Source: Sabellastarte sp. h YS-2021
Taxonomy: Eukaryota; Annelida; Polychaeta; Sabellida; Sabellidae
Direction: 5' to 3'
NCBI GenBank assembly: GCA_964017235.1
Contig: OZ024936.1
Location: forward strand, 15,662,496 to 15,726,495
Length of the DNA: 64,000 bases
Part shown: piece after piece, positions 1-64,000 of the stretch
How the letters are laid out: each line of letters starts with the position of its first letter
Position numbering within the stretch: the first letter of the stretch is position 1
Translations under genes and position numbers: made by a program
Notes under the pieces: generated by a model
What the model saw: only the letters and a program-made list of their open reading frames with translations
The model's database searches: none
What the model was told of the DNA's origin: nothing

Positions 1-413
1 AATAAACCCTTAGGTGAACAAGTTAACTTATTAGATGGTCATAAACCAAAAGCTGTCCATAATTTTTGAAGATCAACCCATATACTGGGGCTGTTAGATG
101 ACAAAATGATACCCAATATGACTGTCTAAGAGCCCCAAACAAGATTTTGCTTGAATTCTGCTTAACCTCAGACTATCAATGCCCAATGATGAATATTAAA
201 TCTCCACAGCTAGGAAACTCAAGCTCTGACAAGTAGGCTAAAAATACTTAGAAGTTGTGGCTTTTCATGATGCAGTAATATTATGGGGATGTTACATACT
301 ATAAGTGCATAAAAATCAACTCAAAAGCACAGGTATATTTTGCAGGTATGCTATTTACCCACAACCCACCTGTTGATTAATAATAACACTTATGGAACAA
401 TATGAAAGACTTA
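1..413 (+). repeat. Leftmost monomer in window
   Basis: A complete monomer of 413 bp whose start coincides with the window edge. It has the short CCCACCTGTTG form near its end. It does not match the dimer units to its right as closely as they match each other. The array clearly continues beyond the window on this side. Confidence 0.9.
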
Positions 414-2085
414 AATAAATCCTTAGGTGAACAAGTTAACTTATTAGATGGTCATAAATAAACGAAAAGCTGTCAATAATTTTTGAAGATCAAACCATAT
501 ACTGGGGCTGTTAGATGACAAAATGATACCAAATATGACCGTCTAAGTGCCCCAAGAGAGGGTTTGCTTGAATTCTGCGCAACCTCAGACTATCAATGCC
601 CAATGATGAATATTAAATCTCCCCATCTAGGAAACTCAATCTCTGACAAGTAGCCTAAAAATATTTAGAAGTTGTGGATTTTCATGACCACGTGTTATGA
701 TGGGGATGTTAAATACTATAAGTGCATAAAAATCAACTGAAAAGCCCAGGTATATTTTGAAGCTATGCTTTTTACCCACAACACACCTGTTGATTAATAA
801 TAACACTTATGGAACAATATGAAAGACTTAAATAAACCCTTATGTGAACAAGCTAACTTATTATAATTTCATAAATCAACAAAAGCTGTCATTAATTTTT
901 GAAGATCAAGTCATATACTTGGGCTGTTAGATGACAAAATGACACCAAATATGACCGTATAAGAGCCCCAAACAAGAGTTTGCTTCAATTCTGATTAACC
1001 TCAGACCATCAATGCCCAATGATGAATATTAAATTTCCCCAGCTAGGAAACTCAAGCTGTCACAAGTAGGCTAAAAATACTTAGAAGTACTGGCTTTTCA
1101 TGACCAAGTGTTATGATGGGGATGTTAGATACTATAAATGTATAAAAATCAACTCAAAAGCACAGGTGTATTTTGCAGGTATGCTATTTACCCACAACCC
1201 ACCTGTTGATTAATAATAACACTTATGGAACAATATGAAAGACTTAAATTAATCCTTAGGTGAACAAGTTAACTTATTAGATGGTCATAAATAAACGAAA
1301 AGCTGTCAATAATTTTTGAAGATCAAACCATATACTGGGGCTGTTAGATGACAAAATGATACCAAATATGACCGTCTAAGAGCCCAAAGAGAGGGTTTGC
1401 TTGAATTCTGCGCAACCTCAGACTATCAATGCCCAATGATGAATATTAAATCTCCCCATCTAGGAAACTCAATCTCTGACAAGTAGCCTAAAAATATTTA
1501 GAAGTTGTGGATTTTCATGACCACGTGTTATGATGGGGATGTTAAATACTATAAGTGCATAAAAATCAACTGAAAAGCCCAGGTATATTTTGAAGCTATG
1601 CTTTTTACCCACAACACACCTGTTGATTAATAATAACACTTATGGAACAATATGAAAGACTTAAATAAACCCTTAGGTGAACAAGCTAACTTATTATAAT
1701 TTCATAAATCAACAAAAGCTGTCATTAATTTTTGAAGATCAAGTCATATACTGGGGCTGTTAGATGACAAAATGACACCAAATATGACCGTATAAGAGCC
1801 CCAAACAAGAGTTTGCTTCAATTCTGATTAACCTCAGACCATCAATGCCCAATGATGAATATTAAATTTCCCCAGCTAGGAAACTCAAGCTGTCACAAGT
1901 AGGCTAAAAATACTTAGAAGTACTGGCTTTTCATGACCAAGTGTTATGATGGGGATGTTAGATACTATAAATGTATAAAAATCAACTCAAAAGCACAGGT
2001 ATATTTTGCAGGTATGCTATTTACCCACAACCCATCAAGGCCTGTTGATTAATAAAAACACTTATGGAACAATATGAAAGACTTA
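414..2085 (+). repeat. Dimeric HOR, two copies (833 and 839 bp)
   Basis: Copies 414-1246 and 1247-2085 each hold two monomer types. The first type has ATAAACGAAAAGCTG, ATCAAACCATA and CTGCGCAACCTC. The second has TTATAATTTCATAAATCAAC, AATGACACCAAA and GAAGTACTGGC. These variants recur at the same place in both copies and not elsewhere in the window. Differences between the copies are scattered single substitutions, for example TTATGTGAAC against TTAGGTGAAC and TACTTGGGC against TACTGGGGC. Confidence 0.9.
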
Positions 2086-4183
2086 AATAAACCTTTAGGT
2101 GAACAAGTTAACTTATTAGATGGTCATAAATAAAAGAAAAGCTGTCAATAATTTTTGAAGATCAACCCATATACTGGGGCTGTTAGATAACAGAATGATA
2201 CCAAATATGACCGTCTAAGAGCCCCAAGAGAGGGTTTGCTTGAATTCTATGTAACCTCATACTATCAATGCCCAATGATGAATATTAAATCTCCACAGCT
2301 AGGAAACTCAATCTCCGACAAGTAGCCTAAAAATATTTAGAAGTTGTGGATTTTCAGGACCAAGTGTTATTATGGGGATGTTAGATACTATAAGAACATC
2401 AAAATCAACTCAAAGGCACAGGTATATTTTGCAGATATGCTATTTACCCACAATCCACCAAGGGTTGTTGATTAATAAAAACACTTATGGAACAATATAA
2501 AAGACTTAAATAAACGATCAGGTGAACAAGCTAACTTATTAGATGGTCATATATAAACAAAAGCTGTCCTTAATTTTTGAAGATCAAGTCATATACTGGG
2601 GCTGTTAGATGACAAAATGATACCAAATATGACTGTCTAAGAGCCCCAAACAAGAGTTTGCTTGAATTCTGCTTAACCTCAGACTATCAATGCCCAATGA
2701 TGAATATTAAATCTCCACAGCTATGAAACTCAAGCTCTGACAAGTAGCCTAAAAATACTTAGAAGTTGTGGTTTTTCATGATCCAGTGTTATTATGTGGA
2801 TGTTACATACTACAAGTGCATAAATATCAACTCAAAAGCACAGGTATATTTTGCAGGTATGCTATTTACCCACAACCCACCTGTTGATTAATAATAACAC
2901 TTATGGAACAATATGAAAGACTTAAATAAACCCTTAGGTGAACAAGTTAACTTATTAGAATTTCATAAATAAACCAAAAGCTGTCAATAATTTTTGAAGA
3001 TCAACCAATATACTGGGGCTGTTAGATGACAAAATGATATCAAATATGACCGTCTAAGAGCCCCAAGAGAGGGTTTCCTTGAATTCTGCTTAACCTCAGA
3101 CTATCAATGCCCAATGAGGAATATTAAATCTCCCCAGCTAGGCAACTCAAGCTGTCACAAGTAGCCTAAAAATACTTAGTAGTTGTGGCTTTTCATGACC
3201 AAGTGTTATGATGCGGATGTTAGATACTATAAATGTATAAAAATCAACTCAAAAGCACAGGTATATTTTGCAGGTATGCTATTTACCCACAACCCATCAA
3301 GGCCTGTTGATTAATAAAAACACTTATGGAACAATATGAAAGACTTAAATAAACCTTTAGGTGAACAAGTTAACTGATTAGATGGTCATAAATAAAAGAA
3401 AAGCTGTCAATAATTTTTGAAGATCAACCCATATACTGGGGCTGTTAGATAATAGAATGATACCAAATATGACCATCTAAGAGCCCCAAGAGAGGGTTTG
3501 CTTGAATTCTATGTAACCTCATACTATCAATGCCCAATGATGAATATTAAATCTCCACAGCTAGGAAACTCAATCTCCGACAAGTAGCCTAAAAATATTT
3601 AGAAGTTGTGGATTTTTATGACCAAGTGTTATTATGCGGATGTTAGATACTATAAGAGCATCAAAATCAACTCAAAGGCACAGGTATATTTTGCAGATAT
3701 GCTATTTACCCACAATCCACCAAGGGTTGTTGATTAATAAAAACACTTATGGAACAATATAAAAGACTTAAATAAACGATCAGGTGAACAAGCTAACTTA
3801 TTAGATGGTCATAAATAAACAAAAGCTGTCCTTAATTTTTGAAGATCAAGTCATATACTGGGGCTGTTAGATGACAAAATGATACCAAATATGACTGTCT
3901 AAGAGCCCCAAACAAGAGTTTGCTTGAATTCTGGTTAACCTCAGACTATCAATGCCCAATGGGCATTAAATCTCCACAGCTATGAAACTCAAGCTCTGAC
4001 AAGTAGCCTAAAAATACTTAGAAGTTGTGGTTTTTCATGATCCAGTGTTATTATGTGGATGTTACATACTATAAGTGCATAAATATCAACTCAAAAGCAT
4101 AGGCATATTTTGCAGGTATGCTATTTACCCACAACCCACCTGTTGATTAATAATAACACTTATGGAACAATATGAAAGACTTA
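2086..4183 (+). repeat. Trimeric HOR of 1,262 bp, one full and one partial copy
   Basis: The first copy is 2086-3347. The second starts at 3348 and is cut short by the deletion in the monomer at 4184. Diagnostic variants repeating at 1,262 bp include AACCTTTAGGTG with ATAAAAGAAAAGC, GTTAGATAAC/GTTAGATAAT before AGAATGATACC, AAACGATCAGGTG, and AAAATGATATCAAATATGAC. In the second copy one monomer reads CCCAATGGGCATTAAAT (about 3955) where the usual text is CCCAATGATGAATATTAAAT, an additional small deletion. Confidence 0.88.
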
Positions 4184-4381
4184 AATAAACCCTTAGGTGA
4201 ACAAGTCAACTTATTGGAATTTCATAAATAAACCAAAAGCTGTCAATAATTTTTGAAGATCAACCAATATACTGGGGCTGTTAGATGACAAAATGATATC
4301 AAATATGACCTGCTATTTACCCACAACCCACCAAGGCCTGTTGATTAATAATAACACTTATGGAACAATATGAAAGACTTA
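4184..4381 (+). repeat. Truncated 198-bp monomer with internal deletion
   Basis: This monomer starts normally and runs to ATATCAAATATGACC at about 4310, then jumps directly to TGCTATTTACCCACAACC near the monomer end. The equivalent text in the preceding trimer copy (about 3036 onward) continues with GTCTAAGAGCCCC. About 220 bp, close to half a monomer, is missing. The flanking monomers are full length or nearly so, so this is a local event in one repeat. Confidence 0.92.
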
Positions 4382-4765
4382 AATAAACCCTTAGGTGAAC
4401 AAGTTAACTTATTAGATGGTTATAAATAAACCAAAAGCTATCAATAATTTTTGAAGATCAACCCATATACTGGGGCTGTTAGATGACAAAATGATACCAA
4501 ATATGACCGTCTAAGAGCCCAAACAGAGGGTTTGCCTCAATTCTACTTAACCTCAGACTATCAATGCCCAATGATGAATATTAAATGTCCCCAGCTGGGA
4601 AACTCAAGCTGTCACAAGTAGGCTAAAAATACTTAGAAGTTGTGGCTTTTCATGACCAAGTATTATGATGTGGATGTTAGATACTATAAAGGTATGGTAT
4701 TTACCTACAACCCACCAAGGCCTGTTGATTAATAATAACACTTATGGAACAATATGAAAGACTTA
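4382..4765 (+). repeat. Monomer with ~37-bp deletion
   Basis: At about 4687-4695 the text ATACTATAAA joins directly to GGTATGGTATTTACC. The usual stretch between them (TGTATAAAAATCAACTC, AAAGCACAGG and TATATTTTGCA) is absent, leaving a 384-bp monomer. It immediately follows the 198-bp deleted monomer, so two independent deletions lie side by side. Confidence 0.88.
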
Positions 4766-6860
4766 AATAAACCCTTAGATGAACAAGTTAACTTATTAGC
4801 TGGTCATAAATAAACAAAATCTGTCATTAATTTTTGAAGATCAAGTCATATAATGGGGCTGTTAGATGACAAAATGATACCAAATATAACCGTCTAAGAG
4901 CCCCAAGAGAGAGTTTACTTGAGTTCTGCTTAATCTCAGACTATCAATGCCCAATGATGAATATTAAATCTCCACAGCTAGGAAACTCAAGCTCTGAGAA
5001 GTAGGCTAAAAATACTTAGAAGTTGTGGCTTTTCATGATCCAGTGTTATTATGGGGATGTTACATACTCTAAGTGTATAAAAAGCAACTCAAAAGCACAG
5101 GTATATTTTGCAGGTATACTATTTACCCACAACCCACCTGTTGATTAATAATAACACTTATGGAACAATATGAAAGACTTAAATAAACCCTTAGGTGAAC
5201 AAGCTAACTTATTAGAATTTCATAAATAAACAAAAGCTGTCATGAATTTTTGAAGATCAAGTCATATACTGGGGCTGTTAGATGACAAAATGATACCAAA
5301 TATGACCGTATAAGAGCCCCAAGAGAGACTTTGCTTGAATTCTGCTTCACCTCAGAGTATCAATGCCCAATGATGAATATTAAATCTCCCCAGCTAGGAA
5401 GCTCAAGCTGTCACAAGTAGGCTAAAAATATTTAGAAGTTGTGGCTTTTCATGACCAAGTGTTATGATGCGGATGTTAGATGCTATAAGTGCATGAAAAT
5501 TAACTCAAAAGCACAGGTATAATTTGCAGATATGCTATTTACCCACAATCCACTAAGGGTTGTTGATTAATAAAAACACTTATGGAACAATAGGAAAGAC
5601 TTAAATAAACCCTTAGGTGAACAAACTAACTTATTAGATGGTCATAAATAAACAAAAGCTGTCATTAATTTTTGAAGATCAAGTCATATACTGGGGCTGT
5701 TAGATGACAAAATGATACCAAATATGACCGTCTAAGAGCCTCAAGAGAGAGTTTGCTTGAATTCTGCTTAACCTCAGACTATCAATTCCCAATAATGAAT
5801 ATTAAATCTCCCCATCTAGCTAAGTGAAGCTGTCACAAGTAGGCTAAAAATACTTAGAAGTTGTGGCTTTTTATGACAAAGTGTTATTATGGGGATGTTA
5901 TATACTATAAATGCATAAAAATCAACACAAAGGCACATGTATATTTTGCAGATATGCTCTTTTCCCATAATCCACTAAGGCGTGTTTATTAATAAAAACA
6001 CTTATGGAACAATATAAAAGACTTAAATAAACCCTTAGGTGAACAAGCTAACTTATTAGATGGTCATAAATAAACAAAAGCTGTCATTAATTTTTGAAGA
6101 TCAAGTCATATACTGGGGCTGTTAGATGACAAAATGATACCAAATATGACTAAGGGCCCCAAGAGAGGGTTTGCTTGAATTCTGCGTAACCTCAGACTAT
6201 CAATGCCCAGTGATGAATATTAAATATCCACAGCTAGGAAACTCAATCTCCGACAAGTAGCCTTAAAATTTTTAGAAGTTGTGGATTTTCATGAGGAAGT
6301 GTTATTATGGGAATGTTATATACTATAAGTGCATAAAAATCAACTCAAAGGCACAGGTATAATTTGCAGATATGCTATTTACCCACAATCCACTAAGGCC
6401 TGTTGATTAATAACAACACTTATGGAACAATATAAAAGACTTAAATAAATCCTTAGGTGAATCAGCTAACTGATTAGATGGTCATAAATAAACAAAAGCT
6501 GTCAATAATTTTTGAAGATCAAGTCATATACTGGGGCTGTTAGATGACAAAATGATACCAAATATGACCGTCTAAGAGCCCCAAGAAAGAGTTTGCTTGA
6601 ATTCTGCTTAACCTCAGACTATCAATGCCCAATGATGAATATTAAATCTCCACAGCTAGCTAACGCAATCTCCGACAAGTAGGCTAAAAATACTTAGAAG
6701 TTGTGGCTTTTCATGATCAACTGTTATTATGGGGATGTTACGTACTATAAGTGCATAAAAATCAACTCAAAAGCACAGGTATATTTTGCAGGTATGCTAT
6801 TTACCCACAACCCACCTGTTGATTAATAATAACACTTATGGAACAATGTAAAAGACTTAA
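4766..6860 (+). repeat. Diverged monomers without clear higher-order period
   Basis: About five full-length monomers. They combine variants seen in different HOR blocks (TTAGAATTTCATAAAT at about 5215, CCCATCTAGC at about 5812, GACTAAGGGCCCC with a short deletion at about 6148) but I could not find a diagnostic variant that repeats at a fixed interval here. This is the least homogenised part of the array that I could recognise by eye. Confidence 0.7.
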
Positions 6861-6950
6861 AGAAACCCTTAGGTGAACCAGCTAACTGATTAGATGGTCA
6901 TAAATAAACAAAAGCTGTCATTAATTTTTGAAGATCAAGTCATATACTGG

Positions 6951-6959
6951 GGCTGTTAG

Positions 6960-6961
<2 letters not shown>
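6951..6961. repeat. Left target-site duplication of SINE copy 1
   Basis: GGCTGTTAGAT is normal satellite sequence at the left end of the insertion. It matches GGTTGCTAGAT at 7305-7315 in 9 of 11 positions, which is what an aged target-site duplication from a LINE-mediated insertion would look like. Confidence 0.75.

Positions 6962-6990
<29 letters not shown>
6962..6990 (-). repeat. Microsatellite tail of SINE copy 1, about ten TAA units
   Basis: An uninterrupted run of ten TAA triplets (counting the T of the target site at 6961), then CAATAATAAAATAATAC. On the element's strand this is its 3' tail. The second SINE copy has seven triplets at the same place, which accounts for the 9-bp difference in spacing between the loci. 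Confidence 0.93.
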
Positions 6991-6993
<3 letters not shown>

Positions 6994-7226
6994 TAATAAA
7001 ATAATACTGCGCTCTTATATAGCCCTTTTTCTATTATTAGCTCAAAGAGCTTACACAGTTTTACCCCAGCAAGGATAGCTAACCTTGGTAACCTTACCTA
7101 TTGCTGCCATGCAAGGCGCAGAAGCCAGTATCCCTTAAAGCTGGGTACCCATATTTCCCCTGTTTGGAGAGAGGCACAGACCAGGTTAACATCTTGCCCA
7201 AGGATGTTATCCAACATGAAACAGTT

Positions 7227-7301
7227 GGCATCACTGAGGATCGAACCCACGAGCCTTGGATTATAAGTCCAACACCCTACCAACTGAGCCACATGAGATC
7301 C
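7227..7301 (-). other. tRNA-like SINE head with UAU anticodon position
   Basis: A 75-bp tRNA-length region with intact internal RNA polymerase III promoter boxes. The anticodon arm folds perfectly and the triplet in the anticodon position is TAT (isoleucine in a real tRNA). The acceptor ends do not pair (5' GGATCTC against 3' TGATGCC matches only at the outer two positions) and the T stem has a mismatch and a wobble. It is therefore a tRNA-derived promoter module and not a working tRNA gene. The parental tRNA cannot be fixed from this alone. Confidence 0.8.
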
Positions 7302-7304
7302 TAA

Positions 7305-7315
7305 GGTTGCTAGAT
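7305..7315. repeat. Right target-site duplication of SINE copy 1
   Basis: GGTTGCTAGAT, directly after the SINE head and its TAA linker, then the satellite resumes with GACAAAATGATACC. It is the partner of the site at 6951-6961. Confidence 0.75.
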
Positions 7316-8483
7316 GACAAAATGATACCAAACATGACCAAATATGACCATCTAAGAGCCCCAAGAAAGAGTTTGCTTGAATTCTGCTTAACCTCAGACT
7401 ATCAAGCCCAATGATGAATATTAAATCTCCCTATCTAGGAAACTCAAGCTGTCACAAGTAGGCTAAAAATACTTAGAAGATGTGGCTTTTTATTATACAG
7501 TGTTATTAGGTGGATGTTATATACTATAAGTGCATAAAAATCAACTCAAAGGCACAGGTATATTTTGCAGATATGCTATTTACAAACAACCCACCTGTTG
7601 ATTTATAATAACACTTATGGAACAATAGGAAAGACTTAAATAAACCCTTAGGTGAACAAGTTAACTTATTAGATGGTCATAAATAAACAAAAGCTGTCAT
7701 TAATTTTTGAAGATCAAGTCATATACTGGGGCTTTTAGATGACAAAATGATACCAAATATGACCGTCTAAGAGCCCGAAAAGAGGGTTTGCTTGAATTCT
7801 GCGTAACCTCAGACTATCAATGCCCAATAATGAATATTAAATCTCCACAGCTAGGAAACACAATCTCCGACAAGTAGCCTAAAAATATTTAGAAGTTGTG
7901 GTTTTTCATGATCAAGTGTTATGATGGGGATGTTAGATACTATAAGTGCATAAAAATCAACTCAAAGGCACAGGTATAATTTGCAGATATGCTATTTACC
8001 CACAATCCACTAAGGCCTATTGATTAATAAAAACACTTATGCAACAATATGAAAGACTTAAAAAAAAGCCTTAGGTGAACAAACTAACTTGTTAGATGGT
8101 CATAAATAAACAAAAGCTGTCATTAATTTTTGAAGATCAAGTCATATACTGGGGCTGTTAGATGACAAAATGATACCAAATATGATCGTCTAAGAGCCCC
8201 AAAAGAGAGTTTACTTGAATTCTGCTTAACCTCAGACTATCAATTCCCAATGCTGAATATTAAATCTCCCCATCTAGCAAACTGAAGCTGTCACAAGTAG
8301 GCTAAAAATACTTAGAAGTTGTGGCTTTTTATGACCAAGTGTTAATATGGGGATGTTATATACTATAAATGCATAAAAATCAACTCAAAGGCACATGTAT
8401 ATTTTGCAGATATGCTCTTTTCCCATAATCCTCTAAGGCCTGTTTATTAATAACAACACTTATGGAACAATATAAAAGACTTA

Positions 8484-11400
8484 AATAAACCCTTAGGTGA
8501 ACAAGCTAACTTATTAGATGGTCATAAATAAACAAAAGCTGTCATTAATTTTTGAAGATCAAGTCATATACTGGGGCTGTTAGATGACAAAATGATACCA
8601 AATATGACCGTCTAAGAGCCCCAAGAGAGGGTTTGCTTGAATTCTGCTTAACCTCAGACTATCAATGCCCAATGATGAATATTAAATCTCCCCAGCTTGG
8701 ACACTCAATCTCTGACAAGTAGGCTAAAAATACTTAGAAGTTGTGGATTTTCATGACCAAGTGTTATGATGGGGATGTTAGATACTATAAATGTATAAAA
8801 ATCAACTCAAAAGCACAGGTATATTTTGCAGGTATGCTATTTACCCACAACCCTCCAAGCCTGTTGATGAATAATAACACTTATGGAACAATATGAAAGA
8901 CTTAAATAAACCCTTAGGTGAACAAGCTAACTTATTAGATGGTCATAAATAAACAAAAGCTGTCAATAAGTTTTGATGATCAAGTCATATACTGGGGCTG
9001 TTAGATGACAAAATGATACCAAATATGACCGTCTAAGAGCCACAAGAGAGGGTTTGCTTGAATTCTGCGTAACCTCAGACTATCAATGCTCAATGATGAA
9101 TATTAAATCTCAACAGCTAGGAAACTCAATCTCCGACAAATAGCCTAAAAATATTTAGAAGTTGCCGATTTTCATGACCAAGTGTTATGATAGGGATGTT
9201 AGATACTATAAGTGCATAAAAATCAACTCAAAGGCACAGGTATAATTTGCAGATATGCTATTTACCCACAATCCACTAAGGGTTGTTGATTAATAAAAAC
9301 ACTCATGGAACAATATGAAAGACTTAAATAAACCCTTAGGTGAACAAACTAACTTATTCGATGGTCATAAATAAACAAAAGCTGTCATTAATTTTTGAAG
9401 ATCAAGTCATATACTGGGGCTGTTAGATGACAAAATGATACCAAATATGACCGTCTAAGAGCCCCAAGAGAGAGTTTACTTGAATTCTGCTTAACCTCAG
9501 ACTATCAATGCCCAATGATGAATATTAAATCTCCCCATCTAGCAAACTGAAGCTGTCACAAGTAGGCTAAAAATACTTAGAAGTTGTGGCTTTTCATGAC
9601 CAAGTGTTATTATGGGGATGTTATATACTATAAATGCATAAAAATCAACTCAAAGGCACATGTATATTTTGCAGATATGCTCTTTTCCCATAATCCTCTA
9701 AGGCCTGCTTATTAATAACAACACTTATGGAACAATATAAAAGACTTAAATAAACCCTTAGGTGAACAAGCTAACTTATTAGATGGTCATAAATAAACAA
9801 AAGCTGTCATTAATTTTTGAAGATCAAGTCATATACTGGGGCTGTTAGATGACAAAATGATACCAAATATGACCGTCTAAGAGCCCCAAGAGAGGGTTTG
9901 CTTGAATTCTGCATGACCTCAGACTATCAATGCCCAGTGATGAATATTAAATATCCACAGCTAGGAAACTCAATCTACGACAAGTAGCCTTAAAATATTT
10001 AGAAGTTCTGGATTTTCATGACGAATTGTTATTATGGGAATGTTAGATACTATAAGTGCATAAAAATCAACTCAAAGGCACAAGTATAATTTGCAGATAT
10101 GCTCTTTACTCAAAATCCACTAAGGTCTGTTGATCAATAACAACACTTATGGAACAATATAAAAGACTTAAATAAACCCTTAGGTGAACAAGCTGACTTA
10201 TTAGATGGTCATAAATAAACAAAAGCTGTCATTAATTTTTGAAGATCAAGTCATATACTGGGGCTTAGATGACAAAATGATACCAAATATGACCGTATAA
10301 GAGCCCCAAGAGAGAGTTTGCTTGAATTCTGCTTAACCTCAGACTATCAATGCCCAATGATGAATATTAAATCTCCCCAGCTTGGACACTCAATCTCTGA
10401 CAAGTAGGCTAAAAATACTTAGAAGTTGTGGATTTTCATGACCAAGTGTTATGATGTGGATGTTAGATACTATAAATGTATAAAAATCAACTCAAAAGCA
10501 CAGGTATATTTTGCTGGTATGCTATTTACCCACAACCCACCAAGCCTGTTGATGAATAATAACACTTATGGAACAATATGATAGACTTAAATAAACCCTT
10601 AGGCGAACAAGCTAACTTATTAGATGGTCATAAATAAACAAAAGCTGTCAATAAGTTTTGATGATCAAGTCATATACTGGGGCTGTTAGATGACAAAATG
10701 ATACCAAATATGACCGTCTAAGAGCCACAATAGAGGGTTTGCTTGAATTCTGCGTAACCTCAGACTATCAATGCTCAATGATGAATATTAAATCTCAACA
10801 GCTAGGAAACTCAATCTCGACAAGTAGCCTAAAAATATTTAGAAGTTGTGGATTTTCATGACCAAGTGTTATGATGGGGATGTTAGATACTATAAATGCA
10901 TAAAAATCAACTCAAAGGCACGGGTATAATTTGCAGATATGCTATTTACCCACAATCCACTAAGGGTTGTTGATTAATAAAAACACTTATGGAACAATAT
11001 GAAAGACTTAAATAAACCCTTAGGTGAACAAACTAACTTATTAGATGGTCATAAATAAACAAAAGCTGTCATTAATTTTTGAAGATCAAGTCATATACTG
11101 GGGCTGTTAGATGACAAAATGATACCAAATATGACAGTCTAAGAGCCCAAGAGAGGATTTGCTTGAATTCTGCGTAACCTCAGACTATCAGTGCCCAGGG
11201 ATGAATATTAAATATGCACAGCTAGGAAACTCAATCTCTGACAAGTAGCCTAAAAATATTTAGAAGTTGTGGATTTTCATGACCAAGTGTTATGATGGGG
11301 ATGTTAGATACTATAAGTGCATAAAATTCAACTCAAAGGCACAGGTATAATTTGCAGATATGCTATTTACCCACAATCCACTAAGGCCTGTTGATTAATA

Positions 11401-13905
11401 ACAACAATTATGGAACAATATAAAAGACTTAAAAAAACCCATAGCTGAACAAGCTGACTGATTACATGGTCATAAATAAACAAAAGCTGTCATTAATTTT
11501 TGAAGATCAAGTCATATACTGGGGCTGTTAGATGACAAAATGATACCAAATATGACCGTCTAAGAGCCCCAAGAGAGAGTTTACTTGAATTCTGCTTAAC
11601 CTCAGACTATCAATGCCCAATGATGAATATTAAATCTCCCCAGCTTGGACACTCAATCTCTGACAAGTAGGCTAAAAATACTTAGAAGTTGTGGATTTTC
11701 ATGACCAAGTGTTATGATGGGGATGTTAGATACTATAAATGTATAAAAATCAACTCAAAAGCACAGGTATATTTTGCAGGTATGCTATTTACCCACAACC
11801 CTCCAAGCCTGTTGATGAATAATAACACTTATGGAACAATATGAAAGACTTAAATAAACCCTTAGGTGAACAAGCTAACTTATTAGATGGTCATAAATAA
11901 ACAAAAGCTGTCAATAAGTTTTGATGATCAAGTCATATACTGGGGCTGTTAGATGACAAAATGATACCAAATATGACCGTCTAAGAGCCACAAGAGAGGG
12001 TTTGCTTGAATTCTGCGTAACCTCAGACTATCAATGCTCAATGATGAATATTAAATCTCAACAGCTAGGAAACTCAATCTCTGACAAATAGCCTAAAAAT
12101 ATTTAGAAGTTGCCGATTTTCATGACCAAGTGTTATGATAGGGATGTTAGATACTATAAGTGCATAAAAATCAACTCAAAGGCACAGGTATAATTTGCAG
12201 ATATGCTATTTACCCACAATCCACTAAGGGTTGTTGATTAATAAAAACACTTATGGAACAATATGAAAGACTTAAATAAACCCTTAGGTGAACAAACTAA
12301 CTTATTCGATGGTCATAAATAAACAAAAGCTGTCATTAATTTTTGAAGATCAAGTCATATACTGGGGCTGTTAGATGACAAAATGATACCAAATATGACC
12401 GTCTAAGAGCCCCAAGAGAGAGTTTACTTGAATTCTGCTTAACCTCAGACTATCAATTCCCAATGCTGAATATTAAATCTCCCCATCTAGCAAACTGAAG
12501 CTGTCACAAGTAGGCTAAAAATACTTAGAAGTTGTGGCTTTTCATGACCAAGTGTTATTATGGGGATGTTATATACTATAAATGCATAAAAATCAACTCA
12601 AAGGCACATGTATATTTTGCAGATATGCTCTTTTCCCATAATCCTCTAAGGCCTGCTTATTAATAACAACACTTATGGAACAATATAAAAGACTTAAATA
12701 AACCCTTAGGTGAACAAGCTAACTTATTAGATGGTCATAAATAAACAAAAGCTGTCATTAATTTTTGAAGATCAAGTCATATACTGGGGCTGTTAGATGA
12801 CAAAATGATACCAAATATGACCGTCTAAGAGCCCCAAGAGAGGGTTTGCTTGAATTCTGCATGACCTCAGACTATCAATGCCCAGTGATGAATATTAAAT
12901 ATCCACAGCTAGGAAACTCAATCTACGACAAGTAGCCTTAAAATATTTAGAAGTTGTGGATTTTCATGACGAATTGTTATTATGGGAATGTTAGATACTA
13001 TAAGTGCATAAAAATCAACTCAAAGGCACAAGTATATTTTGCAGATATGCTCTTTAATCAAAATCCACTAAGGTCTGTTGATCAATAACAACACTTATGG
13101 AACAATATAAAAGACTTAAATAAACCCTTAGGTGAACAAGCTGACTTATTAGATGGTCATAAATAAACAAAAGCTGTCATTAATTTTTGAAGATCAAGTC
13201 ATATACTGGGGCTTAGATGACAAAATGATACCAAATATGACCGTATAAGAGCCCCAAGAGAGAGTTTGCTTGAATTCTGCTTAACCTCAGACTATCAATG
13301 CCCAATGATGAATATTAAATCTCCCCAGCTTGGACACTCAATCTCTGACAAGTAGGCTAAAAATACTTAGAAGTTGTGGATTTTCATGACCAAGTGTTAT
13401 GATGGGGATGTTAGATACTATAAATGTATAAAAATCAACTCAAAAGCACAGGTATATTTTGCAGGTATGCTATTTACCCAAAACCCACCAAGCCTGTTGA
13501 TGAATAATAACACTTATGGAACAATATGATAGACTTAAATAAACCCTTAGGTGAACAAGCTAACTTATTAGATGGTCATAAATAAACAAAAGCTGTCAAT
13601 AAGTTTTGATGATCAAGTCATATACTGGGGCTGTTAGATGACAAAATGATACCAAATATGACCGTCTAAGAGCCACAATAGAGGGTTTGCTTGAATTCTG
13701 CGTAACCTCAGACTATCAATGCTCAATGATGAATATTAAATCTCAACAGCTAGGAAACTCAATCTCGACAAGTAGCCTAAAAATATTTAGAAGTTGTGGT
13801 TTTTCATGCCCAAGTGTTATTATGGGGATGTTAGATACTATAAATGCATAAAAATCAACTCAAAGGCACGGGTATAATTTGCAGATATGCTATTTACCCA
13901 CAATC
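8484..13905 (+). repeat. Heptameric HOR of 2,948 bp, one full and one partial copy
   Basis: Copy 1 is 8484-11431 and copy 2 runs from 11432 to about 13905. Diagnostic pairs exactly 2,948 bp apart are TTATTCGATGG (9355 and 12303), CTGCATGACCTC (9910 and 12858) and ATATGATAGAC (about 10577 and 13525). The first monomer of copy 2 is a hybrid: its left part (AAAACCCATAGCTG, GATTACATGG) belongs to another type and only its right part (CCCAGCTTGGACAC) matches copy 1. Copy 2 ends early: at about 13905 it switches from the expected AAGGGTTGTTG to AAGGCCTGTTG and the next pentamer begins. Confidence 0.9.
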
Positions 13906-13958
13906 CACTAAGGCCTGTTGATTAATAACAACAATTATGGAACAATATAAAAGACTTA

Positions 13959-16900
13959 AAAAAACCCATAGGTGAACAAGCTGACTGATTACATGGTCAT
14001 AAATAAACAAAAGCTGTCATTAATTTTTGAAGATCAAGTCATATACTGGGGCTGTTACATGACAAAATGATACCAAATATGACCGTCTAAGAGCCCCAAG
14101 AAAGAGTTTGCTTGAATTTTGCTTAACCTCAGACTATCAATGCCCAATGATGAATATTAAATCTCCACAGCTAGGAAACGCAAGCTCTGACAAGTAGGCT
14201 AAAATACTTAGAAGTTGTGGCTTTGCATGATCAAGTGTTATTATGGGGATGTTACATACTATAAGTGCATAAAAATCAACTCAAAAGCACAGGTATATTT
14301 TGCAGGTATGCTATTTACCCACAACCCACCTGTTGATTAATAATAACACTTATGGAACAATGTAAAAGACTTAAATAAACTCTTAGGTGAACAATCTAAC
14401 TTATTAGAATTTCATAAATAAACAAAAGCTGTCATTAATTTTTGAAGATCAAGTCATATACTGGGGCTGTTAGATGACAAAATGATACCAAATATAACCG
14501 TATAAGAGCCCCAAGAGAGAGTTTGCTTCAATCTGCTTAACCTCAGACTATCAATGCCCAATGATGAATATTAAATCCCCCCAGCTAGGAAACTCAAGCT
14601 GCCCCAAGTAGGCTAAAAATACTTAGAAGTTGTGGCTTTTCATGACCAAGTGTTATGATGGGGATGTTAGATACTATATGTGTATAAAAATCAACTCGAA
14701 AGCACAGGTACATTTTGGAAGTATGCTATTTACACACAACCCACCAAGGCCTGTTGATTAATAATAACACTTATGGAACAATATGAAACACATAAATAAC
14801 CCTTAGGTGAACAAGCTAACTTATTAGATGGTCATAAATAAACAAAAGCTGTCATTAATTTTTGAAGATCAAGTCATATACTGGGGCTTAGATGACAAAA
14901 TGATACCAAATATGACCGTATAAGAGCCCCAAGAGAGAGTTTGCTTGAATTCTGCTTAACCTCAGACTATCAGTGCCCAATGATGAATATTAAATCTCCC
15001 CAGCTTGGACACTCAATCTCTGACAAGTAGGCTAAAAATACTTAGAAGTTGTGGATTTTCATGACCAAGTGTTATGATGGGGTTGTTAGATACTATAAAT
15101 GTATAAAAATCAACTCAAAAGCACAGGTATATTTTGCAGGTATGCTATTTACCCACAACCCACCAAGCCTATTGATGAATAATAACACTTATGAAACAAT
15201 ATGAAAGACTTAAATAAACCCTTAGGTGAACAAGCTAACTTATTAGATGGTCATAAATAAACAAAAGCTGTCAATAAGTTTTGATGATCAAGTCATATAC
15301 TGGGGCTGTTAGATGACAAAATGATACCAAATATGACCGTCTAAGAGCCACAAGAGAGGGTTTGCTTGAATTCTGCGTAACCTCAGACTATCAATGCTCA
15401 ATGATGAATATTAAATCTCCCCATCTAGGAAACTCAATCTCGACAAGTAGCCTAAAAATATTTAGAAGTTGTGGTTTTTCATGCCCAAGTGTTATTATGG
15501 GGATGTTAGATACTATAAATGCATAAAAATCAACTCAAAGGCACGGGTATAATTTGCAGATATGCTATTTACCCACAATCCACTAAGGGTTGTTGATTAA
15601 TAAAAACACTTATGGAACAATATGAAAGACTTAAATAAACCCTTAGGTGAACAAACTAACTTATTAGATGGTCATAAATAAACAAAAGCTGTCATTAATT
15701 TTTGAAGATCAAGTCATATACTGGGGCTGTTAGATGACAAAATGATACCAAATATGACAGTCTAAGAGCCCAAGAGAGGATTTGCTTGAATTCTGCGTAA
15801 CCTCAGACTATCAGTGCCCAGGGATGAATATTAAATATGCACAGCTAGGAAACTCAATCTCTGACAAGTAGCCTAAAAATATTTAGAAGTTGTGGATTTT
15901 CATGACCAAGTGTTATGATGGGGATGTTAGATACTATAAGTGCATAAAATTCAACTCAAAGGCACAGGTATAATTTGCAGATATGCTATTTACCCACAAT
16001 CCACTAAGGCCTGTTGATTAATAACAACAATTATGGAACAATATAAAAGACTTAAAAAAACCCATAGGTGAACAAGCTGACTGATTACATGGTCATAAAT
16101 AAACAAAAGCTGTCATTAATTTTTGAAGATCAAGTCATATACTGGGGCTGTTAGATGACAAAATGATACCAAATATGACCGTCTAAGAGCCCCAAGAAAG
16201 AGTTTGCTTGAATTTTGCTTAACCTCAGACTATCAATGCCCAATGATGAATATTAAATCTCCACAGCTAGGAAACGCAAGCTCTGACAAGTAGGCTAAAA
16301 TACTTAGAAGTTGTGGCTTTGCATGATCAAGTGTTATTATGGGGATGTTACATACTATAAGTGCATAAAAATCAACTCAAAAGCACAGGTATATTTTGCA
16401 GTATGCTATTTACCCACAACCCACCTGTTGATTAATAATAACACTTATGGAACAATGTAAAAGACTTAAATAAACTCTTAGGTGAACAATCTAACTTATT
16501 AGAATTTCATAAATAAACAAAAGCTGTCATTAATTTTTGAAGATCAAGTCATATACTGGGGCTGTTAGATGACAAAATGATACCAAATATAACCGTATAA
16601 GAGCCCCAAGAGAGAGTTTGCTTCAATCTGCTTAACCTCAGACTATCAATGCCCAATGATGAATATTAAATCCCCCCAGCTAGGAAACTCAAGCTGCCCC
16701 AAGTAGGCTAAAAATACTTAGAAGTTGTGGCTTTTCATGACCAAGTGTTATGATGGGGATGTTAGATACTATATGTGTATAAAAATCAACTCGAAAGCAC
16801 AGGTACATTTTGGAAGTATGCTATTTACACACAACCCACCAAGGCCTGTTGATTAATCATAACACTTATGGAACAATATGAAACACATAAATAACCCTTA

Positions 16901-19900
16901 GGTGAACAAGCTAACTTATTAGATGGTCATAAATAAACAAAAGCTGTCATTAATTTTTGAAGATCAAGTCATATACTGGGGCTTAGATGACAAAATGATA
17001 CCAAATATGACCGTATAAGAGCCCCAAGAGAGAGTTTGCTTGAATTCTGCTTAACCTCAGACTATCAGTGCCCAATGATGAATATTAAATCTCCCCAGCT
17101 TGGACACTCAATCTCTGACAAGTAGGCTAAAAATACTTAGAAGTTGTGGATTTTCATGACCAAGTGTTATGATGGGGTTGTTAGATACTATAAATGTATA
17201 AAAATCAACTCAAAAGCACAGGTATATTTTGCAGGTATGCTATTTACCCACAACCCACCAAGCCTATTGATGAATAATAACACTTATGAAACAATATGAA
17301 AGACTTAAATAAACCCTTAGGTGAACAAGCTAACTTATTAGATGGTCATAAATAAACAAAAGCTGTCAATAAGTTTTGATGATCAAGTCATATACTGGGG
17401 CTGTTAGATGACAAAATGATACCAAATATGACCGTCTAAGAGCCACAAGAGAGGGTTTGCTTGAATTCTGCGTAACCTCAGACTATCAATGCTCAATGAT
17501 GAATATTAAATCTCCCCATCTAGGAAACTCAATCTCGACAAGTAGCCTAAAAATATTTAGAAGTTGTGGTTTTTCATGCCCAAGTGTTATTATGGGGATG
17601 TTAGATACTATAAATGCATAAAAATCAACTCAAAGGCACGGGTATAATTTGCAGATATGCTATTTACCCACAATCCACTAAGGGTTGTTGATTAATAAAA
17701 ACACTTATGGAACAATATGAAAGACTTAAATAAACCCTTAGGTGAACAAACTAACTTATTAGATGGTCATAAATAAACAAAAGCTGTCATTAATTTTTGA
17801 AGATCAAGTCATATACTGGGGCTGTTAGATGACAAAATGATACCAAATATGACAGTCTAAGAGCCCAAGAGAGGATTTGCTTGAATTCTGCGTAACCTCA
17901 GACTATCAGTGCCCAGGGATGAATATTAAATATGCACAGCTAGGAAACTCAATCTCTGACAAGTAGCCTAAAAATATTTAGAAGTTGTGGATTTTCATGA
18001 CCAAGTGTTATGATGGGGATGTTAGATACTATAAGTGCATAAAATTCAACTCAAAGGCACAGGTATAATTTGCAGATATGCTATTTACCCACAATCCACT
18101 AAGGCCTGTTGATTAATAACAACAATTATGGAACAATATAAAAGACTTAAAAAAACCCATAGGTGAACAAGCTGACTGATTACATGGTCATAAATAAACA
18201 AAAGCTGTCATTAATTTTTGAAGATCAAGTCATATACTGGGGCTGTTAGATGACAAAATGATACCAAATATGACCGTCTAAGAGCCCCAAGAAAGAGTTT
18301 GCTTGAATTTTGCTTAACCTCAGACTATCAATGCCCAATGATGAATATTAAATCTCCACAGCTAGGAAACGCAAGCTCTGACAAGTAGGCTAAAATACTT
18401 AGAAGTTGTGGCTTTGCATGATCAAGTGTTATTATGGGGATGTTACATACTATAAGTGCATAAAAATCAACTCAAAAGCACAGGTATATTTTGCAGTATG
18501 CTATTTACCCACAACCCACCTGTTGATTAATAATAACACTTATGGAACAATGTAAAAGACTTAAATAAACTCTTAGGTGAACAATCTAACTTATTAGAAT
18601 TTCATAAATAAACAAAAGCTGTCATTAATTTTTGAAGATCAAGTCATATACTGGGGCTGTTAGATGACAAAATGATACCAAATATAACCGTATAAGAGCC
18701 CCAAGAGAGAGTTTGCTTCAATCTGCTTAACCTCAGACTATCAATGCCCAATGATGAATATTAAATCCCCCCAGCTAGGAAACTCAAGCTGCCCCAAGTA
18801 GGCTAAAAATACTTAGAAGTTGTGGCTTTTCATGACCAAGTGTTATGATGGGGATGTTAGATACTATATGTGTATAAAAATCAACTCGAAAGCACAGGTA
18901 CATTTTGGAAGTATGCTATTTACACACAACCCACCAAGGCCTGTTGATTAATCATAACACTTATGGAACAATATGAAACACATAAATAACCCTTAGGTGA
19001 ACAAGCTAACTTATTAGATGGTCATAAATAAACAAAAGCTGTCATTAATTTTTGAAGATCAAGTCATATACTGGGGCTTAGATGACAAAATGATACCAAA
19101 TATGACCGTATAAGAGCCCCAAGAGAGAGTTTGCTTGAATTCTGCTTAACCTCAGACTATCAGTGCCCAATGATGAATATTAAATCTCCCCAGCTTGGAC
19201 ACTCAATCTCTGACAAGTAGGCTAAAAATACTTAGAAGTTGTGGATTTTCATGACCAAGTGTTATGATGGGGTTGTTAGATACTATAAATGTATAAAAAT
19301 CAACTCAAAAGCACAGGTATATTTTGCAGGTATGCTATTTACCCACAACCCACCAAGCCTATTGATGAATAATAACACTTATGAAACAATATGAAAGACT
19401 TAAATAAACCCTTAGGTGAACAAGCTAACTTATTAGATGGTCATAAATAAACAAAAGCTGTCAATAAGTTTTGATGATCAAGTCATATACTGGGGCTGTT
19501 AGATGACAAAATGATACCAAATATGACCGTCTAAGAGCCACAAGAGAGGGTTTGCTTGAATTCTGCGTAACCTCAGACTATCAATGCTCAATGATGAATA
19601 TTAAATCTCCCCATCTAGGAAACTCAATCTCGACAAGTAGCCTAAAAATATTTAGAAGTTGTGGTTTTTCATGCCCAAGTGTTATTATGGGGATGTTAGA
19701 TACTATAAATGCATAAAAATCAACTCAAAGGCACGGGTATAATTTGCAGATATGCTATTTACCCACAATCCACTAAGGGTTGTTGATTAATAAAAACACT
19801 TATGGAACAATATGAAAGACTTAAATAAACCCTTAGGTGAACAAACTAACTTATTAGATGGTCATAAATAAACAAAAGCTGTCATTAATTTTTGAAGATC

Positions 19901-22900
19901 AAGTCATATACTGGGGCTGTTAGATGACAAAATGATACCAAATATGACAGTCTAAGAGCCCAAGAGAGGATTTGCTTGAATTCTGCGTAACCTCAGACTA
20001 TCAGTGCCCAGGGATGAATATTAAATATGCACAGCTAGGAAACTCAATCTCTGACAAGTAGCCTAAAAATATTTAGAAGTTGTGGATTTTCATGACCAAG
20101 TGTTATGATGGGGATGTTAGATACTATAAGTGCATAAAATTCAACTCAAAGGCACAGGTATAATTTGCAGATATGCTATTTACCCACAATCCACTAAGGC
20201 CTGTTGATTAATAACAACAATTATGGAACAATATAAAAGACTTAAAAAAACCCATAGGTGAACAAGCTGACTAATTACATGGTCATAAATAAACAAAAGC
20301 TGTCATTAATTTTTGAAGATCAAGTCATATACTGGGGCTGTTAGATGACAAAATGATACCAAATATGACCGTCTAAGAGCCCCAAGAAAGAGTTTGCTTG
20401 AATTTTGCTTAACCTCAGACTATCAATGCCCAATGATGAATATTAAATCTCCACAGCTAGGAAACGCAAGCTCTGACAAGTAGGCTAAAATACTTAGAAG
20501 TTGTGGCTTTTCATGATCAAGTGTTATTATGGGGATGTTACATACTATAAGTGCATAAAAATCAACTCAAAAGCACAGGTATATTTTGCAGGTATGCTAT
20601 TTACCCACAACCCACCTGTTGATTAATAATAACACTTATGGAACAATGTAAAAGACTTAAATAAACTCTTAGGTGAACAATCTAACTTATTAGAATTTCA
20701 TAAATAAACAAAAGCTGTCATTAATTTTTGAAGATCAAGTCATATACTGGGGCTGTTAGATGACAAAATGATACCAAATATAACCGTATAAGAGGCCCAA
20801 GAGAGAGTTTGCTTCAATCTGCTTAACCTCAGACTATCAATGCCCAATGATGAATATTAAATCCCCCCAGCTAGGAAACTCAAGCTGCCCCAAGTAGGCT
20901 AAAAATACTTAGAAGTTGTGGCTTTTCATGACCAAGTGTTATGATGGGGATGTTAGATACTATATGTGTATAAAAATCAACTCGAAAGCACAGGTACATT
21001 TTGGAAGTATGCTATTTACACACAACCCACCAAGGCCTGTTGATGAATCATAACACTTATGGAACAATATGAAACACATAAATAACCCTTAGGTGAACAA
21101 GCTAACTTATTAGATGGTCATAAATAAACAAAAGCTGTCATTAATTTTTGAAGATCAAGTCATATACTGGGGCTTAGATGACAAAATGATACCAAATATG
21201 ACCGTATAAGAGCCCCAAGAGAGAGTTTGCTTGAATTCTGCTTAACCTCAGACTATCAGTGCCCAATGATGAATATTAAATCTCCCCAGCTTGGACACTC
21301 AATCTCTGACAAGTAGGCTAAAAATACTTAGAAGTTGTGGATTTTCATGACCAAGTGTTATGATGGGGTTGTTAGATACTATAAATGTATAAAAATCAAC
21401 TCAAAAGCACAGGTATATTTTGCAGGTATGCTATTTACCCACAACCCACCAAGCCTATTGATGAATAATAACACTTATGAAACAATATGAAAGACTTAAA
21501 TAAACCCTTAGGTGAACAAGCTAACTTATTAGATGGTCATAAATAAACAAAAGCTGTCAATAAGTTTTGATGATCAAGTCATATACTGGGGCTGTTAGAT
21601 GACAAAATGATACCAAATATGACCGTCTAAGAGCCACAAGAGAGGGTTTGCTTGAATTCTGCGTAACCTCAGACTATCAATGCTCAATGACGAATATTAA
21701 ATCTCAACAGCTAGGAAACTCAATCTCGACAAGTAGTCTAAAAATATTTAGAAGTTGTGGTTTTTCATGCCCAAGTGTTATTATGGGGATGTTAGATACT
21801 ATAAATGCATAAAAATCAACTCAAAGGCACGGGTATAATTTGCAGATATGCTATTTACCCACAATCCACTAAGGGTTGTTGATTAATAAAAACACTTATG
21901 GAACAATATGAAAGACTTAAATAAACCCTTAGGTGAACAAACTAACTTATTAGATGGTCATAAATAAACAAAAGCTGTCATTAATTTTTGAAGATCAAGT
22001 CATATACTGGGGCTGTTAGATGACAAAATGATACCAAATATGACAGTCTAATAGCCCAAGAGAGGGTTTGCTTGAATTCTGCGTAACCTCAGACTATCAG
22101 TGCCCAGGGATGAATATTAAATATGCACAGCTAGGAAACTCAATCTCTGACAAGTAGCCTAAAAATATTTAGAAGTTGTCGATTTTCATGACCAAGTGTT
22201 ATGATGGGGATGTTAGATACTATAAGTGCATAAAATTCAACTCAAAGGCACAGGTATAATTTGCAGATATGCTATTTACCCACAATCCACTAAGGCCTGT
22301 TGATTAATAACAACAATTATGGAACAATATAAAAGACTTAAATAAACCCATAGGTGAACAAGCTGACTGATTACATGGTCATAAATAAACAAAAGCTGTC
22401 ATTAATTTTTGAAGATCAAGTCATATACTGGGGCTGTTAGATGACAAAATGATACCAAATATGACCGTCTAAGAGCCCCAAGAAAGAGTTTGCTTGAATT
22501 TTGCTTAACCTCAGACTATCAATGCCCAATGATGAATATTAAATCTCCACAGCTAGGAAACGCAAGCTCTGACAAGTAGGCTAAAATACTTAGAAGTTGT
22601 GGCTTTTCATGATCAAGTGTTATTATGGGGATGTTACATACTATAAGTGCATAAAAATCAACTCAAAAGCACAGGTATATTTTGCAGGTATGCTATTTAC
22701 CCACAACCCACCTGTTGATTAATAATAACACTTATGGAACAATGTAAAAGACTTAAATAAACTCTTAGGTGAACAATCTAACTTATTAGAATTTCATAAA
22801 TAAACAAAAGCTGTCATTAATTTTTGAAGATCAAGTCATATACTGGGGCTGTTAGATGACAAAATGATACCAAATATAACCGTATAAGAGCCCCAAGAGA

Positions 22901-23250
22901 GAGTTTGCTTCAATCTGCTTAACCTCAGACTATCAATGCCCAATGATGAATATTAAATCCCCCCAGCTAGGAAACTCAAGCTGCCCCAAGTAGGCTAAAA
23001 ATACTTAGAAGTTGTGGCTTTTCATGACCAAGTGTTATGATGGGGATGTTAGATACTATATGTGTATAAAAATCAACTCGAAAGCACAGGTACATTTTGA
23101 AAGTATGCTATTTACACACAACCCACCAAGGCCTGTTGATTAATCATAACACTTATGGAACAATATGAAACACATAAATAACCCTTAGGTGAACAAGCTA
23201 ACTTATTAGATGGTCATAAATAAACAAAAGCTGTCATTAATTTTTGAAGA
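13959..23250 (+). repeat. Pentameric HOR of ~2,095 bp, four full copies plus a partial one
   Basis: Copies start at 13959, 16055, 18150, 20245 and 22341 (steps of 2,096, 2,095, 2,095 and 2,096). The five types in order are: one with AAACCCATAGG and GATTACATGG; one with AACTCTTAGG, TTAGAATTTC and CAATCTGC; one with CACATAAATAACCC and the 3-bp-deleted GGGGCTTAGATG; one with GTTTTGATGATC, GAGCCACAAG and ATGCTCAATG; and one with GACAGTCTAAG and CCCAGGGATG. Copies 2 and 3 share private changes (TTTTGCAGTATGC without GG at about 16398 and 18493; GATTAATCATAAC at about 16851 and 18947), so they are the most recent pair. The last copy is cut at about 23250. Confidence 0.93.
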
Positions 23251-23639
23251 TAAAGTCATATACTGGGGCTGTTAGATGACAAAATGATACCAAATATGAC
23301 CGTCTAAGAGCCCCAAGAGAGAGTTTGCTTGAATTCTGCTTCACTTCAGACTATCAATGCCCAATGATGAATATTAAATCTCTCCATCTAGCAAACTCAA
23401 GCTGTCACAAGTAGGCTAAAAATGCTTAGAAGTTGTGACTTTTTATGGCCAGTTGTTATTATGGGGATGTTACATACTATAAATGCATAAAAATCAACTC
23501 AAAAGCACAGGTATATTTTGCAGGTATGCTATTTACCCACAACCCACCTGTTGATTAATAATAACACTTATGGAACAACATGAAAGACTTAAATAAACCC
23601 TTAGGTGAACAAGTTAACTTATTAGATGGTCATAAATAA

Positions 23640-26500
23640 ACCAAAATCTGTCAATAATTTTTGAAGATCAACCCATATACTGGGGCTGTTAGATGACAAA
23701 ATGATACCAAATATGACCGTCTAAGAGCCCCAAAAGATGGTTTCTTGAATTCTGCGTAATCTCAGACTATCAATACCCAATGAAGAATATTAAATCTTCA
23801 CAGCTAGGAAACTCAATCTCCGACAAGTAGCCTAAAAATATTTATAAGTTGTGGATTTTCATGACCAAGTGTTATGATGGGGATGTTATATAGTATAAGT
23901 GCATAAAAATCAACAATATAAAAGACTTAAATAAACGATCAGGTGAACAAGCTAACTTATTAGATGGTCATAAATAAACAAAAGCTGTCATTAATTTTTG
24001 AAGATCAAGTCATATACTGGGGCTGTTAGATGACAAAATGATACCAAATATGACCATATAAGAGCCCCAAGAGAGAGTTTGCTTCAATTCTGCTTAACCT
24101 CAGACTATCAATGCCCAATGATGAATATTAAATCTCCCCAGCTAGGAAACTCAAGCTGTCACAAGTAGGCTAAAAATACTTAGAAGTTGTGTCTTTTCAT
24201 GACAAAGTGTTATGATGGGGATTTTAGATACTATAAATGTATAAAAATCAACTCGAAAGCACAGGTTTATTTTGCAGGTATGCTATTTACCCACAACCCA
24301 CCAAGCCTGTTGATGAATAATAACACTTATGGAACAATATGAAAGACTTAAATAAACCCTTAGGTGAACAAGCTAACTTATTAGATGGTCATAAATAAAC
24401 AAAAGCTGTCAATAGGTTTTGATGATCAAGTCATATACTGGGGCTGTTAGATGACAAAATGATACCAAATATGACCGTCTAAGAGCCCCAACAGAGGGTT
24501 TGCTTGAATTCTGCGTAACCTCAGACTATCAATGCCCAGTGATGAATGTTAAATATCCACAGCTACGAAACTCAATCTCTGACAAGTAGCCTAAAAATAT
24601 TTAGAAGTTGTCGATTTTCATGACGAAGTGTTATGATGGGGATGTTAGATACTATAAGTGCATAAAAATCAATTCAAAGGCACAGGTATAATTTGCAGAT
24701 ATGCTATTTACCCACAATCCACTAAGGCCTGTTGATTAATAACAAAAATTATGGAACAATATAAAAGACTTAAATAAACCCATAGGTGAACAAGCTAACT
24801 GATTACATGGTCATAAATAACCAAAAGCTGTCATTAATTTTTGAAGATCAAGTCATATACTGGGGCTGTTAGATGACAAAATGATACCAAATGTGACCGT
24901 CTAAGAGCCCGAAAAGAGGGTTTGCTTGAATTCTGCGTAATCTCAGACTATCAATGCCCAATGATAAATATTAAATCTTCACAGCTACGACACTCAATCT
25001 CCGACAAGTAGCCTAAAAATATTTATAAGTTGTGGATTTTCATGACCAAGTGTTAGGATGGGGATGTTAGATACTATTAAGTCCATAAAAATCAACAATA
25101 TAAAAGACTTAAATAAACGATCAGGTGAATAAGCTAACTTATTTGATGTTCATAAATAAACAAAAGCTGTCATTAATTTTTGAAGATCAAGTCATATACT
25201 GGGGCAGTTAGATGACAAAATGCTACCAAATGTGACCGTATAAGAGCCCCAAGAGAGAGTTTGCTTCAATTCTGCTTAACCTCAGACTATCAATGCCCAA
25301 TGATGAATATTAAATCTCCCCAGCTAGGAAACTCAAGCTGTTACAAGTACGCTAAAAATACTTAGAAGTTGTGGCTTTTCATGACCAAGTGTTATAATGG
25401 GGATGTTAGATACTATAAATGTATAAAAATCAACTCGAAAGCACAGGTTTATTTTGCAGGTATGCTATTTACAAACAACCCACCAAGCCTGTTGATGAAT
25501 AATAACACTTATGGAACAATATGAAAGACTTAAATAAACCCTTAGGTGAACAAGCTAACTTATTAGATGGTCATAAATAAACAAAAGCTGTCAATAAGTT
25601 TTGATGATCAAGTCATATACTGGGGCTGTTAGATGACAAAATGATACCAAATATGACCATCTAAGAGCCCCAAGAGAGGGTTTGCTTGAATTCTGCGTAA
25701 CCTCAGACTATCAATGCCCAGTGATGAATATTAAATATCCACAGCTACGAAACTCAATCTCTGACAAGTAGCCTAAAAATATTTAGAAGTTGTCGATTTT
25801 CATGACGAAGTGTTATGATGGGGATGTTAGATACTATAAGTGCATAAAAATCAATTCAAAGGCACAGGTATAATTTGCAGATATGCTATTTACCCACAAT
25901 CCACTAAGGCCTGTTGATTAATAACAAAAATTATGGAACAATATAAAAGACTTAAATAAACCCATAGGTGAACAAGCTAACTGATTACATGGTCATAAAT
26001 AACCAAAAGCTGTCATTAATTTTTGAAGATCAAGTCATATACTGGGCCTGTTAGATGACAAAATGATACCAAATGTGACCGTCTAAGAGCCCGAAAAGAG
26101 GGTTTGCTTGAATTCTGCGTAATCTCAGACTATCAATGCCCAATGATAAATATTAAATCTTCACAGCTACGACACTCAATCTCCGACAAGTAGCCTAAAA
26201 ATATTTATAAGTTGTGGATTTTCATGACCAAGTGTTATGATGGGGATGTTAGATACTATTAAGTCCATAAAAATCAACAATATAAAAGACTTAAATAAAC
26301 GATCAGGTGAATAAGCTAACTTATTTGATGTTCATAAATAAACAAAAGCTGTCATTAATTTTTGAAGATCAAGTCATATACTGGGGCTGTTAGATGACAA
26401 AATGATACCAAATATGACCGTATAAGAGCCCCAAGAGAGAGTTTGCTTCAATTCTGCTTAACCTCAGACTATCAATGCCCAATGATGAATATTAAATCTC
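23640..26500 (+). repeat. 1,182-bp HOR carrying a shared ~80-bp deletion
   Basis: In this block AAAATCAAC joins directly to AATATAAAAGAC at 23911, 25093 and 26275, exactly 1,182 bp apart each time. The usual stretch between them (TCAAAGGCACAGG through CACTTATGGAAC) is missing. Each unit has two full-size monomers and one of about 340 bp. Other shared variants are AAACGATCAGGTGAA, TTTATAAGTTGTGG and GCTACGA. The second and third copies also share GTGAATAAGC and TATTTGATGTTC, which the first lacks. The outer limits of the block are approximate. Confidence 0.88.
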
Positions 26501-27132
26501 CCCATCTAGCAAACTCAAGCTGTTACAAGTACGCTAAAAATACTTAGAAGTTGTGGCTTTTTATGACCAAGTATTATTATGGGGATGTTATATACTATAA
26601 ATGCATAAAAATCAACTCAAAAGCACAGGTATTTTTTGCATGTATGCTATTTACCCACAACCCACCTGTTGATTAATAATAACACTTATGGAACAATATG
26701 AAAGACGTAAATAAACCCTTAGGTAAACAAGTTAACTTATTAGATGGTCATAAATAAACCAAAATCTGTCAATAATTTTTGAAGATCAACCCATATACTG
26801 GGGCTGTTAGATGACAAAATGATACCAAATATGACCGTCTCAGAGCCCCAAGAGAGGGTTTGCTTGAATTCTGCAAAATCTCAGACTATCAATGCCCAAT
26901 GATGAGTATTAAATCTTCTCAGCTAGGAAACTCAATCTCTGACAAGTAGCTTAAAAATATTTAGAAGTTGTGGATTTTCATGAAAAAGTGTTATGATGGG
27001 GATGTTAGATACTATAAGTGCATAAAAATCAACTCAAAGGCACAGGTATAATTTGCAGATATGCTATTTACCCACAATGCACTAAGACCTGTTAATTAAT
27101 AACAACACTTATGGAACAATATAAAAGACTTA
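26500..27132 (+). repeat. Monomers between the 1,182-bp HOR and the second SINE block
   Basis: About one and a half monomers of mixed type (TTTTTTGCATGTATGC at about 26634, CTGCAAAATCTC at about 26871, AATGCACTAAGACC at about 27077). They do not match the sequence left of SINE copy 1, so the end of the duplicated SINE block falls at about 27,132. Confidence 0.75.
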
Positions 27133-27223
27133 AAGAAACCCTTAGGTGAACCAGCTAACTGATTAGATGGTCATAAATAACCAAAAGCTGTCATTAATTT
27201 TTGAAGATCAAGTCATATACTGG

Positions 27224-27234
27224 GGCTGTTAGAT
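27224..27234. repeat. Left target-site duplication of SINE copy 2
   Basis: GGCTGTTAGAT, identical to the left site of copy 1 and at the same monomer position, so both copies descend from one insertion. Confidence 0.75.
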
Positions 27235-27254
27235 AATAATAATAATAATAATAA
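27235..27254 (-). repeat. Microsatellite tail of SINE copy 2, about seven TAA units
   Basis: Seven TAA triplets (counting the T at 27234) before CAATAATAAAATAATAC, three fewer than in copy 1. Confidence 0.93.
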
Positions 27255-27568
27255 CAATAATAAAATAATACTGCGCTCTTATATAGCCCTTTTTCTGTTA
27301 TTAGCTCAAAGAGCTTACACAGTTTTACCCCAGCAAGGATAGCTAACCTTGGTAACCTTACCTATTGCTGCCATGCAAGGCGCAGAAGCCAGTATCCCTT
27401 AAAGCTGGGTACCCATATTTCCCCTGTTTGGAGAGAGGCACAGACCAGGTTAACATCTTGCCCAAGGATGTTATCCCACATGAAACAGTTGGCATCACTG
27501 AGGATCGAACCCATGAGCCTTGGATTATAAGTCCAACACCCTACCAACTGAGCCACATGAGATCCTAA
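27235..27568 (-). mobile_element. tRNA-derived SINE inserted in satellite, copy 2
   Basis: Same element, orientation and insertion point as the copy at 6962-7304. I see three substitutions within the element (CTGTTATTAG for CTATTATTAG near 27296, TATCCCACATG for TATCCAACATG near 27475, CCCATGAGCC for CCCACGAGCC near 27513) and a tail of seven instead of ten TAA triplets. The A and B boxes and the anticodon arm are unchanged; the tRNA-like head is 27491-27565. It was copied with the surrounding satellite and not inserted independently. Confidence 0.88.
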
Positions 27569-27579
27569 GGTTGCTAGAT
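27569..27579. repeat. Right target-site duplication of SINE copy 2
   Basis: GGTTGCTAGAT, identical to the right site of copy 1 including both mismatches to the left site. Those mismatches therefore predate the duplication of the block. Confidence 0.75.
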
Positions 27580-27902
27580 GACAAAATGATACCAAATATG
27601 ACCAAATATGACCATCTAAGAGCCCCAAGAAAGAGTTTGCTTGAATTCTGCTTAACCTCAGACTATCAAGCCCAATGATGAATATTAAATCTCCCTATCT
27701 AGGAAACTCAAGCTGTCACAAGTAGGCTAAAAATACTTAGAAGATGTGGCTTTTTATTATACAGTGTTATTAGGTGGATGTTATATACTATAAGTGCATA
27801 AAAATCAACTCAAAGGCACAGGTATATTTTGCAGATATGCTATTTACAAACAACCCACCTGTTGATTTATAATAACACTTATGGAACAATAGGAAAGACT
27901 TA

Positions 27903-30900
27903 AATAAACCCTTAGGTGAACAAGTTAACTTATTAGATGGTCATAAATAAACAAAAGCTGTCATTAATTTTTGAAGATCAAGTCATATACTGGGGCTGTT
28001 AGATGACAAAATGATACCAAATATGACCGTCTAAGAGCCCCAAGAGAGGGTTTGCTTGAATTCTGCGTAACCTCAGACTATCAATGCCCAACAATGAATA
28101 TTAAATCTCCACAGCTAGGAAACACAATCTCCGACAAGTAGCCTAAAAATATTTAGAAGTTGTGGTTTTTCATGATCACGTGTTATGATGGGGATGTTAG
28201 ATACTATAAGTGCATAAAAATCAACTCAAAGGCACAGGTATAATTTGCAGATATGCTATTTACCCACAATCCACTAAGGCCTGTTGATTAATAAAAACAC
28301 TTATGGAACAATATGAAAGACTTAAAAAAAAGCCTTAGGTGAACAAACTAACTTGTTAGATGGTCATAAATAAACAAAAGCTGTCATTAATTTTTGAAGA
28401 TCAAGTCATATACTGGGGCTGTTAGATGACAAAATGATACCAAATATGACCGTCTAAGAGCCCCAAGAGAGAGTTTACTTGAATTCTGCTTAACCTCAGA
28501 CTATCAATTCCCAATGCTGAATATTAAATCTCCCCATCTAGCAAACTGAAGCTGTCACAAGTAGGCTAAAAATACTTAGAAGTTGTGGCTTTTTATGACC
28601 AAGTGTTATTATGGGGATGTTATATACTATAAATGCATAAAAATCAACTCAAAGGCACATGTATATTTTGCAGATATGCTCTTTTCCCATAATCCTCTAA
28701 GGCCTATTTATTAATAACAACACTTATGGCACAATATAAAAGACTTAAATAAACCCTTAGGTGAACAAGCTAACTTATTAGATGGTCATAAATAAACAAA
28801 AGCTGTCATTAATTTTTGAAGATCAAGTCATATACTGAGGCTGTTAGATGACAAAATGATACCAAATATGACCGTCTAAGAGCCCGAGGAGAGGGTTTGC
28901 TTGAATTCTGCTTAACCTCAGACTATCAATGCCCAATGATGAATATTAAATCTCCCCACCTTGGACACTCAATCTCTGACAAGTAGGCTAAAAATACTTA
29001 GAAGTTGTGGATTTTCATGACCAAGTGTTATGATGGGGATGTTAGATACTATAAATGTATAAAAATCAACTCAAAAGCACAGGTATATTTTGCAGGTATG
29101 CTATTTCCCCACAACCCTCCAAGCCTGTTGATGAATAATAACACTTATGGAACAATATGAAAGACTTAAATAAACCCTTAGGTGAACAAGCTAACTTATT
29201 AGATGGTCATAAATAAACAAAAGCTGTCAATAAGTTTTGATGATCAAGTCATATACTGGGGCTGTTAGATGACAAAATGATACCAAATATGACCGTCTAA
29301 GAGCCACAAGAGAGGGTTTGCTTGAATTCTGCGTAACCTCAGACTATCAATGCTCAATGATGAATATTAAATCTCAACAGCTAGGAAACTCAATCTCCGA
29401 CAAATAGCCTAAAAATATTTAGAAGTTGCCGATTTTCATGACGAAGTGTTATGATGGGGATGTTAGATACTATAAGTGCATAAAAATCCACTCAAAGGCA
29501 CAGGTATAATTTGCAGATATGCTATTTACCCACAATCCACTAAGGGTTGTTGATTAATAAAAAACACTTATGGAACAATATGAAAGACTTAAATAAACCC
29601 TTAGGTGAACAAACTAACTTATTCGATGGTCATAAATAAACAAAAGCTGTCATTAATTTTTGAAGATCAAGTCATATACTGGGGCTGTTAGATGACAAAA
29701 TGATACCAAATATGACTGTCTAAGAGCCCCAAGAGAGAGTTTACTTGAATTCTGCTTAACCTCAGACTATCAATTCCCAATGCTGAATATTAAATCTCCC
29801 CATCTAGCAAACTGAAGCTGTCACAAGTAGGCTAAAAATACTTAGAAGTTGTGGCTTTTTATGACCAAGTGTTATTATGGGGATGTTATATACTATAAAT
29901 GCATAAAAATCAACTCAAAGGCACATGTATATTTTGCAGATATGCTCTTTTCCCATAATCCTCTAAGGCCTATTTATTAATAACAACACTTATGGCACAA
30001 TATAAAAGACTTAAATAAACCCTTAGGTGAACAAGCTAACTTATTAGATGGTCATAAATAAACAAAAGCTGTCATTAATTTTTGAAGATCAAGTCATATA
30101 CTGGGGCTGTTAGATGACAAAATGATACCAAATATGACCGTCTAAGAGCCCCAAGAGAGGGTTTGCTTGAATTCTGCGTAACCTCAGACTATCAATGCCC
30201 AACAATGAATATTAAATCTCCACAGCTAGGAAACACAATCTCCGACAAGTAGCCTAAAAATATTTAGAAGTTGTGGTTTTTCATGATCAAGTGTTATGAT
30301 GGGGATGTTAGATACTATAAGTGCATAAAAATCAACTCAAAGGCACAGGTATAATTTGCAGATATGCTATTTACCCACAATCCACTAAGGCCTGTTGATT
30401 AATAAAAACACTTATGGAACAATATGAAAGACTTAAAAAAAAGCCTTAGGTGAACAAACTAACTTGTTAGATGGTCATAAATAAACAAAAGCTGTCATTA
30501 ATTTTTGAAGATCAAGTCATATACTGGGGCTGTTAGATGACAAAATGATACCAAATATGACCGTCTAAGAGCCCCAAGAGAGAGTTTACTTGAATTCTGC
30601 TTAACCTCAGACTATCAATTCCCAATGCTGAATATTAAATCTCCCCATCTAGCAAACTGAAGCTGTCACAAGTAGGCTAAAAATACTTAGAAGTTGTGGC
30701 TTTTTATGACCAAGTGTTATTATGGGGATGTTATATACTATAAATGCATAAAAATCAACTCAAAGGCACATGTATATTTTGCAGATATGCTCTTTTCCCA
30801 TAATCCTCTAAGGCCTATTTATTAATAACAACACTTATGGCACAATATAAAAGACTTAAATAAACCCTTAGGTGAACAAGCTAACTTATTAGATGGTCAT

Positions 30901-33390
30901 AAATAAACAAAAGCTGTCATTAATTTTTGAAGATCAAGTCATATACTGGGGCTGTTAGATGACAAAATGATACCAAATATGACCGTCTAAGAGCCCGAGG
31001 AGAGGGTTTGCTTGAATTCTGCTTAACCTCAGACTATCAATGCCCAATGATGAATATTAAATCTCCCCACCTTGGACACTCAATCTCTGACAAGTAGGCT
31101 AAAAATACTTAGAAGTTGTGGATTTTCATGACCAAGTGTTATGATGGGGATGTTAGATACTATAAATGTATAAAAATCAACTCAAAAGCACAGGTATATT
31201 TTGCAGGTATGCTATTTACCCACAACCCTCCAAGCCTGTTGATGAATAATAACACTTATGGAACAATATGAAAGACTTAAATAAACCCTTAGGTGAACAA
31301 GCTAACTTATTAGATGGTCATAAATAAACAAAAGCTGTCAATAAGTTTTGATGATCAAGTCATATACTGGGGCTGTTAGATGACAAAATGATACCAAATA
31401 TGACCGTCTAAGAGCCACAAGAGAGGGTTTGCTTGAATTCTGCGTAACCTCAGACTATCAATGCTCAATGATGAATATTAAATCTCAACAGCTAGGAAAC
31501 TCAATCTCCGACAAATAGCCTAAAAATATTTAGAAGTTGCCGATTTTCATGACGAAGTGTTATGATGGGGATGTTAGATACTATAAGTGCATAAAAATCC
31601 ACTCAAAGGCACAGGTATAATTTGCAGATATGCTATTTACCCACAATCCACTAAGGGTTGTTGATTAATAAAAAACACTTATGGAACAATATGAAAGACT
31701 TAAATAAACCCTTAGGTGAACAAACTAACTTATTCGATGGTCATAAATAAACAAAAGCTGTCATTAATTTTTGAAGATCAAGTCATATACTGGGGCTGTT
31801 AGATGACAAAATGATACCAAATATGACTGTCTAAGAGCCCCAAGAGAGAGTTTACTTGAATTCTGCTTAACCTCAGACTATCAATTCCCAATGCTGAATA
31901 TTAAATCTCCCCATCTAGCAAACTGAAGCTGTCACAAGTAGGCTAAAAATACTTAGAAGTTGTGGCTTTTCATGACCAAGTGTTATTATGGGGATGTTAT
32001 ATACTATAAATGCATAAAAATCAACTCAAAGGCACATGTATATTTTGCAGATATGCTCTTTTCCCATAATCCTCTAAGGCCTATTTATTAATAACAACAC
32101 TTATGGCACAATATAAAAGACTTAAATAAACCCTTAGGTGAACAAGCTAACTTATTAGATGGTCATAAATAAACAAAAGCTGTCATTAATTTTTGAAGAT
32201 CAAGTCATATACTGGGGCTGTTAGATGACAAAATGATACCAAATATGACCGTCTAAGAGCCCGAGGAGAGGGTTTGCTTGAATTCTGCTTAACCTCAGAC
32301 TATCAATGCCCAATGATGAATATTAAATCTCCCCACCTTGGACACTCAATCTCTCACAAGTAGGCTAAAAATACTTAGAAGTTGTGGATTTTCATGACCA
32401 AGTGTTATGATGGGGATGTTAGATACTATAAATGTATAAAAATCAACTCAAAAGCACAGGTATATTTTGCAGGTATGCTATTTACCCACAACCCTCCAAG
32501 CCTGTTGATGAATAATAACACTTATGGAACAATATGAAAGACTTAAATAAACCCTTAGGTGAACAAGCTAACTTATTAGATGGTCATAAATAAACAAAAG
32601 CTGTCAATAAGTTTTGATGATCAAGTCATATACTGGGGCTGTTAGATGACAAAATGATACCAAATATGACCGTCTAAGAGCCACAAGAGAGGGTTTGCTT
32701 GAATTCTGCGTAACCTCAGACTATCAATGCTCAATGATGAATATTAAATCTCAACAGCTAGGAAACTCAATCTCCGACAAATAGCCTAAAAATATTTAGA
32801 AGTTGCCGATTTTCATGACGAAGTGTTATGATGGGGATGTTAGATACTATAAGTGCATAAAAATCCACTCAAAGGCACAGGTATAATTTGCAGATATGCT
32901 ATTTACCCACAATCCACTAAGGGTTGTTGATTAATAAAAAACACTTATGGAACAATATGAAAGACTTAAATAAACCCTTAGGTGAACAAACTAACTTATT
33001 CGATGGTCATAAATAAACAAAAGCTGTCATTAATTTTTGAAGATCAAGTCATATACTGGGGCTGTTAGATGACAAAATGATACCAAATATGACTGTCTAA
33101 GAGCCCCAAGAGAGAGTTTACTTGAATTCTGCTTAACCTCAGACTATCAATTCCCAATGCTGAATATTAAATCTCCCCATCTAGCAAACTGAAGCTGTCA
33201 CAAGTAGGCTAAAAATACTTAAAAGTTGTGGCTTTTCATGACCAAGTGTTATTATGGGGATGTTAGATACTATAAATGCATAAAAATCAACTCAAAGGCA
33301 CATGTATATTTTGCAGATATGCTCTTTTCCCATAATCCTCTAAGGCCTGCTTATTAATAACAACACTTATGGAACAATATAAAAGACTTA
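27903..33390 (+). repeat. Pentameric HOR of 2,111 bp, two copies, then a trimer extension
   Basis: Copies start at 27903 and 30014. The types are P (CCCAACAATGAAT), Q (ACTTAAAAAAAAGCC, ACTTGTTAGATGG), R (CCCGAGGAGAGG, CCACCTTGGACAC), S (GAGCCACAAG, TTGCCGATTT, AAATCCACTC) and T (TTATTCGATGG, CAATTCCCAATGCTG). The order is P Q R S T P Q R S T and then R S T. The variant CTTATGGCACAAT marks the ends of Q and T at 28730, 29996, 30841 and 32107, in steps of 1,266, 845 and 1,266. Q and T are alike outside their first part, so T probably arose from Q. The trimer extension shares its right part with the 7.5-kb duplication. Confidence 0.9.
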
Positions 33391-36300
33391 AATAAACCCT
33401 TAGGTGAACAAGCTAACTTATTAGATGGTCATAAATAAACAAAAGCTGTCATTAATTTTTGAAGATCAAGTCATATACTGGGGCTGTTAGATGACAAAAT
33501 GATACCAAATATGACCGTCTAAGGGCCCCAAGAGAGGGTTTGCTTGAATTCTGCATGACCTCAGACTATCAATGCCCAGTGATGAATATTAAATATCCAC
33601 AGCTAGGAAACTCAATCTACGACAAGTAGCCTTAAAATATTTAGAAGTTGTGGATTTTCATGACGAATTGTTATTATGGGAATGTTAGATACTATAAGTG
33701 CATAAAAATCAACTCAAAGGCACAAGTATAATTTGCAGATATGCTCTTTACTCAAAATCCACTAAGGTCTGTTGATCAATAACAACACTTATGGAACAAT
33801 ATAAAAGACTTAAATAAACCCTTAGGTGAACAAGCTAACTTATTAGATGGTCACAAATAAACAAAAGCTGTCATTAATTTTTGAAGATCAAGTCTTATAC
33901 TGGGGCTTAGATGACAAAATGATACCAAATATGACCGTATAAGAGCCCCAAGAGAGAGTTTGCTTGAATTCTGCTTAACCTCAGACTATCAATGCCCAAT
34001 GATGAATATTAAATCTCCCCAGCTTGGACACTCAATCTCTGACAAGTAGGCTAAAAATACTTAGAAGTTGTGGATTTTCATGACCAAGTGTTATGATGGG
34101 GATGTTAGATACTATAAATGTATAAAAATCAACTCAAAAGCACAGGTATATTTTGCAGGTATGCTATTTACCCACAACCCACCAAGCCTGTTGATGAATA
34201 ATAACACTTATGGAACAATATGAAAGACTTAAATAAACCCTTAGGTGAACAAGCTAACTTATTAGATGGTCATAAATAAACAAAAGCTGTCAATAAGTTT
34301 TGATGATCAAGTCATATACTGGGGCTGTTAGATGACAAAATGATACCAAATATGACCGTCTAAGAGCCACAAGAGAGGGTTTGCTTGAATTCGGCGTAAC
34401 CTCAGACTATCAATGCTCAATGATGAATATTAAATCTCAACAGCTAGGAAACTCAATCTCTGACAAGTAGCCTAAAAATATTTAGAAGTTGTGGTTTTTC
34501 ATGCCCAAGTGTTATTATGGGGATGTTAGATACTATAAATGCATAAAAATCAACTCAAAGGCACGGGTATAATTTGCAGATATGCTATTTACCCACAATC
34601 CACTAAGGGTTGTTGATTAATAAAAACAATTATGGAACAATATGAAAGACTTAAATAAACCCTTAGGTGAATAAACTAACTTATTAGATGGTCATAAATA
34701 AACAAAAGCTGTCATTAATTTTTGAAGATCAAGTCATATACTGGGGCTGTTAGATGACAAAATGATACCAAATATGACAGTCTAAGAGCCCACGAGAGGG
34801 TTTGCTTGAATTCTGCGTAACCTCAGACTATCAGTGCCCAGGGATGAATATTAAATATGCACAGCTAGGAAACTCAATCTCTGACAAGTAGCCTAAAAAT
34901 ATTTAGAAGTTGTCGATTTTCATGACCAAGTGTTATGATGGGGATGTTAGATACTATAAGTGCATAAAATTCAACTCAAAGGCACAGGTATAATTTGCAG
35001 ATATGCTATTTACCCACAATCCACTAAGGCCTGTTCATTAATAACAACAATTATGGAACAATATAAAAGACTTAAATAAACCCATAGGTGAACAAGCTGA
35101 CTGATTACATGGTCATAAATAAACAAAAGCTGTCATTAATTTTTGAAGATCAAGTCATATACTGGGGCTGTTAGATGACAAAATGATACCAAATATGACC
35201 GTCTAAGAGCCCCAAGAAAGAGTTTGCTTGAATTTTGCTTAACCTCAGACTATCAATGCCCAATGATGAATATTAAATCTCCACAGCTAGGAAACGCAAG
35301 CTCTGACAAGTAGGCTAAAATACTTAGAAGTTGTGGCTTTTCATGATCAAGTGTTATTATGGGGATGTTACATACTATAAGTGCATAAAAATCAACTCAA
35401 AAGCACAGGTATATTTTGCAGTTATGCTATTCACCCACAACCCACCTGTTGATTAATAATAACACTTATGAAACAATGTAAAAGGCTTAAATAAACCCTT
35501 AGGTGAACAAGCTTACTTATTAGAATTTCATAAATAAACAAAAGCTGTCATTAATTTTTGAAGATCAAGTCATATACTGGGGCTGTAAGATGACAAAATG
35601 ATACCAAATATAATCGTATAAGAGCCCCAAGAGAGAGTTTGCTTGAATCTGCTTAACCTCAGACTATCAATGCCCAATGATGAATATTAAATCCCCCCAG
35701 CTAGGAAACTCAAGCTGCCCCAAGTAGGCTAAAAATACTTAGAAGTTGTGGCTTTTCATGACCAAGTGTTATGATGGGGATGTTAGATACTATAAATATA
35801 TAAAAATCAACTCGAAAGCACAGGTATCTTTTGCAAGTATGCTATTTACACACAACCCACCAAGGCCTGTTGATTAATCATAACACTTATGGAACAATAT
35901 GAAAGACTTAAATAAACCCTTAGGTGAACAAGCTAACTTATTAGATGGTCATAAATAAACAAAAGCTGTCAATAAGTTTTGATGATCAAGTCATATACTG
36001 GGGCTGTCAGATGACAAAATGATACCAAATATGACCGTCTAAGAGCCCCGAGAAAGAGTTTGCTTGAATTCTGCTTAACCTCAGACTATCAATGCCCAAT
36101 GATGAATATTAAATCTCCAAAGCTAGGAAACGCAAGCTCTGACAAGTAGGCTAAAAATACTTAGAAGTTGTGGCTTTTCATGATCAAGTGTTATTATGGG
36201 GATGTTACATACTATAAGTGCATAAAAATCAACTCAAAAGCACAGGTATATTTTGCAGGTATGCTATTTACCCACAACCCACCTGTTGATTAATAATAAC

Positions 36301-39300
36301 ACTTATGGAACAATGTAAAAGACTTAAATAAACCCTTAGGTGAACAAGCTAACTTATTAGAATTTCATAAATAAACAAAAGCTGTCATTAATTTTTGAAG
36401 ATCAAGTCCTATACTGGGACTGTTAGATGACAAAATGATACCAAATATAACCGTATAAGAGCCCCAAGAGAGAGTTTGCTTGAATCTGCTTAACCTCAGA
36501 CTATCAATGCCCAATGATGAATATTAAATCCCCCCAGCTAGGAAACTCAAGCTGCCCCAAGTAGGCTAAAAATACTTAGAAGTTGTGGCTTTTCATGACC
36601 AAGTGTTATGATGGGGATGTTAGATACTATAAATGTATAAAAATCAACTCGAAAGCACAGGTATATTTTGCAAGTATGCTATTTACACACAACCCACCAA
36701 GGCCTGTTGATTAATCATAACACTTATGGAACAATATGAAAGACTTAAATAAACCCTTAGGTGAACAAGCTAACTTATTAGATGGTCATAAATAAACAAA
36801 AGCTGTCAATAAGTTTTGATGATCAAGTCATATACTGGGGCTATCAGATGACAAAATGATACCAAATATGACCGTCTAAGAGCCCCGAGAAAGAGTTTGC
36901 TTGAATTCTGCTTAACCTCAAACTATCAATGCCCAATGATGAATATTAAATCTCCAAAGCTAGGAAACGCAAGCTCTGACAAGTAGGCTAAAAATACTTA
37001 GAAGTTGTGGCTTTTCATGATCAAGTGTTATTATGGGGATGTTACATACTATAAGTGCATAAAAATCAACTCAAAAGCACAGGTATATTTTGCAGGTATG
37101 CTATTTACCCACAACCCACCTGTTGATTAATAATAACACTTATGGAACAATGTAAAAGACTTAAATAAACCCTTAGGTGAACAAGCTAACTTATTAGAAT
37201 TTCATAAATAAACAAAAGCTGTCATTAATTTTTGAAGATCAAGTCCTATACTGGGGCTGTTAGATGACAAAATGATACCAAATATAACCGTATAAGAGCC
37301 CCAAGAGAGAGTTTGCTTGAATCTGCTTAACCTCAGACTATCAATGCCCAATGATGACAATTAAATCCCCCCAGCTAGGAAACTCAAGCTGCCCCAAGTA
37401 GGCTAAAAATACTTAGAAGTTGTGGCTTTTCATGACCAAGTGTTATGATGGGGATGTTAGATACTATAAATGTATAAAAATCAACTCGAAAGCACAGGTA
37501 TATTTTGCAAGTATGCTATTTACACACAACCCACTAAGGCCTGTTGATTAATAACAACAATTATGGAACAATATAAAAGACTTAAATAAACCCATAGGTG
37601 AACAAGCTAACTGATTACATGGTCATAAATAAACAAAAGCTGTCATTAATTTTTGAAGATCAAGTCAGATACTGGGGCTGTTAGATGACAAAATGATACC
37701 AAATATGACCGTCTAAGAGCCCCGAGAAAGAGTTTGCTTGAATTCTGCTTAACCTCAGACTATCAATGCCCAATGATGAATATTAAATCTCCAAAGCTAG
37801 GAAACGCAAGCTCTGACAAGTAGGCTAAAAATACTCAGAAGTTGTGGCTTTTCATGATCAAGTGTTATTATGGGGATGTTACATACTATAAGTGCATAAA
37901 AATCAACTCAAAAGCACAGGTATATTTTGCAGGTATGCTATTTACCCACAACCCACCTGTTGATTAATAATAACACTTATGGAACAATGTAAAAGACTTA
38001 AATAAACCCTTAGGTGAACAAGCTAACTTATTAGAATTTCATAAATAAACAAAAGCTGTCATTAATTTTTGAAGATCAAGTCATATACTGGGGCTGTTAG
38101 ATGACAAAATGATACCAAATATAACCGTATAAGAGCCCCAAGAGAGAGTTTGCTTGAATCTGCTTAACCTCAGACTATCAATGCCCAATGATGACAATTA
38201 AATCCCCCCAGCTAGGAAACTCAAGCTGCCCCAAGTAGGCTAAAAATACTTAGAAGTTGTGGCTTTTCATGACCAAGTGTTATGATGGGGATGTTAGATA
38301 CTATAAATGTATAAAAATCAACTCGAAAGCACAGGTATATTTTGCAAGTATGCTATTTACACACAACCCACTAAGGCCTGTTGATTAATAACAACAATTA
38401 TGGAACAATATAAAAGACTTAAATAAACCCATAGGTGAACAAGCTAACTGATTACATGGTCATAAATAAACAAAAGCTGTCATTAATTTTTGAAGATCAA
38501 GTCAGATACTGGGGCTGTTAGATGACAAAATGATATCAAATATGACCGTCTAAGAGCCCCGAGAAAGAGTTTGCTTGAATTCTGCTTAACCTCAGACTAT
38601 CAATGCCCAATGATGAATATTAAATCTCCAAAGCTAGGAAACGCAAGCTCTGACAAGTAGGCTAAAAATACTTAGAAGTTGTGGCTTTTCATGATCAAGT
38701 GTTATTATGGGGATGTTACATACTATAAGTGCATAAAAATCAACTCAAAAGCACAGGTATATTTTGCAGGTAAGCTATTTACCCACAACCCACCTGTTGA
38801 TTAATAATAACACTTATGGAACAATGTAAAAGACTTAAATAAACCCTTAGGTGAACAAGCTAACTTATTAGAATTTCATAAATAAACAAAAGCTGTCATT
38901 AATTTTTGAAGATCAAGTCATATACTGGGGCTGTTAGATGACAAAATGATACCAAATATAACCGTATAAGAGCCCCAAGAGAGAGTTTGCTTGAATCTGC
39001 TTAACCTCAGACTATCAATGCCCAATGATGAATATTAAATCCCCCCAGCTAGGAAACTCAGGCTGCCCCAAGCAGGCTAAAAATACTTAGAAGTTGTGGC
39101 TTTTCATGATCAAGTGTTATGATGGGGATGTTAGATACTATAAATGTATAAAAATCAACTCGAAAGCACAGATATATTTTGCAAGTATGCTATTTACACA
39201 CAACCCACCAAGGCCTGTTGATTAATCATAACACTTATGGAACAATATGAAAGACTTAAATAAACCCTTAGGTGAACAAGCTAACTTATTAGATGGTCAT

Positions 39301-39878
39301 AAATAAACAAAAGCTGTCAATAAGTTTTGATGATCAAGTCATATACTGGGGCTGTCAGATGACAAAATGATACCAAATATGACCGTCTAAGAGCCCCGAG
39401 AAAGAGTTTGCTTGAATTCTGCTTAACCTCAGACTATCAATGCCCAATGATGAACATTAAATCTCCAAAGCTAGGAAACGCAAGCTCTGACAAGTATGCT
39501 AAAAATACTTAGAAGTTGTGGCTTTTCATGATCAAGTGTTATTATGGGGATGTTACATACTATAAGTGCATAAAAATCAACTCAGAAGCACAGGTATATT
39601 TTGCAGGTATGCTATTTACCCACAACCCACCTGTTGATTAATAATAACACTTATGGAACAATGTAAAAGACTTAAATAAACCCTTAGGTGAACAAGCTAA
39701 CTTATTAGAATTTCATAAATAAACAAAAGCTGTCATTAATTTTTGAAGATCAAGTCATATACTGGGGATGTTAGATGACAAAATGATACCAAATATAACC
39801 GTATAAGAGCCCCAAGAGAGAGTTTGCTTGAATCTGCTTAACCTCAGACTATCAATGCCCAATGATGAATATTAAATC
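32330..39878 (+). repeat. 7,549-bp tandem duplication, copy 1
   Basis: Eighteen monomers. Private variants occur again exactly 7,549 bp downstream: CTCTCACAAG (32351 and 39900), GAATTCGGCGTAACC (34388 and 41937) and AAGCTTACTTATTAG (about 35511 and 43060). The left limit is placed by the crossover in the joint monomer near 39835-39878, minus 7,549. The spans I compared differ by isolated substitutions only. Confidence 0.92.
35490..39878 (+). repeat. Strict 837-bp dimeric HOR, first run
   Basis: Type X (TTAGAATTTCAT, ATATAACCGTATAAG, TTGAATCTGC, CCCCCCAGCTAGG, GCTGCCCCAAG) alternates with type Y (usually GTTTTGATGATC, GCTGTCAGATG, CCCCGAGAAAGAG, CCAAAGCTAGGAAACGC). The AATTTC of type X falls at 35524, 36361, 37198, 38035, 38872 and 39709, each 837 bp apart. 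At about 37530-37650 and 38370-38490 the Y left part is replaced by one with AACCCATAGGTG and GATTACATGG, so some Y units are themselves hybrids. Confidence 0.93.
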
Positions 39879-42800
39879 TCCCCACCTTGGACACTCAATC
39901 TCTCACAAGTAGGCTAAAAATACTTAGAAGTTGTGGATTTTCATGACCAAGTGTTATGATGGGGATGTTAGATACTATAAATGTATAAAAATCAACTCAA
40001 AAGCACAGGTATATTTTGCAGGTATGCTATTTACCCACAACCCTCCAAGCCTGTTGATGAATAATAACACTTATGGAACAATATGAAAGACTTAAATAAA
40101 CCCTTAGGTGAACAAGCTAACTTATTAGATGGTCATAAATAAACAAAAGCTGTCAATAAGTTTTGATGATCAAGTCATATACTGGGGCTGTTAGATGACA
40201 AAATGATACCAAATATGACCGTCTAAGAGCCACAAGAGAGGGTTTGCTTGAATTCTGCGTAACCTCAGACTATCAATGCTCAATGATGAATATTAAATCT
40301 CAACAGCTAGGAAACTCAATCTCCGACAAATAGCCTAAAAATATTTAGAAGTTGCCGATTTTCATGACGAAGTGTTATGATGGGGATGTTAGATACTATA
40401 AGTGCATAAAAATCCACTCAAAGGCACAGGTATAATTTGCAGATATGCTATTTACCCACAATCCACTAAGGGTTGTTGATTAATAAAAAACACTTATGGA
40501 ACAATATGAAAGACTTAAATAAACCCTTAGGTGAACAAACTAACTTATTCGATGGTCATAAATAAACAAAAGCTGTCATTAATTTTTGAAGATCAAGTCA
40601 TATACTGGGGCTGTTAGATGACAAAATGATACCAAATATGACTGTCTAAGAGCCCCAAGAGAGAGTTTACTTGAATTCTGCTTAACCTCAGACTATCAAT
40701 TCCCAATGCTGAATATTAAATCTCCCCATCTAGCAAACTGAAGCTGTCACAAGTAGGCTAAAAATACTTAAAAGTTGTGGCTTTTCATGACCAAGTGTTA
40801 TTATGGGGATGTTAGATACTATAAATGCATAAAAATCAACTCAAAGGCACATGTATATTTTGCAGATATGCTCTTTTCCCATAATCCTCTAAGGCCTGCT
40901 TATTAATAACAACACTTATGGAACAATATAAAAGACTTAAATAAACCCTTAGGTGAACAAGCTAACTTATTAGATGGTCATAAATAAACAAAAGCTGTCA
41001 TTAATTTTTGAAGATCAAGTCATATACTGGGGCTGTTAGATGACAAAATGATACCAAATATGACCGTCTAAGGGCCCCAAGAGAGGGTTTGCTTGAATTC
41101 TGCATGACCTCAGACTATCAATGCCCAGTGATGAATATTAAATATCCACAGCTAGGAAACTCAATCTACGACAAGTAGCCTTAAAATATTTAGAAGTTGT
41201 GGATTTTCATGACGAATTGTTATTATGGGAATGTTAGATACTATAAGTGCATAAAAATCAACTCAAAGGCACAAGTATAATTTGCAGATATGCTCTTTAC
41301 TCAAAATCCACTAAGGTCTGTTGATCAATAACAACACTTATGGAACAATATAAAAGACTTAAATAAACCCTTAGGTGAACAAGCTAACTTATTAGATGGT
41401 CACAAATAAACAAAAGCTGTCATTAATTTTTGAAGATCAAGTCTTATACTGGGGCTTAGATGACAAAATGATACCAAATATGACCGTATAAGAGCCCCAA
41501 GAGAGAGTTTGCTTGAATTCTGCTTAACCTCAGACTATCAATGCCCAATGATGAATATTAAATCTCCCCAGCTTGGACACTCAATCTCTGACAAGTAGGC
41601 TAAAAATACTTAGAAGTTGTGGATTTTCATGACCAAGTGTTATGATGGGGATGTTAGATACTATAAATGTATAAAAATCAACTCAAAAGCACAGGTATAT
41701 TTTGCAGGTATGCTATTTACCCACAACCCACCAAGCCTGTTGATGAATAATAACACTTATGGAACAATATGAAAGACTTAAATAAACCCTTAGGTGAACA
41801 AGCTAACTTATTAGATGGTCATAAATAAACAAAAGCTGTCAATAAGTTTTGATGATCAAGTCATATACTGGGGCTGTTAGATGACAAAATGATACCAAAT
41901 ATGACCGTCTAAGAGCCACAAGAGAGGGTTTGCTTGAATTCGGCGTAACCTCAGACTATCAATGCTCAATGATGAATATTAAATCTCAACAGCTAGGAAA
42001 CTCAATCTCTGACAAGTAGCCTAAAAATATTTAGAAGTTGTGGTTTTTCATGCCCAAGTGTTATTATGGGGATGTTAGATACTATAAATGCATAAAAATC
42101 AACTCAAAGGCACGGGTATAATTTGCAGATATGCTATTTACCCACAATCCACTAAGGGTTGTTGATTAATAAAAACAATTATGGAACAATATGAAAGACT
42201 TAAATAAACCCTTAGGTGAATAAACTAACTTATTAGATGGTCATAAATAAACAAAAGCTGTCATTAATTTTTGAAGATCAAGTCATATACTGGGGCTGTT
42301 AGATGACAAAATGATACCAAATATGACAGTCTAAGAGCCCACGAGAGGGTTTGCTTGAATTCTGCGTAACCTCAGACTATCAGTGCCCAGGGATGAATAT
42401 TAAATATGCACAGCTAGGAAACTCAATCTCTGACAAGTAGCCTAAAAATATTTAGAAGTTGTCGATTTTCATGACCAAGTGTTATGATGGGGATGTTAGA
42501 TACTATAAGTGCATAAAATTCAACTCAAAGGCACAGGTATAATTTGCAGATATGCTATTTACCCACAATCCACTAAGGCCTGTTCATTAATAACAACAAT
42601 TATGGAACAATATAAAAGACTTAAATAAACCCATAGGTGAACAAGCTGACTGATTACATGGTCATAAATAAACAAAAGCTGTCATTAATTTTTGAAGATC
42701 AAGTCATATACTGGGGCTGTTAGATGACAAAATGATACCAAATATGACCGTCTAAGAGCCCCAAGAAAGAGTTTGCTTGAATTTTGCTTAACCTCAGACT

Positions 42801-45800
42801 ATCAATGCCCAATGATGAATATTAAATCTCCACAGCTAGGAAACGCAAGCTCTGACAAGTAGGCTAAAATACTTAGAAGTTGTGGCTTTTCATGATCAAG
42901 TGTTATTATGGGGATGTTACATACTATAAGTGCATAAAAATCAACTCAAAAGCACAGGTATATTTTGCAGTTATGCTATTCACCCACAACCCACATGTTG
43001 ATTAATAATAACACTTATGAAACAATGTAAAAGGCTTAAATAAACCCTTAGGTGAACAAGCTTACTTATTAGAATTTCATAAATAAACAAAAGCTGTCAT
43101 TAATTTTTGAAGATCAAGTCATATACTGGGGCTGTAAGATGACAAAATGATACCAAATATAATCGTATAAGAGCCCCAAGAGAGAGTTTGCTTGAATCTG
43201 CTTAACCTCAGACTATCAATGCCCAATGATGAATATTAAATCCCCCCAGCTAGGAAACTCAAGCTGCCCCAAGTAGGCTAAAAATACTTAGAAGTTGTGG
43301 CTTTTCATGACCAAGTGTTATGATGGGGATGTTAGATACTATAAATATATAAAAATCAACTCGAAAGCACAGGTATCTTTTGCAAGTATGCTATTTACAC
43401 ACAACCCACCAAGGCCTGTTGATTAATCATAACACTTATGGAACAATATGAAAGACTTAAATAAACCCTTAGGTGAACAAGCTAACTTATTAGATGGTCA
43501 TAAATAAACAAAAGCTGTCAATAAGTTTTGATGATCAAGTCATATACTGGGGCTGTCAGATGACAAAATGATACCAAATATGACCGTCTAAGAGCCCCGA
43601 GAAAGAGTTTGCTTGAATTCTGCTTAACCTCAGACTATCAATGCCCAATGATGAATATTAAATCTCCAAAGCTAGGAAACGCAAGCTCTGACAAGTAGGC
43701 TAAAAATACTTAGAAGTTGTGGCTTTTCATGATCAAGTGTTATTATGGGGATGTTACATACTATAAGTGCATAAAAATCAACTCAAAAGCACAGGTATAT
43801 TTTGCAGGTATGCTATTTACCCACAACCCACCTGTTGATTAATAATAACACTTATGGAACAATGTAAAAGACTTAAATAAACCCTTAGGTGAACAAGCTA
43901 ACTTATTAGAATTTCATAAATAAACAAAAGCTGTCATTAATTTTTGAAGATCAAGTCCTATACTGGGGCTGTTAGATGACAAAATGATACCAAATATAAC
44001 CGTATAAGAGCCCCAAGAGAGAGTTTGCTTGAATCTGCTTAACCTCAGACTATCAATGCCCAATGATGAATATTAAATCCCCCCAGCTAGGAAACTCAAG
44101 CTGCCCCAAGTAGGCTAAAAATACTTAGAAGTTGTGGCTTTTCATGACCAAGTGTTATGATGGGGATGTTAGATACTATAAATGTATAAAAATCAACTCG
44201 AAAGCACAGGTATATTTTGCAAGTATGCTATTTACACACAACCCACCAAGGCCTGTTGATTAATCATAACACTTATGGAACAATATGAAAGACTTAAATA
44301 AACCCTTAGGTGAACAAGCTAACTTATTAGATGGTCATAAATAAACAAAAGCTGTCAATAAGTTTTGATGATCAAGTCATATACTGGGGCTATCAGATGA
44401 CAAAATGATACCAAATATGACCGTCTAAGAGCCCCGAGAAAGAGTTTGCTTGAATTCTGCTTAACCTCAAACTATCAATGCCCAATGATGAATATTAAAT
44501 CTCCAAAGCTAGGAAACGCAAGCTCTGACAAGTAGGCTAAAAATACTTAGAAGTTGTGGCTTTTCATGATCAAGTGTTATTATGGGGATGTTACATACTA
44601 TAAGTGCATAAAAATCAACTCAAAAGCACAGGTATATTTTGCAGGTATGCTATTTACCCACAACCCACCTGTTGATTAATAATAACACTTATGGAACAAT
44701 GTAAAAGACTTAAATAAACCCTTAGGTGAACAAGCTAACTTATTAGAATTTCATAAATAAACAAAAGCTGTCATTAATTTTTGAAGATCAAGTCCTATAC
44801 TGGGGCTGTTAGATGACAAAATGATACCAAATATAACCGTATAAGAGCCCCAAGAGAGAGTTTGCTTGAATCTGCTTAACCTCAGACTATCAATGCCCAA
44901 TGATGACAATTAAATCCCCCCAGCTAGGAAACTCAAGCTGCCCCAAGTAGGCTAAAAATACTTAGAAGTTGTGGCTTTTCATGACCAAGTGTTATGATGG
45001 GGATGTTAGATACTATAAATGTATAAAAATCAACTCGAAAGCACAGGTATATTTTGCAAGTATGCTATTTACACACAACCCACTAAGGCCTGTTGATTAA
45101 TAACAACAATTATGGAACAATATAAAAGACTTAAATAAACCCATAGGTGAACAAGCTAACTGATTACATGGTCATAAATAAACAAAAGCTGTCATTAATT
45201 TTTGAAGATCAAGTCAGATACTGGGGCTGTTAGATGACAAAATGATACCAAATATGACCGTCTAAGAGCCCCGAGAAAGAGTTTGCTTGAATTCTGCTTA
45301 ACCTCAGACTATCAATGCCCAATGATGAATATTAAATCTCCAAAGCTAGGAAACGCAAGCTCTGACAAGTAGGCTAAAAATACTCAGAAGTTGTGGCTTT
45401 TCATGATCAAGTGTTATTATGGGGATGTTACATACTATAAGTGCATAAAAATCAACTCAAAAGCACAGGTATATTTTGCAGGTATGCTATTTACCCACAA
45501 CCCACCTGTTGATTAATAATAACACTTATGGAACAATGTAAAAGACTTAAATAAACCCTTAGGTGAACAAGCTAACTTATTAGAATTTCATAAATAAACA
45601 AAAGCTGTCATTAATTTTTGAAGATCAAGTCATATACTGGGGCTGTTAGATGACAAAATGATACCAAATATAACCGTATAAGAGCCCCAAGAGAGAGTTT
45701 GCTTGAATCTGCTTAACCTCAGACTATCAATGCCCAATGATGACAATTAAATCCCCCCAGCTAGGAAACTCAAGCTGCCCCAAGTAGGCTAAAAATACTT

Positions 45801-47427
45801 AGAAGTTGTGGCTTTTCATGACCAAGTGTTATGATGGGGATGTTAGATACTATAAATGTATAAAAATCAACTCGAAAGCACAGGTATATTTTGCAAGTAT
45901 GCTATTTACACACAACCCACTAAGGCCTGTTGATTAATAACAACAATTATGGAACAATATAAAAGACTTAAATAAACCCATAGGTGAACAAGCTAACTGA
46001 TTACATGGTCATAAATAAACAAAAGCTGTCATTAATTTTTGAAGATCAAGTCAGATACTGGGGCTGTTAGATGACAAAATGATATCAAATATGACCGTCT
46101 AAGAGCCCCGAGAAAGAGTTTGCTTGAATTCTGCTTAACCTCAGACTATCAATGCCCAATGATGAATATTAAATCTCCAAAGCTAGGAAACGCAAGCTCT
46201 GACAAGTAGGCTAAAAATACTTAGAAGTTGTGGCTTTTCATGATCAAGTGTTATTATGGGGATGTTACATACTATAAGTGCATAAAAATCAACTCAAAAG
46301 CACAGGTATATTTTGCAGGTAAGCTATTTACCCACAACCCACCTGTTGATTAATAATAACACTTATGGAACAATGTAAAAGACTTAAATAAACCCTTAGG
46401 TGAACAAGCTAACTTATTAGAATTTCATAAATAAACAAAAGCTGTCATTAATTTTTGAAGATCAAGTCATATACTGGGGCTGTTAGATGACAAAATGATA
46501 CCAAATATAACCGTATAAGAGCCCCAAGAGAGAGTTTGCTTGAATCTGCTTAACCTCAGACTATCAATGCCCAATGATGAATATTAAATCCCCCCAGCTA
46601 GGAAACTCAGGCTGCCCCAAGCAGGCTAAAAATACTTAGAAGTTGTGGCTTTTCATGATCAAGTGTTATGATGGGGATGTTAGATACTATAAATGTATAA
46701 AAATCAACTCGAAAGCACAGATATATTTTGCAAGTATGCTATTTACACACAACCCACCAAGGCCTGTTGATTAATCATAACACTTATGGAACAATATGAA
46801 AGACTTAAATAAACCCTTAGGTGAACAAGCTAACTTATTAGATGGTCATAAATAAACAAAAGCTGTCAATAAGTTTTGATGATCAAGTCATATACTGGGG
46901 CTGTCAGATGACAAAATGATACCAAATATGACCGTCTAAGAGCCCCGAGAAAGAGTTTGCTTGAATTCTGCTTAACCTCAGACTATCAATGCCCAATGAT
47001 GAACATTAAATCTCCAAAGCTAGGAAACGCAAGCTCTGACAAGTATGCTAAAAATACTTAGAAGTTGTGGCTTTTCATGATCAAGTGTTATTATGGGGAT
47101 GTTACATACTATAAGTGCATAAAAATCAACTCAGAAGCACAGGTATATTTTGCAGGTATGCTATTTACCCACAACCCACCTGTTGATTAATAATAACACT
47201 TATGGAACAATGTAAAAGACTTAAATAAACCCTTAGGTGAACAAGCTAACTTATTAGAATTTCATAAATAAACAAAAGCTGTCATTAATTTTTGAAGATC
47301 AAGTCATATACTGGGGATGTTAGATGACAAAATGATACCAAATATAACCGTATAAGAGCCCCAAGAGAGAGTTTGCTTGAATCTGCTTAACCTCAGACTA
47401 TCAATGCCCAATAATGAATATTAAATC
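39879..47427 (+). repeat. 7,549-bp tandem duplication, copy 2
   Basis: This follows copy 1 directly. Among the spans compared I found only scattered single differences, for example CCACATGTTG (about 42991) for CCACCTGTTG (about 35442) and TACTGGGGCTG (about 43961) for TACTGGGACTG (about 36412). Such similarity over 18 monomers is much higher than between neighbouring monomers. After about 47,427 the sequence continues with the type that was interrupted at the joint (CCCCCCAGCTAGG). Confidence 0.92.
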
Positions 47428-49400
47428 CCCCCAGCTAGGAAACTCAAGCTGCCCCAAGTAGGCTAAAAATACGTAGAAGTTGTGGCTTTTCATGAGCAAG
47501 TGTTATGATGGGGATGTTAGATACTATAAATGTATAAAAATCAACTCGAAAGCACAGGTATATTTTGAAAGTATGCTATTTACACACAACGCACCAAGGC
47601 CTGTTGATTAATCATAACACTTATGGAACAATATGAAAGACTTAAATAAACCCTTAGGTGAACAAGCTAACTTATTAGATGGTCATAAATAAACAAAAGC
47701 TGTCAATAAGTTTTGATGATCAAGTCATATACTGGGGCTATCAGATGACAAAATGATACCAAATATGACCGTCTAAGAGCCCCGAGAAAGAGTTTGCTTG
47801 AATTCTGCTTAACCTCAGACTATCAATGCCCAATGATGAATATTAAATCTCCAAAGCTAGGAAACGCAAGCTCTGACAAGTAGGCTAAAAATCCTTAGAA
47901 GTTGTGGCTTTTCATGATCAAGTGTTATTATGGGGATGTTACATACTATAAGTGCATAAAAATCAACTCAAAAGCACAGGTATATTTTGCAGGTATGCTA
48001 TTTACCCACAACCCACCTGTTGATTAATAATAACACTTATGGAACAATGTAAAAGACTTAAATAAACCCTTAGGTGAACAAGCTAACTTATTAGAATTTC
48101 ATAAATAAACAAAAGCTGTCATTAATTTTTGAAGATCAAGTCATATACTGGGGCTGTTAGATGACAAAATGATACCAAATATAACCGTATAAGAGCCCCA
48201 AGAGAGAGTTTGCTTGAATCTGCTTAACCTCAGACTATCAATGCCCAATGATGAATATTAAATCCCCCCAGCTAGGAAACTCAGGCTGCCCCAAGCAGGC
48301 TAAAAATACTTAGAAGTTGTGGCTTTTCATGACCAAGTGTTATGATGGGGATGTTAGATACTATAAATGTATAAAAATCAACTCGAAAGCACAGGTATAT
48401 TTTGCAAGTATGCTATTTACACACAACCCACCAAGGCCTGTTGATTAATCATAACACTTATGGAACAATATGAAAGACTTAAATAAACCCTTAGGTGAAC
48501 AAGCTAACTTATTAGATGGTCATAAATAAACAAAAGCTGTCAATAAGTTTTGATGATCAAGTCATATACTGAGGCTGTCAGATGACAAAATGATACCAAA
48601 TATGACCGTCTAATAGCCCCGAGAAAGAGTTTGCTTGAATTCTGCTTAACCTCAGACTATCAATGCCCAATGATGAATATTAAATCTCCAAAGCTAGGAA
48701 ACACAATATCTGACAAGTAGGCTAAAAATACTTAGAAGTTGTGGCTTTTCATAATCAAGTGTTATTATGGGGATGTTACATACTATAAGTGCATAAAAAT
48801 CAACTCAAAAGCACAGGTTTATTTTGCAGGTATGCTATTTACCCACAACCCACCTGTTGATTAATAATAACACTTATGGAACAATGTAAAAGACTTAAAT
48901 AAACCCTTAGGTGAACAAGCTAACTTATTAGAATTTCATAAATAAACAAAAGCTGTCATTAATTTTTGAAGATCAAGTCATATACTGGGGCTGTTAGATG
49001 ACAAAATGATACCAAATATAACCGTATAAGAGCCCCAAGAGAGAGTTTGCTTGAATCTGCTTAACCTCAGACTATCAATGCCCAATGATGAATATTAAAT
49101 CCCCCCAGCTAGGAAACTCAAGCTACCCCAAGTAGGCTAAAAATACTTAGAAGTTGTGGCTTTTCATGACCAAGTGTTATGATGGGGATGTTAGATACTA
49201 TAAATGTATAAAAATCAACTCGAAAGCACAGGTATATTTTGAAAGTATGCTATTTACACACAACGCACCAAGGCCTGTTGATTAATCATAACACTTATGG
49301 AACAATATGAAAGACTTAAATAAACCCTTAGGTGAACAAGCTAACTTATTAGATGGTCATAAATAAACAAAAGCTGTCAATAAGTTTTGATGATCAAGTC
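43039..49400 (+). repeat. Strict 837-bp dimeric HOR, second run
   Basis: The X/Y dimer again, with AATTTC at 43073, 43910, 44747, 45584, 46421, 47258, 48095 and 48932. The first six lie in copy 2 of the 7.5-kb duplication. The last two extend beyond it, which shows the dimer was already there before the duplication. It decays after about 49,400. Confidence 0.92.
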
Positions 49401-50989
49401 ATATACTGGGGCTGTTAGATGACAAAATGATACCAAATATGACCGTATAAGAGCCCCAAGAGAGAGTTTGCTTCAATTCTGCTTAAGATCAGACTATCAA
49501 TGCCCAATGATGAATATTAAATCCCCCCAGCTAGGAAACTCAAGCTGCCCCAAGTAGGCTAAAAATACTTAGAAGTTGTGACTTTTCATGACCAAGGGGA
49601 TGTTAGATACTATAAATGTATAAAAATCAACTCGAAAGCACAGGTATATTTTGCAAGTATGCTATTTACACACAACCGACCAAGGTCTGTTGATTAATCA
49701 TAACACTTATGGAACAATATGAAAGACTTAAATAAACCCTTAGGTGAACAAGCTAACTTATTAGATGGTCATAAATAAACAAAAGCTGTCAATAAGTTTT
49801 GATGATCAAGTCATATACTGGGGCTATCAGATGACAAAATGATACCAAATATGACCGTCTAAGAGCCCCGAGAAAGAGTTTGCTTGAATTCTGCTTAACC
49901 ACAGACTATCAATGCCCAATGATGAATATTAAATCTCCAAAGCTAGGAAACGCAAGCTCTGACAAGTAGGCTAAAAATACTTAGAAGTTGTGGCTTTTCA
50001 TGATCAAGTGTTATTATGGGGATGTTACATACTATAAGTGCATAAAAATCAACTCAAAAGAACAGGTATAATTTGCAGATATGCTATTTACCCACAATCC
50101 GCTAAGGCCTGTTGATTAATAACAACAATTATGGAACAATATAAAAGACTTAAATAAACCCATAGGTGAACAAGCTAACTGATTACATGGTCATAAATAA
50201 ACAAAAGCTGTCATTAATTTTTGAAGATCAAGTCAGATACTGGGGCTGTTAGATGACAAAATGATACCAAATATGACCGTCTAAGAGCCCCAAGAAAGAG
50301 TTTGCTTGAATTCTGCTTAACCTCAGACTACCAATGCCCAATGATGAATATTAAATCTCCAAAGCTAGGAATCACAAGCTCTGACAAGTAGGCTAAAAAT
50401 ACTTAGAAGTTGTGGCTTTTCATGATCAAGTGTTATTATGGGGATGTTACATACTATAAGTGCATAAAAATCAACTCAAAAGCACAGGTATATTTTGCAG
50501 GTATGCTATTTACTCACAACCCACCTGTTGATTAATAATAACACTTATGGAACAATGTAAAAGACTTAAATAAACCCTTAGGTGAACAAGCTAACTTATT
50601 AGAATTTCATAAATAAACAAAAGCTGTCATTAATTTTTGAAGATCAAGTCATATACTGGGGCTGTTAGATGACAAAATGATACCAAATATAACCGTATAA
50701 GAGCCCCAAGAGAGAGTTTGCTTGAATCTGCTTAACCTCAGACTATCAATGCCCAATGATGAATATTAAATAACCCCAGGTAGGAAACGCAAGCTGCCCC
50801 AAGTAGGCTAAAAATACTTAGAAGTTGTGGCTTTTCATGACCAAGTGTTATGATGGGGATGTTAGATACTATAAATGTATAAAAATCAACTCCAAAGCAC
50901 AGGTATATTTTGCAAGTATTCTATTTACACACAACCCACCAAGGCCTGTTGATTAATCATAACACTTATGGAACAATATGAAAGACTTA
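49400..50989 (+). repeat. Mixed hybrid monomers between dimer and tetramer blocks
   Basis: About four monomers combining X, Y and other types: CTGCTTAAGATCAG at about 49481, a 12-bp deletion giving CATGACCAAGGGGATG at about 49587, a Y unit with AAAAGAACAGG and AATCCGCTAAGG at about 50055-50105, and TAAATAACCCCAGGTAGG at about 50768. No fixed period was seen. Confidence 0.75.
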
Positions 50990-53900
50990 AATAAACCCTT
51001 AGGTGAACAAGCTAACTTATTAGATGGTCATAAATAAACAAAAGCTGTCAATAAGTTTTGATGATAAAGTCATATACTGGGGCTGTTAGATGACAAAATG
51101 ATACCAAATATGACCGTATAAGAGCCCCAAGAGAGAGTTTGCTTCAATTCTGCTTCACCTCATACTATCAATGCCCAATGATGAATATTAAATCTCACCA
51201 GCTAGGAAACTCAAGCTGCTACAAGTAGGCTAAAAATACTTAGAAGTTGTGGCTTTTCATGACCAAGTGTTATGATGGGGATGTTAGATACTATAAATAT
51301 ATAAAAATCAACTCGAAAGCACAGGTTTATTTTGCAGGTATGCTACTTACCCACAACCCACCAAGCCTGTTGATGAATAATAACACTTATGGAACAATAT
51401 GAAAGACTTAAATAAACCCTTAGGTGAACAAGCTAACTTATTAGATGGTCATAAATAAACAAAAGCTGTCAATAAGTTTTGATGATCAAGTCATATACTG
51501 GGGCTGTTAGATGACAAAATAATACCAAATATGACCGTCTAAGAGCCCCAAGAGAGGGTTTGCTTGAATTCTGCGTAACCGCAGACTATCAATGCCTAGT
51601 AATGAATATTAAATATCCACATCTAGGAAACTCAATCTCTGACAAGTAGCCTAAAAATATTTAGAAGTTGTCGATTTTCATGACGAAGTGTTATGATGGG
51701 GATGTTAGATACTATAAGTGCATAAAAATCAACTGAAAGGCACAGGTATAATTTGCAGATATGCTATTTACCCACAATCCACTAAGGCCTGTTGATTAAT
51801 AACAACAATTATGGAACAATATAAAAGACTTAAATAAACCCATAGGTGAACAAGCTAACTGATTAGATGGTCATAAATAAACAAAAGCTGTCATTAATTT
51901 TTGAAGATCAAGTCATATACTGGGGCTGTTAGATGACAAAATGATACCAAATATGACCGTCTCAGAGCCCGGAGAAAGAGTTTGCTTGAATTCTGCTTAA
52001 CCTCGGACTATCAATGCCCAATGATGAATATTAAATCTCCAAAGCTAGGAAACGCAAGCTCTGACAAGTAAGCTAAAAATACTTAGAAGTTGTGGCTTTT
52101 CATGATCAAGTGTTATTATGGGGTTGTTACATACTATAAGTGCATAAAAATCAACTCAAAAGCACAGGTATATTTTACAGGTATGCTATTTACCCACAAC
52201 CCACCTGTTGATTAATAATAACACTTATGGAACAATGTAAAAGACTTAAATAAACCCTTAGGTGAACAAGCTAACTTATTAGAATTTCATAAATAAACAA
52301 AAGCTGTCATTAATTTTTGAAGATCAAGTCATATACTGGGGCTGTTAGATGACAAAATGATACCAAATATAACCGTATAAGAGCCCCAAGAGAGAGTTTG
52401 CTTGAATCTGCTTATCCTCAGACTATCATTGCTCAATTATGAATATTAAATCCCCCCAGCTAGGAAACTCAAGCTGCCCCAAGTAGGCTAAAAATACTTA
52501 GAAGTTGTGGCTTTTCATGACCAAGTGTTATGATGGGGATGTTAGATACTATAAATGTATAAAAATCAACTCGAAAGCACAGGTATATTTTGCAAGTATG
52601 CTATTTACACACAACCCACCTAGGCCTGTTGATTAATCATAACACTTATGGAACAATATGAAAGACTTAAATAAACACTTAGGTGAACAAGCTAACTTAT
52701 TAGATGGTCATAAATAAACAAAAGCTGTCATTAATTTTTGAAGATCAAGTCATATACTGGGGCTGTTAGATGACAAAATGATACCAAATATGACCGTATA
52801 AGGGCCCCAAGAGAGAGTTTGCTTCAATTCTGCTTCACCTCAGACTATCAATGCCCAATGATGAATATTAAATCTCACCAGCTAGGAAACTCAAGCTGTT
52901 ACAAGTAGGCTAAAAATACTTAGAAGTTGTGGCTTTTCATGACCTAGTGTTATGATGGGGATGTTAGATACTATAAATATATAAAAATCAACTCGAAAGC
53001 ACAGGTTTATTTTGCAGGTATGCTATTTACCCACAACCCACCAAGCCTGTTGATGAATAATAACACTTATGGAACAATATGAAAGACTTAAATAAACCCT
53101 TAGGTGAACAAGCTAACTTACTAGATGGTCATAAATAAACAAAAGCTGTCAATAAGTTTTGATGATCAAGTCATATACTGGGGCTGTTAGATGACAAAAT
53201 AATACCAAATATGACCGTCTAAGAGCCCCAAGAGAGGGTTTGCTTGAATTCTGCGTAACCGCAGACTATCAATGCCTAGTGATGAATATTAAATCTCCAC
53301 AGCTAGGAAACTCAATCTCTGACAAGTAGCCTAAAAATATTTAGAAGTTGTCGATTTTCATGACGAAGTGTTATGATGCGGATGTTAGATACTATAAGTG
53401 CATAAAAATCAACTGAAAGGCACAGTTATTATTTGCAGATATGCTATTTACCCACAATCCACTAAGGCCTGTTGATTAAAAACAACAATTATGGAACAAT
53501 ATAAAAGACTTAAATGAACCCATAGGTGAACAAGCTAACTGATTAGATGGTCATAAATTAAAAAAAGCTGTCATTAATTTTTGAAGATCAAGTCATATAC
53601 TGGGGCTGTTAGATGACAAAATGATACCAAATATGACCGTCTAAGAGCCCCGAGAAAGAGTTTGCTTGAATTCTGGTTAACCTCAGACTATCAATGCCCA
53701 ATGATGAATATTAAATCTCCAAAGCTAGGAAACGCAAGCTCTGACAAGTAAGCTAAAAATACTTAGAAGTTGTGGCAGTTCAAGATCAAGTGTTATTATG
53801 GGGATGTTACATACTATAAGTGCATAAAAATCAACTCAAAAGCACAGGTATATTTTACAGGTATGCTATTTACCCACAACCCACCTGTTGATTAATAATA

Positions 53901-54350
53901 ACACTTATGGAACAATGTAAAAGACTTAAATAAACCCTTAGGTGAACAAGCTAACTTATTAGAATTTCATAAATAAACAAAAGCTGTCATTAATTTTTGA
54001 AGATCAAGTCATATACTGGGGCTGTTAGATGACAAAATGATACCAAATATAACCGTATAAGAGCCCCAAGAAAGAGTTTGCTTGAATCTGCTTATCCTCA
54101 GACTATCATTGCTCAATTATGAATATTAAATCCCCCCAGCTAGGAAACTCAAGCTGCCCCAAGTAGGCTAAAAATACTTAGAAGTTGTGGCTTTTCATGA
54201 CCAAGTGTTATGATGGGGATGTTAGATACTATAAATGTATAAAAATCAACTCGAAAGCACAGGTATATTTTGCAAGTATGCTATTTACACAAAACCCACC
54301 TAGGCCTGTTGATTAATCATAACACTTATGGAACAATATGAAAGACTTAA
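50990..54350 (+). repeat. Tetrameric HOR of 1,680 bp, two copies
   Basis: Copies are about 50990-52669 and 52670-54350. Pairs 1,680 bp apart include GTAACCGCAGACTATC (51576 and 53256), CTGCTTCACCTCA (about 51150 and 52830), AAAATAATACC (about 51516 and 53196) and CTTATCCTCAGACTATCATTG (about 52411 and 54091). The CGCAGAC type returns 2,518 bp (six monomers) later at 55774, so the same types were reused in the next block. Confidence 0.9.
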
Positions 54351-55190
54351 ATAAACCCTTAGGTGAACAAGCTAACTTATTAGATGGTCATAAATAAACA
54401 AAAGCTGTCATTAATTTTTGAAGATCAAGTCATATACTGGGGCTGTTAGATGACAAAATGATACCAAATATGACCGTCTAAGAGCCCCAAGAGAGAGTTT
54501 ACTTGAACTCTGCTTAACCTCAGACTATCAATGCCCAATGATGAATATTAAATCTCTCCGTCTAGCAAAATCAAGCTGTCCCAAGTAGGCTAAAAATGCT
54601 TAGAAGTTGTGGCTTTTTATGACCAGGTGTTATGATGGGGATGTTATATACTATAAATGCATAAAAATCAACTCAAAAGCACAGGTATATTTTGCAGGTA
54701 TGCTATTTACCCACAACCCACCTGTTGATTAATAATAACACTTATGGAACAACATGAAAGACTTAAATAAACCCTTAGGTGAACAAGTTAACTTATTAGA
54801 TGGTCATAAATAAACCAAAATATGTCAATACTTTTTGAAGATCAACCCATACACTGGTGCTGTTAGATGACAAAATGATACCAAATATGACCGTCTAAGA
54901 TCCCCAAAAGAGGGTTTGCTTGAATTCTGCGTAATCTCAGACTATCAATGCCCAATGATGAATATTAAATCTTCACAGCTAGGAAACTCAATCTCCAACA
55001 AGTAGCCTAAAAATATTTATAAGTTGTGAATTTTCATGACCAAGTGTTACGATGGGGATGTTAGATACTATAAGTGCATAAAAATCAACTCAAAGGCACA
55101 GGTATAATTTGCAGATATGCTATTTACCCACAATCCACTAAGGGTTGTTGATTAATAAAAACACTTATGGAACAATATAAACGACCTAAA
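54351..55190 (+). repeat. Two monomers unrelated to their neighbours
   Basis: Variants such as CTCTCCGTCTAGC (about 54554), AAAATATGTCAATACTTTTTG (about 54819) and TCTCCAACAAG (about 54990) do not fit either flanking HOR. They most resemble monomers near 23250-23900 (CTCTCCATCTAGC, TTTATAAGTTGTG), so they may be a transferred or surviving piece of that type. Confidence 0.7.
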
Positions 55191-55299
55191 TAAACCCTTA
55201 GGTGAACAAGCTAACTTATTAGATGGTCATAAATAAACAAAAGCTGTCATTAAATTTTGAAGATCTAGTCATATACTGGGTCTGTTAGATGACAAAATG

Positions 55300-58060
55300 A
55301 TACCAAATATGACCGTATAAGAGCCCCAAGAGAGAGTTTGCTTCAATTCTGCTTCACCTCAACTATCAATGCCCAATGATGAATATTAAATCTCACCAGC
55401 TAGGAAACTCAAGCTGTTACAAGTAGGCTAAAAATACTTAGAAGTTGTGGCTTTTCATGACCAAGTGTTATGATGGGGATGTTAGATACTATAAATATAT
55501 AAAAATCAACTCGAAAACACAGGTTTATTTTGCAGGTATGCTATTTACCCACAACCCACCAAGCCTGTTGATGAATAATAACACTCATGGAACAATATGA
55601 AAGACTTAAATAAACCCTTAGGTGAACAAGCTAACTTATTAGATGGTCATAAATAAACAAAAGCTGTCAATAAGTTTTGATGATCAAGTCATATACTGGG
55701 GCTGTTAGATGACAAAATAATACCAAATATGACCGTCTAAGAGCCCCAAGAGAGGGTTTGCTTGAATTCTGCGTAACCGCAGACTATCAATGCCTAGTGA
55801 TGAATATTAAATATCCACAGCTAGGAAACTCAATCTCTGACAAGTAGCCTAAAAATATTTAGAAGTTGTCGATTTTCATGACGAAGTGTTATGATGGGGA
55901 TGTTAGATACTATAAGTGCATAAAAATCAACTGAAAGGTACAGGTATAATTTGCAGATATGCTATTTACCCACAATCCACTAAGGCCTGTTGATTAATAA
56001 CAACAATTATGGAACAATATAAAAGACTTAAATAAACCCATAGGTGAACAAGCTAACTGATTAGATGGTCATAAATAAAAAAAAGCTGTCATTAATTTTT
56101 GAAGATCAAGTCATATACTGGGGCTGTTAGATGACAAAATGATACCAAATATGACCGTCTAAGAACCCGAGAAAGAGTTTGCTTGAATTCTGCTTAACCT
56201 CAGACTATCAATGCCCAATGATGAATATTAAATCTCCAAAGCTAGGAAACGCAAGCTCTGACAAGTAGGCTAAAAATACTTAGAAGTTATGGCTTTTCAT
56301 GATCAAGTGTTATTATGGGGATGTTACATACTATAAGTGCATAAAAATCAACTCAAAAGCACAGGTATATTTTACAGGTATGCTATTTACCCACAACCCA
56401 CCCGTTGATTAATAATAACACTTATGGAACAATGTAAAAGACTTAAATAAACCCTTAGGTGAACAAGCTAACTTATTAGAATTTCATAAATAAACAAAAG
56501 CTGTCATTAATTTTTGAAGATCAAGTCATATACTGGGGCTGTTAGATGACAAAATGATACCAAATATAACAGTATAAGAGCCCCAAGAGAGAGTTTGCTT
56601 AAATCTGCTTATCCTCAGACTATCATTGCTCAATTATGAATATTAAATCCCCCCAGCTAGGAAACTCAAGCTGCCCCAAGTAGGCTAAAAATACTTAGAA
56701 GTTGTGGCTTTTCATGACCAAGTGTTATGATGGGGATGTTAGACACTATAAGTGCATAAAAATCAACTCAAAGGCACAGGTATAATTTGCAGATATGCTA
56801 TTTACCCACAATCCACTAAGGGTTGTTGATTAATAAAAACACTTATGGAACCATATAAAAGACCTAAATAAACTCTTAGGTTAACAAGCTAACTTATTAG
56901 ATGGTCATAAATAAACAAAAGCTGTCATTAAATTTTGAAGATCAAGTCATATACTGGGGCTGTTAGATGACAAAATGATACCAAATATGACCGTCTAAGA
57001 GCCCCACGAGAATGTTTGCTTGAATTCTGCGTAACCTCAGACTATCAATGCCCAATGATGAATATTAAATCTCCACTGCTAGGAAACTCAATCTCTGACA
57101 AGTAGCCTAAAAATATTTAGGTGAACAAGCTAACTTATTAGATGGTCATAAATAAACAAAAGCTGTCATTAAATTTTGAAGATCAAGTCATATACTGGGG
57201 CTGTTAGATGACAAAATGATACCAAATATGAACGTCTAAGAGCCCCAAGAAAGAGTTTGCTTGAATTCTGCTTAACCTTAGACTATCAATGCCCAATGAT
57301 GAATATTAAATCTCCACAGCTAGGAAACGCAAGCTCTGAGAAGTAGGCTAAAAATACTTAGAAGTTGTAGCTTTTCATGATCAAGTGTTATTATGGGGAT
57401 GTTAGATACTGTAAGCGCATAAAAATCAACTCAAAGGCACAGGTATAATTTTCAGATATGCTATTTACCCACAATCCACTAAGGCTTGTTGATTAATAAA
57501 AACACTTATGGAACAATATAAAAGACTTAAATAAACCCATAGGTGAACAAGCTAACTGATTACATGGTCATAAATAAACAAAAGCTGTCATTAATTTTTG
57601 AAGATCAAGTCATATACTGGGGCTGTTAGATGACAAAATGATACCAAATATGACCATCTAAGAGCCCCAAGAAACAGTTTGCTTGAATTCTGCTTCACCT
57701 CAGACTATCAATGCCCAATGATGAATATTAAATCTCCACATCTAGGAAACGCAAGCTCTGACAAGTAGGCTAAAAATACTTAGAAGTTGTGGCTTTTCAT
57801 GATCAAGTGTTATTATGGGGATGATACATACTATAAGTGCATAAAAATCAACTCAAAAACACAGGTATATTTTGCAGGTATGCTATTTACCCATAACCCA
57901 CCTGTTGATTAATAAAAACACTTATGGAACAATATAAAAGACTTAAATAAACCCTTAGGTGAACAAGCTAACTTATTAGAATTTCATAAATAAACAAAAG
58001 CTGTCATTAATTTTTGAAGATCAAGTCATATACTGGGGCTGTTAGATGACAAAATGATAC
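55300..58060 (+). repeat. 2,759-bp HOR, copy 1
   Basis: It pairs with 58,060 onward through AAAATAATACC (55714 and 58472), CCATATAAAAGACC (56851 and 59610), AACTCTTAGGTTAAC (about 56870 and 59629), the truncated-monomer joint (57121 and 59880) and CGTATCAGAG (58071 and 60830). The period is about 6.6 monomers because one monomer in it is truncated. The outer limits are approximate. Confidence 0.88.
56862..57120 (+). repeat. Truncated 259-bp monomer in copy 1 of the 2,759-bp HOR
   Basis: The monomer runs normally to CCTAAAAATATTTAG and then passes straight into GTGAACAAGCTAAC of the next monomer. The last part of the unit (from AAGTTGTGG to AAACCCTTAG) is missing. The join lies in a shared TTAG, so a short homology may have guided the deletion. 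Confidence 0.9.
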
Positions 58061-60820
58061 CAAATATAACCGTATCAGAGCTCCAAGAGAGAGTTTGCTT
58101 GAATTCTGCTTAACCTCAGACTATCAATGCCCAATGATGAATATTAAATCTCCCCAGCTAGGAAACTCAAGCTGTTACAAGTAGGCTAAAAATACTTAGA
58201 AGTTGTGGCTTTTCATGACCAAGTGTTATGATGGGGATGTTAGATACTATAAATATATAAAAATCAACTCGAAAGCACAGGTTTATTTTGCAGGTATGCT
58301 ATTTACCCACAACCCACCAAGCCTGTTGATGAATAATAACACTTATGGAACAATATAAAAGACTTAAATAAACCCTTAGGTGAACAAGCTAACTTATTGT
58401 ATGGTCATAAATAAACAAAAGCTGTCAATAAGTTTTGATGATCAAGTCATATACTGGGGCTGTTAGATGACAAAATAATACCAAATATGACCGTCTAAGA
58501 GCCCCAAGGGAGGGTTTGCTTGAATTCTGCTTAACCTCAGACTATCAATGCCCAATGATGAATATTAAATCTCCAAAGCTAGGAAACTCAATCTCTGACA
58601 AGTAGCCTAAAAATATTTAGAAGTTGTCGATTTTCATGACGAAGTGTTATGATGGGGATGTTAGATACTATAAGTGCATAAAAATCAACTGAAAGGCACA
58701 GGTATAATTTGCAGATATGCTATTTACCCACAATCCACTAAGGCCTGTTGATTAATAACAACAATTATGGAACAATATAAAAGACTTAAATAAACCCATA
58801 GGTGAACAAGCTAACTGATTAGATGGTCATAAATAAACAAAAGCTGTCATTAATTTTTGAAGATCAAGTCATATACTGGGGCTGTTAGATGACAAAATGA
58901 TACCAAATATGACCATCTAAGAGCCCCGAGAAAGAGTTTGCTTGAATTCTGCTTAACCTCAGACTATCAATGCCCAATGATGAATATTAAATCTCCAAAG
59001 CTAGGAAACGCAAGCTCTGACAAGTAGGCTAAAAATACTTAGAAGTTATGGCTTTTCATGATCAAGTGTTATTATGGGGATGTTACATACTATAAGTGCA
59101 TAAAAATCAACTCAAAAGCACAGGTATATTTTACAGGTATGCTATTTACCCACAACCCACCCGGTGATTAATAATAACACTTATGGAACAATGTAAAAGA
59201 CTTAAATAAACCCTTACGTGAACAAGCTAACTTATTAGAATTTCATAAATAAACAAAAGCTGTCATTAATTTTTGAAGATCAAGTCATATACTGGGGCTG
59301 TTAGATGACAAAATGATACCAAATATAACAGTATAAGAGCCCCAAGAGAGAGTTTGCTTGAATCTGCTTATCCTCAGACTATCATTGCTCAATTATGAAT
59401 ATTAAATCCCCCCAGCTAGGAAACTCAAGCTGCCCCAAGTAGGCTAAAAATATTTAGAAGTTGTGGCTTTTCATGACCAAGTGTTATGATGGGGATGTTA
59501 GATACTATAAGTGCATAAAAATCAACTCGAAAGCACAGGTATAATTTGCAGATATGCTATTTACCCACAATCCACTAAGGGTTGTTGATTAATAAAAACA
59601 CTTATGGAACCATATAAAAGACCTAAATAAACTCTTAGGTTAACAAGCTAACTTATTAGATGGTCATAAATAAACAAAAGCTGTCATTAAATTTTGAAGA
59701 TCAAGTCATATACTGGGGCTGTTAGATGACAAAATGATACCAAATATGACCGTCTAAGAGCCCCACGAGAATGTTTGCTTAAATTCTGCGTAACCTCAGA
59801 CTATCAATGCCCAATGATGAATATTAAATCTCCACTGCTAGGAAACTCAATCTCTGACAAGTAGCCTAAAAATATTTAGGTGAACAAGCTAGCTTATTAG
59901 ATGGTCATAAATAAACAAAAGCTGTCATTAAATTTTGAAGATCAAGTCATATACTGGGGCTGTTAGATGACAAAATGATACCAAATATGAACGTCTAAGA
60001 GCCCCAAGAAAGAGTTTGCTTGAATTCTGCTTAACCTTAGACTATCAATGCCCAATGATGAATATTAAATCTCCACAGCTAGGAAATGCAAGCTCTGAGA
60101 AGTAGGCTACAAATACTTAGAAGTTGTGGCTTTTCATGATCAAGTGTTATTATGGGGATGTTAGATACTGTAAGCGCATAAAAATCAACTCAAAGGCACA
60201 GGTATAATTTTCAGATATGCTATTTACCCACAATCCACTAAGGCTTGTTGATTAATAAAAACACTTATGGAACAATATAAAAGACTTAAATAAACCCATA
60301 GGTGAACAAGCTAACTGATTACATGGTCATAAATAAACAAAAGCTGTCATTAATTTTTGAAGATCAAGTCATATACTGGGGCTGTTAGATGACAAAATGA
60401 TACCAAATAGGACCATCTGAGAGCCCCAAAAAAGAGTTTGCTTGAATTCTGCTTCACCTCAGACTATCAATGCCCAATGATGAATATTAAATCTCCACAT
60501 CTAGGAAACGCAAGCTCTGACAAGTAGCCTAAAAATACTTAGAAGTTGTGGCTTTTCATGATGAAGTGTTATTATGGGGATGTTACATACTATAAGTGCA
60601 TAAAAATCAACTCAAAAACACAGGTATATTTTGCAGGCATGCTATTTACCCACAACCCACCTGTTGATTAATAAAAACACTTATGGAACAATATAAAAGA
60701 CTTAAATAAACCCTTAGGTGAACAAGCTAACTTATTAGAATTTCATAAATAAACAAAAGCTGTCATTAATTTTTGAAGATCAAGTCATATACTGGGGCTG
60801 TTAGATGACAAAATGATACC
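58061..60820 (+). repeat. 2,759-bp HOR, copy 2
   Basis: Second copy, with scattered differences from the first (AAGCTAGCTTATTAG for AAGCTAACTTATTAG near 59886; CTTAAATTCTGC for CTTGAATTCTGC near 59778). Similarity continues for a short way past 60,820, so the two copies overlap in the shared monomer type at their border. Confidence 0.88.
59621..59879 (+). repeat. Truncated 259-bp monomer in copy 2 of the 2,759-bp HOR
   Basis: Same joint as at 57,120, 2,759 bp away. The deletion therefore occurred before this unit was duplicated. Confidence 0.9.
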
Positions 60821-61971
60821 AAATATAACCGTATCAGAGCCCCAAGAGAGAGTTTGCTTGAATTCTGCTTAACCTCAGACTATCAATGCCCAATGATGAA
60901 TATTAAATCTCCCCAGCTAGGAAACTCAAGCTGTTACAAGTAGGCTAAAAATACTTAGAAGTTGTGGCTTTTCATGACCAAGTGTTATGATGGGGATGTT
61001 AGATACTATAAATGTATAAAAATCAACTCGAAAGCACAGGTATATTTTGCAAGTATGCTATTTACCCACAACCCACCAAGGCCTGTTGATTAATCATAAC
61101 ACTTATGGAACAATATGAAAGACTTAAATAAACCCTTAGGTGAACAAGCTAACTTATTAGATGGTCATAAATAAACAAAAGCTGTCATTAATTTTTGAAG
61201 ATCAAGTCATATACTGGGGCTGTTAGATGACAAAATGATACCAAATATGACCGTCTAAGAGCCCCAAGAGAGAGTTTGCTTGAATTCTGCGTAACCTCAG
61301 ACTATCAATGCCCAATAATGAATATTAAATCTCCACAGCTAGGAAACTCAATCTCTGACAAGTAGCCTAAAAATATTTAGAAGTTGTAGTTTTTCATGAC
61401 CAAATGTTATTATGGGGATGTTAGATACTATAAGTGCATAAAAATCAACTCAAAAGCACAGGTATATTTTGCAGGTATGCTATTTACCCACAACCCACCT
61501 GTTGATTAATAATAACACTTATGGAACAATATGAAAGACTTAAATAAACCATTAGGTGAACAAGTCAACTTATTAGATGGTCATAAATAAACCAAAATCT
61601 GTCAATAATTTTTGAAGATCAACCCATATACTGGGGCTGTTAGATGACAAAATGATACCAAATATGACCGTCTAAGAGCCCCAAGAAAGAGTTTGCTTGA
61701 ATTCTGCTTAACCTCAGACTATCAATGCCCAATGATGAATATTAAATCTCCTCAGCTTGGAAACGCAAGCTCTGACAAGTAGGCTAAAAATACTTAGAAG
61801 TTGTGGCTTTTCCTGATCAAGTGTTATTATGTTGATGTTACATACTATAAGTGCATAAAAATCAACTCAAAAGCACAGGTATATTTTGCAGATATGCTAT
61901 TTACCCACAACCCACCAAGGCCGGTTGATTAATAATAACACTTATGGAACAATATGAAAGACTTAAATAAA
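60821..61971 (+). repeat. Last monomers and right edge of the array
   Basis: About three monomers of mixed type, the last starting at 61543 (AATAAACCATTAGG). It has CAGCTTGGAAACGC, TTTTCCTGATC and TATGTTGATG variants and a CCGGTTGATT near its end. The satellite stops at AGACTTAAATAA and non-repeated DNA starts with AATGGCGGATCGCG. The break is at the usual monomer boundary. No target-site duplication or mobile-element end is visible. Confidence 0.9.
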
Positions 61972-62383
61972 ATGGCGGATCGCGAGATGCTGAAAAGCAA
62001 AGAATATCATCAGATTATTGGGTAAATTGGCCAATAATGTAAAAAAATTTTTAAACAAAATGCATATAAAATGCTTTAATTTGATATGTTTTAATGTCTT
62101 AACTCGAGATACTTATAGTCCCAACAATCCCGTAAAGTCTGCTATGTGGTGATATACACAGGAAAACAATTAACTGATTTCATAATATTGGTGTCGACTA
62201 GTGTGTTGATAAGCTACTAATCGATTAGTATGAATAATCGTTTCAGCTTTACAAAATATCCCATCCCATTTAAGTCTGATACTAAGCCTAATCTTTTTCA
62301 ATGAAATCCCCCAGGCACACCACCTGCACTAAAAGTTTGCTTTGTAGGAAAGAACTACTCATATTGAGAGTTAGATGCCTTAC
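61972..62383. other. Unique AT-rich flank between array and gene exon
   Basis: About 410 bp of AT-rich sequence not related to the satellite. On the minus strand it would be the intron (or broken end) after the second multicopper oxidase exon. It holds a 16-bp palindrome at 62215-62230. I see no exon, RNA gene or element in the rest. Confidence 0.7.
62215..62230. repeat. 16-bp perfect palindrome
   Basis: TACTAATCGATTAGTA reads the same on both strands. It lies about 245 bp outside the array edge in AT-rich intronic or intergenic DNA. It could be a protein-binding site or chance; nothing around it decides. Confidence 0.85.
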
Positions 62384-62539
62384 CGGATTGTTAAGACTTG
62401 TGAAGGTGATCCAGTAATTGTTCACTGACTGATTTGCTCGAATGTACACATCATATCTCTCACCAATGTGAGCCACTAGTTGATCTACATTAAATGGCGT
62501 CAGGGGGCTCCCGTCAGATGCAATCACTGTCATTCGATG
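62384..62539 (-). CDS. Laccase-like multicopper oxidase, exon in second cupredoxin domain
   Basis: A 156-bp exon (52 codons) with clean borders: acceptor TCCATTTCAG before 62539 and donor GTAAGG starting at 62383, both in phase 0. It encodes HRMTVIASDGSPLTPFNVDQ, a short VAHIGERYDVYIRANQ stretch, and NNYWITFTSLNNP. The patterns H-x-M-x-V-I-A-x-D-G, G-E-R-Y-D-V and N-Y-W-I are typical of the second cupredoxin domain of laccase-type multicopper oxidases, which oxidise phenols or metals with transfer of electrons to oxygen. The copper-binding histidine clusters lie in domains 1 and 3 and are not expected here. There is no stop or frameshift inside. The enclosing open frame goes on past the donor to 62288 but that part does not resemble the family. 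Hephaestin or ascorbate-oxidase type is less likely but not excluded. Confidence 0.78.
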
Positions 62540-62699
62540 CTGAAATGGACACGATAATTATTTTCACGTCATCAACAGACTTTTCACTCACTGATATTGT
62601 ATATATTTATACTCAGTAAAATATCCCCAGGTACTACAGGACTCAATGTGCATATGACCCATCTGACTGTACCAGTACAGCACAAGCTACTGACACTCC

Positions 62700-62829
62700 C
62701 CTAACTGAAAGACAGAGGCTCAAGGATGAGCATTTATCAACGTTCTTGAGGTTCTTTAGCCTGCCACTGGGGATAGGACCCAATGACAGAGGACCACCAT
62801 TTTAAGTGGTCATCCGAGCCACTATGTAT
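62700..62829 (-). mobile_element. Possible body of a tRNA-headed SINE
   Basis: On the minus strand this follows the tRNA-like head. It contains a 6-bp inverted repeat, GACCAC and GTGGTC around CATTTTAA (about 62790-62809). The extent of the body and any tail or target-site duplication could not be defined, and it has no similarity to the SINE in the satellite array beyond the promoter boxes. Confidence 0.4.
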
Positions 62830-62900
62830 CTGCCTGTACCTGGGTTTGAACCCACGTCCTCTGTGGTCCTAGTGTGTTACCCACTAGGCCACAGTGGCAG
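62830..62900 (-). other. tRNA-derived sequence (SINE head or tRNA pseudogene)
   Basis: A 71-bp tRNA-sized stretch. On the minus strand it has an A box TGGCCTAGTGGG, a B box GGGTTCAAACCC at the right spacing, and outer ends CTGCC and GGCAG that pair. A standard anticodon arm cannot be folded from CACTAGGACCACAGAGG, and the T stem is poor, so this is not a functional tRNA gene. It lies within the intron on the same strand as the gene. Confidence 0.65.
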
Positions 62901-63323
62901 ATAATTCTGGTATTGAAGTGTGAAGTAAAGAGATTACCATTAATATCATCTAAACATACTTATGCTCAGGCTCTCTGCCGGGGGCTAAACTACCTAAATC
63001 AGAACCAATTACTCAGAAGTTGTATAACTCTGTAATCAGGAGAGGCTTGTTACACTAGTTTGTCAAAAAAAATAAAAATTCCTTTTTTTCACACATTGCG
63101 CTTTAACACATACATATCTATCTTGGATTTCAAGTATCGTAAATAATTCTTAAATAGGAATTTTGATTTGGAAGTAAAGACAGTGTCTACAATATTCGCA
63201 CTAGAGGAAAGGTTAAGTAGACCATTCTAAGTACATTAACTGGCAGTGATTTCACAATGGCAGGGATATGTTAGAAACTCAAATCCATACTGCCTCTCAC
63301 TCGATTAGTCCAAACTGACTAAC

Positions 63324-63457
63324 CCTCTGTATCTCCATTATATAGGGAGTCTCTTTCCCAGTGTTCATGAAGCGGAATCTGTAGTACAGTCCTGACCTCA
63401 CTTTGTAGATTGTTGTCGTGCCCCAGCAAGGACTGATGGTCCTTGCATCAAACAGTC
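63324..63457 (-). CDS. Laccase-like multicopper oxidase, upstream exon of second cupredoxin domain
   Basis: A 134-bp exon. The acceptor is a T-rich tract ending TTTTAG before 63457; the donor is GTTAGT at 63323. It begins with the last two bases of a codon (GA) and then encodes LFDARTISPCW, GTTTIYKVRSG and LYYRFRFMNTGKETPYIMEIQR. K-V-x-x-G-x-x-Y-R-F-R-x-x-N is the usual start of the second cupredoxin domain in laccases, and a glycine codon completed across the splice would give the expected ING-like turn. The open frame upstream of the acceptor to 63527 has no family similarity and is probably intron. Together with the exon at 62384-62539 this is about 97 residues of a protein that normally has more than 500. 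The rest lies outside the window or is lost. Confidence 0.75.
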
Positions 63458-64000
63458 CTAAAATAAACAACAGCAGCTCTGGTTGTAACAACATTTCCAA
63501 CAAGTACCCAGGATATACTGCAGTCATTTTGGACTAGCCTTCAATGAGCTGCGCTAAAAAGGGAACTCTGGGATGCCCAGGTGTTAACAGCACTGATATA
63601 TCTAAGGATATTAAAAATCCCCGGAAGTTCAGGTGTTAACACAGCTGATATATGTAAAGATATTACAAGAGATCTTGAATGACAGGCTATTTTTTCTACA
63701 GGTTTATAAATTTGTTTTTCTAAACTTTCAAGTTATATGCATCATGTGCTGAGATCCAAGTTATAATATCTAGTTATGGTGTTTCAGTAAAAAGGTTTGG
63801 AATCCAGGGCCCCACAGAAAGCAGCTCATGTTCTAGTATAATTTAGCATCATTTCAGCTGGGACTAAGTGTCACCATTTCTTTAACATTTACACTAATTC
63901 TAGATTAAAAATGCCTTTTGTATGAGTTGACATTATTATTGTTACTATTGAAATTATATAACAGCAACACCTATGCCATACTTTGCTTCCATTTGATTAA
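63458..64000. other. Upstream intron or flank, no gene recognised
   Basis: AT-rich sequence after the acceptor of the upstream exon. I looked on the minus strand for the earlier laccase motifs (domain 1 copper ligands, such as H-x-H) and found none. It includes a short tandem duplication at 63578-63665 and otherwise nothing I can name. Confidence 0.65.
63578..63665 (+). repeat. Imperfect direct repeat, two ~36-bp copies, 52 bp apart
   Basis: CAGGTGTTAACAGCACTGAT with ATATCTAAGGATATTA (63578-63613), then CAGGTGTTAACACAGCTGAT with ATATGTAAAGATATTA (63630-63665). Probably a small local duplication in the intron. The short linker is GC-richer and not repeated. Confidence 0.8.

Follow-up and report, generated by a model that had tools for sequence, protein, structure and literature searches.

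Classical centromeric arrays of higher-order repeats are usually dominated by one period, and the array examined here, in Sabellastarte sp. h YS-2021, appears to change its period every few kilobases. An initial annotation of the window (the whole stretch of 64,000 nucleotides analysed) listed ten repeat sizes lying side by side, each few-kb stretch with its own, and attributed them to many local amplifications and not to one homogenising process. The question raised by this locus is thus whether such a patchwork is real, and whether it calls for more than a single process.

Array and monomer

1..61971, + strand: satellite array, direct copies of a monomer of ~421 bp, 33.7–35.3% GC in 2-kb windows

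Tandem Repeats Finder reported a monomer period of 421–422, and an nhmmer profile made from 19 monomers bounded by exact anchor copies gave 151 monomer matches, every one on the + strand, spanning 5–61968 of the window with no profile match beyond 61968. The left window end is still inside the array; the right array end lies at ~61971 and is followed by non-satellite DNA. Mean identity between monomers is 91.6% (10,727 pairs with >200 shared columns), a divergence of ~8.5%, and clustering at 4% divergence yields 36 monomer types. The head-to-tail arrangement of monomers from one family (151 matches on one strand) places the array among satellite DNAs with higher-order repeats, and its multimer copies are 0.03–2.1% apart compared with ~8.5% for the monomers within them.

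No sub-repeat was found inside the monomer (best self-offset identity 33%), and the tandem consensus offers little coding potential, its longest open stretch being only 44 codons. CpG is heavily depleted in the array (observed/expected 0.20 over 1–61971), which may reflect long-standing methylation. A single monomer gave no match to phages in a distant-mode search, and one 42-base satellite pattern had no exact match in viral contigs or prokaryote genome contigs, among which near records may be absent. A literature search found no 421-bp satellite with higher-order repeats, a result that does not prove the satellite to be unpublished.

Right flank

61972..64000, exons on the - strand: non-satellite flank with two laccase-like multicopper oxidase exons (PF00394, 8.2e-22, exons joined)
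62384-62539 and 63324-63457, - strand: the oxidase exons, with borders assigned by eye on splice signals

The best solved-structure match of the oxidase exons is the laccase 1v10 (3.1e-16, eight doubtful residues included). The gene runs toward the array, with no further exon recognised in the window, which leaves two readings: the satellite occupies an intron of >62 kb, or it replaces the gene end. A splice-acceptor-like sequence on the - strand (61963-61991) lies ~20 bp outside the array border, followed by a frame that reaches a stop eight codons on, within the satellite; with this possible eight-residue border exon included, the Pfam score is 79.1 bits, compared with 78.4 bits before, an uninformative change. 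The flank also holds a tRNA-like sequence at ~62820-62915 (- strand), seen by eye and without an ARAGORN or Rfam call. By themselves, the introns recognised by eye, the SINE-like element described below and the layout of the gene suggest a eukaryotic source, probably an animal.

Multimer blocks

All ten distances of the initial annotation are real: for each there is at least one 1-kb bin in which it is the commonest, or joint commonest, spacing above zero between a 40-mer and its next identical copy. Block spans and copy divergences, taken from likelihood tracts, are as follows.

309..2088, + strand: 833-bp dimer block, 0.96% between copies
1924..4520, + strand: 1,262-bp trimer block, 1.9 copies, 1.76%, offset drifting from 1262 to 1457
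8518..13913, + strand: 2,948-bp heptamer block, 1.8 copies, 0.65%
13871..23341, + strand: 2,095-bp pentamer block, 4.5 copies, 0.33%
24057..26561, + strand: 1,182-bp trimer block, 1.44%
27894..32262, + strand: 2,111-bp pentamer duplication, 0.22% (5 differences in 2,258)
30470..33523, + strand: 1,266-bp trimer block, 0.45% (8 differences in 1,788)
32284..47412, + strand: 7,549-bp 18-mer tandem duplication with 837-bp dimers inside, 0.03% (2 differences in 7,580)
35148..39878, + strand: 837-bp dimer block, first copy, 1.69%
42866..49408, + strand: 837-bp dimer block, second copy with its extension, 7.8 units, 1.66%
50062..54477, + strand: 1,680-bp tetramer block, 2.08%
55362..61041, + strand: 2,759-bp heptamer block, 1.40%

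In the 400 columns outside the tracts divergence is 5.5–12.8%, a range that leaves aside the second 837-bp row and, for the 20,264-bp row, its left side (without flank). Some units carry lesions of their own. The second copy of the 1,262-bp trimer is interrupted by a truncated monomer (4188-4384) with a phase break at 4311-4313; one monomer of the 1,182-bp unit has an internal deletion of ~80 bp, with matches ending at profile position 320 (23596, 24777, 25959); and one monomer of the 2,759-bp unit is shortened by ~180 bp across a monomer border, the profile jumping from 251 to 7 at 57117-57120 and 59876-59879.

The ten lengths resolve into six multimer orders of 2, 3, 4, 5, 7 and 18 monomers, spread over about a dozen blocks that are 1.8–15 kb long. 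Several are the same order made from different monomer types, namely the dimers of 833 and 837 bp, trimers of 1182 and 1262 bp, pentamers of 2095 and 2111 bp and heptamers of 2948 and 2759 bp, leaving the 1680-bp tetramer and the 7549-bp 18-mer. The 837-bp period is present twice because the 7,549-bp unit, dimers included, was duplicated. Ten lengths stand side by side as claimed, but only six orders, and the list had overlooked the 1,266-bp trimer and a copy displaced by 20,264 bp. Measured from the first base of each to its last, the tandem blocks take up 53,152 of 61,971 bases (~86%); seven stretches of >200 bp belong to no tandem block, the longest being 4521-8517.

The 837-bp dimers at 35148-39878 lie within the 7,549-bp unit, the arrangement that defines local-nested higher-order repeats. 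The array differs from a classical homogenised multimer array with one dominant many-copy unit, its largest single-period share being 0.25 in this 62-kb edge portion. Copy numbers are highest for the dimer (7.8) and the pentamer (4.5), and stand at about two in most blocks.

Recurrence of near-identical monomers

The recurrence is far from that expected by chance: there are 55 runs of at least three consecutive monomer pairs at ≥97% identity, whereas 500 permutations of monomer order gave 1.1 on average and never more than 5 (145 of the 151 matches, those >300 bp), and the longest run is 18 against at most 4 in the shuffles. Pairs at ≥97% identity become rarer with distance, their fraction being 0.123 at lags 1–5 and 0.000 at lags 101–150. 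Adjacent monomers never reach this identity, with 0 of 144 pairs in the 145-match list (maximum 95.6%) and 0 of 143 in a second pair list, against ~7 expected from the overall frequency of 510/10,440; among monomers two apart, 22 of 141 pairs exceed 97%.

Over the whole array even lags exceed odd lags in similarity by 0.0076, compared with a standard deviation of 0.0007 when monomers were shuffled 1000 times. An ancient dimer was considered as the source of this excess and rejected. Without 34.3–49.8 kb the excess is gone (-0.0007, 108 monomers), and it is therefore due to the 837-bp region alone.

Junctions and crossovers

Monomer phase is kept at 142 of the 150 junctions between matches. The 8 out-of-phase junctions represent four kinds of event: two deletions, the ~80-bp internal deletion (in three copies) and one SINE-like insertion (in two). 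At the two deletions the profile matches on either side have 3 and 4 bases in common (4311-4313; 57117-57120, again at 59876-59879), which suggests microhomology.

39679..40097, + strand: junction monomer of the 18-mer duplication, a chimera with its left part from 47228-47647 and its right part from 32129-32548

The junction monomer differs from its right-part donor, at the unit start, in 10 columns, all within alignment columns 31–165, and from its left-part donor, at the unit end, in 21 columns, all within columns 197–399; the two donors differ at precisely these 31 columns (10 + 21). The junction monomer thus matches the left-part donor exactly through column 196 and the right-part donor from column 166 on. 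The 7,549-bp tract is longer than its unit by 31 bp, which places the crossover within a stretch of ~31 bp. Such a clean two-donor chimera is the pattern of one in-register homologous exchange. At the 1,266-bp and 2,759-bp junctions the differences are also one-sided, with a few exceptions. At the 833-, 1,262-, 2,111- and 2,948-bp junctions the pattern is obscured by few informative columns, a missing or altered end donor, or a position at a monomer edge.

Could the assembly itself have produced the near-identical copies? The 7,549-bp and 2,095-bp blocks might be spurious duplications, or copies from different haplotypes placed one after the other, as the mere 2 differences in 7,580 bp and the long runs of difference-free 100-base windows in the pentamers would allow. 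We consider this unlikely, given that the 7,549-bp copies meet, at an internal phase, in a chimeric monomer with two donors, and that the other ten tracts differ by 0.22–2.08%, so that the patchwork stays even without these two blocks.

Rolling-circle amplification of excised circles followed by reinsertion would give several copies per unit, a pattern shown by the pentamer with its 4.5 copies and by the dimer blocks. Most blocks have only about two copies, however, one exchange explains the 18-mer copy, and reinsertion would have to be in phase almost always; we thus regard such an origin of the blocks as very unlikely.

Five of 22 borders fall at profile positions 125–136, beside the stretch where the monomer is most conserved (bins 80–120), in a count that covers eleven blocks, the 1,266-bp, second 837-bp and 20,264-bp rows being excluded. 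A crossover hot spot was not accepted, because few sites near the conserved bins 80–120 can mark a border.

SINE, displaced copy and order of events

6966..7310, - strand: tRNA-headed SINE-like insertion within a monomer (ARAGORN tRNA-Ile at 7226-7300; profile gap 6965-7296; borders approximate, by eye)
27239-27573, - strand: second SINE-like copy
27233..30177, + strand: displaced copy of 6969-9912 at an offset of 20,264, SINE included, 33 differences in 2,945 (1.12%), left end set by hand

The SINE-like element has a tail of ATA triplets, and Rfam gave one match at its gathering threshold, to the tRNA in one SINE copy. Mismatches in the displaced copy number 3 of 294 in the SINE body and 29 of 2,612 in the adjoining satellite, and the two have thus diverged alike. 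Since both SINE copies have common satellite surroundings, they represent one insertion spread by duplication, and since both copies carry the SINE, its insertion predates the 20,264-bp copying.

Further events can be placed in order, their ages being relative only. The 837-bp dimers (1.7%) were already in place when the 7,549-bp duplication (0.03%) copied them, and the 2,111-bp duplication (0.22%), which overlaps the displaced copy (1.12%), is the younger of the two given equal substitution rates. The youngest event, the 7,549-bp duplication, is nearly base-resolved. Many local amplifications, as initially proposed, that took place at different times are supported by the unequal copy divergences, the nested 837-bp dimers and the fall of near-identical pairs with distance.

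One process or many

We simulated a neutral process in which sequences underwent point mutation and gained or lost k monomers at a time by in-register duplication or deletion, with the mutation rate tuned towards the observed identity, under eight step-size laws over two simulation sets (five each, two common to both) and in windows of 145 monomers. Simulated windows had on average 5.2–7.5 (set one) or 6.2–8.6 (set two) distinct periods, where the array has 8. The commonest single period took a share of 0.21–0.38 (0.80 if only single-monomer steps were permitted) against 0.25 in the array, coverage was 0.48–0.81 against 0.76, and mean identity 0.900–0.919 against 0.915. One local-exchange process with variable step size is all that the patchwork needs. 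That it speaks against a single homogenising process does not follow, as one random unequal-exchange process gives a similar number of periods and a similar largest-period share.

We therefore favour, at a probability of roughly 0.8, a single-family satellite that is continually rewritten by out-of-register homologous exchange of local blocks. Sister chromatids would cross over unequally, or replication-based template switching would lead to the same result. Every event would copy a whole number of monomers (2, 3, 4, 5, 7, 18, and ~48 for the displaced copy), preserve monomer phase and leave a chimeric junction monomer, with whole-monomer deletions presumably occurring at other times. As events would differ in place and time, a stretch would have the period of its latest event, with older blocks inside younger ones, and rare deletions and the SINE insertion would be carried along by later duplications. 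Phase preservation, one clean chimeric junction, nesting and unequal divergences are seen directly in the array; we infer the enzymology, the deletions and a randomness of place and size without need of function.

Evidence for exchange at this level of confidence comes from the in-phase junctions (142/150), the 7,549-bp chimera, the divergences of 0.03–2.1%, the decay of similarity and the simulations. Counting against it are the lack of any adjacent pair at ≥97%, the high coverage, the rarity of the even-odd excess without homology preference, the four junctions at which the chimeric pattern is obscured, and the 1,262-bp and 2,948-bp blocks, which have fewer than two full copies. A coverage as high as 0.76 arose in 5–29% of runs without homology preference and in 57% with it (second set), and the even-odd excess in at most 1.2% without, identity-matched or not, and in 13–15% with. 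Homology-guided exchange is thus the best fit among the models tried, a hint and not a test.

Zero adjacent pairs at ≥97% occurred in 2.6–13.3% of runs under models with single-monomer steps (1.2–9.8% if identity-matched; second set), and in 0 of 40 runs for each of the two smallest-step models (first set). One reading of this is that exchange has a minimum step of two monomers, with no single-monomer duplications even though steps of 2, 3, 4 and 5 occur. If true, it would suggest that sister-repeat misalignment is constrained, physically or through repair, to offsets of at least ~0.8 kb. We hold it to be quite unlikely, as models with this minimum give zero adjacent pairs in just 5.1% and 12.5% of runs, and the rate is hardly lower without it (2.6%, 10.3% and 13.3%).

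Selection for monomer combinations, through binding sites or kinetochore function, might instead set the block periods. No support for this was found, with 0 exact matches to the CENP-B box consensus on either strand of the whole window. Only some mammalian satellites have such a box, and it is hence not required for a centromeric satellite. The coexistence of six orders within 62 kb, and the comparable patchwork obtained under neutral simulation, make a selective origin of the periods highly improbable.

The form of exchange is less easily specified. Instead of reciprocal crossing-over, the duplications may stem from break-induced replication or from template switching behind a stalled fork, and would then be favoured over deletions; this version differs from our preferred explanation only in enzymology and has the rest in common with it. 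Break-induced replication has been proposed for nested human multimers (PMC8997354), and would yield an identical in-phase chimeric junction. Nothing in this array separates it from crossing-over, however, and a deletion leaves no second copy readable in one sequence. We regard a fork-based origin as a serious possibility at somewhat less than even odds.

Comparison with known systems

A neutral unequal-exchange model, the break-induced replication model and disordered monomers at array edges are all presented in PMC8997354, together with a layer of human centromere 8 that mixes 4-, 7- and 8-mers with an 11-mer. The present array resembles that alpha-satellite in its intermixed multimer orders of related monomers and in disorder toward array edges (PMC8997354). 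In centromere 8, monomers within a multimer may be 50–70% alike and a 177-kb layer consists of one near-identical 7-mer (PMC8997354), whereas the 421-bp monomers here are ~91.5% alike and their blocks have mostly about two and at most about eight copies. The contrast drawn initially with classical arrays was accordingly too strong, as human centromeres have mixed-order layers and disordered edges (PMC8997354), and the window holds an array edge.

The 837-bp dimers in the 18-mer are comparable to the local-nested higher-order repeats of HiCAT (PMC10053651), in which a sub-unit is amplified in a larger unit; there, however, the nesting sits in the canonical unit of the array (PMC10053651), and this array is without a dominant unit. 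Similar to the orangutan centromere patchwork, neighbouring blocks can be read as independent expansions (PMC12428378), although in orangutan these are three to four blocks, 80–90% alike (PMC12428378), as opposed to about a dozen of 1.8–15 kb here. Brachypodium centromere satellites likewise have multimer blocks highly variable in size and local bursts (PMC10910784), but they form a plant satellite at CENH3-mapped centromeres (PMC10910784), whereas this array is known from the sequence of one window. In Salicaceae, multimers occur in both centromeric and non-centromeric arrays (PMC12046899). Since mixed-order blocks and disordered edges have already been described in apes and a grass, this kind of structure is known.

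Implications

The array is confirmed as a patchwork, mostly ordinary but unusually legible, and is a clear example of a known mode of repetitive-DNA evolution. Its value lies in a compact array edge at which duplication events are readable one by one and in their relative order, one crossover being located to within ~30 bp in monomers with 31 differing alignment columns, and with the SINE as an independent marker. It thus provides a useful test bed for models of satellite multimer origin and overturns none of them.
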